Part shown: positions 1-64,000 of the stretch, one piece after another
How the letters are laid out: each line of letters begins with the position of its first letter
Numbering within the stretch: position 1 is the first letter of the stretch
Origin: Alloalcanivorax mobilis
GTDB taxonomy: Bacteria > Pseudomonadota > Gammaproteobacteria > Pseudomonadales > Alcanivoracaceae
DNA length: 64,000 nucleotides
Assembly (NCBI RefSeq): GCF_002864685.1
Contig: NZ_NMQZ01000001.1
Coordinates: 248,001 to 312,000, forward strand
Direction: 5' to 3'
Notes under the pieces: generated by a model
Database searches by the model: none
The model's input: only the letters and a program-made list of their open reading frames with translations
What the model was told of the DNA's origin: nothing
Program-made: the position numbers and the translations under genes

Positions 1-497
1 TGTTCGGTCTCTTCCAGGGCATGCCAGTTCCACAGGGCCTGGTAACCTTCATCGGCGCCGTCGAGAATTTCCGGCAGGCTGAGCAGCCCGTCGGCGAGGA
101 TCGCGGTGAGGTGCTCAAGGGCCACGGTACCGGCCAGTTGGAAAGCGGCGGGGGTGCGTTTCTGGATCTGTTTCAGTAGCGCCGCCACCGACCTTTCCTG
201 GGCGTCAATCGGCACGCCGGCCCGGGCCACGTGCTCGTTATACTCTTCGTGCTCGCGGCCGTGCATGGCTTCCTGACCGATAAAGGCGGCCACCGCTTTT
301 TTCAGATCCGGGTCCTGGACCCGGTCACGGTAGTGGCGCACGCTGTCGATAAAGAAGCGTTCGCCCACCGGGAAAAACAGGCTCAGCGTATTGAGAAACT
401 GGCTCACATTGCGGCCATCGCGGTGCCAGTCGAGGGCCTTGGCGGCGTCCAGATTGAAGTGCAGATTGCGGCGTGTCGGCAGTATATTGATGGCCAT
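1..497 (-). CDS. Metal-dependent hydrolase, COG3687/PF10118 type (3' end cut by window)
   Basis: The start codon lies at 497 and the gene runs off the left edge, so only about 165 N-terminal residues are visible. The translation begins MAINILPTRRNLHF and carries GQEAMHGREHEEYNEH, followed near the edge by HALEETE. These His/Glu clusters are typical of the membrane-associated predicted metal-dependent hydrolases (PF10118) common in gammaproteobacteria. An AGAGG ribosome binding site sits 9 bases before the ATG. The gene is divergent from the one starting at 588, and the roughly 90-base gap must hold both promoters. The family assignment is from recalled motifs, and the substrate is unknown. 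Confidence 0.75.
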   Translation of the reverse strand, partial: MAINILPTRRNLHFNLDAAKALDWHRDGRNVSQFLNTLSLFFPVGERFFIDSVRHYRDRVQDPDLKKAVAAFIGQEAMHGREHEEYNEHVARAGVPIDAQERSVAALLKQIQKRTPAAFQLAGTVALEHLTAILADGLLSLPEILDGADEGYQALWNWHALEETE

Positions 498-587
498 GAT
501 CACGTACCTCTAATGATTGTTACATTACTCAATGATACCTTTGGTCAAACATACGGCAAGTGGTTTTTCTAGAAGGGGTTGGCAGCA

Positions 588-1568
588 GTGACAGACGATA
601 AACACAAAAAGGCAAGTCGTTTACTCGACGCCCTGGTGGCGCACTTCCAGGAGCAGCTGGCGCCGGCGCACCTGGACGCCTGGCTGGAGCAGGAGCTGGA
701 TGCCCTGTTGGCGCAGGCCGCCACGGTGCGTCTGGACGAGGTGGTGAGCGCCGAACAGATCAATACCACGGTGCGTAAATACGCGGTGCAGATGGAGCTG
801 GGCGGTGGCATTCCCGAGCTGGTCGGCGATCTGGTGGAGCGGCTTTACCATCACGGCATTCAGGAGCAGCGCAGCATTGGCGAGGTGGTCGATGAAGCCA
901 CCATCACCGCCCTGCTCGATAAGATTCTGGAAATTCCCCTGTCACGGCGCGGCATCGGCTGGCTGAGCCGTAACCCGGTGCTCCTGGCGCTGCTCGCCGG
1001 CGGCGCCCAGCTGGGTGTGAAAACCTGGCTGCATCAGGGCATTCCCGAGAGCGTGCGCGGTCTGGTCGGCCAGCGCATGCCGGCGCGCTGGCGGGCGAGT
1101 CTGGAGGTGCGTCTCCAGGAGTGGCTGATCGAACGGGTGCGGGCGCTGATGGCCGACCCCTGGTTATACAGTGACGACAATGTGGCGTCGTTGCGCGAAC
1201 TGATTCTGGTGGCCTGGCAGGAATTCTCCGAACGCCCGGTCACCGAGCTGCGTGAACTGTTGAGCAGCGAGGACATCCAGGAACTGTTCGTGATCGGCTA
1301 CGATTTCTGGCGACAGTTTCGCCGCAGTGAGTATTTTGCCACCCTGCTGGACACCGCCATCGGCGCGTTCTTCGAGACCTATGGCCGCACCACGCTGGTG
1401 GAGATGATCGATGAAGTCGGTATTCAGCGTGATGACCTGCTCGACGACGCCCGCCGGTTTGCGCCGCCGGTGGTGGAACTGCTGCGCGAGCGGGGCCTGC
1501 TGGATGCCTGGCTGCGCCGCCACCTGGAGCCGTTCTTCTTCAAGCCCGAAACCTTGGCTCTGTTATAA
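588..1568 (+). CDS. Hypothetical protein of about 326 aa, helical, function unknown
   Basis: I do not recognise a family. The protein is helix-rich with a DDKHKKASRLLDALVAH opening, many Leu/Arg/Glu repeats and a C-terminus ending FFFKPETLALL. There is no signal peptide and no clear transmembrane helix apart from a short hydrophobic patch (NPVLLALLAGGAQLG, about residues 130-145). A TTG at 579 is in frame, but AAGGGG at 573-578 is spaced 9 bases from the GTG at 588, so 588 is the better start. It is divergent from the metal-dependent hydrolase gene and its 3' end abuts a heptamer repeat element. Confidence 0.7.
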   Translation: MTDDKHKKASRLLDALVAHFQEQLAPAHLDAWLEQELDALLAQAATVRLDEVVSAEQINTTVRKYAVQMELGGGIPELVGDLVERLYHHGIQEQRSIGEVVDEATITALLDKILEIPLSRRGIGWLSRNPVLLALLAGGAQLGVKTWLHQGIPESVRGLVGQRMPARWRASLEVRLQEWLIERVRALMADPWLYSDDNVASLRELILVAWQEFSERPVTELRELLSSEDIQELFVIGYDFWRQFRRSEYFATLLDTAIGAFFETYGRTTLVEMIDEVGIQRDDLLDDARRFAPPVVELLRERGLLDAWLRRHLEPFFFKPETLALL

Positions 1569-1577
1569 AGAGCGATG

Positions 1578-1781
1578 CAGGATGAAGGATACAGGCGCGG
1601 GGAGAGGTGTCTGAACAGGCACGCCGTGCCCCGCGCTGAAAGGCCATTCGGCCGGGTAAAAAAAGAAAGAAAATAAGAAAAAGCCGTTGCGCTCGCAACG
1701 CTTAACGCCACACTGATAATCCTGAATCCTGAATCCTGAATCCTGAATCCTGAATCCTGAATCCTGAATCCTGTATCCTTC
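1578..1781. repeat. Heptamer-repeat inverted element, CAGGATN/AATCCTG units
   Basis: The right arm at 1718-1773 is eight perfect tandem copies of AATCCTG followed by one variant TATCCT. The left arm at 1578-1595 is the inverse: CAGGATG, AAGGATA, CAGG. An 11-base match (GAAGGATACAG against CTGTATCCTTC) makes the outer ends pair. The core, about 120 bases, contains a further palindrome at about 1685-1700 (GTTGCG-CTCGCAAC region) and an A-rich stretch. The element fills the space between two convergent genes and touches the stop codon of the downstream gene on the minus strand. It may act as a bidirectional terminator. Confidence 0.8.
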
Positions 1782-4657
1782 TAAGCCGGTCCCGGTCCGG
1801 GGGCGCCGATCAACGGCCTTTGACGACGCAGCAGGTCCAGCAGCAGGTCTTCGGCCACCGGCTTGCTGATCAGGTAGCCTTGAATGCTGTCGCACCCCAT
1901 GTCGCGCAGGATTTCCAGATGCTGGTGGGTCTCCACGCCCTCCGCCACCACGCTCATGTTGAGGCTGTGCGCCATCTCGATGATGGCCTTGGTGATGGCG
2001 GCGTCGTCGGGGCTGTGGTCCAGGTCGGTGATGAAAGAGCGGTCGATCTTGAGCGTGTCCACCGGGAAGCGTTTGAGGTAGTTCAGTGATGAGTAGCCGG
2101 TGCCGAAGTCGTCCAGGGAAAGCCCCACCCCACGGGCCCTGAGCCGCTCCAGCAGGGCGATGTTCTGATCCAGATCCTCCATGATCAGGCTTTCGGTAAG
2201 CTCCAGCTCAAGCAGGCGGGCGGGCAGGTCGGTGAGTTCCAGAATACGGTCGATCACGTCCGCCAGATTGCCCTTGCGGAACTGGTGCGCGGACAGATTC
2301 ACCGACACCCGGATATCGCCCAGACCGTGCTGATACCACTGCCGCGCCTGGCGGCAGGCGCGCTCCAGAACCAGTTCGCCGATCGCCGAGATCAAGCCGG
2401 ACTCCTCGGCCAGGGGAATGAACTCCGACGGCGGCAGCAGGCCCATGGTCGGGTGTTGCCAACGCACCAGCGCCTCCACCGCGGAGATGGTGTTGTCGGC
2501 CAGGTCCATCTTCGGCTGGTAGTGCACCACGAACTCGTTCTTGAAAATCGCCTTGCGCAGGCTGGTTTCCAGCGCCAGTTGTTCCACCGAGGCCATCTGC
2601 ATGCCGGTGCGGTAAAACTGGTAATTGTTGCCACCGCTGCGCTTCGCCTGGTGCACCGCCAGATCGGCCTGATTGATCATGGCCTGCGCCTCGGTGGCGG
2701 TGTTCGGGAACACGCTGATGCCAATGCTGGCGCCCAGCAGAAGCTCGTGACCGTCGATCAGAAACGGCTTTTTCATCACGTTGATGATGCGCTGACAGAC
2801 CGCGCCGATCTGGGTCTCGCTGGCGCAGGATTCCAGCACCAGGGTGAATTCATCGCCGCCCACCCGGGCCAGGTTTTCATCGTTGACGCCGCTTTGGCAG
2901 ATGCGTTCGGCGGCCAGTTTCAGCAAACGGTCACCGATCTCATGGCCAAGGCTTTCGTTGATCGGTTTGAAGCGATCCAGGTCGATCATCAACAGGGCCG
3001 CTTTCTCCCGGTTCACCCGCGCCACCGTTAACGACTTCTGCAGCCGTTCTCGAAACAGCGTGCGGTTGGGCAGCCCGGTCAGGCGGTCGTAGTTGGAGAG
3101 AAACTGCACCCGCTCTTCGGCTTCCTTGCGCGAGGTCAGATCGGAGATCATCCCCACATAGCGAATCACCCGCTGCTTTTCATCGAGCACCGAACTGATC
3201 TGAAGCCACTCCGGGAACATTTGCCCGTTGCGGCGTCGCTCGCTGATTTCCCCTTCCCAGAAGCCGTGCCGGCGCAACGCCCGGGTCACGGTTCGGTAGT
3301 TGTCACGGCTGCGCTCGGCGTGCTCGCTGTCGGTGACCTTGAAGCCCAGCACTTCGGATTCCCGGTAGCCGGTGATCTGCTCGAAGCGGGCGTTCACCGC
3401 CAGGAAGCGGAAATGGTGGTCGAGAATGAAAATGCCCTCCGGCGCGTTCTCGAACACGGTGGCGGCCAGCCGTTGCTGCTCCTGAGCATCGCGGGTGGCG
3501 GTGATGTCCCGGCGCGTGCCGATCATGCGCGTGGCCTGGCCCACCGCGCTCCATTCCACCACGCGGCCCTCGTCTTCGATCCAGCACCAGTGCCCCTTGG
3601 CGTGACGCAACCGGTAAATGGCGTGGTAGCGGTGCGTCTCGCTGCGAAAATGCGACAGCATGGCGCGGCGAATGGCCGGGAAATCATCCGGGTGCACCAG
3701 TTGCTGCAAGTCGCCGAAGAAATTGCGGAAATACTCGCTCTCGTAGCCGAGCAGCCGATCAAAGTTGGTGTGGTAGTTGGTGCCGGTGCTCAGATTCCAG
3801 TCCCACAGGCCGATGTTGCTGGCGTCCAGCGCCAGTTGCAGGCGTTCGCTGGTGGCGCTGAGGTCGCGGTTGGCCTGCTCCAGCGCGTGGGTGCGGTCGC
3901 TGACCATGGATTCGAGCCGGTCGTTGGCCTCCTGCAGCCGCCGCCGCGCTTCCTTGCGCTCGCAGATTTCCTCGGCGAGCTTTTCATTAAGGGCCTCGGC
4001 GTTGGCGCGGGCGCGGTCCAGATAATCAATCAGCGCGGTGTTGCTGGTTTGCAGATCCAGGGCCTGGTGGGTGGTCAGGTTGATGCGCCGCGCCGCCACC
4101 AGCAGAAAGCCGGCGGTGGCCACCAGCATCGCCACCAGGGCCGGTTCGTTGCCGTTGGCCAGCCCCAACTGCACGCACACCGGCGCCAGCAGGCAGAACT
4201 GATACAGCATCACGGTGGGCAAATGGCTGCTGTAGGCGGCCAGCGCAACGATACTCAGGCCAATGCCGATGCAGCTCATGGTCAACTGCGCGTACAGCAT
4301 GCTGCTGCTGAGCATGGAATCCAGCGGGTTGAGCAGCAGGCCGCCGGCGCCCATGGTCACCGCGGTGGCGAGAATCGCCACGGACAACCGCCGGCGCGCT
4401 GGGGCGTCGTCCTGGAAATGATTGCGGCGCAGCATCAGCCAGATCACCCGCAGCAACACCAGCGTCGCCACCAACGCCGCCCAGGGCAGCATCAACGCGC
4501 GCGGTGCCGGAGTTTCCCAATACGACCACAGCACCACCAGCACCGCCATCACCTCAAGGATATTCATCCCTCTCAACCCGGAGTTGAGGTGCTGGCACTG
4601 CGCGCGGATGACCGCTTGCTGCTGCTTATTGGACGGTGTCTGTGATGACGTAGGCAC
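1781..4657 (-). CDS. Membrane PAS-PAS-GGDEF-EAL cyclic-di-GMP signalling protein
   Basis: This 958-residue protein has a hydrophobic N-terminal sensor region (about residues 35-190, roughly six membrane segments), then a coiled coil (about 210-275), two PAS domains (about 275-520), a GGDEF domain with intact ARVGGDEF, and an EAL domain with [34 protein letters not shown] and VAEGVET. The EAL residues expected for phosphodiesterase activity are all present, and the GGDEF loop is canonical, so both activities are possible. The inhibitory RxxD site upstream of GGDEF reads GVND, so the Arg is missing. It probably links a membrane signal to motility or biofilm choice. It is transcribed alone, with a heptamer element at its 3' end. 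Confidence 0.93.
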
Positions 4658-4988
4658 GGGTCAGGTTCCAGGCTCGGGAGTCTCGCTGCGCGTGCTCCGA
4701 TCAGTGCGGCCCGGGGCCGTACTCCCCGGTGGTGCTGATGCACACGGACCTGGCGAGAGCGCTCGCTCGACGTCCTGCGTTTTTTGGCAGTTTACCCAGC
4801 CCCACCGGGAAGGGAAACCGAATCCGCCGTGTTGGCGAAAATGACCCCCGCACGGCGGTTTCGCGATGATCGCCACCCGTTGGCTGCGAAAAGCCGCCTG
4901 CGCAAGCCCCGTGCAAACCCTGATCGGTGCGGTTTGCGGGGCGATTGACGTGCCGCCTGGTGGCTGCGTTCTGGTAGACTTAGCCGCC
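4658..4988. other. Intergenic region between divergent GGDEF-EAL and uvrD genes
   Basis: These 331 bases have no convincing gene. They must contain promoters for both flanking genes, but I see no strong -35/-10 pair. An inverted repeat CCGCCGTG (4824-4831) / CACGGCGG (4851-4858) is present. A short GCGAG-AGCG-CTCGC hairpin followed by TGCGTTTTTT lies near 4755-4785. No LexA-type CTGT-N8-ACAG box was seen upstream of uvrD. Confidence 0.5.
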
Positions 4989-7145
4989 ATGGATGATGTG
5001 ACTTCCCTGATCGATGGTTTGAATCCGGCCCAACGCGACGCGGTGGCCGCCGAAGATCGCCATTTACTGGTATTGGCGGGCGCCGGCTCGGGTAAAACCC
5101 GGGTGCTGGTGCACCGTATCGCCTGGCAGATCGCCACCGGCCAGGCTTCCCCGTTCGGTATTCTCGCCGTGACGTTCACCAACAAAGCCGCCGCCGAAAT
5201 GCGTGGCCGCATCGAGCAGTTGCTGGAGATGCCCGCCAGCGGCATGTGGGTGGGCACCTTCCACGGTATCGCCCATCGTCTGCTGCGTGCCCACTGGCAG
5301 GAGGCACGGCTGCCGCAGAGCTTCGAGATCATCGACGCGGACGATCAGCAGCGGCTGGTCAAGCGGGTGATTCGCGAGCTGGGCCTGGATGAGCAGCGCT
5401 GGCCGGCCCGTCAGGCCACCTGGTTTATCAACGGCCAGAAAGACGAAGGCCTGCGCGCCGCGCACATGGACGTGGCCGCCGGCGATTTGTTCCTGGAGAC
5501 CATGCGCAGGATCTACACCGGCTACGAAGAGGCCTGTGAGCGCGGTGGCCTGGTGGATTTCAACGAGATGCTGTTGCGGGTGCTGGAGTTGTTCCGCGAC
5601 AACGATGAGCTGCGCGGCCATTACCAGCGTCGCTTCCGCCACATTCTGGTGGACGAATTCCAGGACACCAACTCGATTCAGTACGCCTGGCTGCGGTTGC
5701 TCGCCAATAACGATAACGCGGTGACCATCGTCGGCGACGACGATCAGTCGATCTACGGCTGGCGCGGCGCCAAGATCGAGAACATCCACAAATTCAGCCG
5801 CGATTTCCCGGACACCCGCACCGTGCGCCTGGAGCAGAACTATCGCTCCTCCGGCACCATTCTCAACGCCGCCAACGCGGTGATCGGCAACAACAGCGAT
5901 CGTCTTGGCAAACAACTGTGGACCGACGGTGGTGACGGTGAACCGATTCGCCTGTACGCCGGTTTCAATGAGGTGGACGAAGCCCGTTTTATCGCCGGTA
6001 AAGTGGACACCCACAGCCAGCAGGGCGGGCTGCGCCGCGACGTGGCGGTGCTGTATCGCTCCAACGCCCAGTCGCGGGTGCTGGAAGAGGCGTTTTTGCA
6101 GGCCGGTATTCCCTATCGCATCTACGGCGGGCAGCGCTTCTTCGAGCGCGCCGAGATCAAGAACGCGCTGGCCTATCTGCGCCTGCTGGGCAACCGGCAC
6201 GCCGACGCCGCCTTCGAACGGGTGGTGAACACCCCCACCCGTGGGATTGGCAATAAAACCCTGGAGACGCTGCGCGATCTGGCGCGCCAGCGTGGCGTGT
6301 CGCTGTGGGAAGCGGCCACCGCCCTGGTCAACGAGCGGCTGGTCACCGCCCGCGCCAGCAATGCCCTGCTGGTGTTCCTGCAATTGATCGACCAGTTACA
6401 GGCGGACACCGGGCCACTGAACCTGGCGGAAACCACCGAACACGTGATCGCCGCCAGCGGCTTGCTGGATTATCACGGTCAGGAAAAAGGCGAGAAGGCC
6501 CAGCAGCGCCTGGACAACCTGCACGAACTGGTCTCCGCCACCCGCCAGTTCGGCGACGAAGAGGGTGAAGAAGACCCGCTGCTTGCCTTTCTTGACCATG
6601 CCGCGCTGGAATCCGGTGAGGGGCAGGCGGACGCCCATGAGGACGCGGTGCAGATGATGACGTTGCATTCCGCCAAGGGCCTGGAGTTTCCGGTGGTGTT
6701 CATCACTGGCTTGGAAGAGGGGTTGTTTCCCCACCAGATGTCCTCCGACGACCCGGCCCGTCTCGCCGAGGAGCGCCGGCTGTGCTACGTAGGCGTGACC
6801 CGCGCCATGCGCGAGCTGTACCTGACCCACGCGGAGAGCCGCCGGCTTTATGGCAACGACACCCTCAATGCGCCAAGCCGTTTTCTGCGTGAAATTCCCG
6901 CCGAGCTGATCGAGGAAGTGCGCACCCGCGCCGCCATCAGCCGGCCGGTGGGCCGGCGCGGCACGGTGCGCCAGGAAGAATCCAACGGGGTGACCCTGGG
7001 GGCGCGGGTGGTGCATCCGAAATTTGGCGAGGGTACTATTTTGCACTTCGAGGGACAGGGGCCCAACGCCCGTCTGCAGATCAATTTTGACGACGCGGGC
7101 ACCAAGTGGCTGGTCAGCCAGTACGCGCGGCTGGAAGTGATTTAG
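4989..7145 (+). CDS. uvrD: DNA helicase II (UvrD), SF1 3'-5' helicase
   Basis: This ATP-dependent 3'-5' helicase of nucleotide excision and methyl-directed mismatch repair is 718 residues, close to the usual 720. Visible motifs in order are GAGSGKT (Walker A), TFTNKAAAEM (Ia), VDEFQDTN (II), GDDDQSIYGWRGA (III), LEQNYRS (IV), TLHSAKGLEF (V) and YVGVTRA (VI). The C-terminal segment beginning GARVVHPKFGEG resembles the Tudor-like RNA-polymerase-binding domain. An in-frame ATG exists at 4866, but the protein from 4989 (MDDVTSLIDGLNPAQRDAV) matches the known UvrD N-terminus, so 4989 is chosen. No strong Shine-Dalgarno is visible before it. Confidence 0.97.
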   Translation: MDDVTSLIDGLNPAQRDAVAAEDRHLLVLAGAGSGKTRVLVHRIAWQIATGQASPFGILAVTFTNKAAAEMRGRIEQLLEMPASGMWVGTFHGIAHRLLRAHWQEARLPQSFEIIDADDQQRLVKRVIRELGLDEQRWPARQATWFINGQKDEGLRAAHMDVAAGDLFLETMRRIYTGYEEACERGGLVDFNEMLLRVLELFRDNDELRGHYQRRFRHILVDEFQDTNSIQYAWLRLLANNDNAVTIVGDDDQSIYGWRGAKIENIHKFSRDFPDTRTVRLEQNYRSSGTILNAANAVIGNNSDRLGKQLWTDGGDGEPIRLYAGFNEVDEARFIAGKVDTHSQQGGLRRDVAVLYRSNAQSRVLEEAFLQAGIPYRIYGGQRFFERAEIKNALAYLRLLGNRHADAAFERVVNTPTRGIGNKTLETLRDLARQRGVSLWEAATALVNERLVTARASNALLVFLQLIDQLQADTGPLNLAETTEHVIAASGLLDYHGQEKGEKAQQRLDNLHELVSATRQFGDEEGEEDPLLAFLDHAALESGEGQADAHEDAVQMMTLHSAKGLEFPVVFITGLEEGLFPHQMSSDDPARLAEERRLCYVGVTRAMRELYLTHAESRRLYGNDTLNAPSRFLREIPAELIEEVRTRAAISRPVGRRGTVRQEESNGVTLGARVVHPKFGEGTILHFEGQGPNARLQINFDDAGTKWLVSQYARLEVI

Positions 7146-7202
7146 AAAAGAAGTCAGACGCTCCGCAGTGGGGCGAAAACAACAAAGAGTGGGAGAGAGT
7201 CA

Positions 7203-8363
7203 ATGGATCGTCGTAAGTTCGTTTCCGCCCTGGGGCTGGGGCTGGGCGCCACCGCGCTGGCCGCCTGTGGCCAGAAAGAAGAGCCGGCCAAACAAGACGC
7301 CGCCAGCACCGCCGCCGCGGGCACCGGCCAGGGTCAGGACGGCGCCAAGACCTACGAGTGGGACATGGTCACCACCTGGCCGCGCAACTACCCGGGCCTG
7401 GGCACCGGCGCCAACCGGTTCGCCGAGCGGGTCGAGAAAATGACCAATGGCCGCATGAAGATCAAGGTGCACGGCGCCGGTGAGCTGGTGCCGGCCATGG
7501 GCGTGTTCGACGCGGTGCGCTCCGGCAGTGCGCAGATGGGCCACGCCGCCTCCTATTACTGGAAAGGCAAGCACCCGGCCACCCAGTTCTTCACCGCCGT
7601 GCCGTTCGGCATGACCGGCCAGGAACTCAACGCCTGGGTCAACTTTGGTGGTGGTCAGGCGCTGTGGGACGAACTGTACGCCCAGTTCAACATGAAACCG
7701 TTCGCCTGCGGCAACAGCGGCAGCCAGATGGCCGGCTGGTTCAACAAGGAAATCAACAGCCTGGAGGACATCAAGGGCCTGAAGATCCGCATGCCCGGCC
7801 TGGCCGGTGAAGTGATCCAGCGGCTCGGCGCGATCCCGGTGCAGATGCCCGGCGGCGAGGTGTTCACTGCCCTGCAGACCGGCGCGCTGGATGCCGCCGA
7901 CTGGGTCAGCCCGTACAACGATCTCGCCTTCGGCCTGTACAAGGTGGTCAAGTATTACTACTACCCCAGCTGGCAGGAACCCGGCGCCATGCTGGAACTG
8001 ACCATCAACAAGGAACAGTGGGACGGCCTGCCCGCGGACCTGCAGTCGATCATCGCCAACGCCGCCGAGGCGGAAAACCAGCGCATCTACGACGAGTTCA
8101 CCGCCCGCAACGCGGATGCCCTCAAGCAGCTGGTGGACGAGCACGGCGTCAAACTGCGGCGCCTGCCCGAAGACGTGTTGATGGCGCTCAAGGAGACCAG
8201 CGACAAGGTGGTCGCCGACCTGGTCGCCAACAACCCGGAAGCCAGCAAGGTGTATGACTCTTACCGCAGCTTCCGCGACAGCATCCTGCCGTCGATCGCG
8301 GTGGCCGAGCAGGCCGCGCTCAACGCACGCTCTCGTGTGCTGGGTCGTGAGGAGGATATTTAA
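7203..8363 (+). CDS. dctP: TRAP transporter periplasmic solute-binding protein (DctP/TakP-like)
   Basis: The 386-residue protein starts MDRRKFVSALGLG and has a twin-arginine-type signal followed by a lipobox (LAAC, Cys22), suggesting Tat export and lipidation. The mature part has TRAP-binding-protein features: WPRNYPGLGTGANRF, ELVPAMGVFDAV, IKGLKIRMPG, GGEVFTALQTGALDAADWVSP. The WPRNYPG and GALDAADW features recall TakP-type 2-oxoacid binders; this is from memory and the ligand is not proven. A GGGAGAG ribosome site lies just before the ATG. Its permease genes dctQ-dctM are nearby but on the opposite strand and convergent, an unusual layout for a TRAP system. Confidence 0.9.
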   Translation: MDRRKFVSALGLGLGATALAACGQKEEPAKQDAASTAAAGTGQGQDGAKTYEWDMVTTWPRNYPGLGTGANRFAERVEKMTNGRMKIKVHGAGELVPAMGVFDAVRSGSAQMGHAASYYWKGKHPATQFFTAVPFGMTGQELNAWVNFGGGQALWDELYAQFNMKPFACGNSGSQMAGWFNKEINSLEDIKGLKIRMPGLAGEVIQRLGAIPVQMPGGEVFTALQTGALDAADWVSPYNDLAFGLYKVVKYYYYPSWQEPGAMLELTINKEQWDGLPADLQSIIANAAEAENQRIYDEFTARNADALKQLVDEHGVKLRRLPEDVLMALKETSDKVVADLVANNPEASKVYDSYRSFRDSILPSIAVAEQAALNARSRVLGREEDI

Positions 8364-8382
8364 GCGCCGCCTGGGGCGGCGC

Positions 8383-8552
8383 ACGCTGGACGCTGGACGC
8401 CTGACGCCTGACGCCTGACGCCGGACGCCGGACGCTAAAGTCAAAACCCGAGACGGAAGGCATTGCGGCTGCGCAAACGCTCTTTGCGTAGCCGCATCGC
8501 TCTGAAACCAGGGGGTTTTAGCGTCCGGCGTCAGGCGTCCGGCGTCTAGCGT
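8383..8552. repeat. Heptamer-repeat inverted element, ACGCYRG units
   Basis: The left arm is eight uninterrupted 7-bp units (ACGCTGG x2, ACGCCTG x3, ACGCCGG x2, ACGCTAA) at 8383-8438. The right arm at 8518-8552 is five inverse units (TTAGCGT, CCGGCGT, CAGGCGT, CCGGCGT, CTAGCGT). The core is itself nested: AAAACCC/GGGTTTT, then GGCTGCGCAAA/TTTGCGTAGCC, so the whole 170 bp can fold on itself. The 5' part of the core (AAAACCC…ACGGAAGGC…TTGCGGCTGCG) recurs at 28362-28396. It lies between convergent dctP and yciA and may terminate both. Confidence 0.85.
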
Positions 8553-8553
8553 T

Positions 8554-8949
8554 CTACCCCCGCACCGCCCGGGTGCGACCATTCTCATCGATGGCCACGA
8601 ACGTAAAGTGGCCTTCGGTGACTTTGGCCAGGCCGCCCAGGTCTTCGCGTATCCACACCTCCACCAGAATCTGCATGGAACTGCGGCCGATGTCCTGCAA
8701 TTGGGTGTAGCAGCTGACCACCGCGCCCACCGGTACCGGGCGCAGGAATGCCATGGAATCGATGGCCACCGTGGCCACCCGCCCCTTGGCCGTGGCGCGG
8801 GCGGTCACCGACCCGGCCAGATCCATCTGTGAAACCAGCCAGCCGCCGAAGATGTCGCCGTTCCAGTTGGCGTTCTGAGGCATGGCGATGGTTTGCAGCG
8901 CCAGGGTGCCTATCGGCTGAGGCATGTCGTCGAGAGAATGATCAGTCAT
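8554..8949 (-). CDS. yciA: Acyl-CoA thioesterase, YciA-like hotdog fold
   Basis: The 131-residue protein hydrolyses acyl-CoA to free acid and CoA. The hallmark is NANWNGDIFGGWLVSQMD, which contains the catalytic Asp and the helix-capping GGW of YciA-type hotdog thioesterases. The rest (VAIDSMAFLRPVPVGAVV, EGHFTFVAIDENGRTR) fits the family. The start is 8 bases after the dctM stop, so it is probably the last gene of the dctQ-dctM-yciA operon. The Shine-Dalgarno is weak, suggesting translational coupling. Confidence 0.92.
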   Translation of the reverse strand: MTDHSLDDMPQPIGTLALQTIAMPQNANWNGDIFGGWLVSQMDLAGSVTARATAKGRVATVAIDSMAFLRPVPVGAVVSCYTQLQDIGRSSMQILVEVWIREDLGGLAKVTEGHFTFVAIDENGRTRAVRG

Positions 8950-8957
8950 GTTGTTAT

Positions 8958-10328
8958 TTATCCGTATAAAAGACCCGGCAGCCAGGTGGCCAGCTGAGGG
9001 AACAGGCCAAGAATGCCGAGCATGGTCAACTGAATCAGAATAAAGGGTATCACGCCTTTGTAGATGTCGGCGGTACGCACTTCCGGTGGTGCCACGCCGC
9101 GTAGATAAAACAGCGCGAAACCGAATGGCGGGGTCAGGAATGAGGTCTGCAGGTTCAATGCGATCATTACCCCCAGCCAGATCGGGTCCAGCCCCATGCC
9201 CAGCAGCACCGGGCCGACAATGGGCACCACCACGAAGGTGATCTCCACGAAATCGAGAATGAAGCCGAGCAGGAAGATCACCAGCATCACCACCAGCGTG
9301 GCGCCGACCACGCCGCCGGGCATGTTGTCGAAGAAATGCTGCACCACTTCATCGCCGCCGAAGGCGCGGAACACCAGCGAAAACAGGCTGGCGCCGATCA
9401 GGATCATAAACACCATGGTGGTCACGCGGGTGGTGCTGCGTACCACTTCGCGAAGAATGTGACGGTCAAGATGGCGATTCATCATTGCCAGCAACAGGGC
9501 GCCGAACGCGCCCACGCCGGCGGCTTCCGTGGGGGTGGCGTAACCGCCCAGGATGGAACCCAGCACGGCGATGATCAGTACCAGTGGCGCAAGCAGCCCC
9601 TCGATCAGCGAAATCGGCTTGCCGTCTTCGGTGCCGGGCTGGCTCACCGGTGGTGCCTGCTCCGGTTTCAGCCAACTGATCACCATCACGTAAATCAGGT
9701 ACATGGCCACCAGAATCAGACCCGGAATCATCGAGCCGACGAACAGGTCGCCCACCGACACCGTGTCCAGTGACCAGATGCCCTGGCGCAGCTGTGCCTC
9801 CTGGTAGGCGGTGCCCAGCACATCGCCCAGCAGCACCAGCGCGATCGAGGGCGGAATGATCTGGCCGAGGGTGCCGGTGGCGCAGATCAGACCGGTGGCC
9901 AGGCGCGGGTTATAGCCATAGCGCAGCATGGTGGGCAGCGACAGCAGGCCCATGGTGACCACGGTGGCGCCGACGATGCCGGTGCTGGCGGCCAGCAGGG
10001 CGCCGACAATCACGATCGCCAGCCCCAGGCCGCCGGGCAGCCGGCCCATCAGCCGGCCCATGCTGGCCAGCAGTTTCTCGGCCACTTTCGATTTTTCCAG
10101 CATTACGCCCATGAACACGAACAGCGGCACCGCCAGCAGGCTGGTGTTCTCGATAATGCCGTACAGGCGGCCGGGCAGGTAGGTCAGGTCCGAGGGCGAA
10201 ATCACACCGGCGACGAGGCCGCCGAGCGCGAACATCAGCGCCGTGCCGCCCAGACAAAACGCCACCGGGTAGCCGGTCAGAAGCACCAGACACGCCACCA
10301 CGAACATGCCCAGGGGGATCAATTCCAT
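8958..10328 (-). CDS. dctM: TRAP transporter large permease subunit (DctM)
   Basis: This 456-residue, very hydrophobic protein has about 12 membrane segments (MELIPLGMFVVACLVLLTG at the start). It carries DctM family features such as GVMLEKSKVAEKLL, GATVVTMGLLSLPTMLRYGY, CATGTLGQIIPPSIALVLLGD and FLTPPFGFALFYLRGVAP. It forms the main transmembrane channel of the TRAP uptake system, driven by a Na+ or H+ gradient, and receives substrate from DctP. The dctQ gene overlaps its start by 10 bases, which indicates a tight operon. Confidence 0.95.
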   Translation of the reverse strand: MELIPLGMFVVACLVLLTGYPVAFCLGGTALMFALGGLVAGVISPSDLTYLPGRLYGIIENTSLLAVPLFVFMGVMLEKSKVAEKLLASMGRLMGRLPGGLGLAIVIVGALLAASTGIVGATVVTMGLLSLPTMLRYGYNPRLATGLICATGTLGQIIPPSIALVLLGDVLGTAYQEAQLRQGIWSLDTVSVGDLFVGSMIPGLILVAMYLIYVMVISWLKPEQAPPVSQPGTEDGKPISLIEGLLAPLVLIIAVLGSILGGYATPTEAAGVGAFGALLLAMMNRHLDRHILREVVRSTTRVTTMVFMILIGASLFSLVFRAFGGDEVVQHFFDNMPGGVVGATLVVMLVIFLLGFILDFVEITFVVVPIVGPVLLGMGLDPIWLGVMIALNLQTSFLTPPFGFALFYLRGVAPPEVRTADIYKGVIPFILIQLTMLGILGLFPQLATWLPGLLYG

Positions 10329-10882
10329 GCGTCCCCCTCATCGTGCTGGGCCACCGGCGGTGGTGTGTTGCCGGCCAACACCAGCCCGTGGCGGATCAGA
10401 TCGGCGATGCCCTGCAAAATCAGCATCACCGGCAGCACCAGCAGCAGCGTTTTGAGCACGAACACCAGCGGCAACCCGCCGTTGTCGGAGTTCTCCAGGC
10501 CGGCCCAACTGCGCAGCACGTAATCCCAGCTCAGCAGCAGAATGGCCAGGCTGACCGGCATCAACAGCAGCAGGGTGCCAAGCACATTGACCAGGGCGTT
10601 GCGGCGGGGGCTGAAATGCTGGTAGAAGACGTCCACCCGGACATGCTCATCCAGGGCCAGTGTATAAGCGGCGGCTAGCGTGAACAGGGCGGCGTGCAGG
10701 TAGGTGATGCTTTCCTGAAGGGCAATGTTGCCGATGCCGAAGAAGTAGCGCAAAACCACCACCAGCACCATTAATATCACCATCAGCAGGGAAAACCAGG
10801 CACACAAGTGGCCGACGGAGCAGCTCAGAGCGGTCAGACGGCGCTGCCAGCGCAGCAGATATTGTTGTCGTTGTGAGATCAC
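10319..10882 (-). CDS. dctQ: TRAP transporter small permease subunit (DctQ)
   Basis: About 187 residues with four predicted membrane helices (FSLLMVILMVLVVVLRYF; ALFTLAAAYTLAL; LLLLMPVSLAILLLSWDYV; LLLVLPVMLILQGIADL). EHVRVDVFYQHFSPRRNALV is the typical DctQ loop after helix 2. The open frame extends upstream to 10915, but a GTG at 10882 has AAGGAAG just in front and is the likelier start. DctQ assembles with DctM. It is the first gene of the minus-strand operon; its promoter must lie in the 10883-11040 space shared with the divergent pstS. Confidence 0.9.
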   Translation of the reverse strand: MISQRQQYLLRWQRRLTALSCSVGHLCAWFSLLMVILMVLVVVLRYFFGIGNIALQESITYLHAALFTLAAAYTLALDEHVRVDVFYQHFSPRRNALVNVLGTLLLLMPVSLAILLLSWDYVLRSWAGLENSDNGGLPLVFVLKTLLLVLPVMLILQGIADLIRHGLVLAGNTPPPVAQHDEGDAWN

Positions 10883-11041
10883 GGAACTTCCTTGGCGCGC
10901 ACCGGCCCCCCGCAAGAAAGGTAAAGGTGGCGCTCTTCGACGTCGAATTGAGCGCGATTATACGGATACCGGGCCTCCGGGTCAGCAAAGTGCCGGCGTA
11001 GCGCGGTGGGCGGGCCTGCAAAATGCCATCTTGCGGGTGGC

Positions 11042-11075
11042 CTGTCACTTGCCTGTCACAAACACCGCCTAGTCT
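11042..11075 (+). promoter_or_regulatory. Pho box and -10 element of the pst operon
   Basis: Two direct repeats spaced 11 bp, CTGTCAC-TTGC-CTGTCAC at 11042-11059, match the PhoB-binding consensus CTGTCAT-N4-CTGTCAT. A weak -10 candidate TAGTCT starts at 11070, about 10 bases after the box, as expected where PhoB replaces a -35 element. The pstS start codon is 80 bases downstream of the box. PhoB is encoded in this window at 24045-24749. Confidence 0.9.
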
Positions 11076-11138
11076 TTGGCTGGCTGATCGAATCCGCCGG
11101 CGGGGGGAATGCCGGCCCAAATAACCAGGAGTCTGATC

Positions 11139-12200
11139 GTGAAACTGAAAACCAACATGATTATTGCCGGGGCGGTTGCCGCCGTGGCCCTGGCCGGTGC
11201 CCCGGCCACCGCCTTGGCCCGCGACACCATCTCCATTGTCGGCTCATCGACGGTCTACCCGTTCGCCACCGTGGTGGCCGAGCGCTTTGGCCGCAGCAGC
11301 GGCCAGCCGACCCCGAAAATCGAATCCACCGGCTCCGGCGGCGGCTTTAAGCTGTTCTGCCAGGGCGTGGGCACCGACACGCCGGACATCACCAACGCGT
11401 CGCGGCGCATGAAGAGCTCGGAATTCGAGATGTGCCAGAAGAACGGCACCAAAGAGATCACCGAAGTCGTGATTGGCTATGACGGCATCGTGCTGGCCAA
11501 TTCCGCCGAAGCCAAGCACATTGATCTGACCCTCAAGGACATCTTCCTGGCGCTGGCCAAGGAAGTGCCGGACCCGAAGGGCGGTGACAAGCTGGTGGCC
11601 AACCCTTATAAAACCTGGAAGCAGGTCAATCCGGAACTGCCGGACATGAAGATCGAAGTGCTGGGCCCGCCGCCCACCTCCGGCACCCGCGATGCCTTCA
11701 ACGAACTGGCCATGGAAGGCGGCTGCAAGCAAGTACCCAGCGTCAAGGCGCTGAAAGAGAAAGACGAAGACAAGTTCGAAAGCGTCTGCCGCAGTATTCG
11801 TGAAGACGGCGCCTTCGTGGAAGCCGGCGAAAACGACAACTTGATCGTGCAGAAGCTGGTCGCCAACCACGGTGCTCTGGGGATCTTCGGGTTCTCGTTC
11901 CTGGACCAGAACCGCGGCAAGGTACAAGGTGCGCACATCAATGGCGTGGCCCCCACCTTCGAGACCATTTCCAGCGCCGATTACCCGGTGTCCCGCTCTC
12001 TCTACTTCTACGTGAAGAAAGCGCACGTGGGCGTGGTGCCTGGCATTGAGGGCTACGTGAAGGAGTTCACCAGCGAGCGCGCCTGGGGCCCCGAAGGTTA
12101 CCTCGCCGACAAGGGTATGATTCCGCTGCCCGACGACGAGCGTGCGAAAATGGCCAAGCAGGCCCAGAGCCTGGCGCCGATGACCGGCAAGGAACTCTGA
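11139..12200 (+). CDS. pstS: Phosphate ABC transporter periplasmic binding protein (PstS)
   Basis: It binds inorganic phosphate and delivers it to PstCA. The 353-residue precursor has a Sec signal peptide (KLKTNMIIAGAVAAVALAG, cleavage near ATALA|RD). The mature protein begins with the phosphate-binding motif ISIVGSSTVYPF, followed by ESTGSGGGFKLF, GYDGIVLAN and PPPTSGTRDAFNELA. An upstream ATG (11109) is in frame, but AGGAG at 11127-11131 is 7 bases from the GTG at 11139, so GTG is the chosen start. It is the first gene of the pst-phoU operon under a Pho box. Confidence 0.95.
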   Translation: MKLKTNMIIAGAVAAVALAGAPATALARDTISIVGSSTVYPFATVVAERFGRSSGQPTPKIESTGSGGGFKLFCQGVGTDTPDITNASRRMKSSEFEMCQKNGTKEITEVVIGYDGIVLANSAEAKHIDLTLKDIFLALAKEVPDPKGGDKLVANPYKTWKQVNPELPDMKIEVLGPPPTSGTRDAFNELAMEGGCKQVPSVKALKEKDEDKFESVCRSIREDGAFVEAGENDNLIVQKLVANHGALGIFGFSFLDQNRGKVQGAHINGVAPTFETISSADYPVSRSLYFYVKKAHVGVVPGIEGYVKEFTSERAWGPEGYLADKGMIPLPDDERAKMAKQAQSLAPMTGKEL

Positions 12201-12299
12201 GCAGGACGCAAGGCGAGACAGCGCAGGGATGCGCACCCGAACAGCCCGGCAGCCGATGTTGTCGGGCCGTTTGCGTCACGGTTGAGTTGAAAATAGCGG

Positions 12300-12335
12300 T
12301 TTTCTCGCCCAAGCCCGGCGGCTTGGGCGAGAAAA
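12300..12335 (+). promoter_or_regulatory. Perfect 16-bp hairpin between pstS and pstC
   Basis: TTTTCTCGCCCAAGCC at 12300-12315 is the exact inverse of 12320-12335, around a 4-base CGGC loop. The RNA would form a very stable stem with A-U closing pairs. There is no U-run after it, so it is more likely an mRNA stabiliser or attenuator that keeps PstS above PstCAB levels than a full terminator. Strong hairpins in the pstS-pstC space are known in other proteobacteria. Confidence 0.8.
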
Positions 12336-12355
12336 TCCTGAACGGGAGTCGTTGA

Positions 12356-13744
12356 ATGCAAACCGGCAATCTGCTGCTGCTGGTACTGATATTGGTGGCG
12401 CTGGCCTATTACCTGGGGCTGCGCCGCTCGGTGGCGCTGGCCCGGCCATTGGGGGGCATTCGCCACCTGCAATCCCTGCCATTCTATTACGCCATGCGCG
12501 TGGCCTTGTGGTGCGCGATCCCGGCGCTGGTGGTACTCGGCCTGTGGATGGTTCTGGATGACACCCTGATCCGTCAGTTGGTGATCGGCGGCCTGCCCGA
12601 GGGGCTGCGCCCGCCATCCCCGGGGGCGCGCGGTTTGCTGATCACGCAGATCCAGAACGTCGCCAGTGGCGCGCTGCCGAGGGGCTCGGTGGCGCCGGAG
12701 CTGGCCGCCGCCGCCGATCGCCTGGTCGGCCTGCGTGGCATCAATCGGTTGGCGCTGGCGGTGGCGGTGCTGGCCGCCGCCATGTTTGGCGCCGCCTGGG
12801 GCTGGGCGCGCATTTCGCCGAGGTTGCGCGCCCGCGAGCAGGTCGAGCGCATTCTGCGCGGCTTGTTCATGCTGTGCGCACTGGTGGCGATTCTCACCAC
12901 CGTGGGCATCGTGTTGTCGGTGTTGTTCGAGTCGATCCGCTTCTTCCATAAAGTGTCACCCATGGAGTTTCTGTTCGGGGTGCACTGGAGTCCGCAAACC
13001 GCGTTGCGTGCCGATCAGGTGGCGTCGTCCGGGGCGTTTGGCGCGGTGCCGCTGTTTTTGGGCACCATGATGATTTCCGCCATCGCGTTGCTGGTGGCGG
13101 TGCCGGTGGGGCTGATGTCGGCGATTTATCTGGCCGAATACGCGCGCCCCTGGGTGCGCTCGTTCGCCAAGCCGGCGCTGGAGATCCTGGCCGGGGTGCC
13201 GACCGTGGTGTATGGCTTTTTCGCCGCGCTGACGGTGGCGCCGTTTATTCGTGGCCTGGGCGAGAGTCTGGGGCTGGACGTGGCGTCGGAATCGGCGCTG
13301 GCGGCGGGCCTGGTGATGGGCGTGATGATCATCCCGTTTGTTTCGTCGCTGGCCGACGATGTGATCACCGCGGTGCCCCAGGTGATGCGCGATGGCTCCC
13401 TGGGGCTGGGCGCCACCAAGTCCGAAACGATCCGCAAGGTGGTGATTCCGGCGGCGTTGCCGGGGATCATGGGCGGCGTTCTTCTGGCCGCGTCGCGGGC
13501 CATCGGTGAAACCATGATCGTGGTGATGGCCGCTGGCCTGGCCGCCAACCTCACCGCCAATCCGCTGGACGCGGTAACCACGGTGACCGTGCAGATCGTC
13601 ACCCTGCTGACCGGCGACCAGGAGTTCGACAGTGCCAAGACCCTGGCGGCGTTCGCCCTGGGCCTGATGCTGTTTATCACCACCCTGGCCCTCAACGTGC
13701 TCGCCCTGCACATCGTCAGAAAGTATCGGGAGCAGTATGAATAA
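12356..13744 (+). CDS. pstC: Phosphate ABC transporter permease (PstC), long form
   Basis: A 462-residue inner-membrane permease. Residues 1-180 are an N-terminal extension with three or four membrane helices and a polar loop, seen in the long PstC proteins of pseudomonads and relatives but absent from E. coli PstC. The conserved permease half contains GTMMISAIALLVAVPVGLMSAIYLAEYA, ILAGVPTVVYGFFA and the EAA-type loop LGLGATKSETIRKVVIPAALPGI. It overlaps pstA by 8 bases, implying translational coupling. Confidence 0.95.
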   Translation: MQTGNLLLLVLILVALAYYLGLRRSVALARPLGGIRHLQSLPFYYAMRVALWCAIPALVVLGLWMVLDDTLIRQLVIGGLPEGLRPPSPGARGLLITQIQNVASGALPRGSVAPELAAAADRLVGLRGINRLALAVAVLAAAMFGAAWGWARISPRLRAREQVERILRGLFMLCALVAILTTVGIVLSVLFESIRFFHKVSPMEFLFGVHWSPQTALRADQVASSGAFGAVPLFLGTMMISAIALLVAVPVGLMSAIYLAEYARPWVRSFAKPALEILAGVPTVVYGFFAALTVAPFIRGLGESLGLDVASESALAAGLVMGVMIIPFVSSLADDVITAVPQVMRDGSLGLGATKSETIRKVVIPAALPGIMGGVLLAASRAIGETMIVVMAAGLAANLTANPLDAVTTVTVQIVTLLTGDQEFDSAKTLAAFALGLMLFITTLALNVLALHIVRKYREQYE

Positions 13745-15047
13745 GTCCAGTCACCCGGCCGGCGAAGAGGCTGCCACCGTGAGCCCGACCACCGTGCAAG
13801 TGCGCAAAAGCCTGGCGCGCCGTTATCGCGCGGAAAAACGCTTTCGTTTCTATGGCGTGCTGTCGATCTGCATCGGCTTGCTGGCGTTGCTGATACTGTT
13901 CACGGACATCATTGGTAAAGGGCACAGCGCCTTCTTCGAGCATTACATCAAGCTCGAGGTCACCTTTGACCGCGACACCCTGGGCGTGGACAACGCCAGC
14001 GACAAAGAGCAGCTCGATTACGCCAACTTCGACGGCATCGTCAAGCAGGCACTGCAGGCGCGCTTTGCCAACGTGCAAGACCGCCAGCAACGGCGCGAGC
14101 TTAACGAACTGGTCAGCGTCGGCTCCGCCTACCAGCTGCGCGACCAGCTTGTCGAACACCCCGGCTGGCTGGGCCAGAGCCATTCATTGTGGCTGCTCGC
14201 CGACGACGATGCCGATCTGTTTTTGAAAGCCGGCGAGCGTGGCCGTGCCGATTCACGGCTTACCGAGCAACAACAGCAATGGTTGGCAGAACTGGAGCGC
14301 GACGGTGACACCGAGCGCCGTTTCAATGCCTCGTTTTTTACCCATGGTGATTCCCGGGAGCCGGAGATGGCCGGCATCTGGGGCGCCGTGGTGGGTTCAT
14401 TCCTGACCATGCTGGTAACGCTGTGTCTGTCGTTCCCGATCGGCGTGGCGGCGGCGATTTACCTGGAAGAATTCGCACCGCGCAATCGCTTCACCGATTT
14501 CATCGAGGTGAACATCAACAACTTGGCGGCGGTGCCTTCGATCATCTTCGGCCTGTTGGGGCTGGCGATCTTCCTGAACGTGTTCGGCATGCCACGCTCG
14601 GTGCCGGTGCTGGGCGCCGTGGTGCTGACACTGATGACCTTGCCGACCATCATTATCTCCAGCCGCGCGGCGATCAAAACCGTGCCGCCCTCGATCCGCG
14701 AAGCGGCCCTCGGGCTCGGAGCCTCGCGCATGCAGGTGGTGTTGCATCACGTGCTGCCTCTAGCGATGCCGGGCATGCTCACCGGCGCCATCATCGGCAT
14801 GGCCCAGGCGCTCGGCGAAACCGCGCCGCTTTTGCTGATTGGCATGGTTGCCTTTATCGTCGACGTGCCCGGCGGGCCACTTGATCCCGCCACCGTGTTG
14901 CCGGTGCAGATTTATCTATGGGCGGACAGCCCCGAACAGGCCTTCGTGGCCATGACGTCGGCGGCGATCATGGTGCTGCTGGCCTTCCTGATCACCATGA
15001 ATACGCTGGCGGTGATACTGCGTAAACGCCTTGAACGCCGCTGGTAA
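13737..15047 (+). CDS. pstA: Phosphate ABC transporter permease (PstA), with DUF3333-type N-terminus
   Basis: A 436-residue permease partner of PstC. The first membrane helix (FRFYGVLSICIGLLALLILF) is followed by a large polar, probably periplasmic, domain of about 150 residues that resembles DUF3333. The permease domain then starts at GIWGAVVGSFLTMLVTLCLS and includes INNLAAVPSIIFGLLGLAIF and the EAA loop EAALGLGASRMQVVLHHVLPLAMPG. The start overlaps the pstC end. The next gene, pstB, follows after 12 bases. Confidence 0.95.
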   Translation: MNKSSHPAGEEAATVSPTTVQVRKSLARRYRAEKRFRFYGVLSICIGLLALLILFTDIIGKGHSAFFEHYIKLEVTFDRDTLGVDNASDKEQLDYANFDGIVKQALQARFANVQDRQQRRELNELVSVGSAYQLRDQLVEHPGWLGQSHSLWLLADDDADLFLKAGERGRADSRLTEQQQQWLAELERDGDTERRFNASFFTHGDSREPEMAGIWGAVVGSFLTMLVTLCLSFPIGVAAAIYLEEFAPRNRFTDFIEVNINNLAAVPSIIFGLLGLAIFLNVFGMPRSVPVLGAVVLTLMTLPTIIISSRAAIKTVPPSIREAALGLGASRMQVVLHHVLPLAMPGMLTGAIIGMAQALGETAPLLLIGMVAFIVDVPGGPLDPATVLPVQIYLWADSPEQAFVAMTSAAIMVLLAFLITMNTLAVILRKRLERRW

Positions 15048-15059
15048 GGAGCGATGCCC

Positions 15060-15950
15060 ATGGATACCGCCCAATCACTGGATAACCGCGATGCCGAGGC
15101 CGGCCGCACGCCGGCAACGCAAGACAAGGATCACCGACCCGCGATGCAAGATACCCCCTATCCCGAGCACACCGTCGGCCATCCGTTTCTTGATGATCCG
15201 AAAATGCGATTGCGTGACGTCAATGTGTTCTACGCCGACAACCAGGCGATCCACAATGTCAGCCTGGACATCGGCAAGAACGAAGTGATTGCGTTGATCG
15301 GCCCGTCCGGTTGCGGCAAATCCACATTCCTGCGTTCACTGAATCGTATGAATGACACCATCGATATTTGTCGGGTGAACGGTGAATTGTTCCTTGAGCG
15401 CCAGGATCTTTACGACTCGAAGATGGACGTGGTGGAACTGCGCGCGCGCGTCGGCATGGTGTTCCAAAAGCCCAACCCGTTTCCCAAATCGATCTACGAC
15501 AATGTGGCATATGGACCGCGCCTGCATGGCCTGGCGGACAAAAAATACGACCTGGATGAAATGGTCGAGACCAGTCTGCGCAAGGCTGGCCTGTGGGACG
15601 AAGTGAAGGACCGCCTGCACGCGCCTGGCACCGGCCTTTCCGGCGGCCAGCAGCAGCGCTTGTGCATCGCCCGCACCATCGCCGTGAGCCCGGAAGTGGT
15701 GCTGATGGATGAGCCCTGTTCGGCGCTTGACCCGATCGCCACGGCGAAGATCGAGGAGTTGATTGCCGAGCTTACCGAGTCCTACACCATCGCCATCGTC
15801 ACCCACTCCATGCAGCAGGCGGCCCGGGTTTCCCATCGCACCGCGTACTTCCACCTGGGTCGATTGATCGAGGTGAACGATACCGACACGGTGTTCACCA
15901 AGCCCGAGCACGCTCTTACCGAAGCCTACATCACCGGCCGGTTCGGTTAG
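15060..15950 (+). CDS. pstB: Phosphate ABC transporter ATPase (PstB)
   Basis: The 296-residue ATPase energises PstCA. It shows Walker [10 protein letters not shown], PstB-specific [16 protein letters not shown]-loop [17 protein letters not shown], signature LSGGQQQRL and Walker [14 protein letters not shown] with the following His switch ([10 protein letters not shown]). About 50 residues precede the ABC domain. ATGs at 15054 and 15060 are both in frame; TAAGGAG at 15045-15051 is spaced better for 15060. The TAG stop uses TA from a probable target duplication and the first G of the MITE-like element that follows. Confidence 0.95.
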
Positions 15951-16214
15951 GGCCTGTTCACACTAATTTTGATGGCCGCGTTGCTGTCCCAAAGCGGGCC
16001 AGGCAAGGCGCGAGAAGAGAGGTTTAGTATGCTAAATAACCGACGAGCAACACTGCCTGGCCCGCTTTGGGGCGCAACCCGAAGGGCCGGGACCGTTTTC
16101 GCGCAACCCCGCGTTGCGATTCGCTTGTGTGGCGGCCCACACCGCGCTCACCGCGCCTTGGCTTGCGCGAAAACGGCCTCCGGCGCGACCATCAAAATTA
16201 GTGTGAACAGGCCC
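15950..16214. mobile_element. MITE-like palindromic element with TA target duplication
   Basis: The 265-bp element has near-perfect 26-bp terminal inverted repeats starting GGGCCTGTTCACAC at 15950 and ending at 16214, flanked on both sides by TA (15948-15949, 16215-16216). Inside are two further inverted pairs: CCAAAGCGGGCCAGGCA / TGCCTGGCCCGCTTTGG and CCGTTTTCGCGCAA / TTGCGCGAAAACGG. There is no coding capacity. TA duplications are typical of IS630/Tc1-type transposition, so it may be a non-autonomous derivative; no partner IS is in the window. It separates pstB from phoU without breaking either and leaves the phoU AGGAGAG ribosome site just outside. Confidence 0.85.
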
Positions 16215-16229
16215 TAGGAGAGACCCGTT

Positions 16230-16946
16230 ATGGATCGCATGCATTTCGGCCAACACAGTTCGTCCCAGTTCAACGAAGCCCTGGAGTCGATCCGCAACCA
16301 TTTAATGGAGATGGGCGGACTGGTTGAAAAACAGGTGGTGGATGCGCTCGAGTCGTTGTTACACGCCGACTCTGGCCTGGCTGAAAAAGTGATGCACACC
16401 GAGGAAAAAGTCGATCAGTTGGAAATACAGATCGACGAAGAGTGCGCCCGGGTGCTTGCCCTGCGTCAGCCCGCTGCTTCGGACCTGCGATTGATCATCG
16501 CGGTGTCGAAAGCGGTGTCCGACCTGGAACGCATCGGCGATGAATCAGCCAAGATCGCCGCCATGGCGTTGCAGCTTTCCGAACAGGGCGAATCGCCGCG
16601 CGGTTACGTGGAAGTGCGCCACATTGGCAACCACGTGCGCAACATGCTGCGCGATACTCTGGATGCCTTCGCCCGTTTCGACGCCGACAAAGCCCTGGAC
16701 GTGGCCGCCGAAGACAACGAAGTGGACCTGGAATACCGCTCCGCGATGCGCTCGCTGGTGACCTTCATGATGGAAGACCCGCGCGCCATTTCCCGGGTGC
16801 TCAACATCATCTGGTCGTTGCGCGCCCTGGAACGCATCGGCGACCACGCCCGCAACATCGCCGAGCAGGTTATTTACCTGGTCAAAGGTAAGGACGTGCG
16901 GCACATCTCCGTCGATGAGATGCAGAAGCAGGTTAAGAAAGACTGA
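16230..16946 (+). CDS. phoU: Phosphate signalling regulator PhoU
   Basis: The 238-residue all-helical protein has two PhoU repeats, each with the metal-binding type sequence (DLERIGDESAKIA, about residues 95-107, and ALERIGDHARNIAEQV near the C-terminus). PhoU passes the state of the Pst transporter to PhoR and keeps the Pho regulon off when phosphate is ample. It has its own AGGAGAG site immediately after the MITE. It is the last gene of the pst operon, and its expression may be altered by the inserted palindrome. Confidence 0.95.
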   Translation: MDRMHFGQHSSSQFNEALESIRNHLMEMGGLVEKQVVDALESLLHADSGLAEKVMHTEEKVDQLEIQIDEECARVLALRQPAASDLRLIIAVSKAVSDLERIGDESAKIAAMALQLSEQGESPRGYVEVRHIGNHVRNMLRDTLDAFARFDADKALDVAAEDNEVDLEYRSAMRSLVTFMMEDPRAISRVLNIIWSLRALERIGDHARNIAEQVIYLVKGKDVRHISVDEMQKQVKKD

Positions 16947-16955
16947 ACACCGGCG

Positions 16956-16971
16956 GGGGCCTGCAGGCCCC
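16956..16971 (+). terminator. Palindrome GGGGCCTGCAGGCCCC after phoU
   Basis: A perfect 16-base palindrome starts 9 bases after the phoU stop. It could fold as a GC-rich stem but has no U-run, so it is at best a weak or Rho-assisted terminator. The heptamer element that follows may share this role. Confidence 0.4.
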
Positions 16972-16984
16972 GAGCCGCATGCTC

Positions 16985-17054
16985 CAAGCTACAAGCCTCA
17001 AGCTAAAAAGGTGCTACGTAGCGGCCCTTGCAGCTTGGGGCTTGCAGCTTGTAA
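16985..17054. repeat. Heptamer-repeat inverted element, CAAGCTA units
   Basis: The left arm is CAAGCTA, CAAGCCT, CAAGCTA at 16985-17005. The right arm is CTTGCAG, CTTGGGG, CTTGCAG, CTTGTAA at 17027-17054. The 21-base core contains GCTACGTAGC, itself a palindrome. It lies between phoU and arsR. Confidence 0.8.
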
Positions 17055-17126
17055 GCCTGTCTACACGCAGGGCGTCCCGTCAGGGCAGCTGTGCTCTATT
17101 TCTTCTTGGTTTTCTTTAGGCTAATA

Positions 17127-17152
17127 TATCCGTTATTCCGAATATACGGATA
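17127..17152 (+). promoter_or_regulatory. Probable ArsR operator
   Basis: An inverted repeat TATCCGT (17127-17133) / ACGGATA (17146-17152) surrounds a central palindrome ATTCCGAAT (17135-17143). It ends 11 bases before the arsR start, where an ArsR-family repressor would be expected to bind and release on arsenite. No clear -35/-10 pair was seen, though TAATAT at 17122-17127 could be a -10. Confidence 0.7.
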
Positions 17153-17163
17153 AAGGAAGCGCC

Positions 17164-17481
17164 ATGGATCTCAGCCCAACCCGGCTTTGCAAGTGCCTCG
17201 GCGATGATCTGCGCCTGGGGTTGATTTGCCTGATGCGGACCGACTCGGAAATCTGCGTGTGTGATCTGGTTGCCGCGCTGGGCGCGCCGCAGTCGACTGT
17301 TTCCCGCCATTTGGCGCAGTTGCGCGGGTGCGAGCTGGTGGTGGCGCGGCGGCAGGGCACCTGGATGCATTACCGCCTCAACCCGGCCTTGCCCGATTGG
17401 GCGCGCACCGTGATTGAAACCCTTGCCGAGCCGGCCCGCGCGCAACTCGGTCTGTGCGTGCCGGCCACGCTTTGCGGATAA
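17164..17481 (+). CDS. arsR: ArsR/SmtB-family arsenic-responsive repressor
   Basis: A 105-residue winged-helix regulator. The metal-sensing motif EICVCDLV is the ELCVCDL type of classical ArsR, with two of the arsenite-binding cysteines. It is followed by a helix-turn-helix, GAPQSTVSRHLAQLRGCELV, and the wing (VVARRQGTWMHYRLNP). It heads the arsRCBH cluster and probably represses it from the palindrome just upstream. AAGGAAG precedes the ATG. Confidence 0.93.
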   Translation: MDLSPTRLCKCLGDDLRLGLICLMRTDSEICVCDLVAALGAPQSTVSRHLAQLRGCELVVARRQGTWMHYRLNPALPDWARTVIETLAEPARAQLGLCVPATLCG

Positions 17482-17506
17482 CCCTGGAGAAACCCTGGAG
17501 AGTGGA

Positions 17507-18010
17507 ATGGAAATGCCTCTGAACCTTCTGTTTCTTTGCACCGGCAACTCCTGCCGCTCGATCATTGCCGAAGCGCTGGCCAATCATCTGGGCGCGGGTC
17601 GTCTGCGCGCGCACAGCGCCGGCAGCCACCCCACCGGCGAGGTGCACCCGCGCGCCCTGGCGGTGCTGGCAGGCCATGGGGTGCCGGTCGCCGCGCCGAG
17701 CTCGAAATCCATGGACGACCTCGAAGGCGAGCATTTCGATGCGGTGATCACGGTATGCGACGCCGCCGCCGGCGAGGCCTGTCCGATCTGGCTGGCCGAC
17801 ACCAGCAAGAGCCATTGGGGCTTGCCGGACCCGGCCGCCGCGCGCGGCAGTGATGAGCGGATTGACGCGGCGTTCGAGGCCACGTATCAGGCTTTGCAGG
17901 CGCGCCTCGTCAGCCTGCTCGAGCTGGAGCTGGAAACACTGCGCCCACTGGCGCTCACCGCCTGGCTGCGGAAAATCCACGAAAGCCATTCAGCGCGCAC
18001 GTCAGCTTGA
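17507..18010 (+). CDS. arsC: Arsenate reductase, low-molecular-weight phosphatase family
   Basis: The 167-residue protein reduces arsenate to arsenite, which ArsB then exports. The catalytic P-loop CTGNSCRS (CX5R) follows the first strand (LNLLFL), and a DP motif (LPDPAAA) lies near residue 110, both typical of LMW-PTP-like ArsC. VCDAAAGEACP supplies further cysteines. Possible starts are 17507 and 17513; GGAGAG at 17497-17502 suits either. About 45 C-terminal residues beyond the usual core are helical and of unknown role. Confidence 0.88.
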   Translation: MEMPLNLLFLCTGNSCRSIIAEALANHLGAGRLRAHSAGSHPTGEVHPRALAVLAGHGVPVAAPSSKSMDDLEGEHFDAVITVCDAAAGEACPIWLADTSKSHWGLPDPAAARGSDERIDAAFEATYQALQARLVSLLELELETLRPLALTAWLRKIHESHSARTSA

Positions 18011-18049
18011 AATTGGCGGCATCGGCCGTCGTGATAAAGGGAGAGCACC

Positions 18050-19339
18050 ATGCTGCTTGCCGCGGCCATTTTTATTGTCACTCTGACGCTGGTGATCTGG
18101 CAGCCCAAGGGGCTCGGTATTGGCTGGAGCGCGGCGGCCGGCGCCCTGGTGGCGATGCTCACCGGGGTGATTCACCCCGGTGATATTCCGGCGGTGTGGC
18201 AGATTGTCTGGAACGCAACCTTCACGTTCATCGCCATCATCATCATCAGTCTGCTGCTCGACGAGGCCGGTTTCTTCGAATGGTCGGCGCTGCACGTGGC
18301 GCGTTGGGGCGGCGGTCGTGGACCACGCCTGCTGGTGGCCGTGGTGTTGCTCGGTGCCCTGGTCTCGGCGGTGTTCGCCAACGATGGCGCGGCGCTGATT
18401 CTCACCCCGATTGTGTTTGAGATGCTGCTGGCACTGGGGTTCGGCCCGGCCGCTACTCTGGCGTTCATCATGGCCGCGGGCTTTATCGCCGACACCGCCA
18501 GCCTGCCGCTGGTGGTGTCCAATCTGGTCAACATCGTGTCCGCCGACTTTTTCCGAATCGGTTTTGGCGAATACGCGGCGGTGATGGGGGCGGTGAATCT
18601 GGTTTCGGTGGTCGCGTCGCTGACCGTGCTGTGGTGGATGTTCCGCCGCGACATCCCCGCCGGCTACGACCTGGCCCGGCTAAGAAAGCCGGCCGACGCG
18701 ATCCGCGACCCGGCCACCTTCAAAGCGGGCTGGTGGGTGTTGGGGCTGTTGCTGGCGGGCTTTTTCATCGCCGAGCCGCTGGGCGTGCCGGTCAGCGCCA
18801 TCGCCGCGCTTGGCGCGCTGGTGTTGTTCGTGATTGCCCGCCGTGGCGAGCACATTTCCACCGTCAAGGTGCTGCGTGGCGCGCCTTGGAACATCGTGGT
18901 GTTTTCCCTGGGCATGTATCTGGTGGTCTACGGCCTGCGCAACGCCGGGCTGACCGATGTGATTGCCGATGGCCTCAATCTGCTCGCCCGCCAGGATCTG
19001 TGGCTGGTTACGCTGGGCACCGGTTACATCGCCGCCGGCTTGTCCTCGGTCATGAACAATCTGCCCGCGGTCCTGGTGGTGGCGCTGTCCATCGACGCCA
19101 GCCAGGCCGCCGACCTGAGCCGCGAGGCGATGATCTACGCCAACGTGATCGGCAGCGACCTGGGGCCCAAGATCACCCCGATCGGCAGCCTCGCCACCTT
19201 GCTGTGGCTGCACGTGCTGGCGCGCAAGGGCATGACCATCACCTGGGGCTATTATTTCCGCATCGGTATTGTGCTGACCCTGCCGGTACTGACCGCCACG
19301 CTGCTGGCGCTGGCCGGGTGGCTGGCGGTGATTCGTTAG
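18050..19339 (+). CDS. arsB: Arsenite efflux permease ArsB
   Basis: A 429-residue inner-membrane protein with about 11-12 helices, of the ArsB/NhaD (ion transporter) superfamily. Conserved stretches include [57 protein letters not shown] and [23 protein letters not shown]. It exports arsenite, probably with the proton gradient since no arsA is present. It lies 39 bases after arsC with an AAGGGAGAG ribosome site. Confidence 0.95.
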
Positions 19340-19377
19340 AAGCCGCAAGCCGCAAGCCGCAAGCTTCAAACGACAAG
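19340..19377. repeat. Heptamer repeat, single arm, AAGCCGC units
   Basis: AAGCCGC is repeated three times from 19340, then decays to AAGCTTC, AAACGAC and AAG. No inverse arm is seen before arsH. It begins directly after the arsB stop codon. Confidence 0.7.
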
Positions 19378-19451
19378 AGCTCGCACTGGTCACTCGAGGC
19401 CTACTTCGAGCGTGCAATTCGTGACGCTGGCTGAACATTGTGGAGAAAACC

Positions 19452-20156
19452 GTGAACGATTTGCCCAACCTGAAGGCTGACCTGTTGCCGGCCCTCGACC
19501 TGCGGCGCCTGGGCGCTGGCGGCGGGGGGGCGCCGCGCATACTGATGCTCTATGGCTCGCTGCGGGAGCGCTCGTTCAGCCGCCTGGTCACTGAAGAGGC
19601 GGCCCGCTTGCTGCGGGCAATGGGCGCCGAGGTGCGGGTGTTCGACCCGCGCGGCCTGCCGTTGCCCGACGGCGAGCCCGAGGCCCACGCGAAAGTGGCG
19701 GAGCTGCGCGATCTGGCGAACTGGGCGCAAGGTATGGTCTGGTGCTCACCGGAGCGCCATGGCGCCATGACCGGCATTATGAAAGCGCAGATAGACTGGA
19801 TACCCCTGGCGCTGGGCGGCATGCGGCCCACTCAGGGAAAAACCCTGGCGGTGATGCAGGTGTGCGGCGGCTCGCAATCGTTCAATACCGTTAATCAGTT
19901 GCGCGTACTGGGGCGCTGGATGCGCATGATCACGATCCCCAATCAGTCGTCGGTGCCCAAGGCGTTCCTGGAATTCGACGACAACAACCGCATGAAGCCC
20001 TCGCCGTACTACGACCGCATTGTCGACGTGATGGAAGAACTGCTCAAATTCACCTGGCTGACCCGCGAGCGCAGCGATTACCTCACCGACCGTTACTCCG
20101 AGCGCAAGGAAAGCGCCGCCCAGGTTTCCCAACGGGTCAATCAGCGGTCGATGTAG
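19452..20156 (+). CDS. arsH: NADPH-dependent FMN flavoprotein ArsH
   Basis: The 234-residue protein has the flavodoxin-like FMN site [12 protein letters not shown], typical of ArsH, plus [22 protein letters not shown] and [14 protein letters not shown]. ArsH oxidises trivalent organoarsenicals and confers resistance to them. An in-frame GTG at 19440 exists, but GGAG at 19442-19445 is placed 6 bases before the GTG at 19452, so the latter is chosen. It is the last gene of the ars cluster. Confidence 0.93.
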
Positions 20157-20171
20157 GGGGGAAGGGGGCCG

Positions 20172-20242
20172 CAAGTCTCAAGCTACAAGCTGCAACAGCT
20201 GGCCGCGCCTGTAGCTTGCCGCTTGCCGCTTGAGGCTTGCAG
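20172..20242. repeat. Heptamer-repeat inverted element, CAAGCTA/CTTGCCG units
   Basis: The left arm is CAAGTCT, CAAGCTA, CAAGCTG, CAACAGC (20172-20199). The core is only about 15 bases. The right arm is CTTGCCG x2, CTTGAGG, CTTGCAG (20215-20242). It lies between convergent arsH and the HdeD-like gene. Confidence 0.8.
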
Positions 20243-20258
20243 CGTGAGCCGTACCGGC

Positions 20259-20819
20259 CTACTGCCTCTGCCGCGCCGCCAGCGCCACCATGATCAGCAT
20301 CCAACCGTTCATGATCAATTCGATGGCCAGGAACAGGCCGATCACCCAGTCGCTGGATTCCGGCCAGCGCAGGAAAATCAGCAACGCCAGCACCAGGCCG
20401 ACGAGCCCGCTGACAGCCGGCCACAGGGCGCGACTGACGCGGCTCAGTTCGAACGCCAGCCACAGACGCAGCAGCGCAATGGCGCCGATGCCGAGCGCCA
20501 CCACCAGCGTCAGCGCCGCCGAGGCGATGCCTGGCTGGGCCATCACATAGACGCCCAGCGCCACGTACAGCAAACCGATCAGCAGCATGGTCAGGCTGCG
20601 TGGCAGCCCGGGGGTGCGGAAGGCATGCAACATCTGGATCACGCCGGCGGTGAGCAGCAGGGCGCCGAACCAGATCACCCCCACCAGGGTGAACAGCCCG
20701 ACCGCGCCCAGGCCCAGGGTGCCGAGCAACACCAGTACGATGCCGACCGCCAGCAGGCCCCGCCAGCGCCGGGCCAGCGTTTCCAAGAGGTCGCGGATAC
20801 GCGGTTGCCGCGGCTGCAT
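20259..20819 (-). CDS. HdeD/DUF308-family membrane protein
   Basis: About 186 residues with six predicted membrane helices in three pairs (GLLAVGIVLVLLGTLGLGAVGLF; VIWFGALLLTAGVIQMLHAF; LTMLLIGLLYVALGVYVMAQPG; ALTLVVALGIGAIALLRLWLAF; ALWPAVSGLVGLVLALLIFLRWP; WVIGLFLAIELIMNGWMLIMVAL). This is the HdeD pattern; E. coli HdeD is linked to acid resistance at high cell density. The open frame extends to 20894, but GAGGAGGCAC lies just before the ATG at 20819. The role here is unproven. Confidence 0.85.
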   Translation of the reverse strand: MQPRQPRIRDLLETLARRWRGLLAVGIVLVLLGTLGLGAVGLFTLVGVIWFGALLLTAGVIQMLHAFRTPGLPRSLTMLLIGLLYVALGVYVMAQPGIASAALTLVVALGIGAIALLRLWLAFELSRVSRALWPAVSGLVGLVLALLIFLRWPESSDWVIGLFLAIELIMNGWMLIMVALAARQRQ

Positions 20820-20918
20820 GCTGTGCCTCCTCAACCGAAAAGAAATCCCACCATAGCGCGCCGGTTGCGCCGATAACAGACAGCGGCACGACACTGACCA
20901 CTGAACACGCCTTAAGTC

Positions 20919-21458
20919 TTAAGCCTTCCAGTTCTCCAGTTCCACCGCCACGTTGTGGGCGTCGTCGCCGAACCACAGCTGGCCGTCCTGGATCAACGCG
21001 TTCAAGCGCATCTGCCGGCTCACCAGTGCCGCCAGCGCTTGTTCGCTGGCGTCGGTGACGTGGCGCACGCAGAGGTTGTCCAGGCGCGCCAGGGCATTGC
21101 CATGGCTTTGCCACCATACCATCGGCGCCTGGCGGCCGTAGCAGTACAGCGTCACCTGGCGGGCCAGCCCGCACGCCTTGCGCAGCCGCTTTTCGTCGGG
21201 TTGGCCCAGCTCAATCCAGTGCGCCAGGGTGCCGTCCGGGTTGCGCTGCCACAGGTCCGGTTCGTCGCCGCTTGAGATGCCGCGGGTAAACGCCAGATCC
21301 TGATTGGCATGCAAGGCGAAGGCCATCAGCCGCAGCATCATGCGCGCTTCGGTTTCAGACGGATGCAACGCCACCGTGAGGGCGTGAGTGGCGTAGTAAT
21401 CCCGGTCCATGTCCGAGATCGTCAGTTCCGCTTTATGAATGGTGGCTTTCAGGGCCAT
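20919..21458 (-). CDS. yaeQ: YaeQ family protein
   Basis: A 179-residue cytoplasmic protein matching YaeQ from its start (MALKATIHKAELTISDMDRDYY) through HPSETEARMMLRLMAFAL, GQPDEKRLRKACGLARQV and QLWFGDDAHNVAVELENW. YaeQ has a PD-(D/E)xK nuclease-like fold, and the Glu/Asp/Glu and Lys positions (SETE, ELGQPDEKR) are kept. Its biological role is not established; it was first linked to RfaH suppression in E. coli. Confidence 0.93.
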   Translation of the reverse strand: MALKATIHKAELTISDMDRDYYATHALTVALHPSETEARMMLRLMAFALHANQDLAFTRGISSGDEPDLWQRNPDGTLAHWIELGQPDEKRLRKACGLARQVTLYCYGRQAPMVWWQSHGNALARLDNLCVRHVTDASEQALAALVSRQMRLNALIQDGQLWFGDDAHNVAVELENWKA

Positions 21459-21506
21459 GGCAATACTCGTTTGCGGGCTGCACGCATCGCGCTTGCACGC
21501 CAGGAT

Positions 21507-22067
21507 TTACACCAGTGCCCAGATACCGAAGGCAATGAACAGAACGGCGCTGACCCGGTGCGCCCAGATTTCAAAGCGGGCGCTGGCGAGACGGTGGGCC
21601 ACCCAGATCACCGGCAGATTGGCCGCGATCATACCCGTGGTGGTGCCCAGTAGCACGGCCCAGAAGTCCTGGAAACGCACCGCCAGGGCAACGGTGGCAA
21701 GTTGGGTCTTGTCGCCGATCTCGGCGATAAAGAACAACACCAGGGCGGTCAGGAAGGGGCCGAAGCGACCTTCACCTTTCACTTCTTCGTCTTTGTCCGG
21801 GATCAGCATCCACAGCCCCAGGGCAATAAAGCCAATGCCCAGAATCCACTTCAACCAGTCGCTGGGGATGTGCGTGCTCAGCCATTCCCCGAACCACACG
21901 GAAAGGCCATGGTTAACCAGGGTGGCGATGATCACGCCAGCAAGAATGGGCCAGGGCTTGCGGTATCGGCAGACCAGAGCGAGAGACAGCAGTTGTGTCT
22001 TATCGCCGATTTCGCCAATGGCCACCAGCAGGGTGGAAGAGGCGAAGGCATCCAATGAAGCTAGCAT
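21507..22067 (-). CDS. TMEM165/GDT1-family manganese exporter (MneA-like)
   Basis: The 186-residue inner-membrane protein has two copies of the family signature E-x-G-D-(K/R)-(T/S): AIGEIGDKTQLLSLAL and IAEIGDKTQLATVAL, each in the first helix of a three-helix repeat. This is the UPF0016/GDT1 architecture, and bacterial members such as Vibrio MneA export Mn2+. The open frame continues upstream to 22232, but that part is the riboswitch leader. MLASLDAF at 22067 is the start expected from the family. Control by the leader supports a manganese role. Confidence 0.92.
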   Translation of the reverse strand: MLASLDAFASSTLLVAIGEIGDKTQLLSLALVCRYRKPWPILAGVIIATLVNHGLSVWFGEWLSTHIPSDWLKWILGIGFIALGLWMLIPDKDEEVKGEGRFGPFLTALVLFFIAEIGDKTQLATVALAVRFQDFWAVLLGTTTGMIAANLPVIWVAHRLASARFEIWAHRVSAVLFIAFGIWALV

Positions 22068-22080
22068 CGAGAGGCTCTCA

Positions 22081-22249
22081 GGGGCGGGATCAAGCGAATA
22101 CCAGAGACACCATCCACCGATCCCGCCCCCGCGGAATGCAGATAGTGTCTCAGGTCTCGTCAATCCGAGGACACGGCCACCATGCGCATGAGGCGCAAAT
22201 GTGTTGATGACCGTCAAGGGCGGGGCGCCCAAGCGACTACTCCCCTAAG
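22081..22249 (-). ncRNA. yybP-ykoY manganese riboswitch
   Basis: Read on the minus strand, the leader contains the conserved blocks of this class in order: CTTAGGGGAGTAG (from 22249), GTCATCAACA (22211-22202), GGCCGTG, and GACGAGACCTGAGAC (22161-22147). They are followed by an 11-bp stem GGGCGGGATC/GATCCCGCCC (22130-22119 with 22091-22081) that ends just before the exporter's start and could be the expression platform. Mn2+ binding is known to turn on genes behind this riboswitch. Confidence 0.9.
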
Positions 22250-22258
22250 ACGGAGGCA

Positions 22259-22287
22259 ACTTTAGCCAGAGAATGACCCCGGCGCAA
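22259..22287 (-). promoter_or_regulatory. Candidate promoter of the Mn riboswitch transcript
   Basis: On the minus strand TTGCGC (22287-22282) and TAAAGT (22264-22259) are separated by 17 bases, and the predicted start falls just before the riboswitch. The -35 match is weak. Confidence 0.4.
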
Positions 22288-22309
22288 GCGTGGTTATGCC
22301 GGCAGAGGG

Positions 22310-22315
22310 TATAAT
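22310..22315 (+). promoter_or_regulatory. Consensus -10 box TATAAT upstream of slyX
   Basis: A perfect TATAAT lies 25 bases before the slyX ATG. No good -35 is visible at the right distance. Confidence 0.45.
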
Positions 22316-22339
22316 CGGGCGCCCGGCCAGGAGACCTCC

Positions 22340-22546
22340 ATGAGCGAAGACCGTTTTCTCGACATCGAAACCAAACTTGCCTACCAGGAAGACCTGGTCA
22401 CCAGCCTGAACCGCATCGTCAGCGACCAGCAACGCAAGATCGACGAGTTGGAAACCGCCTGCCGCAAACTGGTGGAACGGCTGGTGGAGCTGAATGAGGA
22501 AGTCAGCACTCTGCGCATCGAAGACGCCCCGCCGCCGCATTATTAG
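22340..22546 (+). CDS. slyX: SlyX protein
   Basis: The 68-residue protein is almost entirely coiled coil (SEDRFLDIETKLAYQEDLVTSLN, then SDQQRKIDELETACRKLVERLVELNEEV), with the typical acidic and proline-rich end PPPHY. This is the SlyX pattern. Its function is unknown; in E. coli it lies beside slyD. A GGAGACCTCC stretch precedes the ATG. Confidence 0.9.
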   Translation: MSEDRFLDIETKLAYQEDLVTSLNRIVSDQQRKIDELETACRKLVERLVELNEEVSTLRIEDAPPPHY

Positions 22547-22560
22547 CCGGCAGGGAGGAG

Positions 22561-22640
22561 CCGCAAGCCGCAAGCCGCAAGCTGAGAAAGGTTCGTTGTA
22601 GCTTGTAGCTTGTAGCTTGTAGCTTGTAGCTTGCGGCTTG
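22561..22640. repeat. Heptamer-repeat inverted element, CCGCAAG/TTGTAGC units
   Basis: The left arm is CCGCAAG x3 (22561-22581). The core is about 14 bases. The right arm is TTGTAGC x5 then TTGCGGC (22596-22637). It separates convergent slyX and phoR and ends only a few bases from the phoR stop. Confidence 0.85.
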
Positions 22641-22643
22641 TCC

Positions 22644-23939
22644 CTAAGCGATTCTTTCTACCGGAAAGTGACAAGTAAACGTACTGCCCCGGCCGATTTC
22701 GCTTTTGATTTCCAGTTTGCCGTTGTGGCGGATCATTACGTGTTTGACGATCGCCAGGCCCAGGCCGGTGCCGCCGGTGTGGGTGACGCGGCTGTTGTCC
22801 GGCCGGTAGAAGCGTTCGGTAAGGCGGGGAATGTGTTTGGGGTCGATGCCGACGCCGTTGTCGTTGACCGAGAAATGGGCGCCCTGGTCGTCGCGCCACC
22901 AGCGGATGCGCAGGTGCCCGCCGGCGGGGGTGTATTTCACCGCGTTGGTGATCAGATTGCCGAAGGCGCTTTCCAGCTCCGCGGGGTTAGCGATCAGGCG
23001 GGTGTCCGCGTCTTGCTCCAGGTCCAGATCAATCCGTTGCTGTTTTTCCGGCGCCAGGGCCAGGGCGCTTTCGCGCATTCGTTTAAGCATGCCGTGCACG
23101 CTCACCGCCTGTTCGCGGCTTTGGTCCGCCTCGGTGTTTTCCAACCGCGACAGCAACAGCAGATCCTGCACCAGCGCTTCCATGCGCTGGCTCTGGGCAT
23201 CCATCTGGGTCAATGCCCGCCGCAGCCGGCCCTGCTCCTCGGGCACCGTGGCAAGCAGGGTTTCCAGGTAGCCTTTCAGCACCGTCAGTGGCGTTTTTAA
23301 TTCATGGCTGACGTTGGCGACGAAATCCTTGCGCATTTCTTCCAGGTGGTGAAGCCGGGTCACGTCGCGGGCCAGAATCAACTGATCGCCGAGGCCGAAT
23401 TCCGTGACCCGCAGTTGCAGAATGCGGTTGTCATCCACCGGTGACGGCAGTTCCAGGGGTTCGTGGAAATCGCCTTTGGCCAGGTATTCGGCGAAGCGCG
23501 GGTGGCGAATCAGATTGGTCAACGGCTGGCCCAGATCCTGCTCCTGACGGAAGCCCAGATGGCGACCGGCGGCCGGGTTCCAGTATTCCAGGTAGCCATG
23601 CCGGTCGATCAGCACCACCACGTCTTCCAGGGCGTTCACCGATTGCTGGGCGCGCCCGATGATGCCCTGCAGGTTTTCCTGGGCGCGGCGCTCTTGTTGG
23701 AAAAGGTGTTCAAGGCGGGTGTAGAACTCGCCCCACAAGCCGACGCTGTCCGGCGGCTCGGTGTGTTCCTCGCGCACCAGCCAGGCGTACAGCGCGAACA
23801 GCTGGCGGGTGCTCCAGATAATGTACAGCACCGGCCCCGCCACCAGGGGCCATAAATGGCCGGCCAACACCGCGGCGGCCAATGAGGCCAGCATCAGCAT
23901 GATGATGCGGTTCACTTCCTTGGCGAGGCTGGCTTTCAT
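22644..23939 (-). CDS. phoR: Phosphate regulon sensor histidine kinase PhoR
   Basis: The 431-residue inner-membrane kinase senses phosphate status through Pst/PhoU and phosphorylates PhoB. It has two N-terminal membrane helices (about residues 10-60), a linker, a PAS domain (about 105-190), the phosphoacceptor DFVANVSHELKTPLTVLKGYLE, and ATPase boxes N (GNLITNAVKYTPAGG), G1 (DNGVGIDPKHIPRLTERFYR) and G2 (GGTGLGLAIVKHV). AAGGAAG before the ATG at 23939 supports that start over the upstream in-frame ATG at 23981. It lies downstream of phoB, about 105 bases away. Confidence 0.95.
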   Translation of the reverse strand: MKASLAKEVNRIIMLMLASLAAAVLAGHLWPLVAGPVLYIIWSTRQLFALYAWLVREEHTEPPDSVGLWGEFYTRLEHLFQQERRAQENLQGIIGRAQQSVNALEDVVVLIDRHGYLEYWNPAAGRHLGFRQEQDLGQPLTNLIRHPRFAEYLAKGDFHEPLELPSPVDDNRILQLRVTEFGLGDQLILARDVTRLHHLEEMRKDFVANVSHELKTPLTVLKGYLETLLATVPEEQGRLRRALTQMDAQSQRMEALVQDLLLLSRLENTEADQSREQAVSVHGMLKRMRESALALAPEKQQRIDLDLEQDADTRLIANPAELESAFGNLITNAVKYTPAGGHLRIRWWRDDQGAHFSVNDNGVGIDPKHIPRLTERFYRPDNSRVTHTGGTGLGLAIVKHVMIRHNGKLEIKSEIGRGSTFTCHFPVERIA

Positions 23940-24044
23940 GCCCGCGCTTCCTTTCTTTGCTGCCGCCATTGCTGCTGCCATTGCTGTTCTCTAGGCCGGA
24001 CTGTCAGCCGGCAGCCTAGCCCGAAAATCCGGGGGCGTCACGGT

Positions 24045-24749
24045 TCAGGTCAGCTCGCTGGTCTTGGCGGAGAAGCGGTAGCCGGTGCCCCGCACGGTCT
24101 GGATAAAGCCGTCGAAGCCGTGCGGCGCCAGGGCCTTGCGCAAACGGCGGATGTGCACGTCGATGGTGCGGTCTTCCACGTAAACGTTGGCGCCCCATAC
24201 CTGGTCAAGCAATTGGGTGCGTGAATAGGCGCGCTCCTGGTGGCTCATAAAGAACTCCAGCAGGCGGTATTCGGTGGGGCCCATGTCCACCGGCCGCTCG
24301 TGGGCACTGATGCGGTGGCTGACCGGGTCCAGACACAGGCCTTCCACATCGATGGCCTTTTCCGCCGCGCTCAGCGAGGAGCGGCGCAGCACCGCCTTGA
24401 TGCGCGAAATCAGCTCGCGGGTGGAAAACGGCTTGGTGATGTAATCGTCGGCGCCCACATCCAGGCCCTGGATCTTGTTGTCCTCTTCGCTTTTCGCGGT
24501 GAGCATGATGATCGGCACCTCGCTGGTGCCCTCGTCGCGCTTGAGGCGGCGCGCCAGTTCGATGCCGCTCACCGAGGGCAGCATCCAGTCCAGCAGCACC
24601 AGATCAGGGCGCTCATCGACAATGCGCTCGTGGGCTTGCTGGGCGGTTTCCGCTTCCAGCACCTCGAAGTCGGCCAGCTCAAGGGCCACCGCCACCATTT
24701 CGCGGATGGCCGGTTCATCATCGACGATCAAAATACGATTTCGGGACAT
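24045..24749 (-). CDS. phoB: Phosphate regulon response regulator PhoB
   Basis: The 234-residue OmpR-type regulator has a receiver domain with acidic pocket ILIVDDEP, phosphoacceptor Asp in LVLLDWMLP, and K in ADDYITKPFS, followed by a winged-helix DNA-binding domain (MGPTEYRLLEFFMSH, YVEDRTIDVHIRRLRKAL, IQTVRGTGYRFS). It activates promoters with Pho boxes, two of which are in this window. The ATG at 24749 gives the normal PhoB start (MSRNRILIVDDEP). Confidence 0.96.
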   Translation of the reverse strand: MSRNRILIVDDEPAIREMVAVALELADFEVLEAETAQQAHERIVDERPDLVLLDWMLPSVSGIELARRLKRDEGTSEVPIIMLTAKSEEDNKIQGLDVGADDYITKPFSTRELISRIKAVLRRSSLSAAEKAIDVEGLCLDPVSHRISAHERPVDMGPTEYRLLEFFMSHQERAYSRTQLLDQVWGANVYVEDRTIDVHIRRLRKALAPHGFDGFIQTVRGTGYRFSAKTSELT

Positions 24750-24781
24750 GGCGGATCTCTGGGTTGCCATTTATCAGGCCC

Positions 24782-24816
24782 TATTAGATGGCTTTTTTAT
24801 GACACCCTTATGACAA
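24782..24816 (-). promoter_or_regulatory. Pho box upstream of phoB
   Basis: Read on the minus strand, TTGTCAT-AAGG-GTGTCAT (24816-24799) forms two 11-bp-spaced repeats close to the Pho box consensus. It is followed by an AT-rich stretch with a TCTAAT -10 candidate (24787-24782). This indicates positive autoregulation of phoBR. Confidence 0.82.
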
Positions 24817-24861
24817 CTTAGCCAGTTTGTTCAGCGCGCGGCGCGCCGTCCACGCCGCCGT

Positions 24862-25749
24862 TCAGGCCGGCCCGGCGATCAAATAGTGGAAATACAGCCC
24901 GGCGAACACGCTGGCCCCGGCCCAGTGGTTGTTCAGAAAAGCGTGGAAGCTGGGCCAGCGCTCGCGATAACGGATGCGCAACTGCTGGTGAACAAAGCAA
25001 GCCGCCATGCCCGCCACGCCCAGGTACCAGGGCCAGGTGAAGCCGAGCTGTTTGCCGGCCAGTAACAAGGCCGCCAGGGTCAACAATTGCAGCAGGCCGA
25101 TCATCAGGCGGTCCAGGTCGCCGAACAGGATCGCGGTGCTTTTGATGCCCAGTTGCAGATCGTCTTCCCGGTCGCACATGGCGTACTCGGTGTCGTACGC
25201 CACCGTCCACAACAGGTTGGTGATGAACAGCAGCCAGGCGATCTGCGGCACGCTCTCGGTCTCGGCGGCGAACGCCATGGGAATCGCCCAACTGAAGGCG
25301 GCGCCAAGAAACATTTGTGGCAAATAGGTGAAGCGCTTGGTGAACGGATAGAGCACCGCCAGGCCCAGCCCGCCAAACGACAGCATCAGGGTGAAGCGGT
25401 TGAGAAACAGCACCAGCACCAGCGCCACCAGCCCGAGCACGCAAAACAGGATCAGTGCCTGCTTGCCGCTCAGCGCGCCGGTGGCCAGTGGCCGGCCACG
25501 GGTGCGCTCCACCGCGCCATCGAAGTGGCGGTCGGCGTAGTCATTGATGACGCAGCCGGCGGCGCGCATCACGTAAACGCCGAGCACGAAGATAACGATG
25601 TTCTTCAGGCCCGGGGTGCCGTCGGCGGCGATCCACAGCGCCCACAGGGTTGGCCACATCAGCAGCATGCTGCCGATCGGCCGATCCAGGCGCATCAACT
25701 GAATCCAGGGCCAGAGTGGCGGGTAACGGTGCTCAACGAAGGCGAACAT
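24862..25749 (-). CDS. ubiA: 4-hydroxybenzoate polyprenyltransferase UbiA
   Basis: The 295-residue inner-membrane enzyme attaches the polyprenyl tail to 4-hydroxybenzoate in ubiquinone synthesis. The first Asp-rich motif, [15 protein letters not shown], and the second, [12 protein letters not shown], bind Mg-diphosphate, and [11 protein letters not shown] is the conserved follow-up. About nine hydrophobic helices are present. ubiC, encoding the previous step, lies directly upstream on the same strand, so ubiC-ubiA form an operon. Confidence 0.96.
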
Positions 25750-25801
25750 GAAAACCTCTGATCTATGTCCCGAGCCGCCATGTTACCGGCCCGGGGCGCG
25801 C

Positions 25802-26335
25802 TCAGATACGGTCCACTGTCTCGCCCAGGCGTTGCCACACGCCGGGCAGGAAATACTCGGCCACCAGCAGCGGGCGGCCGCGCTTGAGAAAGCGCGATTG
25901 ACGGCCCCAGCAGGGGCCGCGGCCATGGGGCGTGGTGCCCAGGCGCGCCCACACCTGATCGCGCTCGGCGGCCGGGCGGCGATACAGTTCGCTGCCCAGC
26001 GAGCGGCTGCCCATATGGCCGAGGCCGCGATTGGCCTGGTTCAGCGTGGTCAGCGGCAACACACTGCGTGCTTCCACCGCCGGCTCGCCGTCGAGCAGCA
26101 GGATCACTTCGCGGATCAGCGCCCAGCGCCGGCCGCTGTGCCCCAGCAGGCGGCGTTCGGCGGGTTCCGGCAAGCCCACCCGGGAGGCGCCGGGGCGCAC
26201 TTGGAAACGCCCATGGCGGCGCAGCCGCGCGGTCAGCGAACCGGGGTCCGACAGCCAGTCGCGGACCGCCGGCGGCAGGGTCAGGGTATCAAGCTCGCGC
26301 CATTGGAGGTCGGCGCGCAGCGCGGTATTTGGCAT
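25802..26335 (-). CDS. ubiC: Chorismate pyruvate-lyase UbiC
   Basis: The 177-residue enzyme converts chorismate to 4-hydroxybenzoate and pyruvate, the first committed step of ubiquinone synthesis. Visible features are VRDWLSDPGSLTARLRRH near the N-terminus, REVILLLDGEPAVEARSVLP, and the C-terminal WGRQSRFLKRGRPLLVAEYFLPGVW. The stop is about 50 bases before the ubiA start. Confidence 0.93.
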   Translation of the reverse strand: MPNTALRADLQWRELDTLTLPPAVRDWLSDPGSLTARLRRHGRFQVRPGASRVGLPEPAERRLLGHSGRRWALIREVILLLDGEPAVEARSVLPLTTLNQANRGLGHMGSRSLGSELYRRPAAERDQVWARLGTTPHGRGPCWGRQSRFLKRGRPLLVAEYFLPGVWQRLGETVDRI

Positions 26336-26522
26336 AGTGGTTGCTCAGCATAACGCGGGCGGCGGCACTATGGCCCAAGCCGCCGGCGCCGGCAAGCCGG
26401 GATTGGCCACTCTGCCATTCCGCACTGTCATTGATTTTTGCCGCGCCCGTGGCTACGTTAGCGGGCCCCTGGCGGCCCCGCATGCGGCGGCGCGCCCGAT
26501 AAGATGATTTCAGAGGTTGCTC

Positions 26523-26687
26523 ATGAAGAAGTGGGAATGCGTGGTTTGTGGCTTCATCTACGATGAAGAAGAAGGTCTGCCCGAAGAGGGCATTGAGCCG
26601 GGCACCAAATGGGATGATATCCCCGACGATTGGGTCTGCCCCGATTGCGGCGTCGGCAAGGAAGATTTCGAGATGGTGGAAATCTAA
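26523..26687 (+). CDS. rubA: Rubredoxin RubA (54 aa)
   Basis: The small protein has the two CxxC iron-binding motifs of rubredoxin: [10 protein letters not shown] near residue 6 and [12 protein letters not shown] near residue 39, with the standard intervening [16 protein letters not shown]. It carries electrons one at a time from RubB to a membrane alkane hydroxylase. An AGAGG site precedes the ATG. rubB follows after 47 bases, so the two form an operon. No alkB is in the window. Confidence 0.96.
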
Positions 26688-26734
26688 GGTTGCTGATTCG
26701 CGTTTCGCTCACCGCCTGACCCAAGGACTTCGCC

Positions 26735-27898
26735 ATGAACCCAATCGTGATCATCGGCTCCGGCCTGGCCGGCTTCAACACGCTCAAGGAATTCCGCAAG
26801 CTCGATAAGGAAACGCCAGTGGTGGTGCTCACCGCCGACGACGGCCGCAGCTACTCCAAGCCGATGCTTTCCACCGGTTTCACCAAGCAAAAGAGCGCCG
26901 ACGAACTGGCCATGGCGAATGCCGAGCAGGTCGCTGAACAGTTTAACGTGACGGTACGCACCCACGTGCACGTGGCCGGCATCGACACCGCCAAACAACG
27001 GGTGCTGCTGCCCGACGATCATCTGGATTACAGCGCGCTGGTGCTGGCGCTGGGGGCGGACACCTGGACCCCGCCGCTGGAAGGCGACGCCGTGGGCGAG
27101 GTGTTTTCGGTCAACGATCTGATCGATTACGGCCGCTTCCGCCAGGCCCTGGAGGGCAAAAAGAGCGTCACCATTCTCGGCGGCGGCCTGATCGGCTGTG
27201 AATTCGCCAACGACCTGAGTAACGGCGGTTTCCAGGTCAGCCTGGTGGAGCCGGTGGGGCGTTGTCTGCCGATGCTGCTGCCCGAACCGGCCTCCGCCGC
27301 CGTGGGTCGGGGCCTGGAAGAGCTGGGTGTGACGTTCCATTTTGGCCCGCTCGCCAAGGCGGTGCATCATCGCCACGGCGGGCCAGGCGAAAGGGACATG
27401 CTGGTTACCGAGCTGTCCGATGGCAGCCATATTGAATCCGATGCGGTGCTCTCCGCCATCGGCTTGCGACCTCGCATCGACCTGGCCAAACAGGCGGGGC
27501 TGAACACCAATCGCGGCATCCTCACCGACCAGACCCTGCGCACCAGTGCCGACAAGGTCTATGCACTGGGCGACTGCGCCGAAGTGGGTGGCCACGTGCT
27601 GCCCTATGTGCTGCCCTTGATGGCCAGTGCCCGGGCGCTGGCCAAGACACTGGCCGGCGAGGTCACGCCGGTCAGCTACGGAGTGATGCCGGTGACCATC
27701 AAAACCCCGGCCTGCCCGGTGGTGGTGTGCCCGGTGCCCGATGAGGTTGAAGGTGAGTGGCGCATCGAGGAAAACGGCAACGATGTGACGGCGCTGTTCG
27801 AGGACCGCGACGGCAAGCTGCGCGGTTACGCGCTTACCGGCGAGGCGATCAAGGAAAAGATGAAGCTCAATAAGGAGCTGCCGGCTCTGATGCCATAA
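26735..27898 (+). CDS. rubB: Rubredoxin-NAD+ reductase RubB
   Basis: The 387-residue FAD enzyme reduces rubredoxin with NADH. Features are an N-terminal FAD Rossmann motif, IVIIGSGLAGFNTLKEF; a central NAD-binding motif, SVTILGGGLIGCEFANDL; and the C-terminal FAD motif VYALGDCAEVGG. The C-terminal domain from about residue 320 resembles the rubredoxin-binding domain of this family. The pair rubA-rubB next to ubiCA-phoBR resembles the arrangement in Pseudomonas and supports an alkane-degrading lifestyle. Confidence 0.94.
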   Translation: MNPIVIIGSGLAGFNTLKEFRKLDKETPVVVLTADDGRSYSKPMLSTGFTKQKSADELAMANAEQVAEQFNVTVRTHVHVAGIDTAKQRVLLPDDHLDYSALVLALGADTWTPPLEGDAVGEVFSVNDLIDYGRFRQALEGKKSVTILGGGLIGCEFANDLSNGGFQVSLVEPVGRCLPMLLPEPASAAVGRGLEELGVTFHFGPLAKAVHHRHGGPGERDMLVTELSDGSHIESDAVLSAIGLRPRIDLAKQAGLNTNRGILTDQTLRTSADKVYALGDCAEVGGHVLPYVLPLMASARALAKTLAGEVTPVSYGVMPVTIKTPACPVVVCPVPDEVEGEWRIEENGNDVTALFEDRDGKLRGYALTGEAIKEKMKLNKELPALMP

Positions 27899-27929
27899 CG
27901 GCGCCGCCGGCCGCCACAAGGAGAACGCG

Positions 27930-28310
27930 ATGAAATTCCGTTTGATACTGCTGCTGCTGGGCTGGCGGCTGGTGTGGCTGGCACGGCGCAACCCGGGCTT
28001 TCGGGGACAACTGGAAAACCGCGATGTGATCATGCAGTGGCGCACCTTTGACGGTTCGGTGGCACGCTGGTATCACTTCCGCCCCGCCCGGGTGGAAAGC
28101 CACCACGGGCTCAACCCGGCCCCGTCGGTGACGCTCAACTTCAAAGACGCCGACTACGCTTTCCGCACCCTGCAGGCCGCCGGAAAAAACCAGATGGCGT
28201 TCATGGAAGGCATGCAGGCCGGCGACATCAAGGTGGAAGGCGACCCGGGTCATCTGATGTGGTTCATGACGCTGATGAAGTTCATCGCTCCGGGCAAGAG
28301 CAAACGTTAG
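27930..28310 (+). CDS. SCP2 sterol-transfer-like small protein
   Basis: A 126-residue protein with a hydrophobic start (KFRLILLLLGWRLVWLA) that may be a membrane anchor. A domain with PSVTLNFKDADYAFRTL and AGDIKVEGDPGHLMWFMTLMKFI resembles the C-terminal half of SCP2-type lipid-binding domains. A good AAGGAG site precedes it, 31 bases after rubB, so it is probably the third gene of the rub operon. A role with lipids or alkanes is a guess from position. Confidence 0.6.
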   Translation: MKFRLILLLLGWRLVWLARRNPGFRGQLENRDVIMQWRTFDGSVARWYHFRPARVESHHGLNPAPSVTLNFKDADYAFRTLQAAGKNQMAFMEGMQAGDIKVEGDPGHLMWFMTLMKFIAPGKSKR

Positions 28311-28326
28311 GGCTTCGATGGGGCGG

Positions 28327-28488
28327 ACGCCGGACGCCGGACGCTAGACGCTAGACGCTAAGATCAAAACCCTTCACGGAAGGCGTTGCGGCTGCGTAGG
28401 TGGTCTTCCTCGTGTCGTGGACCGCGATGAGTCACGGGTCTAGCATCTGGCGTCCAGCGTCCAGCGTCCAGCGTCCAGCGTCCAGCGC
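28327..28488. repeat. Heptamer-repeat inverted element, ACGCYRG units, second copy
   Basis: The left arm is five units (ACGCCGG x2, ACGCTAG x2, ACGCTAA; 28327-28361). The right arm is CTAGCAT, CTGGCGT, CCAGCGT x4 and CCAGCGC (28440-28488). The 5' core (TCAAAACCC…ACGGAAGGCGTTGCGGCTGCG) matches the element at 8383-8552 nearly base for base, while the 3' half differs. It lies downstream of the SCP2-like gene. Confidence 0.85.
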
Positions 28489-28575
28489 CAAACCGCTATT
28501 GCCTCGGCGTTCACGGGCGGTAGGATGGAAGCGTGGTGTTGAGCCACGCCTTCGTCGCCGACCAGGAAGTCCGCC

Positions 28576-29187
28576 ATGCGCACCCCCCGTTTTGTTCTGC
28601 TCGTTCTGTTCGCCGCGCTGCTCAGCGCCTGCGCCCCCCCCACCGAAGTGACCTCCGGCTGGCACGCCAAGGTCGAGCCCAAGCCGCATTTTCAGCGGTT
28701 GTTCGTGATTGCTCTGCTCAGCGACGACGACGCCCGGGTGGCGGTGGAGGATGCCCTTGGCAAGGCGCTCAGCGGCCAGGGCGTGCAAGCGGTGCTGGCC
28801 CACCAGAAGATTGGCGACGTGTCCGGCAGCGACGATCTGCGCGCCCGCGCCGAGCAGGCGGTGAAAGCCGCTGGCGCCGATGGCGTGCTGGTGGCCTCGT
28901 TCCTGAAAGCGGACGTGCGCGCCGATTACGTGCCTGGCCACCTGGCCCGTGGCAGCGATTTCGGCAGCTCCGTGGGTGCCTCCTACGACACCGTCTACCA
29001 GCCCGGCTACTACGTGGAAAACCAGGATTACTACATGCAAAGCACCCTCTATCGGGTCGGCAGCGACGCCGCCGTCTGGCAGGCCCAGTCGCGGCTCATC
29101 AACCCCACCAGCCTGAAAAAAGCGGCACGCGGCTACGCCGGCGATCTGGCGGACCGGTTGCGCAAAGATGGCGCGCTGGGGAAGTGA
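28576..29187 (+). CDS. Predicted outer-membrane lipoprotein, 203 aa
   Basis: A lipoprotein signal (RTPRFVLLVLFAALLSAC) has its lipobox Cys at residue 19, and the next residue is Ala, which suggests outer-membrane sorting. The mature part has a Rossmann-like start (FQRLFVIALLSDDDARVAVEDALGKAL), then ADGVLVASFLK and a Tyr-rich stretch (YDTVYQPGYYVENQDYYMQ). The layout resembles DUF4136-type lipoproteins, but I cannot confirm this. AGGAAG precedes the ATG. Its stop codon abuts a heptamer repeat element. Confidence 0.75.
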   Translation: MRTPRFVLLVLFAALLSACAPPTEVTSGWHAKVEPKPHFQRLFVIALLSDDDARVAVEDALGKALSGQGVQAVLAHQKIGDVSGSDDLRARAEQAVKAAGADGVLVASFLKADVRADYVPGHLARGSDFGSSVGASYDTVYQPGYYVENQDYYMQSTLYRVGSDAAVWQAQSRLINPTSLKKAARGYAGDLADRLRKDGALGK

Positions 29188-29345
29188 AGTTAAAAGTTAA
29201 AAGTTAAAAGTTAAAACGCGTCACCTGCCGCGCCGGCACCAACGGAGTGCGCCGCGCTGCGGTGGTGGGTTGCATCGATGTTTGCGGACAATCCATCACC
29301 GGATAGAGGCAGCGAGCGCTCCTTTCAACTTTCAACTTTTAACTT
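29188..29345. repeat. Heptamer-repeat inverted element, AGTTAAA/TTTCAAC units
   Basis: The left arm is AGTTAAA x4 (29188-29215), immediately after the TGA of the lipoprotein gene. The right arm is TTTCAAC x2 and TTTTAAC (29323-29343). The core is about 107 bases and GC-rich. The right arm overlaps the last codons of the MATE gene on the minus strand. The unit differs completely from the other elements, but the 7-bp period and layout are the same. Confidence 0.82.
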
Positions 29346-30632
29346 GTTTTTCCCTCGAACCCAGACCCACCCCATCAACACCCCCCGGCTGGCCATCATC
29401 GTGTTCATCGCCAGCCACAGGCCGTGGTTGCCCCAGGCGCTGGTGAACCACCAAACCGGGAAGAACAGGCCGGTGGCCACCAGCATGGTGTTTCTCATCG
29501 AGCGCGCCAGGGTGGCGCCGACGAACACGCCGTCCAGCCAGAAGCCGGCGCTGGCGGTGATCGGCAGCAGCAGCATCCAGGGCAGATAGTCGATGGCGGT
29601 GGCGCGCACCGATGGCAGATCGGTGCGCAGCCGGATCAGCGCCGCGCCGCCCAGGGCGAAGCCGAGCAACCCGGCCAGCGCGATGATCGCCGACCATTTG
29701 CCGGTGGCCGCCACCGCCCGTTTCAGATCCCGCGCCCGGCCGCCGCCGAGTGCCTCACCGACCAGGGCTTCGGCGGCGTTGGCGAAGCCGTCGAGAAGGT
29801 TGCTCAGCAGCAATAGAAATGTAATCAGCACCGCGTTGGCGGCCAGAATGGTGTCGCCCAGGCGGGCGCCCTGGGCGGCGAAAAAGAAGAACACGCTGAG
29901 CAGCGCCAGGCTGCGCACGAAAATATCCCGGTTCACCGCCAGCAGCCGCAGCATCGCCGTGGGTTGCCACAGGGCGCCGCGCGGCCGTGCCCGCCAGGCG
30001 GCGCCGAAGATTTCCTCGCGCAGCCAGAACAGGCCGCCGGCCAGGCCCAGATATTCCGCGGCGGCGCTGGCGGCGGCGACGCCGCGCACATCGAAGTGCC
30101 ACACCTGCACCAGCAGCACGTCGAGCAGGGCGTTGGCCAGGTGCATCAACACCGTCATTTTCAGCGCCACCCGGGTGCGATGCACACCAATGGCAAAACC
30201 GATCAAGGCGAAATTACCCAGCGCCGCCGGCGCTCCGAGCACGCGCAGATCAATGTACTCCCGCGCCAGGCTCCGCACCTCGGGGCTGCCGCCGAGCAGC
30301 CACAGGCCCAGCTCCCGCAGCGGTACGTGTAACGCCACCAGCGCTACGCCGACCAGCCCGGCCAGCAGCAGCGCGCGCAGCAACACCACCAGGGTATTGT
30401 CGCCCGCGCCCCGTGCCTGGGCGGTAAAACCCGTGGTGCCCATGCGCAGGAAATTGAAGGAAAAATACAGAAACATGAAGAAGTTGCCGCCCAGCGCCAC
30501 CGCCGCCAGATAAGACGGCGACGGCAAATGGCCGACCACGGCGGTGTCCACCAGGCCCAGCAGCGGCGCGCTCATGTTGGCCAGCAACAGCGGCCAGGCC
30601 AGCGCCCAGATGCGTCGGTCCAGCCCGTTCAT
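29325..30632 (-). CDS. dinF: MATE-family multidrug/metabolite exporter (DinF-like)
   Basis: The 435-residue membrane protein has 12 predicted helices. The first, RIWALAWPLLLANMSAPLLGLVDTAVVGHL, contains the P and VDTAVVG features of the DinF branch of MATE exporters, and RMGTTGFTAQARGAGD is the matching family loop. It exports drugs or metabolites against Na+ or H+. The final residues (KNKLKVES) are translated from heptamer repeats, so the reading frame has run into the intergenic element. Confidence 0.9.
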   Translation of the reverse strand: MNGLDRRIWALAWPLLLANMSAPLLGLVDTAVVGHLPSPSYLAAVALGGNFFMFLYFSFNFLRMGTTGFTAQARGAGDNTLVVLLRALLLAGLVGVALVALHVPLRELGLWLLGGSPEVRSLAREYIDLRVLGAPAALGNFALIGFAIGVHRTRVALKMTVLMHLANALLDVLLVQVWHFDVRGVAAASAAAEYLGLAGGLFWLREEIFGAAWRARPRGALWQPTAMLRLLAVNRDIFVRSLALLSVFFFFAAQGARLGDTILAANAVLITFLLLLSNLLDGFANAAEALVGEALGGGRARDLKRAVAATGKWSAIIALAGLLGFALGGAALIRLRTDLPSVRATAIDYLPWMLLLPITASAGFWLDGVFVGATLARSMRNTMLVATGLFFPVWWFTSAWGNHGLWLAMNTMMASRGVLMGWVWVRGKNKLKVES

Positions 30633-30656
30633 GAAACGACAGTCATGAAAAGAGCG

Positions 30657-31442
30657 TCATGAGCGCGGCGAGCGCAGCAGCGTGGCGACGAACAGAGCGG
30701 CGGCGGCCACCACGATGGACGGCCCCACCGGGGTGTCCGCGTACCAGCTCAGTGTCAGCCCCAGGTTGACCGCCAGCAGGCCAATGGCGCTGGCGATCAG
30801 CGCCATCTGTTCCGGGGTGCGCGACAGCCGGCGCGCACCGGCGGCGGGGATCACCAGCAGCGAGGTAATCAGCAGCACGCCCACGGTACGAATGGCGCCG
30901 GCGATCAGCAGCGCCAGCAGCAACATCAGCAGCATGCGAGTGCGGGTCACGGCGATCCCTTCCACCCTGGCCAGCTCTTCATTGACGGTAATGCTCAACA
31001 GGGCGCGCCACTGCCAGGCGAGCAGCGCCAGGATCACCGCCGCGCCGCCCCACAGGGCGGCGACATCGCGCCAGTTGACCGCCAGCAGATCGCCGAACAG
31101 GTAGGCCATCAGATCCACCTGCACGGTTTTCTGCAGGCTCAGGGCGATCACCCCCAACGCCAGCGTGGTGTGCGCGACAATGCCCAGCAGGGTGTCGCCG
31201 GCGATCTGACGCTGCTGTTGCAGGCCCACCAGGGCGGCGGCGATGGCCAGGCAAATCACCACCACCGCCAGGTACAGATTGACGTCCAGCGCCAGGGCCA
31301 GGGCCGCGCCGAGCAGGGCGCCGTGGGCCAGGGTGTCGCCAAAAAAGGCCATTCGCCGCCACACCACGAAGGCGCCCATCGGCCCGGCCACCAGGGCCAC
31401 TGCCAGGCCCGCCAGCAGCGCCGGAGCAAGCAGTTCAATCAT
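30657..31442 (-). CDS. znuB: Zinc ABC transporter permease ZnuB
   Basis: A 261-residue permease with about eight helices, starting [45 protein letters not shown], the classic ABC-3 (ZnuB) N-terminus. Later conserved regions include [19 protein letters not shown] and [27 protein letters not shown]. The ATG at 31442 overlaps the znuC stop by 8 bases, which supports it over the upstream in-frame start. It imports zinc with ZnuA and ZnuC. Confidence 0.93.
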
Positions 31443-32247
31443 GGTGATCCCCGTGGTGGTGGTGCTCGTGATCGCCGTGTCCGTCACTACTCACGTCACT
31501 ACTCACGTCACCGCTCACGCCACCGCTGAGGCCGTGGTCATGGTCGTGGTCGTGGGTGTAGACCGCCAGGTTGGTGGCCGGGCCGGGCAGGCCGAACAAG
31601 CGCTGGTAGCTGGGGTCGCGGCTGACCGCCTCGGGGGTGCCCGAGCAGCACACATGGTGATGCAGACACACCACCTGATCGGTGCGCGCCATCACCAGAT
31701 GCAGATCGTGGGAGATCAACAGAATGCCACAGCCGCGCTGGTCGCGGACTTCGTTGAGCAGACCGTAGAGCGCGTCTTGCCCGGCCACATCGACGCCCTG
31801 GGCGGGCTCATCGAGCACCAGCAGGTCCGGCTGGCGCAGCAGGGCACGGGCCAGCAGCACCCGTTGCAGTTCGCCGCCGGAAAGCTGCCGCACCGGCCGC
31901 TGGCGCAGGTGCGCCACGCCGGTGCGCGCCAGCGCCTCGCGGCGGGTCCGGGTGCGCCCCGGGGCGCCCAGCCACAGGAAGCGGTCCACGGTGAGCGGCA
32001 GGCTTTCGTCCACGCTGAGCCGCTGCGGCATGTACCCCACGCGCAGCCCGGTACGCCGGCGGATACGCCCACGGTCGGGTTGCATCAGCCCCAGGATCAA
32101 GCGCGCCAGGGTACTTTTGCCGGCGCCATTGGGACCGATCAAGGTGGTGATGCGGCCCGGTTCCAGGGTCAGCGAAACGTCTTCGAGCACCGGGTGGCCG
32201 CCCAGGCTCAGGGCGACCTCTTCCACGGTGACCAGCGGTGCGGTCAT
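31435..32247 (-). CDS. znuC: Zinc ABC transporter ATPase ZnuC, with His-rich tail
   Basis: A 270-residue ATPase with Walker [10 protein letters not shown], signature [15 protein letters not shown], Walker [14 protein letters not shown] and His switch [10 protein letters not shown]. After FGLPG the tail is unusual: [11 protein letters not shown], four 4-residue repeats ([16 protein letters not shown]), then a run of about twelve His/Asp/Glu/Gly residues. Such tails can hold Zn2+ and may sense or buffer the metal. The gene overlaps znuB and starts close to the divergent znuA with a candidate Zur site between. Confidence 0.94.
31483..31530. repeat. 12-bp tandem repeat inside znuC
   Basis: Four head-to-tail 12-base units (GTCACTACTCAC x2, GTCACCGCTCAC, GCCACCGCTGAG) encode the [16 protein letters not shown] linker of ZnuC. 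The period is a multiple of three, so copy number can vary without a frameshift. Confidence 0.85.
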
Positions 32248-32275
32248 AGAAATCCGGCCAATCAGTGAAACCCGT

Positions 32276-32292
32276 ATGATATATTATTTCAT
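32276..32292. promoter_or_regulatory. Candidate Zur operator between znuCB and znuA
   Basis: ATGATATATTATTTCAT is an imperfect palindrome (ATGA-n-ATA-n-TAT-n-TCAT) in the AT-rich centre of the divergent znuC/znuA space. Position and AT-rich dyad fit a Zur site, but the match to published consensus (TGTTATAnTATAACA) is partial. Confidence 0.5.
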
Positions 32293-32359
32293 TCCCGCGA
32301 CGGTCTCTTTCCGGAGGCTTTTTTCGCCAGCCCTCATCGCCAACCCTGGACGGCCCTTG

Positions 32360-33253
32360 ATGCGCGTTACACTGCTGCTACTGATCGCCCTGCTGGGCAC
32401 CGTCTCGACCGTGGCGCGGGCGGCGCCGGCGCCGCCCACCCTGGTAGCCAGCGTGGAGCCGTTGGCGATGGTGCTGCGCCAGCTGTACGGCGAACACGCC
32501 CGGGTGGTGACCCTGCTGGAAGCCAACCAGAGCCCGCACCACCCGATGCTCTCGCCGCGCCAGATTCTCACCCTGCGCCAGGCCGATCTGCTGGTGTGGC
32601 TGGGCGCCGACGCGGAGCCGGCGGTGGCGGCGCTGGTCAAGGAGCGTGACGGGCCCAGTCTGGCGCTGTTGGACCTGCCCGGAGTGGTGCGCCGTGAGGG
32701 TGGCCACGATCATGACGACGACCCTGCGCAGCACGGCCACGACCATCACGAACACGATCATCACGGCCAGGTCGACCCGCACCTGTGGCTGGACCCGGAC
32801 AACATGGCGGCGCTGGCGCGGGCGCTGGGCGAGCGCCAGGACCCGCCGCCGCCGGCCGGCCAACCGGCGGCGTTTCTGGCCGCGCTGGACGCCAGTGACG
32901 CGACCATCCGCGCGTGGCTGGCGCCACTGCAAGCGGTGCCCTGGCTGACCTATCACCACCCCTGGGCGTATTTTCAGCGGCACTTTGGCCTGCGCGACCC
33001 GGTGATCGTCAGCGAGCGTCTTGGTGCCGGCCCCAGCAGCCGTCGTTTCGTGGCGCTGGCCGCCACCGTGAAGCAACAGGGGCTGGCCTGCGCGGTGGTC
33101 GAACCGGAAGCCCAGGCGGACCTGTTGCGCCGCCTGTGCCCGGCCTGTCGGCTGCGGCCGCTGGACCCGCTCGGGCGCGACCATTCAGGCGGTTACACCG
33201 CCTGGTTAGAGGGCACCGCCACCGCCCTGCGCGAATGTCTGGGCCCGGCCTGA
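32360..33253 (+). CDS. znuA: Zinc ABC transporter binding protein ZnuA
   Basis: The 297-residue precursor has a signal peptide (RVTLLLLIALLGTVSTVARA) and the cluster A-I fold. Zinc ligands are visible as His in SPHHPMLSP, the His-rich mobile loop (HDHDDDPAQHGHDHHEHDHHG), His in TYHHPWAYF and the late Asp/His (DPLGRDHSGGY). The frame is open far upstream, but the ATG at 32360 gives the signal peptide. The ribosome site is weak, and an in-frame TTG at 32357 is possible. ZnuA delivers Zn2+ to ZnuB. Confidence 0.92.
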   Translation: MRVTLLLLIALLGTVSTVARAAPAPPTLVASVEPLAMVLRQLYGEHARVVTLLEANQSPHHPMLSPRQILTLRQADLLVWLGADAEPAVAALVKERDGPSLALLDLPGVVRREGGHDHDDDPAQHGHDHHEHDHHGQVDPHLWLDPDNMAALARALGERQDPPPPAGQPAAFLAALDASDATIRAWLAPLQAVPWLTYHHPWAYFQRHFGLRDPVIVSERLGAGPSSRRFVALAATVKQQGLACAVVEPEAQADLLRRLCPACRLRPLDPLGRDHSGGYTAWLEGTATALRECLGPA

Positions 33254-33341
33254 CCGGCGCGCCGGGCGCGGTTCCGGCCGGGCCCATTGAGCCATGCAAG
33301 GAAACCGGTATGCTGATGCGTTTCCTGCTTCGAGGTGATTG

Positions 33342-34463
33342 ATGGGGCTGCGGCTGGCGGACGGCGGACGACTCGCGATGACGTGCTGGGATTACGCCTG
33401 GCCGCTGTGTCGCGATTACGGCGCCGTGGAGAGAATGCTGGATGAAACCCGCGCGCGCGGCTTCAATGCCGTGCGTCTGGACCCCTATCCCCACCTGCTC
33501 GCCACTCCGCTCAATGGTGTCCACCTGGACCGTTGCGAAATCCTGCCCGAGGCGGACCGGCGCCGGAGAATCGTCGCCGGCGCGCACACCGTGGAAATCC
33601 GCAAAGCGTTTCAACGGCTGTTGGGCGCCGCCCGCGACCGCGACATCAAACTCTGGTTCAGCGGCTTCTTTGTGCCCGACAGCCGTGCCCGACGCTCGTT
33701 TGTGCGCCGCCCCGCCGATTACGTCGATGTCTGGGCCCAGACGCTGGAGCTGGCTCGGCGTTGGGGCTATCTGGACACCATCGTGGCGGTGGATTTCGCG
33801 CATCATTTTCCGTTCCCGCCATGGAGCCACGGTGTCACCCGCCGCCTGTTCGACCGCGCCCCCCAGCGTGGCTTACCGGAACGCTGGAGCGGCGAACAGG
33901 AGCGCGCGGTGGAGCGCTATCTGCTGGAGGTGCCGCGTGCGCTAAGGGCGCTGTTCCCCCAGATCAGCTTCGGATTGAGCGCCGCCGCTGGCCACTGCGA
34001 GGCGCTGCGCCAGTTGGACACCAGTGAACTGGATTTCCTGGATCTGGGCGTGTGGCTGGATGACGATCCGCGCTTCCGGCTGGTCAGCGGCGCCGGCTTG
34101 CCGGTGCCGGACGCGCTGCGCCGCCGGCTGACCGCGCCGGTGCACCAGGCGTTGTTGGAAACCACCGGCGATCATTGGCGCGAGCGGATTCAGGACCAGC
34201 TCAACCGGCGCCTCGCCTTCGCCCGCCTGCGCCGCCTGCAGCCGGTGCTCGGAGAGGGCTATCTGAGCGTTGCCGGTGAACCAGACTCACCGCCGCGCCG
34301 CTGGGCGGCGTTCACCGAGGCGGTGGTGGCCCGGGCGGTGGAAGACGGCGTCTCGGTGATCACCCCGACCAGCCTGGCGCGCCCGCACACGCCCTGGCTG
34401 TGGCGGCAGGTGGACTGGCTGGCGCGGTTGAACCACCTGATTATCACCGGCCCGGGGCGTTAA
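33342..34463 (+). CDS. Cellulase-like (GH5-like TIM barrel) family protein
   Basis: A 373-residue protein without signal peptide. It opens TCWDYAWPLCRDYGAVERMLDETRARGFNAVRLDPYPHLLATP, the pattern of a (beta/alpha)8 glycosidase in which a strand holds RLDPYP. Later blocks are DIKLWFSGFFVPD, LDTIVAVDFAHHFPF, FGLSAAAG, LDLGVWLDDD and LQPVLGEGYLSV. These fit the cellulase-like Pfam family seen in several bacteria; activity has not been shown. The GAGGTG site supports the ATG at 33342 over the TTG at 33339. Its stop overlaps that of the convergent homoserine kinase gene. Confidence 0.65.
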   Translation: MGLRLADGGRLAMTCWDYAWPLCRDYGAVERMLDETRARGFNAVRLDPYPHLLATPLNGVHLDRCEILPEADRRRRIVAGAHTVEIRKAFQRLLGAARDRDIKLWFSGFFVPDSRARRSFVRRPADYVDVWAQTLELARRWGYLDTIVAVDFAHHFPFPPWSHGVTRRLFDRAPQRGLPERWSGEQERAVERYLLEVPRALRALFPQISFGLSAAAGHCEALRQLDTSELDFLDLGVWLDDDPRFRLVSGAGLPVPDALRRRLTAPVHQALLETTGDHWRERIQDQLNRRLAFARLRRLQPVLGEGYLSVAGEPDSPPRRWAAFTEAVVARAVEDGVSVITPTSLARPHTPWLWRQVDWLARLNHLIITGPGR

Positions 34464-35404
34464 CCAAACGGCGCCGACGCCTCCACGCCGCCCAGGGCGC
34501 TGAACCGGTAGCCGAATATGCGCGCGAACTCGGAAGGGTCTTTACTGCCTTCGCCTTCGGATTGCTCGGACACCGGCCCGGCCAGCCGCGACAACCAGAA
34601 GCGCAACGCCGCCACCGCCAGGGCCAGAGCCAGTATCGATTCGTCCCAATGGCCACCGGCATCGCGATAGGCGGCCAGCAGCGCCGCCTGCCGGCGGGGT
34701 ACCGGGCGGCCATCGTGGGCCACCGCCCAATCGTTCAACGCCACCGCGAGGTCGTATTCGGGGCGCTCCAGGCAGGCGTTGTAGAAATCCAGTACCCCGG
34801 TGAGCCGGCCCTGGTCATCGAACAGGGCGTTGTCACGGAACAAATCCGCGTGCACCGGCACGTCGCCGGGATCAACCCCCGCCCATTGCTCGAGAATCTG
34901 CCGGGCGTGCATTTGGTCGCCTTCGCTGAGACGGCACAGATGATGGGCGAAGGTGTCCAGCCGCTGGCGCTCATCGGTTAATGCCCGCGCCGGCGCCGAG
35001 GGTTGCCGATGCAGGCGCGCCAGCAGCGCGCCGATTTGCTGACAATGCGGCACTTCCGGTTCGAAGCAGTGGCCGCCGGGCAGGCGCGGGGTCAGCACCG
35101 CCGGCTTGCCGACCACCTCGAACAGCCGCTGGCCATGGTCATCACTGAGCGCCGCCGGCACCGGCAGACCCGCCGCCGCGAGGCTGGCAAGCAACTCCAG
35201 ATAAGGCGCCAGCGCGGCGCCGTCGAATTGCTCGAACACCGTCAGCACCACCGGCCGGGGCTCGCCCGAGGCGGTATCGGCGTCGATCAGGAAGGTGCTG
35301 TTCTCGATGCCGTGGCGAGCCGCCTCGGCGCCTTTCAGCGTCAATTCAAAGCGCGCCAGCAGGCGGGCCAGGTGTTCGGTTTCAATGCGGGTGTACACCG
35401 ACAT
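34460..35404 (-). CDS. thrB: Homoserine kinase, ThrB type II (APH fold)
   Basis: A 314-residue protein of the aminoglycoside phosphotransferase-like homoserine kinases used by pseudomonads for threonine synthesis. Features: VYTRIETEHLARLLARFEL at the start, GIENSTFLIDA for nucleotide binding, catalytic VPVHADLFRDNALFDDQGRLTGVLDFYNACLERPEYDLAVALNDW, and C-terminal FWLSRLAGP. A GGGAAGAG site precedes the ATG. The polA-thrB-znu neighbourhood resembles P. aeruginosa. Confidence 0.92.
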   Translation of the reverse strand: MSVYTRIETEHLARLLARFELTLKGAEAARHGIENSTFLIDADTASGEPRPVVLTVFEQFDGAALAPYLELLASLAAAGLPVPAALSDDHGQRLFEVVGKPAVLTPRLPGGHCFEPEVPHCQQIGALLARLHRQPSAPARALTDERQRLDTFAHHLCRLSEGDQMHARQILEQWAGVDPGDVPVHADLFRDNALFDDQGRLTGVLDFYNACLERPEYDLAVALNDWAVAHDGRPVPRRQAALLAAYRDAGGHWDESILALALAVAALRFWLSRLAGPVSEQSEGEGSKDPSEFARIFGYRFSALGGVEASAPFG

Positions 35405-35547
35405 GGGGCTCTTCCCTGAAAACAGCCCGGGATGACCGGGCCAGGCATCTCAGGCGATGTTATAACCGCTGGCGTCCCGGGGGAACTGCCGCGTCAGGTC
35501 GAGCCCCACCGGTTTGTTGGCGCCCGCTACGGGCCTGAGGAGAAATC

Positions 35548-36585
35548 ATGTCGCTGCAGGAAAAGATCGAACGCGCCACCGTACGCTCGCTGATGAAACT
35601 GCCCGGCCCGGTGCTGGGCCGGCTCGCCGGCCTGGTGGAAAAGGTTAACCGTGAACGGCTCGACCCGCGGCTGCGCCTGCTGCTGGCGCTGGGCGATGGC
35701 CGTAAAGGCTTCCACCAATTGCCGTTGCCCAAGGGCCGGGCCTTGTATGGCCAGATGATTCGCATGCTCGACGTGGATTTCCAGCCGGTGGCGGAAACCC
35801 GCGACCTGCGTGTGCCGCTGGCCGCTGGCGACGGCGATTTTCTGGTCAAGCTGTACCGGCCCAAAGGCGCCGCCAGCGAGGCGCCGGCGATCGTATACTT
35901 CCACGGCGGCGGGTTCACCATCGGCAGCGCCGAGCAATACGACCACCTGTGCCGCTATCTGGCCAACCGCACCGGCGCGGTGGTGCTCAACGTGGATTAC
36001 CGCCTGGCGCCGGAGTTTCCCTCGCCGGCCGCCGCCGACGATGTGCTCAGCGCCTGGCGCTGGCTGCTTGAAAACGCCGCCGAGCTGCGCATCGATGCGA
36101 CCCGCCTGGCCACCATGGGCGACAGCGCCGGTGGCAACCTGTGCATCGTCGCCGCCCAGCAGGCCGCCGTCCACGGGCTGACCCTGCCCAAGCTGGTGGT
36201 GGCGGTCTACCCGACCACCGACGGCGCCATGGACAGCCCGTCGGTGGCGCAGCTTGGCGGCGGCCAGGGTGGCCTGGATCTGGCCATGATGAACTGGTTC
36301 CGCGACCACTATCTGCCGGACAAGTCGGTGCTCGACGACCTTCGCGTCTCGCCGCTGCGCAACCCGGACCTGGCCGGCCAGCCCACCACCGTGCTGGTCA
36401 CCGCCACCGACCCGCTGCGCGACGAAGGTCTGGCCTATGGCGAAAAGCTCAAACAGGCCGGTGTCACCGTGATCAATCTGGACTACCCCGAACTGGTGCA
36501 TGGCTTTATCACCATGGGCGGCGCCATCCCGGCCGCCCGCGCGGCGGTCAACGCCATCTGCCGGCGGATTACCGAGCGGTTGTAG
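35548..36585 (+). CDS. Alpha/beta hydrolase, hormone-sensitive-lipase-like esterase
   Basis: The 345-residue cytoplasmic esterase has the oxyanion motif YFHGGGFTIGS (about residue 118), nucleophile MGDSAGGNL (Ser near residue 193), acid in TATDPLRDEG and catalytic His in LVHGFITM. NVDYRLAPEFPSPAAADDV is the usual family IV (HSL) sequence. A 75-residue N-terminal cap precedes the core. It probably hydrolyses short acyl esters. GAGGAG precedes the ATG. A heptamer element, now split by an IS, follows its stop. Confidence 0.9.
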   Translation: MSLQEKIERATVRSLMKLPGPVLGRLAGLVEKVNRERLDPRLRLLLALGDGRKGFHQLPLPKGRALYGQMIRMLDVDFQPVAETRDLRVPLAAGDGDFLVKLYRPKGAASEAPAIVYFHGGGFTIGSAEQYDHLCRYLANRTGAVVLNVDYRLAPEFPSPAAADDVLSAWRWLLENAAELRIDATRLATMGDSAGGNLCIVAAQQAAVHGLTLPKLVVAVYPTTDGAMDSPSVAQLGGGQGGLDLAMMNWFRDHYLPDKSVLDDLRVSPLRNPDLAGQPTTVLVTATDPLRDEGLAYGEKLKQAGVTVINLDYPELVHGFITMGGAIPAARAAVNAICRRITERL

Positions 36586-36672
36586 GGCTACAAACTGCAA
36601 GCTGCAAGCCACAAGGGTTGTTCTTGGAGTGGCCCGAGAAAAGTAGACACCTTTCTGAGAGAGGAAAGGTGT

Positions 36673-36990
36673 ATGAAATTCCGGGCACGTCGATCTTTCA
36701 GCGACGACTTCAAAGGCGAGGCGGTCGAGTTGTCGCTGTCCAGCCCGCAGACACTGGCCGAAGTCGCTGGCAAACTGGGTGTTCATCCCAACGTGTTAAG
36801 CCGCTGGCGCAGTGAGTGGATCATGGCTCATCAAAGATCGGATCAACCGGCTCCCCAGCCGGGGCCGGAGAAGAGCGTTCGGGAGCTTGAGCGGGAAAAC
36901 GCTCGGCTGAAGAAGCAACTGGCACGGGCGAAGCTGGAGAACGACATCCTAAAAAAGGCGGAAGAGTACGTTGCCAAGCACCGGAAATGA
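36673..36990 (+). CDS. IS3-family transposase OrfA
   Basis: The 105-residue protein has an N-terminal helix-turn-helix (RRSFSDDFKGEAVELSLSSP, then EVAGKLGVHPNVLSRWRSEW) that binds the IS ends, and a leucine-zipper-like coil (RELERENARLKKQLARAKLENDILKKAEEYV). The A_AAA_AAG at 36951-36957 in the zero frame allows a -1 shift into OrfB to make the OrfAB transposase; no stop lies between. Its TGA overlaps the OrfB ATG. Confidence 0.93.
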   Translation: MKFRARRSFSDDFKGEAVELSLSSPQTLAEVAGKLGVHPNVLSRWRSEWIMAHQRSDQPAPQPGPEKSVRELERENARLKKQLARAKLENDILKKAEEYVAKHRK

Positions 36991-37847
36991 GGTTCGCCTT
37001 CATTGACGGCCATCACGACGCGGCGTGGCCGGTCGCGCTGATGTGCAGCGTACTCGATGTCTCCCGGGCAGGGTATTACCGTTGGCGTCAGCGCCAACAC
37101 CGGCCCAGTCCGCGCCAGCGGCACCACCAAGCCTTGAGTTCGTTCTTGCTGGAAGCCGCCGAGCAACAGGAGAGCGTTCCGGGGTATCGTAAACTCTGGC
37201 TGGACGCTCAGGATGCCGGTTTTGCTTGCGGCAAGAATCAGGTACAGAGGCTGTTGCGGGAGGCGGGCTACCGGTCGTGTGTCGCCATGAAGCCCGGGCA
37301 TCGCCGCCCAGATCCCGGCCTGCCGGTGCCACCGAACCTGCTGAACCGTGACTTTGAGGTCTCTGAGGCCAACCGGGTATGGGTCTCAGACATCACGCAG
37401 ATACGGTGTCGGGAAGGCTGGCTGTATATGGCGGTGGTGTTGGACCTGGGGACTCGGGACGTAGTGGGCCGGGCGTTGGGCCCGGTGAACCACTCCAACC
37501 TGGTCCTTGAGGCTCTTGAACAGGCTTGGCGCCGGCAGTGCCCCAAAGGCGAGGAGTTACTGTTCCACTCGGACCAAGGCAGCCAGTATCGCAGCGAAGC
37601 GGTAGTGGGGTGGTTGAACGCCCGAGGCGTGACGATCAGCATGTCCCGCCCTGGAAATTGCTGGGACAACGCCTGCGCAGAGAGCTTCTTTGCGCTGCTC
37701 AAGAAGGAGTGGACCCGACGCCTGGGGCTGATTGGGCGGGACGAGATGGCGAGTGAAATCCGATACTACACGGATCAATTTTACCCCAAGATGCGGCGTC
37801 ATATGGCCTTGGGGGGACTTACCCCTCATGCCTATGCCGCCGCCTAA
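36987..37847 (+). CDS. IS3-family transposase OrfB (DDE integrase)
   Basis: The 286-residue protein has the HTH_21-like N-terminus (VPGYRKLWLDAQDAGFACGKNQVQRLLREAGY) and an rve catalytic core with the DDE triad intact: Asp in RVWVSDITQI, Asp in LLFHSDQGSQY, and Glu in NACAESFFALLKKEW. It is expected to be expressed mainly as the OrfAB frameshift fusion, though an ATG exists at the overlap with OrfA. Confidence 0.95.
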   Translation: MRFAFIDGHHDAAWPVALMCSVLDVSRAGYYRWRQRQHRPSPRQRHHQALSSFLLEAAEQQESVPGYRKLWLDAQDAGFACGKNQVQRLLREAGYRSCVAMKPGHRRPDPGLPVPPNLLNRDFEVSEANRVWVSDITQIRCREGWLYMAVVLDLGTRDVVGRALGPVNHSNLVLEALEQAWRRQCPKGEELLFHSDQGSQYRSEAVVGWLNARGVTISMSRPGNCWDNACAESFFALLKKEWTRRLGLIGRDEMASEIRYYTDQFYPKMRRHMALGGLTPHAYAAA

Positions 37848-37980
37848 ACCGGTGTCTACTTAAACCGGTCCACTCCATCTTGAAGCTTGTAGCTTGTAGC
37901 TTGCGGCTTGCAGCCGCAACCTGACCTGACCGCTTGGCGGCGCTACACTGTGCGCTTCACCGATCTGACCAGGGAATTCC

Positions 37981-40725
37981 ATGGCCGAGCGCGCTCCGAT
38001 CATCCTTGTGGATGGCTCCTCCTATCTGTACCGGGCGTTCCACGCCCTGCCGCCGTTGAGCACTTCCAGCGGCCAGCCCACCGGCGCCGTGCGTGGGGTG
38101 GCATCGATGCTGCGCAAGCTGATCAAGGATTACGATCCCGAGTACATGGCGGTGGTGTTCGACGCCAAGGGCAAGACCTTCCGCGATGAGCTGTTCGAAG
38201 AATACAAATCCAACCGCCCGCCGATGCCCGATGACCTGCGCGCCCAGGTGGAGCCACTGCATGCGCTGATTCGCGCCATGGGGTTGCCGCTGATCATCGA
38301 AGAAGGCGTGGAAGCGGACGACGTGATCGGCACCTTCGCGCGCGTTTTCAGCGAGCAGCAAAAAGCGGTGCTGATCTCCACCGGCGACAAGGACATGGCC
38401 CAGCTCGTCAATGAGCACGTCACCCTGGTCAACACCATGAGCGACACCCTGCTCGACATCGCCGGCGTGGAAGAAAAGTTCGGCGTGGGTCCGGAGCTGA
38501 TCATCGATCTGCTGGCGCTGATGGGCGACAAGGTGGACAACATTCCCGGCGTGCCCGGTGTTGGCGAGAAAACCGCCCGCGCCCTGATCAGCGGGCTCGG
38601 TGCCATCAGTAACATTTACGACCACCTGGATCAGGTCGCCACGCTGGATTTTCGTGGCGCCAAGACCATGGGCAAAAAACTGGAAGAGCACCGCGAGCAG
38701 GCGTTTCTTTCCTACCGATTGGCCGCCATCAAACTGGACTGTGCGCTCAACGAGGACCTGGACGATCTGAAACTGCGAACGCCGGAGGCGGAAAAACTCG
38801 CCGAGCTGTATCGCACCTTTGAATTCAAAGGCTGGCTGGCGGAATTGCTGGAAGGCCAGGACCCGGCGGTGGACGGCGACGTGGCCGCGCTGCAGCCCGA
38901 GCACGCGGTGGACCGCGACAGCTACGACAACGCGCTCACCGGTGAACAGCTGGACGCCTGGATCGAAAAGCTGAAAAACGCCGATCTGTTCGCGTTCGAC
39001 ACCGAAACCACCAGCCTGAATTACATGGAAGCCGATCTGGTGGGCGTCAGCATGGCCACCGCCGAAGGCGAGGCCGCTTATATTCCGTTCGCACACGATT
39101 ACCCCGGCGCCCCGGATCAGTTGCCCCGTGAGCAGGTTCTGGAAAAACTCAAACCCTTACTCGAAGACGAACGCATTAAAAAAGTCGGCCAGAACCTGAA
39201 ATACGACATGAGCGTGCTGGCGCGCGCCGGCATTAGCCTGCGCGGCATTGCTTTTGACACCATGCTGGAATCCTACGTGCTTGATTCGGTGGCCACCCGC
39301 CACGATATGGATTCCCTGTCGCTCAAGTATCTGGGCCATAAAACCATTTCTTTTGAAGAAATCGCCGGCAAGGGCGCCAAGCAGCTCACCTTCAATCAGG
39401 TCGGCCTCGACGAAGCCGCCGCCTACGCCGCCGAAGACGCCGACATCACCCTGCGCCTGCACCGGGCCCTGTGGCCACAACTGGAACAGCACGCCGGCCT
39501 CAAGCGCGTGTTCGAGGAAATCGAACTGCCGCTGGTGCCGGTGCTCAGCCGCATCGAGCGTAACGGCACCTACGTGGACGCGGACATGCTCAGAAAGCAG
39601 AGCACCTTTCTCGCCAAGCGCATGATGGAACTGGAAGAAAACGCGTTTCAGGAAGCGGGGCAGAAATTCAACCTGGGCTCGCCCAAACAGCTCGGTGAAA
39701 TTCTGTACCAGAAGCTGGAAATCCCGGTCATTAAAAAGACCCCCAAAGGCGCGCCTTCCACCGCCGAAGCGGTGCTCCAGGACCTGGCCTTGCAGGGTTA
39801 TCCACTGCCCCAGGTGATCATGGACTACCGCGGTGTCTCCAAGCTGAAAAACACCTACACCGACAAACTGCCGGAACTGATCAACCCCACCACCGGCCGG
39901 GTGCACACCTCCTACCACCAGGCGGTGGCCGCCACCGGCCGGCTCTCCTCCAGCGACCCCAACCTGCAGAATATTCCGGTGCGAAGCGAAGAAGGCCGCA
40001 AGATCCGCCAGGCGTTCCTGGCGCCGACCGGCCGCAAAATCGTTGCCTGCGACTACTCACAAATCGAACTGCGCATCATGGCGCACCTGTCCGGCGACAA
40101 AGGCCTCACCGAGGCCTTCGCCAACAAGCTAGACATCCACCGCGCCACCGCCGCCGAAGTGTGGGGAAAAGACCTGGATGACGTCACCGACAACGAACGC
40201 CGCAACGCCAAGGCCATCAACTTTGGCCTGATCTACGGCATGAGCGCCTTCGGCCTGGCCAAGCAGCTGGGCGTGCCCCGTGGCGAGGCTCAGGAGTACA
40301 TCGACCTTTACTTCGCCCGCTATCCCGGCGTGAAACGCTACATGGAAAACACCCGCGCCGACGCCGCCGAAAAAGGCTACGTGGAAACCCTGTTCGGCCG
40401 CCGCCTGTATCTGCCGGAAATCAACAGCCGCAACGGCCAGCGCCGCCAGGCCGCCGAGCGCACCGCCATCAACGCGCCGATGCAGGGCACCGCCGCCGAC
40501 ATCATCAAACGGGCCATGATCAAGGTGGACGCCTGGCTGGGCGAAAGCGATCTGGACGCCATGATGATCATGCAGGTGCACGATGAATTGGTGTTCGAAG
40601 TGAAAGAAAGCCAGGTTGACGACCTGGTCAAGGAAGTCACCGCGCTGATGGAAAGCGCCGCCGAACTGGACGTTCCGCTGATCGTTGACGCCGGCATGGG
40701 CGGAAATTGGGAAGAGGCGCATTGA
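37981..40725 (+). CDS. polA: DNA polymerase I
   Basis: The 914-residue enzyme fills gaps and removes RNA primers. The N-terminal 5'-3' exonuclease (residues 1-290) shows [28 protein letters not shown] and [17 protein letters not shown]. The 3'-5' proofreading domain (about 310-500) keeps FDTETTSL and [12 protein letters not shown]. The polymerase domain has [30 protein letters not shown] (motif A), [14 protein letters not shown] (motif B) and [11 protein letters not shown] (motif C). All three activities appear intact. It lies just downstream of the IS3 insertion, which may have displaced upstream promoter sequence. Confidence 0.97.
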
Positions 40726-40752
40726 TCACGCTCGCTCCCGACGGAGAACAAT

Positions 40753-41445
40753 ATGGAAGGGTCGTTCTGGAAAGATAAATGGCAAAAACACGAGTTGGGC
40801 TTTCATCTCCCTTTCGTGCATCCCATTCTTAAACGGTCGCTGCCTCTGTTTGATCTGCCCGATCGGGCCCGCGTGTTTCTGCCGCTGTGCGGCAAAACTC
40901 TGGACATGGGTTACTTGCTTGAGCAAGGCTATGGGGTGGTGGGCGTGGAGCTGAGCGAATTGGCGGTGCGCGAGCTGTTTCAGGAGCGCAACCTGGTGCC
41001 GGAGATTTCCGACTGGGCCGGCGGACAGTGTTGGCGCCACGCTGACCTGACCGTGTTCCAGGGCGATTTTTTCGCTCTGACGGCGCAGAGTCTCGGACCG
41101 GTGGATCTGATCTACGACCGCGCCGCGCTGGTGGCGCTGCCGCCGCCCATGCGTGAGCGCTACGCCGAAGCGCTGCCGGGGCTGACCGCGACCGCGCCGC
41201 AGTTGCTGATCAGCTTCGAGTACGACCAGGCGCGCATGGACGGCCCGCCGTTCTCGGTGCCGCCGGCGTGGATCGAACGGGCCTACGGCAGGGCGTATCA
41301 CCGACAAGAGCTGTCCCGCAAGGATGTGATCGCCCACCAGCCCCGGTTCCAGCAGGCCGGGCTGGGCCGTTTTGAAGAAGTGGCCTGGCGATTGGTCCGC
41401 TCTGATCGCGTTACCGTTGATGCATCTTCTCGGTACGGGGCGTAA
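40753..41445 (+). CDS. tpm: Thiopurine S-methyltransferase (TPMT) family
   Basis: A 230-residue SAM-dependent methyltransferase. The family start, SFWKDKWQKHELGFHLPFVHPIL, is followed by the SAM site RVFLPLCGKTLDMGYLLEQGYGVVGVELSE and VDLIYDRAALVALPPPMRERY. Bacterial members methylate thiopurines and selenium or tellurium oxyanions, giving resistance. It is 27 bases after polA, so the two may be co-transcribed. Confidence 0.94.
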   Translation: MEGSFWKDKWQKHELGFHLPFVHPILKRSLPLFDLPDRARVFLPLCGKTLDMGYLLEQGYGVVGVELSELAVRELFQERNLVPEISDWAGGQCWRHADLTVFQGDFFALTAQSLGPVDLIYDRAALVALPPPMRERYAEALPGLTATAPQLLISFEYDQARMDGPPFSVPPAWIERAYGRAYHRQELSRKDVIAHQPRFQQAGLGRFEEVAWRLVRSDRVTVDASSRYGA

Positions 41446-41447
41446 TT

Positions 41448-41696
41448 ATGCCAGTAGTGTTCCGCTATAAGGGAATCCGATTCTTCTTCTACTCGAATGA
41501 GGGTAACCCCAGGGAGAAGATGCATATCCATGCCGAGAGTGGTGCCGGGGAGGCTAAATTATGGCTGTATCCCGAGGTGTCTATAGCAGATAGCGCGGGT
41601 TATAATCGTTAGCAACTTTCCCAACTGACGGCCATCGTGGCGAAACGTCGTGATGAGATTGAACGAGCATGGCATGAACATTTCAGCGAGCGCTAA
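41448..41696 (+). pseudogene. DUF4160 gene with an in-frame TAG stop at codon 55
   Basis: The frame starts MPVVFRYKGIRFFFYSNEGN, then EKMHIHAESGAGEAKLWLYP, which is the DUF4160 pattern. It meets TAG at 41610-41612 and then continues in the same frame (QQ-less LSQLTAIVAKRRDEIERAWHEHFSER) to TAA at 41694-41696. The part after the TAG is the normal C-terminal helix of the family, so one base change explains the break. The product is 54 residues unless the stop is read through. Its partner, a DUF2442 gene, overlaps the 3' end. The pair resembles the DUF4160/DUF2442 modules proposed as toxin-antitoxin-like, which is not proven. Confidence 0.85.
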
Positions 41697-41934
41697 AGCG
41701 GTGAGCTTTGATGACGACACCATGTGGGTGGAGCTTAATGACGGCCGCTCATTAGGTATCCCACTTGCCTGGTTTCCCCGCCTTTTGAACGCACGGCCGG
41801 AGCAGCGAGATCAATATCGAATCAGTTACTCCGGCAAGGGTATTCATTGGGATGTGCTGAATGAGGACATCTCCGTGGAGGGCCTGGTCGCAGGGCGAGG
41901 CGACGTCGTCTCCGCTCGTAACGAGGTCGCGTAG
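41674..41934 (+). CDS. DUF2442 family protein
   Basis: About 86 residues from the chosen ATG. The core MWVELNDGRSLGIPLAWFPRLLNARPEQRDQYRIS, then GKGIHWDVLNEDISVEGLV, is typical of DUF2442. Starts at 41650 (GTG), 41653 and 41674 are all possible, and none has a clear ribosome site. It overlaps the broken DUF4160 frame, so it was probably translated by coupling. The family often sits next to DUF4160 and may be its antidote or partner; this is inference. Confidence 0.8.
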   Translation: MNISASAKAVSFDDDTMWVELNDGRSLGIPLAWFPRLLNARPEQRDQYRISYSGKGIHWDVLNEDISVEGLVAGRGDVVSARNEVA

Positions 41935-42062
41935 TTCGCACTTCCGCTTCTCCCCGGCCACCTTTTACAAATTCCTCCTTGTGGTTGCCTCCGCCGTCTT
42001 CAGATTTGAGGTTAAAGCCACGCGGGTTCTCGTTTTGAGAGCCGACAGGCAGGGAGAATCCT

Positions 42063-42461
42063 ATGTTGAACGTGAGCGGCGAGACCGTATGTCGGTTGGT
42101 GGAATTGGCCCAGGCCTTCCAGGCCCGTGACACGGTGAGCATGCCGGAGGACGCCGGCAACCCCATCGACGACGCCGCCGGCGCGGAGGCGCTGACGGAG
42201 CCGGCGGCCGGCAAAGAGGACGGCTCAGTGGCGGAGTTTCGCACCGTGATTGAGGACCTGGAGCCGGATCAGCAGACCGAGGTGGTGGCGCTGATGTGGT
42301 TGGGTCGTGGCGATTTCCAGGAGGACGAGTGGGAGGAGGCCCTGCGCATGGCCCGCGACGAGTGGACGCCGGACACCGCCGACTTCCTGCTCGGCCACCC
42401 GCTGCTGTCCGAGTACCTGGTGGAGGGCCTCGCTGTGTTCGGCGTGCAGTGCGACCTCTAG
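42063..42461 (+). CDS. DUF3775 domain protein
   Basis: The 132-residue acidic protein starts MLNVSGETVCRLVELAQAF and has VIEDLEPDQQTEVVALMWLGRGDF followed by DEWEEALRMARDEW, which fits DUF3775. GGGAGAA precedes the ATG. It is convergent with hipA and the two stop codons share the four bases CTAG at 42458-42461. Its function is unknown. Confidence 0.75.
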   Translation: MLNVSGETVCRLVELAQAFQARDTVSMPEDAGNPIDDAAGAEALTEPAAGKEDGSVAEFRTVIEDLEPDQQTEVVALMWLGRGDFQEDEWEEALRMARDEWTPDTADFLLGHPLLSEYLVEGLAVFGVQCDL

Positions 42462-43720
42462 GGAAGCCAGTCCCGTTGTGCTTTACCGATCTGCCGGGCT
42501 ATCACGGCCTTGGCATTGTCGAGTTCGCCGGCGAGGCGGTGTTCTTCGATGAAATTTCGGTGCCAGGCATCAAGGTTCTCACTGAGTGCCGAACTCTGCT
42601 CCTGGATTAGCCGTTGAATGCGCTTCGTCGTCATGCCCAGTTGTTCGGCAAACACGTCCCAGTGCTTGCGGTGCAGGTTGCCGGGGTCGGTGTGACGTCC
42701 CACGGGCAGCGCCAGTTGGTGGCTGATGTTATCGATGGCCAGCGTGCAGACCAGGTCGTAAAAGGGCGCGAGCGACCAACCGTCGTGTCCGTGAGAGATC
42801 AGTGAAAGGTTCTTCAGGTGGCCGTCGGCGTTTCCCGCCAGCGCATTGAAGATTTGCCAGCGGGCCAAGGCCTGCAGATCCACGGCGGGTGCTTGGCAGT
42901 GCTGTTGGATCACCGCCGCTAACTCGGAGAACGCGTTGCTTCCGGCGTCGTACTTTGAAGCGTGTGAGCGCCCCTGCGCCTGGCAAAGGTCTTCTTGGTG
43001 CAATCGTGATACCAGACCGTCGCGGCTTTGGCGGTCGTAGCGTTCGGCCAGGGACGCGATATGTGGACCGATACGCACAAGGCGTACCGGGGCCACCGGC
43101 AGGCCTAGCTTCCCAGCGATATAAGTGGTGTAAATCTCCAGCAACGGCACCTGCTTCAGATCGCGCACCGGGAGTTTCAGGATGTGCGTGGACGCGGCGC
43201 CGCTTTCCGGCAGTTGGAAAGTCCAGATACCGTGCTCGCCGGCTGTGGCGCGAACCGGTACTTTGTCTTGAGCGCCGGCCAATGAAAGGCGCGGGGCGTC
43301 GTCGCCATCCAACCATTGGGCTCGGCCCCGTTCGATGGCGGTAATCAGATCGGCTTCCCGGAGCGGGCGCAGAGCGTTGCTGCTGACATTGGGAACCTGG
43401 CCTTCGGGCAGCAGCTGCAGGGCCCCGGCGCAATCATCGCCCAAGGTTTCCAGCAGCGTGAAATCGTCGTCGGCGATACCCAGTTGCCGCACCAGCCGGT
43501 CCCGGGCGTTTCCTTCCGGCAACAGATTGGCGAAGAAATGATGGCCGCGCAGGTCCGGCGGCAGGAAGTCGCCGGTTTCGTTCACGGGCAGGCTGCAGGA
43601 GATCGCCCAGCCGTGTTCCAGCCAGTCGCCGTCGTAGATAAAGGCCATGCGCCCGTCGCCGCTGTCCAATAAGCGGCCGACCTTGCGGTCTTGATACCAG
43701 ACGTTCAGTGCCCGGTTCAT
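42458..43720 (-). CDS. hipA: HipA-family serine/threonine kinase toxin
   Basis: The 420-residue protein has the HipA N-terminal subdomain (NRALNVWYQDRKVGRLLDSG…FLPPDLRGHHFFANLLPEGN), the autophosphorylation/P-loop region LSLAGAQDKVPV, catalytic NALAGNADGHLKNLSLI with the HxxN of the loop, and metal-binding APFYDLVCTLAI. In E. coli HipA phosphorylates GltX and causes persistence. The kinase residues look intact. It overlaps hipB by 4 bases (ATGA), as in a two-gene toxin-antitoxin operon. Confidence 0.93.
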   Translation of the reverse strand: MNRALNVWYQDRKVGRLLDSGDGRMAFIYDGDWLEHGWAISCSLPVNETGDFLPPDLRGHHFFANLLPEGNARDRLVRQLGIADDDFTLLETLGDDCAGALQLLPEGQVPNVSSNALRPLREADLITAIERGRAQWLDGDDAPRLSLAGAQDKVPVRATAGEHGIWTFQLPESGAASTHILKLPVRDLKQVPLLEIYTTYIAGKLGLPVAPVRLVRIGPHIASLAERYDRQSRDGLVSRLHQEDLCQAQGRSHASKYDAGSNAFSELAAVIQQHCQAPAVDLQALARWQIFNALAGNADGHLKNLSLISHGHDGWSLAPFYDLVCTLAIDNISHQLALPVGRHTDPGNLHRKHWDVFAEQLGMTTKRIQRLIQEQSSALSENLDAWHRNFIEEHRLAGELDNAKAVIARQIGKAQRDWLP

Positions 43721-43959
43721 GAGGTACCCCCTCGTGGCACGGCGAACAAATCCAGCCCCACCAGGCGCGCGATCTTCAGCGCCAGCCCCAGGCGCACCGT
43801 GTCCTTGCCGCGCTCGAGCTCCGACAAAAAACGTGGGCCGACGCCGGCGATTTCCGCCAGATCCACCTGGGTCAGGCCCTGGGCCTTCCGAGCGGCGCGG
43901 ATGCGCCGCCCCAGTTCTGCCGGGTTGTCCACGTTGTATTGTCGCGGCACGGCGCTCAT
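43717..43959 (-). CDS. hipB: HipB-like antitoxin and repressor
   Basis: An 80-residue protein with an Xre-type helix-turn-helix (LGRRIRAARKAQGLTQVDLAEIAGVGPRFLSELERGK). It should neutralise HipA and repress the operon. A GTG at 43968 is in frame, but GGAG sits 8 bases before the ATG at 43959. Three operator-like repeats lie directly upstream. Confidence 0.92.
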   Translation of the reverse strand: MSAVPRQYNVDNPAELGRRIRAARKAQGLTQVDLAEIAGVGPRFLSELERGKDTVRLGLALKIARLVGLDLFAVPRGGTS

Positions 43960-43975
43960 TGGGGTCACTCCAAAT

Positions 43976-44096
43976 ATTCCTGATCGGTAATATTAGAGCG
44001 ATATCCAGTCTGAAGTCCAATAATCATACCGATCGGGACTAAAAAGTGGATTCTGAGAAAAACCGAGCATTTTTTTCCTGATCGGTACTATTTTCA
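43976..44096 (-). promoter_or_regulatory. Three operator-like repeats in the hipBA promoter
   Basis: The sequence TCCTGATCGGTA occurs at about 43978-43989 and 44077-44088. Its inverse TACCGATCGGGA occurs at about 44027-44038. The similarity extends into AATATTA-like flanks, giving a common core TCCYGATCGGTAnTATTA. The spacing between copies is about 50 bases. Such repeated sites suggest cooperative binding of HipB or HipAB. Confidence 0.8.
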
Positions 44097-44138
44097 TGGC
44101 TGGAAAGGCCGCTTGTCGGGTTGGCGCGGCCCGAGCGT

Positions 44139-44804
44139 TTACCAGGGCAGCACGCTGCCGTCCGAGTGCCAGAAGGTGCCGGTGTTATCCAGGTTGAGCT
44201 GGTCCATGCGCTCGAGCAGACGTTCGGCGGACTGTTCCGGGGTGAGATGACCGGTGTGGCCGGTCATGTCGGTTTTCACGTAACCGGGATGGAAAATGCC
44301 CACCGCCACGCCTTTCGCTTTCAGATCCAGAGCCAGGGACTTGCCGGCGGCATTGAGGGCGGCCTTGCTGATCCGATAGCCGTAGCGGCCGCCGGAGTCG
44401 TTGTCGTCAATGGAACCCATGCGCGAGGTCATCAGGCCCACCTTGCTGCCGTTGGCGAGGTTGCCGGTGAGCGCGATGGTAACGCGCAGTGGCCCCAGGG
44501 TGTTGACCTCGAACTGGGTGCGAATGCGGTCGTAGTCCATGTCGTCCAGGGTTTCGTCGCTCATGGTGCCGGCATTGTTATAGAGCGCGCCGATGGTGAC
44601 ACCCTCAAGCGCATTGCGCAGAGCCGCCATGTCCTGGTCCCGGCCCACGTCGATGCCTTCGATAATCTGTGTGTCGAGCCCTTTCAGCGCTGCCGAGGCT
44701 TGCCGACAGACGGCGATCACCTGATCGCCGCGCGCTTTCCAGGCGCGCGCCATTTCCAGCCCGATACCCCGGTTGGCGCCGGTGATTACCACGGTTTGAG
44801 TCAT
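44139..44804 (-). CDS. Short-chain dehydrogenase/reductase
   Basis: A 221-residue classical SDR with cofactor motif VVITGANRGIGLEMARAW, NNAG in LYNNAGTMSDE, and catalytic YGYRISKAALN (Tyr and Lys). GIFHPGYVKTDMTG is the usual C-terminal part; the family resembles CsgA/sniffer-like SDRs. GGAG before the ATG at 44804 favours that start over 44816. Its substrate is unknown. It lies upstream of, and divergent from, the peroxiredoxin gene. Confidence 0.9.
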   Translation of the reverse strand: MTQTVVITGANRGIGLEMARAWKARGDQVIAVCRQASAALKGLDTQIIEGIDVGRDQDMAALRNALEGVTIGALYNNAGTMSDETLDDMDYDRIRTQFEVNTLGPLRVTIALTGNLANGSKVGLMTSRMGSIDDNDSGGRYGYRISKAALNAAGKSLALDLKAKGVAVGIFHPGYVKTDMTGHTGHLTPEQSAERLLERMDQLNLDNTGTFWHSDGSVLPW

Positions 44805-45012
44805 CGCTGTCTCCATTCATTGCGTCTGCGTTGACGCAGAGATGGGGATGCCCGCCACCTCCCTCAACCGCCATGACGGAACATTGAAGCCTGGTGCCGG
44901 GGCAGGGGCGCAAGCCGCGCCAGCGGGAAGCCGGCGCCGGCGCGATCTGCTACATTGGAGGGCCTCGCCGCCCACCCGGGCGGTACCGATTGTTCGTCAG
45001 CAGGAGCCACAC

Positions 45013-45486
45013 ATGACCATAGCCGTAGGCGATAAAATCCCCGACGTTACCATCAAGACCAATGGCGATAAGGGCCCTCAGGATCTTGCCACCGGTGAGT
45101 TCTTCAAAGGCCGAAAGGTAGTGCTGTTCGCGGTGCCAGGCGCCTTCACGCCGGGTTGCTCCAACACCCATATGCCCGGGTTCGTGGTCAGCGCCGACGA
45201 CATTCTGGAAAAAGTGGATGCGATCGCCTGCATGGCGGTCAACGACGCCTTCGTGATGGACGCCTGGCAGCAGAATCAGAACGCCGAGAAAATCACCATG
45301 CTCGCCGACGGCAACGCCGAGTTCGCCAAGGCGCTGGGCCTGGAGCTGGACGCCACCGCTGGCTGCATGGGTATCCGCAGCAAGCGCTTCGCGCTGATCG
45401 CCAACGATGGCGTGGTGGAATACCTGGGCGTGGACGCCAAGGGCGTCGACCAGAGCAGCGCGGAAACCGTGCTTGAGCAGCTCTGA
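45013..45486 (+). CDS. Peroxiredoxin, Prx5 type
   Basis: A 157-residue thiol peroxidase with the peroxidatic site VPGAFTPGCSNTHMPGFV, typical of Prx5. Further Cys residues lie in AIACMAVND and TAGCMGIRSKR. It reduces H2O2 and organic peroxides with thioredoxin or glutathione. The frame is open from 44842, but AGGAG at 45002-45006 marks the ATG at 45013. A GST gene follows after 7 bases, so the two form a probable oxidative-stress operon. Confidence 0.94.
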   Translation: MTIAVGDKIPDVTIKTNGDKGPQDLATGEFFKGRKVVLFAVPGAFTPGCSNTHMPGFVVSADDILEKVDAIACMAVNDAFVMDAWQQNQNAEKITMLADGNAEFAKALGLELDATAGCMGIRSKRFALIANDGVVEYLGVDAKGVDQSSAETVLEQL

Positions 45487-45493
45487 GGCGCCA

Positions 45494-46111
45494 ATGAAAA
45501 TCTGGGGCCGGTTGGATTCCACCAACGTTAAAAAAGTGCTTTGGTGCGCCGATGAGCTGGCGCTGGACTATCAGCGCATCGACGTGGGCGGCCGCTTCGG
45601 CGGCCTGAACGAGCAGGATTACCGGGCGCTCAACCCCAATGGTCTGATCCCGTGTCTGCAAGACGGCGATCTGGTGCTGTGGGAGTCCAACGCCATGGTC
45701 CGTTATCTGAGCGCTCGTTATGGCGAGGGCCGCTTGTATGACGCCGACCCGGCGGCACGCGCGGTGGCGGACAAATGGATGGACTGGGCCACCTCGACCC
45801 TGGTGCCGCCTTACATAGCCTGGTTTATCAACCGGGTGCGCAAGGCGCCGCCGGAGCGTGATGACGAAGCCATGGAAAAGGGCCGCCAGACCCTGGCCCG
45901 GGCCCTGGCGGTGGCCGACCAGACGCTGGCCAGGCAGCCTTATCTGTCCGGTGACCGCTTCGCCATGGGCGATATTCCCCTCGGTTGTCTGGTTTATGCC
46001 TGGTTCGAGCTGGACATCGAGCGCCCCCCGATGCCCCATCTGGAAGCCTGGTACGGCCGGCTGCGCAAGCGGTCGGCCTACCGGGACCGGGTGATGATCC
46101 CGATCACCTGA
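45494..46111 (+). CDS. Glutathione S-transferase family protein
   Basis: The 205-residue protein has a thioredoxin-like N-terminal domain (MKIWGRLDSTNVKKVLWCADEL, LNPNGLIPCLQDGDLVLWESNAMVRYL) with the conserved cis-Pro and ES motif for glutathione binding, then the helical C-terminal domain (LSGDRFAMGDIPLGCLVYAW). Catalytic Ser/Thr near STN suggests a theta/beta-like class. It is coupled to the upstream peroxiredoxin gene. Confidence 0.92.
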   Translation: MKIWGRLDSTNVKKVLWCADELALDYQRIDVGGRFGGLNEQDYRALNPNGLIPCLQDGDLVLWESNAMVRYLSARYGEGRLYDADPAARAVADKWMDWATSTLVPPYIAWFINRVRKAPPERDDEAMEKGRQTLARALAVADQTLARQPYLSGDRFAMGDIPLGCLVYAWFELDIERPPMPHLEAWYGRLRKRSAYRDRVMIPIT

Positions 46112-46518
46112 GCCCGGCGGCGGCGTGCCACCGGGTCGCGCCGCCTTTGTTGTCGAGCCCTGTGCCGGCGACTTCGCCGGCGCGCGGCCCCATCCTGTTC
46201 TTGCGCGTTTGCACAATTTCCGTGTGAGCGACGCCACTTCAATAAAGTGCGCCAGTACACAAACCTCGAACTTTGCCCTTTCAGAACGTAAAAAATCACG
46301 AAATCGTTACACGGCGCACACAGAAGCTGCACTTATCGCCGCTTTTGAACCAGGCCGTAACATGACTTAAATCACGCTCTACATTTTTTCATAGCCATCC
46401 TTTGTACATTCAAAACGTTCACGGTTACCGGCTGTTTTTTTCCTGAGGGGGAAGGGGTAGCGCCCCCCGGTGCCGGCGAGACGAATTCCTTGAAAAATCT
46501 CTGTGAGAGGGTGGAAAA
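46112..46518. other. Intergenic region upstream of the repetitive lipoprotein
   Basis: These 407 bases hold no convincing gene. A perfect hairpin GCCGGCGA-CT-TCGCCGGC at 46164-46181 lies about 50 bases after the GST stop and may end that transcript. From about 46200 the sequence becomes AT-rich compared with the rest of the window, which suggests regulatory DNA for the lipoprotein. A long leader of about 140 bases would precede its ATG. Confidence 0.5.
46345..46372 (+). promoter_or_regulatory. Candidate promoter of the repetitive lipoprotein
   Basis: TTGAAC (46345-46350) and TTAAAT (46367-46372) are separated by 16 bases. Both match the sigma-70 consensus at four of six positions. The site is a prediction only. 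Confidence 0.35.
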
Positions 46519-48528
46519 ATGATCACGTCCCTGGCAAGAAGCCTGCTTATGCTGATGATGGTCGCCGTACTGGCGGCTTGTGGTGGCGGTGGGGGAGGCT
46601 CCGGCGGTGGTGGGGATACCCCCAACAATCCGGACAACCCGAGCAATCCCAATAACCCGGACAATCCGGATGATCCGGATGACGGCGGCAACAACCCGGA
46701 TAACCCGGGCAACCCGGACGATCCCGATAACGGCGGCGATCCGGATGACGGCATGACCGATGAGGAAGAAGCCAAGGTGGTCAGCCTGATTGACACTCAG
46801 AACCATTTCACCTTGTCGGTGTGTCCGGAAGTTGCCGGCCTGCCCAGCGAAGGTCTGCTGGCGCCGATCGATGTGCTGGCTTGCGAAAATGAAGCGCTAC
46901 AGAATATCTCCCTGGGCAACGACAATATCCTCGGCTTATTGTGTGCCGATACCGTGGCGGACACCGATACCTCCCTGGTGGGAAGCGCTACCAAACCTGA
47001 ATTCCTGACCGCTTGCGTAAAAGAGAGCGGCGTTTACTTGAAAGACACGCTCACCGGTTTGCTGGACGGCAGCGCTCCCTTGGCTCAACAGCTTTGCCCT
47101 GACTCGGATAATCCCGTTACCTGCCTGGTCGATGTACTGAAGTCCACCCCCGATACGGTCCAGGGTGCGCTGTCGCTGCTAGGTTGCGACGATGCCACCA
47201 ACCCGCAGGTGTGCCTCAGCGGCGTGGCGCAAAGTCTGACCAGCGGTGAATTGCTGATCTCCACCAGCAACACCTTGACCGGCGCGCTGTGCCCGGTCAC
47301 TTCCACCAACGGTTTCGAGCCGCAAGCCTGCCTGAATGAAATCATCGGTGGCGTGACTACTATTCTGGACCCCGGCGCGATCACGGTTCCCGGTTTGGGT
47401 GAGATCTGCAGTGAAGACACCAACCCGCTGCAATGTCTGCTGAGCGCTGGCGGCCTGCTGGCGCCGGTGACCGACGCACTGGGTGGCGTGCCGGTGGTGG
47501 GCGACCTGGTCGACAGCCTGCTGGCGGGCCTGCAAGACCCCACCAACGTGGACCTGCTGGAAACCCTGCCGGAACTGTTGGCCGGTATTCCGGTGCTCGG
47601 TGATCTGATCGGCGGTGCCTTGGAAGGCGGCGAAGGCGACGACGCCAACCCGCTGTTCGCCCTGCTCGGCCAGCTGCAAGGCCTGCCCGAAATGGTCGCG
47701 GAAATCCCCGTGCTCGGCGACCTGCTCAACGGCCTGGCCGGCGGCGACACCGGCGGCCTGCCGCTGGACGCCCTGGATCTGGAATCCCTGCTGGGCGGCT
47801 TGTCCGGCGGTCAGCTTGACCAGGTCAACGAAGTGCTTGAGCAAGTGCCGGTTCTTGGCCCGCTGGTCAATCAGTTGCTTGGCGCGGTGGCCTGCGAATC
47901 CGAAAACCCGCTGGACTGCCTGACTTCCGCCAGCGATCAACTGGGTGACTTCAGCGAACTGCTGGGCGAAGTGCCGGTGCTGGGCGACCTGCTCAACCCA
48001 TTGTTGGAAACCCTGCTGGGCGCGGTCCCCGGTGGTGACGGTGGCGACGGCGCTGACCCGCTGGCGACCCTGACCGACGCGCTGGAGAACATTCCGGTGG
48101 CCGGTGACCTGCTCAACCAGGTGCTGGGTACACTGCTGGGCGGCGAAGGCGGCGTGGACCCGAGCAACCCTGGCGATCTGCTCAGCCCGGCCACCGACCT
48201 GCTCGGTCAGGTGCCGGTGCTCGGTGATCTGGTCAACAGCCTGCTGGGTGGTCTGCTGGACGGCGGTGCCCTGGAAGGCGAAGCGGGCCTGGATAATCTG
48301 CTCGGCGGCGTGCTCGGCGAGAACGGTGCTCTGGTGCCGGCGTTGGGCGATCTGCTGGGTCAGATCCCTGGGCTGGGTGAGCCGCTGGTGGGCTTGATCG
48401 ATACCCTGGCCGGCGATGACGGCGTGCTCAAGCAGATTCTTAACCCGATTGCCGACGTTCTCGAAGGCATCCCCGGGCTGGGTGATCTGTTGGGTGGCCT
48501 GCTGGACGGCCTGTTCGGCTGGACCTGA
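46519..48528 (+). CDS. Large acidic lipoprotein with VLGDLLN-type repeats
   Basis: The 669-residue protein has a lipoprotein signal (lipobox AVLAAC, Cys21), a glycine run, then an Asn/Pro/Asp-rich linker to about residue 80 made of NPDNP/DDPD repeats. Residues 85-330 contain short Cys pairs, such as CPDSDNPVTC, CDDATNPQVC, CSEDTNPLQC and later CESENPLDC, probably disulfide loops. From about 320 to the end the unit (I/V)PVLGDLLNxLLG recurs roughly a dozen times, separated by Gly/Asp-rich turns. Lys and Arg are almost absent. I do not know its function; a secreted or surface matrix, adhesion or calcium-binding role is a guess. Confidence 0.85.
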   Translation: MITSLARSLLMLMMVAVLAACGGGGGGSGGGGDTPNNPDNPSNPNNPDNPDDPDDGGNNPDNPGNPDDPDNGGDPDDGMTDEEEAKVVSLIDTQNHFTLSVCPEVAGLPSEGLLAPIDVLACENEALQNISLGNDNILGLLCADTVADTDTSLVGSATKPEFLTACVKESGVYLKDTLTGLLDGSAPLAQQLCPDSDNPVTCLVDVLKSTPDTVQGALSLLGCDDATNPQVCLSGVAQSLTSGELLISTSNTLTGALCPVTSTNGFEPQACLNEIIGGVTTILDPGAITVPGLGEICSEDTNPLQCLLSAGGLLAPVTDALGGVPVVGDLVDSLLAGLQDPTNVDLLETLPELLAGIPVLGDLIGGALEGGEGDDANPLFALLGQLQGLPEMVAEIPVLGDLLNGLAGGDTGGLPLDALDLESLLGGLSGGQLDQVNEVLEQVPVLGPLVNQLLGAVACESENPLDCLTSASDQLGDFSELLGEVPVLGDLLNPLLETLLGAVPGGDGGDGADPLATLTDALENIPVAGDLLNQVLGTLLGGEGGVDPSNPGDLLSPATDLLGQVPVLGDLVNSLLGGLLDGGALEGEAGLDNLLGGVLGENGALVPALGDLLGQIPGLGEPLVGLIDTLAGDDGVLKQILNPIADVLEGIPGLGDLLGGLLDGLFGWT

Positions 48529-48551
48529 GCCCCACGGTCAAACCGGCAATA

Positions 48552-48579
48552 AAAACGCCCCGGCTTGCCGGGGCGTTTT
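48552..48579. terminator. Bidirectional intrinsic terminator
   Basis: AAAACGCCCCGGC-TT-GCCGGGGCGTTTT forms a perfect stem with A-run and T-run on both sides. It lies between the convergent lipoprotein gene and TPP enzyme gene and should stop both. Confidence 0.92.
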
Positions 48580-48592
48580 ACGTTGCGGCGCG

Positions 48593-50374
48593 TTAGCGTT
48601 TCAGATACTTCGCCGCCATCGCTTTCAGCGACTGGCGGATTTCCGCGCCGGCTTCCGGGTCGCCTTTGAGAATGGAGCCCAGGTAACCTTTCACCTGATC
48701 CAGCTCCAGGTGGGTGGGCAGGGGCGGCACATTGGGGTCCACCACCGCATTGATCACCACCGGCCGGTCCGCCGCCAGGGCCTGATCCCACACCGGGCCC
48801 ACCTGATCCGGGTGATCCACGCGCAAGCCACGCAAGCCGAGCATTTCCGCGTAGCGGTCGTAGTCGAAATCGGGCAGCGCCTGCGAGGTCTCGAACTTCG
48901 GGTCTCCTTCCATGACCCGCTGCTCCCAGGTCACTTGATTCAGATCGCCGTTGTTGAGCACCAGTACGATCAGCGTCGGGTTGCTCCATTGGCGCCAGTA
49001 ATGGGCCACGGTGATCAGGCCATTGTTGCCGATCATCTGCATGGCGCCGTCACCGACCAGGGCGATCACCGGCTTGTCCGGGGCCGCGAACTTGGCGGCC
49101 AGCGCATAGGGGATGCCGTTGCCCATGGACGCGTGGCCGCCGGAGGTGGAGCCGATGGCGTGGCCGCCAACTTTCAGAAAACGGGAATACCAGTCGGTGG
49201 CGGTGCCGACATCCGCGGCCAGGCGTACGCCCTCGGGCAGGCGTGGCGAGAGCTCCCAGAACAGCTTCTGCGGATTCAGCGGCTCGGCGCTGGTGTTGGC
49301 GCGCGCTTCCAGCGTTTCCCACCAGTCGCGGACACGGCCCTCCAGCGTTTCCCGCCAGCTTCGTTCTGGTTTACGGGTTACCCGTTCCAGCAATGCCTGC
49401 AGGGTGGGTTTGGCGTGGCCGTGCAGGTTGACCTCGTTGGGAAAGCGCAGGCCCAGATTGGCGGCGTCCACATCGATCTGCACCCCTTTCGCCTGGTCGC
49501 AGGCGGGCAGAAACTCGGCGTAGGGGAAGCTGGTGCCCACCATCAACAGGGTGTCGCAATGCCGCATCATGTAATCGCTGGGTTCGGTGCCGAGCAAACC
49601 GATGCCGCCGGTCACCCCGGGGGCGTCGTCGGCGATCATGGTCTTGGCCAACACCGCTTTGGCGACGCCGGCGCCGAGGGCGTCGGCCAGTTCCAGCAGT
49701 TGCGGCACCGCGTCCTGGACGCCGGCGCCGGCCAGAATCGCCACCTTGTCGCCCTGGTCGAGTAGCCGCGCGGCGGCGTCCAGATCGGCGCTCTTGGGAA
49801 GGCGCTCGGAGGCACGATAGCCGGTGCCCGACCAGGTCGAGCCGTGGCCGGCCGGCGGCTGGGCCGTGGCGGCGTCCTGCAGGTCGTTGGGCACGATCAC
49901 ACGGGTCACGGTGCGCTCCGCTTCGGCGATGCGCAGCGCCCGATCAACGACATGGCGGGTCTGCTCCGGCGCCATCAGCGTCTGCACGTAGCCGGCGACG
50001 TCCTGGCACAGGCTTTCCAGGTTCGCCTCTTGCTGGAAATCCGAACCCAGACTGACGCGCGCCTGTTGGCCGAGAATCGCGACCACCGGCATGTGGTCCT
50101 TGGCGGCGTCGTACAGACCATTGAGAGCGTGAACCGCCCCCGGACCGGAGGTGGCGACCACCACCCCGGTTTCGCCGGTGTATTTGGCATGGCCGCTGGC
50201 CATGAAAGCCGCCAGCTCCTCATGGCGCGGTTGCACCAGGGTGATTTTGTCCTCGGCGCGGCGCAGCGCGCTCATCACGCCGTTGATGCCGTCGCCGGAG
50301 TAGCCGTAAACGCGCTGAATGCCCCACTGGTGCAGGCGCTCGACGATGAAATCTCCTACCGTTTGGGTGCTCAT
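48593..50374 (-). CDS. Thiamine-diphosphate-dependent enzyme, pyruvate oxidase (PoxB)-like
   Basis: A 593-residue enzyme with the three-domain TPP fold: an N-terminal Pyr domain (YGYSGDGINGVMSALRR, catalytic Glu in PRHEELAAFMASGHAKYTG), a middle domain (DKVAILAGAGVQDAV) and a C-terminal PP domain with metal-TPP motif GDGAMQMIGNNGLITVAHY followed by LNNGDLN. It resembles pyruvate dehydrogenase (quinone)/PoxB, but the C-terminal membrane-binding peptide of PoxB is not evident. An AAGGAGG site precedes the ATG. The upstream aminotransferase gene is 24 bases away. Confidence 0.88.
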   Translation of the reverse strand: MSTQTVGDFIVERLHQWGIQRVYGYSGDGINGVMSALRRAEDKITLVQPRHEELAAFMASGHAKYTGETGVVVATSGPGAVHALNGLYDAAKDHMPVVAILGQQARVSLGSDFQQEANLESLCQDVAGYVQTLMAPEQTRHVVDRALRIAEAERTVTRVIVPNDLQDAATAQPPAGHGSTWSGTGYRASERLPKSADLDAAARLLDQGDKVAILAGAGVQDAVPQLLELADALGAGVAKAVLAKTMIADDAPGVTGGIGLLGTEPSDYMMRHCDTLLMVGTSFPYAEFLPACDQAKGVQIDVDAANLGLRFPNEVNLHGHAKPTLQALLERVTRKPERSWRETLEGRVRDWWETLEARANTSAEPLNPQKLFWELSPRLPEGVRLAADVGTATDWYSRFLKVGGHAIGSTSGGHASMGNGIPYALAAKFAAPDKPVIALVGDGAMQMIGNNGLITVAHYWRQWSNPTLIVLVLNNGDLNQVTWEQRVMEGDPKFETSQALPDFDYDRYAEMLGLRGLRVDHPDQVGPVWDQALAADRPVVINAVVDPNVPPLPTHLELDQVKGYLGSILKGDPEAGAEIRQSLKAMAAKYLKR

Positions 50375-50398
50375 GATTCCTCCTTGAACAGGGCTGAT

Positions 50399-51577
50399 TC
50401 AGCCGATGAACCGGCGCAACCGTTGCAGGCCGGTGTCGATGGTCTCGCGACTGGCGGCGAAGGAAATACGCAGCCGCCCGGGGGCGCCGAAGCCGCTGCC
50501 GGGCACCACCGCCACGCCGGCCTCGTGCAGCAGCCGTTCGGCCAATTGCTGGTCGTCCTGCAGATCGGTGCGCCGCTCAATCAACGCCCGGGCATCGGCA
50601 AAGGCGTAAAAAGTGCCGTCCGAAACCGGGCATTCAATGCCTTTCAGGGCGTTCAGGGCCGGTACGATGTGATCGTGACGGCGCTTGTATTCGCGCACCA
50701 TCTCGCGCACCGGGCGCTGATCTCCGCTCAGCGCGGCGTGCGCGGCGTGCTGGCTGATCGAAGCGGTGCCGGCGGTACTCTGGCCCTGCACCTTTTTTAT
50801 CCGTGCGATTGCCTCCGCCGGGCCGCCGACAAAGCCAACCCGCCAGCCGGTCATGGCGTAGGCCTTGGAAACGCCATTGACCACGAAGCAGCGCTCAGCC
50901 AGGTCCGGTGCCACGTTGAGAAGGTTACGAAACGGCGCCGGGCCCCAATTCAGATGTTCATAGATTTCATCGCTGACAATGCACAGGCGAGAATGCTGGC
51001 GCAGCAGATCGGCGATGTCGGCCAGCTCGCTGTCACGGTAAACGCGACCGGTGGGGTTGTTCGGGCTGTTCAGAAAAACCAGCCGGGTGCGGGCGGTGAT
51101 CGCAGCCTGCAGGCGCTCGGCGGTGAGCGTATAACCTTCTTCGGCGGGGGCGTCCACGTACACGGGATCGGCGCCGGCCAGCATCACCTGGGCCGGATAG
51201 GTCACCCAATACGGGCGCGGCACCAGGGCTTCGTCGCCGGGCTGCAGCAGGGTCTGGCAGATGTTATAGAGCGCTTGCTTGGCGCCGCAGCTCACCAGGA
51301 TCTCGTCGCTATCAAAAGCCAGGTCGTTATCGCGTCGGAATTTGTCGCGCACCGCCTGCTTCAGGGCGGGGTAGCCGTCCACGGCGGTGTAGTGGGTGTA
51401 ACCTTCATCAATGGCGCGGTGAGCGGCGCGTTTGATCGCCTCCGGGGTATCGAAATCCGGCTCTCCGGCACCCAGCCGCGCCACCGAGCCGTCGCCGTTC
51501 TGGAGCGCCGCCGCCTCGGCATTGATCTTCAGCGTCAGCGATGGCTGGATCCGTTCCACCCTTTGCGCGTAAATCAT
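50399..51577 (-). CDS. Class I/II aminotransferase (aspartate aminotransferase type)
   Basis: The 392-residue PLP enzyme has LGAGEPDFDTPEAIKRAA, NSPNNPTGRVY, VSDEIYEHL and the PLP Lys in VNGVSKAYAMTGWRVGF. The final GAPGRLRISFAAS contains the substrate-carboxylate Arg. These are features of subgroup I-gamma aspartate/prephenate aminotransferases. GGAGG precedes the ATG. It probably shares an operon with the TPP enzyme gene, although a metabolic link is not obvious. Confidence 0.9.
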   Translation of the reverse strand: MIYAQRVERIQPSLTLKINAEAAALQNGDGSVARLGAGEPDFDTPEAIKRAAHRAIDEGYTHYTAVDGYPALKQAVRDKFRRDNDLAFDSDEILVSCGAKQALYNICQTLLQPGDEALVPRPYWVTYPAQVMLAGADPVYVDAPAEEGYTLTAERLQAAITARTRLVFLNSPNNPTGRVYRDSELADIADLLRQHSRLCIVSDEIYEHLNWGPAPFRNLLNVAPDLAERCFVVNGVSKAYAMTGWRVGFVGGPAEAIARIKKVQGQSTAGTASISQHAAHAALSGDQRPVREMVREYKRRHDHIVPALNALKGIECPVSDGTFYAFADARALIERRTDLQDDQQLAERLLHEAGVAVVPGSGFGAPGRLRISFAASRETIDTGLQRLRRFIG

Positions 51578-51678
51578 GGGGCCTCCGTGTTGCTGGCGGG
51601 GCCTACCATGAGTACGCCTGATCGGTGCATGAAAACACCGGTTTGATTAAAAAAGGTGTAAAAGCAGTGTCAGGCGCC

Positions 51679-52020
51679 CTAGCGAAGGCGGTCGGGTTCG
51701 TCCACGAATCGGTGCGGCGGCAGGGTGACCCGCTCCACGCGCTCACCCAGCAGCAGCGTTTCGCCGCGGTAGCGCTCGCCGCCGGTGACGGTGAATTCGA
51801 ACTCGTAAACGCGCCATAGACGCAGCTTCCCCTGGTTGTCCCGGCGCAGCCGCAGGCGTTTCAGGCCAACGGTTTCGTCCAGCAGCATGACGTCCTCGCG
51901 TTCGCAATAGCGGCGGGTAACGCGCAGGGCGGTCTCGCGGATGCGCTGCGAGCGCCAGAACAACGCGGCACCCAGCACCAGCGCGGCAAGCAGCAGCAGA
52001 TCGGTCAGGTCGAGATTCAA
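51679..52020 (-). CDS. DUF3301 membrane protein
   Basis: A 113-residue protein with an N-terminal membrane helix (LDLTDLLLLAALVLGAALFWRSQ) followed by a cytoplasmic part: YCEREDVMLLDETVGLKRLRLRRDNQGKLRLWRVYEFEF, then GERYRGETLLLGERVERVTLPPH. This matches DUF3301, common in gammaproteobacteria and of unknown role. The start appears to be TTG, with GGGGA 6 bases ahead. Confidence 0.85.
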   Translation of the reverse strand: MNLDLTDLLLLAALVLGAALFWRSQRIRETALRVTRRYCEREDVMLLDETVGLKRLRLRRDNQGKLRLWRVYEFEFTVTGGERYRGETLLLGERVERVTLPPHRFVDEPDRLR

Positions 52021-52153
52021 AGCGATTCCCCAGGGTCACGGCAGCGCCCATGGTACGAAGCTGGCGCCATGAAGGGAATGGCGGGGTGGGCGGCGTGGTT
52101 GGGCCGGCGTAGCATGGAGGGGGACCCGCCTGGCCCGCAATCCGGAGCAAACG

Positions 52154-52405
52154 ATGGGCTCAATCTGGAAACGCCGATGGCGCGACTGGTGGCGGCGCTT
52201 TCCCCGGCGCCCGGCCAAACAGCCGCCGAAGGAACCGCCGCCACAGCTTGGCGACAGCGCCGCCGCCCACGCCGGCGACGACCCGGAGCCGCTGCACCGT
52301 GGTCGACGCCGCTTAAAAGAAAGTTACACCAATCATTGGGACCTGGATTATCTACCTCGTGATGAGGTGGAAAAAATCGTCACGGATCTCAATAAGAAGC
52401 GCTAA
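52154..52405 (+). CDS. Small basic conserved-type hypothetical protein
   Basis: An 83-residue protein with a strongly basic, Trp/Arg-rich N-terminus (SIWKRRWRDWWRRFPRRP), a Pro-rich linker and a C-terminus ESYTNHWDLDYLPRDEVEKIV. GGAG lies 6 bases before the ATG. The amphipathic basic start may bind membrane or nucleic acid. I do not recognise a family. Confidence 0.6.
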   Translation: MGSIWKRRWRDWWRRFPRRPAKQPPKEPPPQLGDSAAAHAGDDPEPLHRGRRRLKESYTNHWDLDYLPRDEVEKIVTDLNKKR

Positions 52406-52476
52406 GTCGGTGTCAGTGACAAGCCCGGCCCGCCGCGACATCCGTCGGGCCGGCTTGCCGTGTTCAACGCCGGCAC

Positions 52477-53234
52477 TCAACTCTTCAACCGATAACCGGT
52501 TTTGAAGATCCACCATACCGTGCTCAAGCACAGCAACATGAACAGCACCGTCATGCCCAGGCTGATGCCGATGCTGACGTCGGCGATGCCGTAAAAGCTC
52601 CAGCGAAAGCCGCTGATCAAGTACACCACCGGATTAAACAAGGTCACCGTTTGCCACGCTGGTGGCAGCATATCCACGGAATAGAAGGTGCCGCCAAGGA
52701 ACGTCAGCGGCGTCACGATCATCATCGGAATGATCTGCAGCTTTTCAAAGCCATCCGCCCAGACGCCGATAATAAAACCGAACAGGCTGAAGGTGACGGC
52801 GGTCAGCACCAGAAAGCCCACCATCCACAGCGGATGGGCTATATGGAATTCCACGAACAACCGTGAGGTGGCGAGAATCAACAAGCCGAGAACCACCGAT
52901 TTGCTGGCCGCCGCGCCGACATAGCCGAGCACGATTTCCACATAGGAGATCGGGGCGGAGAGCACCTCGTAGATGGTGCCGGAAAACTTCGGCATATAGA
53001 TGCCGAACGAGGCGTTGGAAATACTTTCGTTGAGCAGCATCAGCATGATCAGGCCGGGAATGATAAAGGCGCCGTAGCTGATGCCATTGATTTCCACCAT
53101 GCGCGAGCCGATGGCGGAACCGAACACTACGAAATACAGCGAGGTGGAAATCACCGGCGAGGCGATGCTCTGCATCAGCGTGCGCCAGGTGCGCGCCATT
53201 TCGAACAGGTAGATCGCACGGATCGCGTGAAAAT

Positions 53235-53238
<4 letters not shown>
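52477..53238 (-). CDS. yadH: ABC-2 type exporter permease (YadH-like)
   Basis: The 253-residue permease has six helices. Conserved blocks include [62 protein letters not shown], and [34 protein letters not shown]. This is the YadH pattern. It overlaps the ATPase gene by 4 bases. With YadG it forms an exporter whose substrate is unknown. Confidence 0.92.
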
Positions 53239-54188
<950 letters not shown>

Positions 54189-54344
54189 GGCGGCTCCTTG
54201 CTGCGTCGGAAACGGTGTGATTGGGTCGGGGAGGTAGTCGACCGGGGTCGGGCTGTTTCGACCCGGCCCCGATGATACTACGGCGAACGTTTAACCGGGG
54301 TGGCGATTGGATTCTTTAATCACGGTTGCCATGCCCGCGCCGGC

Positions 54345-54375
54345 AGTGTAAAACCTCAACTAAACTTGAGGTCAA
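54345..54375 (-). promoter_or_regulatory. SoxR box within a 19-bp-spaced promoter facing yadGH
   Basis: CCTCAACTAAACTTGAGG (54354-54371) matches the SoxR operator except at one central pair. On the minus strand it sits between TTGACC (54375-54370) and TACACT (54350-54345) with a 19-base spacer, the over-long spacing activated by MerR-family regulators. The promoter reads toward the ABC exporter; soxR itself starts 15 bases after the box on the other strand. Confidence 0.85.
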
Positions 54376-54385
54376 AGAGTGGCGC

Positions 54386-54877
54386 ATGGGCACGGTCAAC
54401 GAGAGTACTGTTAACGAGGGCACGGTTAACCAGCAGACCGTGAACAAGGAGCTGTCGGTGGGCGAGGTGGCACGCCGCAGCGGCGTGGCGGTGTCGGCGT
54501 TGCATTTCTATGAAAGCAAAGGGCTGATTCAGAGCCGCCGCAATAACGGCAATCAGCGGCGTTACCATCGCGGTGTGCTGCGCCGGGTGGCCCTGATCAA
54601 GGTGGCCCAGCGTACCGGCATTCCGCTGGCGGAGATCGCCGACGCGCTGAATGAATTGCCGGATGGCCGCGCGCCCACCGCTCGGGATTGGCAGCGTTTG
54701 TCGCGGCGCTGGCGTGGTGATTTGAATCGGCGCATTGAGCAGCTTACCCGATTGCGTGACCAGCTCGACGGCTGCATCGGTTGCGGCTGTTTGTCGATGG
54801 AAGCCTGCCCGCTGCGCAACCCCTGGGACCAGCTTGGTGACGAGGGGCCGGGGCCGCGTCTGCTGGAGACTGACTGA
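54386..54877 (+). CDS. soxR: Redox-sensitive transcriptional activator SoxR
   Basis: A 163-residue MerR-family protein with DNA-binding [52 protein letters not shown], and the [2Fe-2S] ligand set [14 protein letters not shown]. Oxidised clusters activate target promoters. The first 20 residues are odd: four imperfect 5-residue repeats ([20 protein letters not shown]) coded by 15-base repeats precede the usual start of the fold. An alternative start inside them is possible. Confidence 0.93.
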
Positions 54878-55037
54878 ACATGGGGGAAGGTAAACTCCGG
54901 TAAAGCTGTCCGGGAATTTCTCTTTTCCAGGGTATGGTAACGGTCATTGATCGGACCGATTGAAATCGTACCGCGGGCTTTTTTTGGCGCGACTCCGACG
55001 CGCCGGCCCGGTGCACCCCCCTGAGGAGGCCATATCC

Positions 55038-55472
55038 ATGACCATTTTCGAAGCGCTGCGCGCGGACCACGATAAACAGCGGACTCTGCTGGAACTGTTG
55101 GTGAAAACCCACGGCGACAGCGAAGGGCGCGACGAGCTGTTCGAAAAGGTGAAAACCGAGCTGAGCGCCCACGCCGCCGCGGAAGAACGTGCCCTTTATA
55201 TCCCCATGATGGAAGTCGATCTGACCCAGGAAAAAGCGCGCCACAGTGTGGCCGAGCACCACGAGATCGACGAACTGTTGGAAACCCTGGAAGAAACGGA
55301 TTTCAGTTCTTCGGCCTGGTTGAGCACCGCCAAGAAACTGCAACATCTGGTCACCCATCATCTTGATGAAGAAGAGCAGGAAGTATTCCAGCTTGCCGGG
55401 CGAGCCCTGCCCGAGCAGCAAAAGACCAGCCTTGCCCGGACCTACCAGAAGGAGATGGCGGCGCACAAATAA
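55038..55472 (+). CDS. Hemerythrin-domain protein
   Basis: A 144-residue four-helix protein with hemerythrin di-iron ligands: His in LRADHDKQR, His-xxx-Glu in LSAHAAAEERALY, His in SVAEHHEIDELL, and His-xxxx-Glu/Asp in LVTHHLDEEEQEVF. It may bind O2, NO or iron, or serve in stress protection. GAGGAGG precedes the ATG at 55038. Confidence 0.92.
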   Translation: MTIFEALRADHDKQRTLLELLVKTHGDSEGRDELFEKVKTELSAHAAAEERALYIPMMEVDLTQEKARHSVAEHHEIDELLETLEETDFSSSAWLSTAKKLQHLVTHHLDEEEQEVFQLAGRALPEQQKTSLARTYQKEMAAHK

Positions 55473-55499
55473 CGCCGCCGCAATAAACAGCCATTCCCT

Positions 55500-56405
55500 T
55501 TAACCGGTGGCCTTACGTAACGCGGCCGCACCCACCGCCTGATCCTCCATGCGATGCCAGGGGTCCTGCCTCTGGCCGAGCCGGCGGAACAGGTTGGCCA
55601 CGGTATAGCGGCGCGCGGTTAACCGCGCGTCATCCAGTTCCGACCATTCCAACGGCGTCGCCACCGGCGCGCCGGGGAGAGCGCGCACCGAATAAGGCGC
55701 CACCGCGGTCTGGCCGAAAGCGTTGCGCATGATGTCCAGGTACAGCCGTCCTTTTCGCTTGTCCTTCCGCTGCTCCAGCGTCAGCGTGTCGGCATGCTGA
55801 TGCGCCAACTGCGCGGCCATGTCCCGTGCCAGATCCCGGGCGCGGTCGAAATCCAGCTCCGGCTCCAGAGGCACCACCACGTGCAGGCCCCGCGAGCCGG
55901 TGGTCTTCACGAACGGCGTGATATTCCGTTCACGCAGCCACTGGCCGAGCTGTAACGCTGCCTGGCGCACCGGCTCGAAGTCCTGGCCCGGCGGGTCCAG
56001 GTCGAAGATCAATTGGCTAGGCTTATCCAGCTCCGGCTGGCGGCTGGGCCAGGCGTGCAGGGCGATGGCTGCCTGCCCGGCCAGGTAGACCAGATCCGCG
56101 CTGTGTTCGCACAGCACGTGGGTTACTTCACCGGTGTCGCCGCCATGCTCGATCGTTCGCGCCGGCAGCCACTCAGGAAAGTAACGCCCTCGAGCTTGTT
56201 GGAAGAAGCCATCTTCACCGATGCCATCGGGGAAGCGATGCAGGGTCAACGGCCGCCCTTTTATATGCGGCAACATCACCGGCGCCACTCGGCGGTAGTA
56301 CTCAGCCAGCGCCTGCTTGGTGATCTTCGGTTCGGGAAACAGCGCCTTGTCGGCGTGGCTGACAGCAATGTCATGGCCATCCAGGTGGTAGTGTTTTTCA
56401 GTCAT
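55500..56405 (-). CDS. ligD: LigD polymerase domain (NHEJ primase-polymerase), stand-alone
   Basis: The 301-residue protein matches the AEP-type polymerase domain of bacterial LigD: SHADKALFPEPKITKQALAEYY, YLAGQAAIALHAWPS, catalytic LIFDLDPPGQDFEPVR (DxD), KTTGSRGLHVVVPL, RLYLDIMRNAFGQTAVAPYSVRA and RRYTVANLFRRL. It adds nucleotides at broken DNA ends in non-homologous end joining. The ATG at 56405 overlaps the upstream phosphoesterase gene by 8 bases. No ligase domain follows it. Confidence 0.9.
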   Translation of the reverse strand: MTEKHYHLDGHDIAVSHADKALFPEPKITKQALAEYYRRVAPVMLPHIKGRPLTLHRFPDGIGEDGFFQQARGRYFPEWLPARTIEHGGDTGEVTHVLCEHSADLVYLAGQAAIALHAWPSRQPELDKPSQLIFDLDPPGQDFEPVRQAALQLGQWLRERNITPFVKTTGSRGLHVVVPLEPELDFDRARDLARDMAAQLAHQHADTLTLEQRKDKRKGRLYLDIMRNAFGQTAVAPYSVRALPGAPVATPLEWSELDDARLTARRYTVANLFRRLGQRQDPWHRMEDQAVGAAALRKATG

Positions 56406-57009
56406 CGTGGTTACCTTTTGGCCGGTCCTGGCCAGCGGCGCGGGCGATGCCGGCCAGGGTCTTGCCGCTGAGTACCGAACGGTTTTCGGTGTGGGTGGGG
56501 CGCCGGCGCGCGTCGGCCTGATCATCGCTCATCTTGATCAGCAGCCATTGCGGTTTGTCGCCCTCGCGAAACCGTTTCAACGCATAGCCGCCGCGAATTT
56601 TCTCGCCGTCCAGCCAGATCTCGATCAGCCCTTCTTGGTGGCTTTGTTCCATGTCACGGGGCGAGTCGTTGTCGGCGCGCAAATTGCGATACCCGCCGTG
56701 GTCCCAGACCATCACCGTGCCGGCGCCGTAATGGCCGGCGGGGATGGTGCCTTCGAAATCCGCGTAGTCCAAAGGGTGATCTTCCACTTGCACGGCGAGC
56801 CGCTTCTCGCGCGGGTCGGTGGAGGGGCCCTTGGGCACCGCCCAGGATTTCAGCACGCCCGCCACCGCCAGCCGGAAATCGTAATGGAGCCGGCTGGCAT
56901 CGTGTTTCTGAACCACGAACCGCGCGCCACGCTCATGACCGGCGGCGGGCTCGTGGCTACTGGTCAGCGTCCGTTTGTCGCGATAGCGGCTCAGGCGATC
57001 GTCACTCAT
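56398..57009 (-). CDS. LigD 3'-phosphoesterase domain, stand-alone
   Basis: A 203-residue protein with the PE-domain sequence RFVVQKHDASRLHYDFRLAVAGVLKSWAVPKGPS, HPLDYADFEGTIPAGHYGAGTVMVWD, and KPQWLLIKMSDD. The catalytic His, Asp and Arg/His of LigD PE are present. It trims 3'-ribonucleotides or phosphates from ends. AGGAGG precedes the ATG at 57009. It is co-transcribed with the polymerase-domain gene. Ku and a LigD ligase domain are not in this window. Confidence 0.92.
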   Translation of the reverse strand: MSDDRLSRYRDKRTLTSSHEPAAGHERGARFVVQKHDASRLHYDFRLAVAGVLKSWAVPKGPSTDPREKRLAVQVEDHPLDYADFEGTIPAGHYGAGTVMVWDHGGYRNLRADNDSPRDMEQSHQEGLIEIWLDGEKIRGGYALKRFREGDKPQWLLIKMSDDQADARRRPTHTENRSVLSGKTLAGIARAAGQDRPKGNHDD

Positions 57010-57154
57010 CTCAGGCCTCCTGCTCGTTCCTGGTAACTGGGTGCGCGGGGCGGTTAAAACAGCGTTGGAAACGTAAAAGATTGGCACCGGTGCGGCGGCG
57101 CATGCGGCCGGAATCCGGTAGGGTAAGGGCTCCCCCGGTGGAGAGGAGCGCACC

Positions 57155-57985
57155 ATGAGCATCCTGCAGTTGCCCGGCGCCCGGCCGGAGACGGTGTTGA
57201 TCGACTGGCACGCCACCCTGGTGGATACCCACGATGCGATGTACCACGCGGTGGACGATGTTCTGCCCCGTCTGGAGGAGCTGGACCTTTGGGATAAGCT
57301 GCTGGGTCCGGACCAGTCGAAAACCCTGGAAGACGCCAAACTGGTCAAATACGTGCGTGAGCACCACCGCCTTCATCCCAAAATCACCGCCCAGCGCAAG
57401 ATCTCCCGCACCGACATTTTCGAGGTGCTGTTCGGCGATGATGATGGTGCCAAGCGCACCATCCATCAGGCGTTCGACGCGTGCTACAAGAAGTACGTGG
57501 ACCAGGTGTTCCCGCTGGAGCCGGACATCAATGAGCAGTTACGCCGGCTCAAGGCCAGCGGCGTACCGGTGGGGGTGATTTCCAACCGCCGTCGGGAATA
57601 TCTGGAACATGAACTGGGGCTGGTGGACGAAGGGCGCTGGCGCGACCTGTTTGATGTGATCGTCTGCGGCGACGATGTGCAGCGGCGCAAACCGGCTCCG
57701 GACATGATTTTGCGGGCGCTGGAGAAACTGGATGTGCCGGCGTCGGAGAGCGTCTGGTACGTGGGCGACAGCACCACCGATGTGATTGCCGGCAAGGAAG
57801 CGGGTGTCACTGCGATCTTTTACAACGGCGCCCACTGGTCCCCGGCCTGGATCGACAAGATCTTCCCCAATACCCTGCGCCACCCGCACCGCCCGGACGC
57901 GGTGGTGGACAGCATCGCCGAACTGGTCACCCTGGCCCGGCGCATGCTGGCCAACGGCCTGCGCGTGGAGCGCGACCGCGCCTGA
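57155..57985 (+). CDS. HAD-superfamily hydrolase with DWHAT motif I
   Basis: A 276-residue HAD protein. Motif I is LIDWHATLVDT, in which the usual second Asp (DxD) is His. Motif II is GVISNR, motif III RRKPAPDMI (Lys) and motif IV YVGDSTTDVIAGKEAG. The cap region (about residues 20-125) is larger than in simple phosphatases. The nucleophile Asp remains, so phosphatase activity is possible, but the altered acid/base residue may change the reaction. It is divergent from the LigD PE gene. Confidence 0.88.
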   Translation: MSILQLPGARPETVLIDWHATLVDTHDAMYHAVDDVLPRLEELDLWDKLLGPDQSKTLEDAKLVKYVREHHRLHPKITAQRKISRTDIFEVLFGDDDGAKRTIHQAFDACYKKYVDQVFPLEPDINEQLRRLKASGVPVGVISNRRREYLEHELGLVDEGRWRDLFDVIVCGDDVQRRKPAPDMILRALEKLDVPASESVWYVGDSTTDVIAGKEAGVTAIFYNGAHWSPAWIDKIFPNTLRHPHRPDAVVDSIAELVTLARRMLANGLRVERDRA

Positions 57986-57989
57986 CACC

Positions 57990-58015
57990 GCCAGACGCTA
58001 AGCCAGAGCGTGGCG
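57990..58015. terminator. Weak hairpin between convergent HAD and terC genes
   Basis: CGCCAGACGCT and AGCGTGGCG can pair around a short loop with a small bulge. There is no T-run, so termination would be weak. Confidence 0.35.
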
Positions 58016-58058
58016 AACGGGCCGGGGCTTTGGCGTGCCAGCGTTTTTCAGAGGCTTC

Positions 58059-59048
58059 CTAGCCGGCTTTTTTATCCAAGCCACTTTTTATCAGGCTGGC
58101 GAGGGTGGTGACCACCAGGGTGCCGACGATGATCGTCATCGACAGCCAGATGGGAATTTCCGGCAGCAAATGGATCGGTTCGCCGCCGTTGATGAACGGC
58201 AGATTGTTGGTGTGCAGCGCCTCGATCACCAGCTTGATGCCGATGAACGCCAGAATCGCGGACAGACCCAGCCCCAGATAGACCAGCCGTTGCAGCAGAC
58301 CACCGATCAGAAAATACAGTTGCAGCAGGCCAAGCAGGGCGAACGCATTGGTGGTGAAAACGATATAGGGTTCTTTGGTCAGCCCGTAAATCGCCGGAAT
58401 CGAATCCAGCGCGAACAGCACATCGGTGAAACCCAGCGCCGCCACCACCATGAACAAAGGCGTCACCAGCCATTTACCGTCGACCCGGGCGAACAGATTC
58501 TGGCCGTGGTAATCGCTGGTCGAAGGCAGGATTCTTTGCAGCAGGCGCACACCCGGGCCGGGCTGGTAGTTGTCGCCGGCCTCTTTTTTGCTGAAAAATT
58601 CCAGGGTCAGATGGACGGCGGTATAGAGCAGAAATACGCCAAAAATGTAGAAAACCCAACTGAAGCGGGCGATGGCGGCGGCGCCGGCGGCGATAAACAG
58701 GCCGCGCAGAATCAGCGCGATCAGCACGCCGATCAGCAGCGCTTTTTGCTGATAAGGACGGGGCACGGCGAACTTCGCCATGATGGTGACGAACACGAAC
58801 AGATTGTCGATGGAGAGGCTTTTCTCGGTAATAAAGCCGGCGAAGTATTCGGCGCCATGCTGGTGCCCCCACACCACCCACAGACCGGCGCCGAACAGCA
58901 GCGCCAGCGTGATGAAAAACGTGGACCACCAGGCGGCCTCCTTGAACGTGGGTTCATGGGGCTTGCGCACATGGGCGACGAAGTCGAACAGGAATAAAGC
59001 GGCGATGGCGGCGATGGTCGCCAGCCAAACCCAAAGTGGTACGTGCAC
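58059..59048 (-). CDS. terC: TerC/Alx-family membrane protein, probable Mn exporter
   Basis: A 329-residue membrane protein with about nine helices. Typical TerC sequences are ITEKSLSIDNLFVFVTIMAKF, RVLIALILRGLFIAAG-like LIALILRGLF, FTDVLFALDSIPAIYGLTKEPYIVFTTNAFALLGLLQLYFLIGG, with the acidic residues in SIDN and ALDSIPA. The start is GTG at 59048 with GGAGG 7 bases before. A yybP-ykoY riboswitch leader precedes it, as with E. coli alx, so manganese export is likely. Confidence 0.92.
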   Translation of the reverse strand: MHVPLWVWLATIAAIAALFLFDFVAHVRKPHEPTFKEAAWWSTFFITLALLFGAGLWVVWGHQHGAEYFAGFITEKSLSIDNLFVFVTIMAKFAVPRPYQQKALLIGVLIALILRGLFIAAGAAAIARFSWVFYIFGVFLLYTAVHLTLEFFSKKEAGDNYQPGPGVRLLQRILPSTSDYHGQNLFARVDGKWLVTPLFMVVAALGFTDVLFALDSIPAIYGLTKEPYIVFTTNAFALLGLLQLYFLIGGLLQRLVYLGLGLSAILAFIGIKLVIEALHTNNLPFINGGEPIHLLPEIPIWLSMTIIVGTLVVTTLASLIKSGLDKKAG

Positions 59049-59064
59049 GCAAAAACCTCCGGCA

Positions 59065-59215
59065 GATGAATACGGGTCATCCCCGAAAGTCTCTCCCCCG
59101 GTCGCCATGGGCGGGCCGGTTCCGGCGCCGGGGCCACTGGGCCCGTGCTGACGACGGCGGAATGGCGGGGCGCCGCCTCATGCGAGCGGCACCGCCTGGG
59201 ATACTCCCCTTCAAG
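59065..59215 (-). ncRNA. yybP-ykoY-type riboswitch upstream of terC
   Basis: The minus strand reads TTGAAGGGGAGTATCCC (from 59214), then GTCGTCAGCACGG, a GC-rich variable stem (CCGGCGCCGG), and GGGGGAGAGACTTTCGGGG before the GGAGG ribosome site. Order and content match the conserved blocks of Mn riboswitches in front of TerC/Alx genes. The leader ends close enough to the GTG to control translation. Confidence 0.8.
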
Positions 59216-59289
59216 TGCGGCCAATGTGGCGGCATTCCGGTGCCAATGCAAGCCCGACGTGCGCGCCGGCGGGCTTGCCACCGAGGCGG

Positions 59290-60042
59290 TCAGCCGAGTA
59301 CTTGCCCGCCATCCACCACCAGGGTCTGCCCGGTGATCCAGCTGGCGTAGTCGCTGGCCAGGAACAGTGCCACGTTGGCCACCTCCTGGTCGCTGCCCAT
59401 GCGGCCGAACGGAATGCTGGAAAGGGTGCGCTGGTAAAGCTCGGGATTGTGTTGTCTGGCGTTGTCCCAGACGCCGCCGGGAAACTCGATGGAACCCGGC
59501 GCGATGCCGTTGACGCGCACTTTGTGCGGCGCCAGTTCCAGCGCCAGGGTGCCGGTGTAGTGCGCCACCGCCGCCTTGATGGCGCCATAGGGTGGGGTGC
59601 GCGGCGAGGCGCGCAGCGCGGAGATCGACGCCAGGTTGATGATCGACGGATGTTCGGATTGCCGCAGCGCCGCCAGGCAGGCGTGGCTGGCGCGCACGGT
59701 GCCCATCAGATCCACGTCCAGGCTCACCGCCCAGCCCGCTTCGTCGTCGGTACGGCCAAACCCGGAGGCGCAATTGACCAGCACATCGAGGCCGCCGAGG
59801 GTTGAAAGCGCATCGCTCAGGTAGCCTTCCAGCGCCGCCTTGTCGCCGATGTCGCAGCGGCCGGTCAACAGCTCCAGCCCGGCGGCGGCGGCATCTTCGC
59901 GCAACGCTTGCAGGGCCTCTTCGTTACGGGCGCACACGCTCACCCGCGCGCCAGCGCCGGCGAAACCCAACGCAATAGCCCGGCCGATCCCCTTGCTGCC
60001 GCCGGCGACAATCACCCGGTACCCACTGAAATCAAACGCCAT
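59290..60042 (-). CDS. Short-chain dehydrogenase/reductase, glucose-dehydrogenase-like
   Basis: A 250-residue classical SDR: VIVAGGSKGIGRAIALGFAGAG (cofactor), DVLVNCASGFG (NNAG position), SIINLASISALRASPRTPPYGAIKAAVAHYTG (Ser-Tyr-Lys) and SDYASWITGQTLVVDGGQVLG. The NNAG motif is altered to NCAS. The substrate is unknown. It lies upstream of the terC riboswitch on the same strand. Confidence 0.9.
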   Translation of the reverse strand: MAFDFSGYRVIVAGGSKGIGRAIALGFAGAGARVSVCARNEEALQALREDAAAAGLELLTGRCDIGDKAALEGYLSDALSTLGGLDVLVNCASGFGRTDDEAGWAVSLDVDLMGTVRASHACLAALRQSEHPSIINLASISALRASPRTPPYGAIKAAVAHYTGTLALELAPHKVRVNGIAPGSIEFPGGVWDNARQHNPELYQRTLSSIPFGRMGSDQEVANVALFLASDYASWITGQTLVVDGGQVLG

Positions 60043-60234
60043 GACGCTCTCCCCTTATATTGGTTGTTAAGCGGGTACTTTACGCCTAAATCGGGCTCTT
60101 GCCCCAGGGCGGCATGGCGAAGCGGGGCAGCTGGGATTGGCCCGTCCTGAAGCTGGCACCATGGTACATTCCGGCATGGCTCCGATGGCCCCATCGGGGT
60201 GGGCATGTTGATCAAACGAAGGGCAAAAAACGCG

Positions 60235-61662
60235 ATGAACGACCCCAATAAAAAGCGCCACGCTTTCGGCGACGATGCCCTTGGCGATCTGGACGCCACC
60301 GCCGTGGCCGAGGGCATTCGCAGCGGCGCCTTGGGCGCCGCCGAGGTGACCGACGCGGCCATTGCCCGGATCGAACAGGTCGATCCGCGATTGCACGCGG
60401 TGGCGCTGGCGACGTTCGAGCGTGCGCGCGCCGAGGCGAAGCGGCTCGGCCGGGGCGCCGGCGCGTTCGCTGGCGTGCCGACGTTGATCAAGGACAATCT
60501 CGATCTGAAAGGCCTGCCCACCGGACAGGGCGCGGCGGCGGCCCATGCGCGCCCGGCGGCGCGCGACAGCGCCTTTGCGCGTCAGTATCTGGCGCAGGGT
60601 TTCACGGTGCTGGGCAAGAGCCGGTTGCCGGATTTCGGCTTTAGCGCCTCCACCGAGTTCATGGACGCGCCGCCGGCGCGCAACCCCTGGCACACGGACT
60701 ATTCCTGTGGCGCTTCCTCCGGCGGTGCCGCCGCGCTGGTGGCCGCTGGCGCGGTGCCGATCGCCCACGGCAACGACGGCGGCGGCTCGATCCGCATTCC
60801 CGCCGCCTGTTGCGGGCTGGTGGGGCTCAAGCCGACCCGTGGCCGGCTGGTCAAATCGGAAGCCTCGCGGGCGCTGCCGGTGGACTTGATCTGCGAGGGA
60901 GTGCTGACCCGCAGCGTGCGCGACACGGCGCGTTTTTTCGCCCACGCCGAGCGCTACTACCGCGACCCGCGGCTGGCGCCGATTGGCGAAGTGAGCGGCC
61001 CGGCCCGCCGACGCTTGCGTGTCGGGTTATTGGTCGATTCGATCACCGGCAGCGCCACCGACCCGGCCACCCGCGCCACCGTGGAAGACACCGCCCGCCT
61101 TCTCGAGGATCTCGGCCACCATGTGCAAGAGGCGCCGATCCCGTTGGGGCGGCGCTTTATCGATGACTTCGTGCTGTATTACGGCTTTATGGCATTCATG
61201 GTGCACCGCTTCGGCCGGCGCATCGTCAGCCCGGATTTCAACGCCGCCGAACTGGACGATCTGACCCTGGGGCTGAGCGCCTATTACCGCTGCCACATGC
61301 TGAAAACGCCGTCCATGCTGTTTCATCTGAAACGCACCTGGCAGCGCTACGCCAGCGCCTTCAAACAGTACGATGTGGTGCTTTCGCCGGTGCTGGCGCA
61401 CACCACGCCGGAGCTGGGTTATCTGAGCCCGACAGTGCCGTTCGACACGCTCATCGACCGGTTGATCAAGTACGCCAGTTTCACCCCCGCCAACAACGCC
61501 TCTGGCAGCCCGGCGATCTCGTTGCCCATGGGCCAGACCGAAAACGGCCTGCCCATTGGCGTGCAGCTGGCGGCGGTGCAGGGCGGTGAACGCACGCTGT
61601 TGGAGCTGGCTTTCGAATTGGAGCTGGCGCGCCCCTGGCGGCGCATTCAAGACCGGAAATAG
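60235..61662 (+). CDS. Amidase-signature family enzyme
   Basis: About 475 residues with the Ser-cisSer-Lys triad: Lys in VPTLIKDNLDLKG, Ser in YSCGASSGGAAALVAAG, nucleophile Ser in HGNDGGGSIRIPAACCGLVGLKPTRGR. The order fits amidases and amide hydrolases related to 6-aminohexanoate-cyclic-dimer hydrolase and AtzF-like enzymes. In-frame starts also exist at 60199 and 60205; GAAGGG upstream of 60235 supports that ATG. The substrate is unknown. Confidence 0.88.
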   Translation: MNDPNKKRHAFGDDALGDLDATAVAEGIRSGALGAAEVTDAAIARIEQVDPRLHAVALATFERARAEAKRLGRGAGAFAGVPTLIKDNLDLKGLPTGQGAAAAHARPAARDSAFARQYLAQGFTVLGKSRLPDFGFSASTEFMDAPPARNPWHTDYSCGASSGGAAALVAAGAVPIAHGNDGGGSIRIPAACCGLVGLKPTRGRLVKSEASRALPVDLICEGVLTRSVRDTARFFAHAERYYRDPRLAPIGEVSGPARRRLRVGLLVDSITGSATDPATRATVEDTARLLEDLGHHVQEAPIPLGRRFIDDFVLYYGFMAFMVHRFGRRIVSPDFNAAELDDLTLGLSAYYRCHMLKTPSMLFHLKRTWQRYASAFKQYDVVLSPVLAHTTPELGYLSPTVPFDTLIDRLIKYASFTPANNASGSPAISLPMGQTENGLPIGVQLAAVQGGERTLLELAFELELARPWRRIQDRK

Positions 61663-61855
61663 TCCTTCTTCATCCCCCCCTGTGTCTGGCCCGCCAAGGC
61701 GATGAACCGATTTGGCGCTTTGTTCCACGGCGAACGACGGCCAGATTTCGAAACGCCGGCACGTCGGCTCGGTGGCGAACTCGGCGAGACCATCGCGGGT
61801 ACCACGATCACGGATCGATACAGACAGAGGTCATCGCCCCGCAGCGACTCACGGC

Positions 61856-62458
61856 TTAGGAAGCCGAGGTGGATTGGTCGGCGTCCATTTCCCGAGAGAG
61901 AAATCGGCCAGCTACCTGTGCGACCTCAATAAGACGTTTGCGAGACATGCCGTTGCAAGCCGCTGCCGACAAGCCGCGCAAAGTGACCGCCATGTAATCC
62001 GCCAGCGCCTGGGCCCCTCGCGGGTGAACCTGATCAAGGTAAGCGCGGATCGCCTGAAGCCCGCCATTGCCAAGATTCCGAGCCATTTGGCGTGCCACCT
62101 GGTCATTCGCTCGCATGCCCTCGGTAATCATGCAGCCACGCAGCAGGCTGTGCCGCCCGTATTGTTTGGCGGCGGCGAGCAGCAATGCGGAAAGCGCTTC
62201 AGCGGGAGGCCGGTCGGGCGCGAGAAGATCGTCCAGGGGCAGTGCGTTTTCCTGGGCATAACGCAGCATCGCCCGCTCGAACAGCTCCGCTTTGCTGCCG
62301 TAGGCGGCGTAAAAACTGGGCGGTTTGATGTCCATGGCTTCGGTCAGATCAGCAAGGCTGACCCCGTCATAACCACGTTCATGAAAAAGCGCCTGAGCGA
62401 TAGCGACTCCCGCTTCGCGATCAAAAGCAGGGCGGCGTTGTCGGGTCTTTTCGTTCAT
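61856..62458 (-). CDS. TetR-family transcriptional regulator
   Basis: The 200-residue regulator has the TetR N-terminal HTH: AFDREAGVAIAQALFHERGYDGVSLADLTEAMDIKPPSFYAAYGSKAELFERAM. The ligand domain is like those with CMITEGMRAND (TetR_C_16/AcrR-like). GCGAGG precedes the ATG at 62458. It faces the divergent SDR gene across a perfect palindrome and probably represses both. Confidence 0.93.
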   Translation of the reverse strand: MNEKTRQRRPAFDREAGVAIAQALFHERGYDGVSLADLTEAMDIKPPSFYAAYGSKAELFERAMLRYAQENALPLDDLLAPDRPPAEALSALLLAAAKQYGRHSLLRGCMITEGMRANDQVARQMARNLGNGGLQAIRAYLDQVHPRGAQALADYMAVTLRGLSAAACNGMSRKRLIEVAQVAGRFLSREMDADQSTSAS

Positions 62459-62573
62459 GGTGGCCTCGCGAGATGAGAAATTCAGTGTAGCGGCCGCTAT
62501 ATCCACGAGCAAACGTTCGGCAAACGAAGATTTATATAGTGATTGCTAAATGGGTTGCGCAGTATGCGCGCAC

Positions 62574-62593
62574 TATGTAGTATCCACTACATA
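62574..62593. promoter_or_regulatory. Probable TetR operator
   Basis: TATGTAGT-ATCC-ACTACATA is a perfect 8-bp inverted repeat with a 4-base spacer, lying between the divergent TetR and SDR genes and 40 bases before the SDR start. Confidence 0.82.
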
Positions 62594-62633
62594 TTTTATG
62601 CGCAGTCCCATTCCTTTGCTCAGGTAAATGTTC

Positions 62634-63374
62634 ATGTCATTCAAAGATAAAGTTGTGCTGGTCACCGGTGGGTCATCAGGTTTAGGGCTCGCGATTGCAC
62701 GAGAGTTTGTCGAGCAGGGCGCTCAAGTTGTCATTACCGGGCGCCGACAAGAGCAGTTGGACGAGGCCCTGGCCGGCCTGGGCGATGAGGCCGTCGCCAT
62801 TGCCGCCGATGTTTCGAACGCGTCCGATCTGGCGGCACTCTTTAGCCGTATCGAGTCGGATATCGGCCGTATCGATGTCCTGATCGCTAACGCGGGGACG
62901 GGGGAAATAGGGCCGCTGGGTACGATCACCGAAGCAAGCTTTGATCGGCTTTTCAATATCAATGTGAAAGGCGTGACCTTTACCGTCCAGGGAGCGCTGC
63001 CCCTTATGGCCAAAGGGTCCAGCATCGTCATCATCGGCTCCACTGCCTCGATCAATCCCGGCCCCGGCCTGAGCGTCTATGGCGCAACCAAGGCTGCCCT
63101 GCGTGCCCTGGTGAGAAGCTGGGTTCTGGACATCAAGGGTTCCGGCGTCCGCATCAATCTCCTCAGCCCTGGCCCTGTCGATACCCAGTCCCTGCGAAGC
63201 ATGCTCGCTGAAGACGCGGAAAGGGTTATCCAAGCGTTCAGTGAAAAAAGCACGCTCGGGCGGATAGGTGAGGCGCGGGAGATTGGCAGGGCCGTTGCGT
63301 TTCTGGCGAGTGATGCCTCGAGTTACATCAACGGCGTCGAGTTGTTCGCCGATGGTGGGGCGTCCCAGGTGTGA
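62634..63374 (+). CDS. Short-chain dehydrogenase/reductase controlled by the TetR gene
   Basis: A 246-residue SDR: VVLVTGGSSGLGLAIAREF, DVLIANAGTGE (NAG), SIVIIGSTASINPGPGLSVYGATKAALRALVRSW (Ser-Tyr-Lys), and INLLSPGPVDTQSL. ATGs at 62628 and 62634 are in frame; AGG at 62622-62624 suits 62634. TetR/SDR divergent pairs are common and often respond to aldehydes, quinones or other electrophiles. Base composition is slightly lower in GC than the neighbours, so recent acquisition is possible. Confidence 0.92.
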   Translation: MSFKDKVVLVTGGSSGLGLAIAREFVEQGAQVVITGRRQEQLDEALAGLGDEAVAIAADVSNASDLAALFSRIESDIGRIDVLIANAGTGEIGPLGTITEASFDRLFNINVKGVTFTVQGALPLMAKGSSIVIIGSTASINPGPGLSVYGATKAALRALVRSWVLDIKGSGVRINLLSPGPVDTQSLRSMLAEDAERVIQAFSEKSTLGRIGEAREIGRAVAFLASDASSYINGVELFADGGASQV

Positions 63375-63646
63375 CCGGGATCAATCCCACGTTTGCAGTC
63401 GCCGTGGATTGCTGCGGATGATCAGAAAACGATCATGGTGCACTGATCACTGATCACTGGCACACGGGCCCTTCGGGGCCGACTTCATGCTGTGTCAGCC
63501 CCGGCGGGACGTTCTGTTTGATCGCCGCCTGCAAGGGCCAGCGCCAAAAAATGTCGCCGGCCCCGTGCATTGAGGCCTCTTTGTTGGTGATTAATGCGAT
63601 AACACGCACACCGGGCCGTTCTTTATGCGTCGACGATTGCTGCGAA
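63375..63646. other. Intergenic region after the SDR gene
   Basis: These 272 bases contain no convincing gene. Two tandem ACTGATC units (about 63441-63456) resemble a minimal heptamer repeat, and a GGCCCTTCGGGGCC hairpin lies at about 63468-63481. No strong terminator is evident. Confidence 0.45.
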
Positions 63647-64000
63647 TCAATCCGCGTCGCGGCTTCGGAAGTAAGTCTGGATGCTGGAAAAATCCAGACC
63701 GCCGTGGCCCTGGTTGGCGTGGGCGGCGTACAGGCTGCGCGCCAGCGCGCCCATCGGCGTGGACGAGCCGCTGGTCAGCGCCGCTTCCAGAGCCAGCCCC
63801 AGGTCCTTGTTCATCAGGTTCACGCCAAAGCCGCCCTGATAGCCGTTGGAGGCGGGCACATTGGGCATCACGCCGGGCCACGGGTTGTACACTTCCAGCG
63901 ACCAGTTGCCGCCGGAACTGGCGCGCATGATCTCCGACAGCGCCGCCGGGTCGAGGCCATGATCGACGCCCATCTGCAGCGCCTCGGCGGTGCCGATCAT
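63647..64000 (-). CDS. mmsB: 3-hydroxyisobutyrate dehydrogenase, C-terminal part (5' end cut by window)
   Basis: The frame enters from the right edge and ends at 63647, giving 117 C-terminal residues: GTAEALQMGVDHGLDPAALSEIMRASSGGNWSLEVYNPWPGVMP, then QGGFGVNLMNKDLGLALEAAL and GHGGLDFSSIQTYF. This is the all-helical C-terminal domain of the beta-hydroxyacid dehydrogenase MmsB used in valine breakdown. The Rossmann domain and catalytic Lys lie outside. The first Met seen (at 64000) is internal. Confidence 0.9.
   Translation of the reverse strand: MIGTAEALQMGVDHGLDPAALSEIMRASSGGNWSLEVYNPWPGVMPNVPASNGYQGGFGVNLMNKDLGLALEAALTSGSSTPMGALARSLYAAHANQGHGGLDFSSIQTYFRSRDAD

Follow-up and report, generated by a model that had tools for sequence, protein, structure and literature searches.

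Many intergenic regions of the marine oil-degrading bacterium Alloalcanivorax mobilis carry tandem repeats with a 7-bp period, and we read these as dispersed REP-like stem-loops at the 3' ends of genes, with heptad arms that change length by 7-bp slippage, an interpretation that we regard as evenly balanced between right and wrong. A complete element would run from a heptad array through a loop, or a structured core of ~85–100 bp, to the same array inverted; it would occupy an untranslated stretch just downstream of a stop codon and could form a long hairpin on either strand. Arm length may change in either direction through 7-bp slippage steps, as the runs of like units and the array lengths in sister species suggest, and class B elements, whose dispersal is seen directly, would have been copied whole to further gene ends, leaving no clear target duplication. 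About five positions per unit stay constant and are most likely read by a putative DNA- or RNA-binding protein or by the copying machinery, the remaining bases probably acting as spacers. Judging from sequence, the most likely role of the hairpin is bidirectional, at the 3' ends of genes, in transcript termination or mRNA protection. An excess of heptamers in bacterial genomes has long been noted and its mechanism is unsettled, the most detailed case in the literature that we compared being tied to G-quadruplexes.

The initial annotation of the window (the whole stretch of DNA analysed, 64,000 bp) had listed at least nine intergenic sites with exact 7-bp units, usually as two inverted arms. 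Sequence inspection and repeat detection located period-7 repeats at all nine, and at least one further array lies at 63441–63459 (Table 1). Exactness does not extend to four left arms (1578, 16985, 20172 and 36591), whose units are degenerate, and the site at 19340 has a single clear arm. The site at 36591 is one arm of an element split by an insertion sequence, with 36588–36615 paired with 37879–37914; a 3-bp TCT duplication, one copy on each side, flanks the insertion at 36625–37877. The arms at 1574–1595 and 1718–1779 likewise belong to a single class D element. Of the ten runs in the window that reach 14 matched bases, nine have period 7; in 20 first-order Markov shuffles taken together, two runs of this length appeared, neither of period 7. 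A degenerate detector at threshold 14 returned 12 arrays of period 7, five of its harmonic 14, and no more than two for any other period between 4 and 16. In the window, 11 of the 16 distances between the edge of an array and a flanking stop codon do not exceed 30 bp, with genes called by a home-made codon-usage caller that missed at least arsR. No Rfam family matched the window above its gathering score.

Table 1 Heptad arms, cores and the associated insertion sequence in the window.
Feature	Start	End	Strand	Basis	Description
Class D (AGGATNN) left arm	1574	1595	+	sequence	Degenerate; directly past stop of ORF 579–1568
Class D right arm	1718	1779	-		8.9 units; 1 bp from stop of GGDEF/EAL gene (1781–4657, minus)
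Class B (GACGCNN) left arm	8383	8435	+		7.6 units
Class B core	8436	8520	none		AAAACCC...GGGTTTT edges and inner hairpin; homologues at many other loci
Class B right arm	8521	8552	-		1 bp off stop of thioesterase gene
Class A (CAAGCNN) left arm	16978	17003	+		Degenerate; downstream of phoU
Class A right arm	17027	17051	-		Degenerate
Class A single array	19340	19364	+		First base directly follows arsB stop codon TAG
Class A left arm	20169	20196	+		Degenerate; downstream of arsH
Class A right arm	20214	20239	-		Partner of arm at 20169
Class A left arm	22559	22582	+		
Class A right arm	22596	22640	-		Ends 3 bp short of phoR stop codon
Class B left arm	28324	28360	+		
Class B core	28361	28438	none		Profile match confined to first half, ~44 bases
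Class B right arm	28439	28487	-		
Class C (AAGTTNN) left arm	29187	29216	+		Overlaps TGA stop
Class C core	29217	29321	none		
Class C right arm	29322	29345	-		Over stop and final bases of called MatE gene (29325–30632, minus)
Class A left arm	36588	36615	+		IS-interrupted element
Insertion sequence	36625	37877	+		rve/HTH_21 transposase; within class A loop
Class A right arm	37879	37914	-		IS-interrupted element
Class E (TCAGTNN) array	63441	63459	-		Short, single

Beyond the window, the enrichment of 7-bp over other periods, whose absence the annotation had named as a refutation, was borne out. In 681,519 unselected bases (36 stretches, L088–L104 and L106–L124) there are 67 intergenic arrays of period 7 against at most five of any non-harmonic period; at threshold 14 the detector gives 58 arrays of period 7, whether intergenic or not, and 0–6 of other non-harmonic periods. 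In this unselected sample, which served for density and context, 67 of the 70 period-7 arrays lie outside called genes. A further 20 stretches (L135–L154) were used for anatomy only, because their contigs had partly been picked from earlier matches, and L105 was excluded from all counts because it had been picked for its array. The total sample for anatomy comes to 1.107 Mb of the 4.10-Mb genome, and across it the same 7-bp period recurs over unlike words, as had been proposed for the window.

Eight word classes take in 201 of the 208 arrays in the 1.107 Mb, and the remaining seven were left out of the class counts. Each class combines a conserved word of ~5 bases with one or two free (spacer) bases; 32 of the 40 word positions (five per class, eight classes) are at least 95% conserved. 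The commonest spacers are TG, TA and CG in class A and CG, CA and TG in class B. CAAGC, CACGC, GACGC and GACGT are words one step apart. Both class labels and words were set after inspecting the arrays, so that any statement on polarity is one of consistency within a class, and, since GACGTC is palindromic, the polarity of class F is ambiguous. In arms located through their cores, G-A-C-G reaches 0.85–0.99 in units 1–3 against 0.57–0.71 for the two spacer bases, in a count of 94 arms, one without an anchor, in which unit 0 is partly conditioned by that anchor. Units 1–3 are quoted because unit 4, with 49–87% at word positions, lies beyond the end of many arms. Core columns average 0.70–0.72, below the word positions of these same arms, and the words are conserved although the cores fall to 57–58% identity. 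A common mechanism copying or expanding heptamers regardless of sequence, as first suggested, is thus not supported in its last part, since word positions are held at 80–100% and only one or two positions per unit vary; the shared period, layout and stop-codon position on which the suggestion was built do stand.

This constraint bears directly on the idea that the arrays are neutral simple repeats, formed by a polymerase slipping in 7-bp steps, tolerated anywhere and read by nothing. A single period over many words would follow naturally from such slippage, for which a 7-nt polymerase contact has been proposed in accounts of heptamer excess (PMC4692102, PMC4679880), and neighbouring units are indeed homogeneous, adjacent class B units having identical spacers in 0.576 of cases compared with 0.259 expected. 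Lengths also differ in sister species: where two sister pairs share a site, we found 14.3 vs 7.3 and 11.3 vs 4.4 units (one array in L022/L023, one in L011/L012), with the same unit kept, and a second L022/L023 array is nearly equal at 7.1 vs 6.7 units. However, repeats read by nothing would not be expected to hold their word positions while the spacers of the same units vary, nor to have class-matched arms of fixed polarity, homologous cores between class B arms, or a strongly asymmetric placement on the stop side of genes. The within-unit constraint disfavours neutral repeats, which we consider unlikely.

The arms have a consistent anatomy. Sixty-five of 81 neighbouring array pairs in the 1.107 Mb face inward, so that the two-armed layout described for the window holds across the genome sample, and in 62 of these 65 both arms belong to one class; one class B pair has the opposite polarity. 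An inward partner above threshold is lacking for 71 of the 201 classified arrays, 33 of which have no inverted word within 250 bp. Among class B cores, 31 of 39 fall in two homologous groups, and a class B element comprises a core of ~85 bp and two arms of ~35 bp. Core profiles built from the 31 class B elements recovered all of them, and a search of the 1.107 Mb with the cores alone returned 47 places, 43 of which have heptad arms on both sides. For matches outside the training set this holds at 12 of 16 (six B/B, five F/F and one A/H), the other four lacking an arm. Three of the 47 matches cover only about half of the model, and the window core at 28361–28438 matches the profile at E 3e-6 with 52% of the model covered. 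Core homology was seen only in classes B and F; for class C, BLAST linked two of 12 cores, and it gave no links among class A, D and E cores. Together, class-matched arms, constrained words and homologous cores point to dispersed elements, at least for B/F, and not to blind expansion alone. Spacers show no covariation from one arm to the other (class B, p 0.45; class C, p 0.44), suggesting an absence of selection for complete arm pairing. Frequent arm-to-arm copying by quasipalindrome conversion was considered and rejected, as spacers match between arms no better than in shuffled pairs.

Discrete dispersed copies with inward polarity could also be MITE-like non-autonomous transposable elements, the heptad arms being the terminal inverted repeats on which a transposase acts, and the arms do supply the inverted repeats by which MITEs are defined. 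Copies of class B at unlinked loci are up to 95.7% identical over 138 bp, and the median start of the pairwise alignments lies 35 bp out from the core, a distance equal to the median length of an arm; roughly one in four of these alignments ends within the core. Around homologous cores the B and F words match on both sides, with 37 B/B, five F/F and no B/F combinations by majority word. On the other hand, a target duplication, the second defining trait of MITEs, is absent beyond a small excess: the mean flanking direct repeat is 0.65 vs 0.28, and a direct repeat of at least 6 bp occurs at only one of 65 elements, with none convincing. Mixed arms argue against the idea as well: at L153:3131, F units make up the outer portion of just one B arm, and one core match has class A on one side and class H on the other. 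With the class B element of the window as the one query (E up to 1e-5), neither 72,556 plasmid nor 50,697 phage records gave a match, and among the 47 core matches in 1.107 Mb of the 4.10-Mb genome no two half cores surround a gene. Finally, none of the genome's three Y1-type transposase genes is bracketed by heptad arrays, one of them having a single class E array ~200 bp upstream. Taken together, we judge a MITE-like origin improbable.

Returning to gene-end stem-loops, elements are found at 17 of 68 convergent junctions, 26 of 376 tandem junctions and three of 69 divergent junctions. The median distance to a flanking stop codon is 11 bp, compared with 92 bp to a start, and the stop-codon position described for the window therefore holds across the genome sample. 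When both strands of 62 elements were each compared with 20 shuffles, 121 of the 124 strands folded with z below -2. In the window, z is -8.5 for the whole class B element at 8383–8552, which lies between the DctP and thioesterase genes, -5.6 for the class A element at 22559–22640, -4.7 for the class C element at 29187–29345 and -4.5 for the class D element. We also considered that the elements replace terminators. Hairpin-plus-T-tract terminators are present at 14 of 68 convergent and seven of 59 tandem ends with an element, and at eight of 60 convergent and 34 of 237 tandem ends without one; with this simple detector the two groups are not clearly different, which supports neither replacement nor a terminator role.

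Published descriptions of REP/BIME elements, 20–40 bp palindromes with a GTAG or CGTC tag and several families in some organisms (PMC3733652, PMC12306157), agree with our elements in dispersal and in placement downstream of genes and between convergent genes: REPs follow coding regions, in the gaps of convergent and of unidirectional gene pairs, and often supply a TAG stop (PMC3733652). Membership of a REP/BIME family moved by RAYT transposases is nevertheless very improbable, given the element size and the tandem 7-bp arms, which do not feature in the REP descriptions compared. The tagged 20–40 bp unit is missing, and no tagged 8–9 bp REP stem unit was seen by inspection, though GCGTC contains CGTC. 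The annotation had named REP as a known family that might explain the arrays; neither its defining unit nor RAYT flanking was found. One of the three Y1 genes (in L160) is flanked by GTGGGAGC palindromes of its own. Still less probable are three-frame stop cassettes, in which a stop-bearing 7-bp unit closes three frames within 21 bases; AAGTTAA, GACGCTAG and TTAATAG do contain stops, and the paper on Beggiatoaceae remarks likewise on TAACTGA (PMC4679880), but the words disfavour this, as most class A and B units have no stop on the strand leaving the gene.

The closest published parallel that we found is the GGGAATC heptamer of Xanthomonas (Rehm et al. 2015, PMC4692102). It has five conserved positions (1–4 and 6), occurs as two inverted arrays in 70 and 75 cases, lies 0–50 bp from stop codons or overlaps them, is under-represented between divergent genes, and varies in length among related species. 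Dispersed intergenic 7-bp units with five conserved positions, inverted pairs, stop-codon position, scarcity between divergent genes and length differences among relatives are thus common to both systems. G-quadruplexes, proposed for the Xanthomonas and Nostoc heptamers, could be extended to our elements on the shared period, inverted pairs and stop-codon position, yet the eight conserved words are free of GGG, only 18 of 201 arms contain three consecutive G or C anywhere (in spacers or at edges) and none of the 201 contains four such runs, making this the most remote of the explanations considered. The Xanthomonas account describes one G-rich word type, whereas the eight words here lack the runs of G that a quadruplex needs, the arms are matched by class and, in class B/F, the cores are homologous. 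Since period, inverted arrangement and stop-codon placement recur with eight such words, the G-quadruplex explanation cannot hold in general.

Other heptamers are known as well, so that the absence of any named element, assumed in the initial annotation, did not hold: both the Xanthomonas inverted pairs near stop codons and the 7-bp STRRs of cyanobacteria had been published. Cyanobacterial STRRs (short tandemly repeated repetitive sequences) are usually 7 bp and hairpin-capable, with transcript stabilisation proposed and function described as unknown (PMC2670836). The hallmarks of heptanucleotide STRRs or SSRs, namely tandem intergenic 7-bp units, hairpin capacity and length variation, are all present in our elements, which differ from the STRR accounts in the arm/core anatomy and word constraint described here and in belonging to a distant phylum. 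Several words per genome have a precedent, since one Calothrix strain has three different heptanucleotides (per PMC4692102). TAACTGA of Beggiatoaceae, an abundant intergenic 7-bp direct repeat mostly upstream of start codons (PMC4679880), differs in its single word, its direct arrangement (one genome has 169 direct sets against one indirect repeat) and its start-side position. Geobacter metallireducens has more than one family of dispersed tandem-heptanucleotide elements, some paired on opposite strands, which are interpreted as regulator or RNA sites, one family also lying inside genes (PMC2700814). No publication on these elements in Alcanivorax turned up in our literature searches, which were mostly of the open literature. 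Within a kind of bacterial repeat that has received little study, the new features here are the eight words in one genome, the modularity of arms and cores, and the constraint on the word.

These parallels lead us to raise, as a single joint reading that we hold only tentatively and consider doubtful on balance, a general class of bacterial gene-end elements in which word and putative reader co-evolve. Such elements would be spread in Alcanivorax and Pseudomonas, with other words in Xanthomonas, cyanobacteria and Geobacter; a putative partner would recognise a five-base word recurring every 7 bp in both arms, and the word would be replaceable by lineage while core, step, inward polarity and stop-codon site persist. 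The distinction between constrained word and free spacer positions offers a direct handle for seeking a binding partner, and comparing the same junction in related species makes word turnover testable. The heptad words at a shared junction can differ from species to species; at the junction before arsH, the gene pair is not identical in all species compared. TTAATAG units are found at a gene end in related species, and word-pattern counts range from 0 to 733 per genome across the genus, with overlapping matches counted so that one long array contributes several.

A strong preference for a period of 7 was tallied in the window as runs of at least 14 bases matching at one fixed lag (lags 1-20), with nine of ten such runs at lag 7 and, in 20 Markov shuffles of the window, two runs in total, neither of them at lag 7. 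The shared 7-bp period pointed out in the initial annotation holds well beyond the window. In 36 stretches (681,519 bases) of the same genome (4.1 Mb, 92 contigs) that were not picked for repeats, a degenerate detector at threshold 14 returned 58 arrays of period 7 and 37 of its harmonic, 14, vs. 0-6 for each of the other periods between 4 and 16. At threshold 12, 67 of 70 period-7 arrays in this sample lie outside called genes, and the largest intergenic count for any non-harmonic period is five. Five period-7 arrays were detected at threshold 14 in 44 loci of other gammaproteobacteria (L044-L087, 864,187 bases). Some contigs terminate in heptad arrays (genome G000, end of contig C21, array at 54317-54365 of 54385; genome G024, starts of C15 and C18), so assembly probably stops at such arrays and the number of long ones is underestimated. 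The 18-bp/9-bp repeats at 46614-46718 of the window (GGATAACCCGGACAATCC) lie within the ORF 46519-48528 and are a coding kind of repeat.

For classification of the heptad words we used the window plus 56 stretches of its own genome (1,107,132 bases) at a detector threshold of 10. Of the 208 arrays found, 201 match one of eight words, with class labels defined after viewing the arrays; a ninth word, G (CGAGTNN), is present in relatives and absent from this own-genome sample of 1,107,132 bases.

Heptad word classes among the 201 assigned arrays (1,107,132 bases)
Class	Word	Arrays
A	CAAGCNN	23
B	GACGCNN	94
C	AAGTTNN	28
D	AGGATNN	14
E	TCAGTNN	13
F	GACGTNN	18
H	CACGCNN	8
I	AGTTGAN	3

Five word positions per unit are kept at 80-100% (at least 95% at 32 of the 40 positions in the eight classes), and one or two positions in each unit are free, the free pair being mostly pyrimidine-purine in classes A and B. 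The arrays are typically arranged as inverted arms around a core. Among 81 pairs of neighbouring arrays no more than 200 bp apart, 65 are inward-facing, and in 62 of the 65 the two arms share a word, vs. ~27% same-word pairs expected under random pairing from the class frequencies of the 201 arrays. One class B pair points outward, and the remaining 15 of the 81 are class F pairs, mixed pairs or pairs in the same direction. Core length is 75-95 bp for most of class B, 89-121 bp in class D and 85-105 bp in class C, plus one class C core of 40 bp. Two homologous groups take in 31 of 39 class B cores; typical edges in both resemble AAAACCC...GGGTTTT, with an inner hairpin around TTGCGTAGCCGCAA in one group and around GTGTTTCCTG...CAGGAAACAC in the other. 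Class C cores have short motifs in common at most, and BLAST links two of 12. RNA folding gave z-scores below -2 for 121 of 124 element strands, the three exceptions belonging to classes A and H; the four window elements tested have z = -8.5, -4.7, -5.6 and -4.5. At two places in stretch L175 of genome G002 (2138-2385 and 7926-8155), class A and class C arms are interleaved rather than nested (A+ C+ A- C- and C+ A+ C- A-); simply placing one element inside another does not account for this order. At the phoU/arsR junction of three relatives (L019, L021, L027), nested palindromes are visible by eye: heptad arms enclose a terminator-like hairpin and a GTAGGAGC-type palindrome, with a CCACAGAGG palindrome inside the latter.

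Searching with profiles built on the two class B core groups, arms excluded, yielded 47 matches (31 from the training set and 16 new), with model coverage of at least 80% in 44 and about half in three, one of which is the window element at 28324. Pairwise identity of the matched cores is 57-58%. The flanking arms are B on both sides at 37 places, F on both sides at five and A plus H at one; three places have one clear arm and one has none. The A plus H case (L112:16790-16952 of the own genome, CAAGC left and CACGC right) is the sole clear arm-word mismatch among the core matches. Since both core groups are found with F arms (at two and three places), arms and cores combine. GACGC is still the innermost unit beside the core at all five places with F arms, and at L153:3131 GACGT is confined to the outer portion of a single B arm, as if an altered unit had spread through the outer units. 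In units 1-3 of the arms found in this way, G, A, C and G of the word are kept at 0.85-0.99 and the fifth base, where C or T makes the B/F difference, at 0.82-0.87, compared with 0.57-0.71 for the two spacer bases and a mean of 0.70-0.72 for core columns. Word and spacer are equally old within a unit, so this gap points to constraint on the word and not to young arms. Whole elements have multiplied in tandem at L143:4580-4906, which has three consecutive class B cores, the intervening arms being common to neighbours.

The spacers also bear on how arms are built. Between left and right arms they agree no better than in shuffled pairs, both for class B (39 elements; p = 0.45 in the best register, 0.39 beside the core) and for class C (12 elements; the corresponding p values are 0.44 and 0.90), which argues against selection on arm pairing over its full length and against frequent conversion between arms. 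Within one arm, adjacent units have identical spacers in 57.6% of cases vs. 25.9% expected in class B, and in 54.1% vs. 49.1% in class C. Likeness within arms, with none beyond shuffled pairs between them, fits local duplication of units, clearly so for class B.

The placement next to stop codons claimed from the window was borne out in the unselected sample, where the distance from array edge to flanking stop codon has a median of 11 bp (30 bp or less in 43 of 60), vs. 92 bp to a flanking start codon (30 bp or less in four of 32). Class B arms often start inside the stop codon or a few bases off (TAGACGC). Of the 54 elements of this sample, two are within called genes and six at stretch ends; the others occupy 17 of the 68 convergent, 26 of the 376 tandem and three of the 69 divergent junctions. 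By a simple terminator detector, gene ends that have an element do not clearly differ from those that lack one. Taken together, words, cores and constraint suggest that a protein or machinery would read the heptad word, and that the elements would act at 3' ends. Their placement is common to REPs (PMC3733652). The statement in the initial annotation that no named element has such properties does not stand, as heptamers are already in print: PMC2670836 describes hairpin-capable 7-bp STRR sequences in cyanobacteria, and PMC4692102 reports three different heptanucleotides in one Calothrix strain and GGGAATC heptamers in Xanthomonas, which have five conserved positions, form 70 and 75 inverted pairs and lie near stop codons or overlap them. 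The elements described here are of this known kind. Our search of the literature on heptamer repeats and Alcanivorax repeats did not find the present combination of features, which is apparently new: a single genome with eight unlike words, matched arms that enclose homologous cores, modularity of arms and cores, and a constrained word next to unconstrained spacers.

PhoU of the window is 86-93% identical to that of many Alcanivorax and Alloalcanivorax species. Relatives show unlike words at one junction in different species, with most relatives lacking any array. At the DctP/thioesterase junction the window has word B; among 23 relatives with both genes, one has D (L010), two have A (L021 and L040), 19 have no array and one is masked (L024). 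At phoU/arsR, where the window has A, marked arrays occur in nine of 31 relatives, with words A or A-like, H and G. Upstream of arsH, the window and L011-L013 have ArsB, with word A in the former and no array in the latter; the two others scanned (L008 and L019) have an SBF-family transporter there, a swap of pump type within a conserved neighbourhood. This transporter was assigned to 22 relatives by a common end motif, and ten have arrays at its junction with arsH: one of word C, one of word G and eight of AGTKAAY type, the latter often overlapping the stop codon. Between sister pairs (about 90% and 88% DNA identity), arrays of the same unit at the same site have 14.3 vs. 7.3 and 11.3 vs. 4.4 units; another shared array has 7.1 vs. 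6.7. Across the genus, three-unit pattern counts, in which overlapping matches let one long array count several times, form a mosaic: word A, 273 in the own genome, 171 in G002 and 0 in G005-G008; B, 733, 513 in G008, 128 in G012 and at most 17 in the other ten; C, 111, 121 in G002, 80 in G003 and 45 in G001; D, 39, 51 in G003 and 42 in G004; H, 50 and 93 in G008. With the patterns reversed as a control, D and H gave 0, A gave 20 in G008 and no more than 1 in any other genome, B gave 3 in the own genome plus 29 in G017 (another genus), and C gave 17 and 26 in the own genome and G002, respectively. Four units of word A occur in three of 274 genomes sampled across the class, including the own genome. 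An A element of like layout lies a few bases past a likely stop in Pseudomonas mendocina (L045).

Identity between class B copies at unlinked loci is as high as 95.7% over 138 bp. In 682 class B pairs, the median start of the alignment lies 35 bp beyond the core (quartiles 46 and 31) and the median end 32 bp beyond it (upper quartile 37 bp outside, lower quartile 72 bp inside); for comparison, the median arm is about 35 bp long. The longest alignments are at places with duplicated cores (L143, L146 and L153). No clear target duplication was found, and the window's class B element had no match in plasmid or phage collections. The loop of a class A hairpin in the window holds an insertion sequence (36625-37877) with near-matching 30-bp ends (23/30) and a 3-bp TCT duplication, which we take to be IS3-type from its rve and HTH_21 domains. 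Finally, a Y1-type transposase gene between GTGGGAGCGGTCC palindromes at L160:7500-9400 is likely a REP/RAYT pair unrelated to the heptads.
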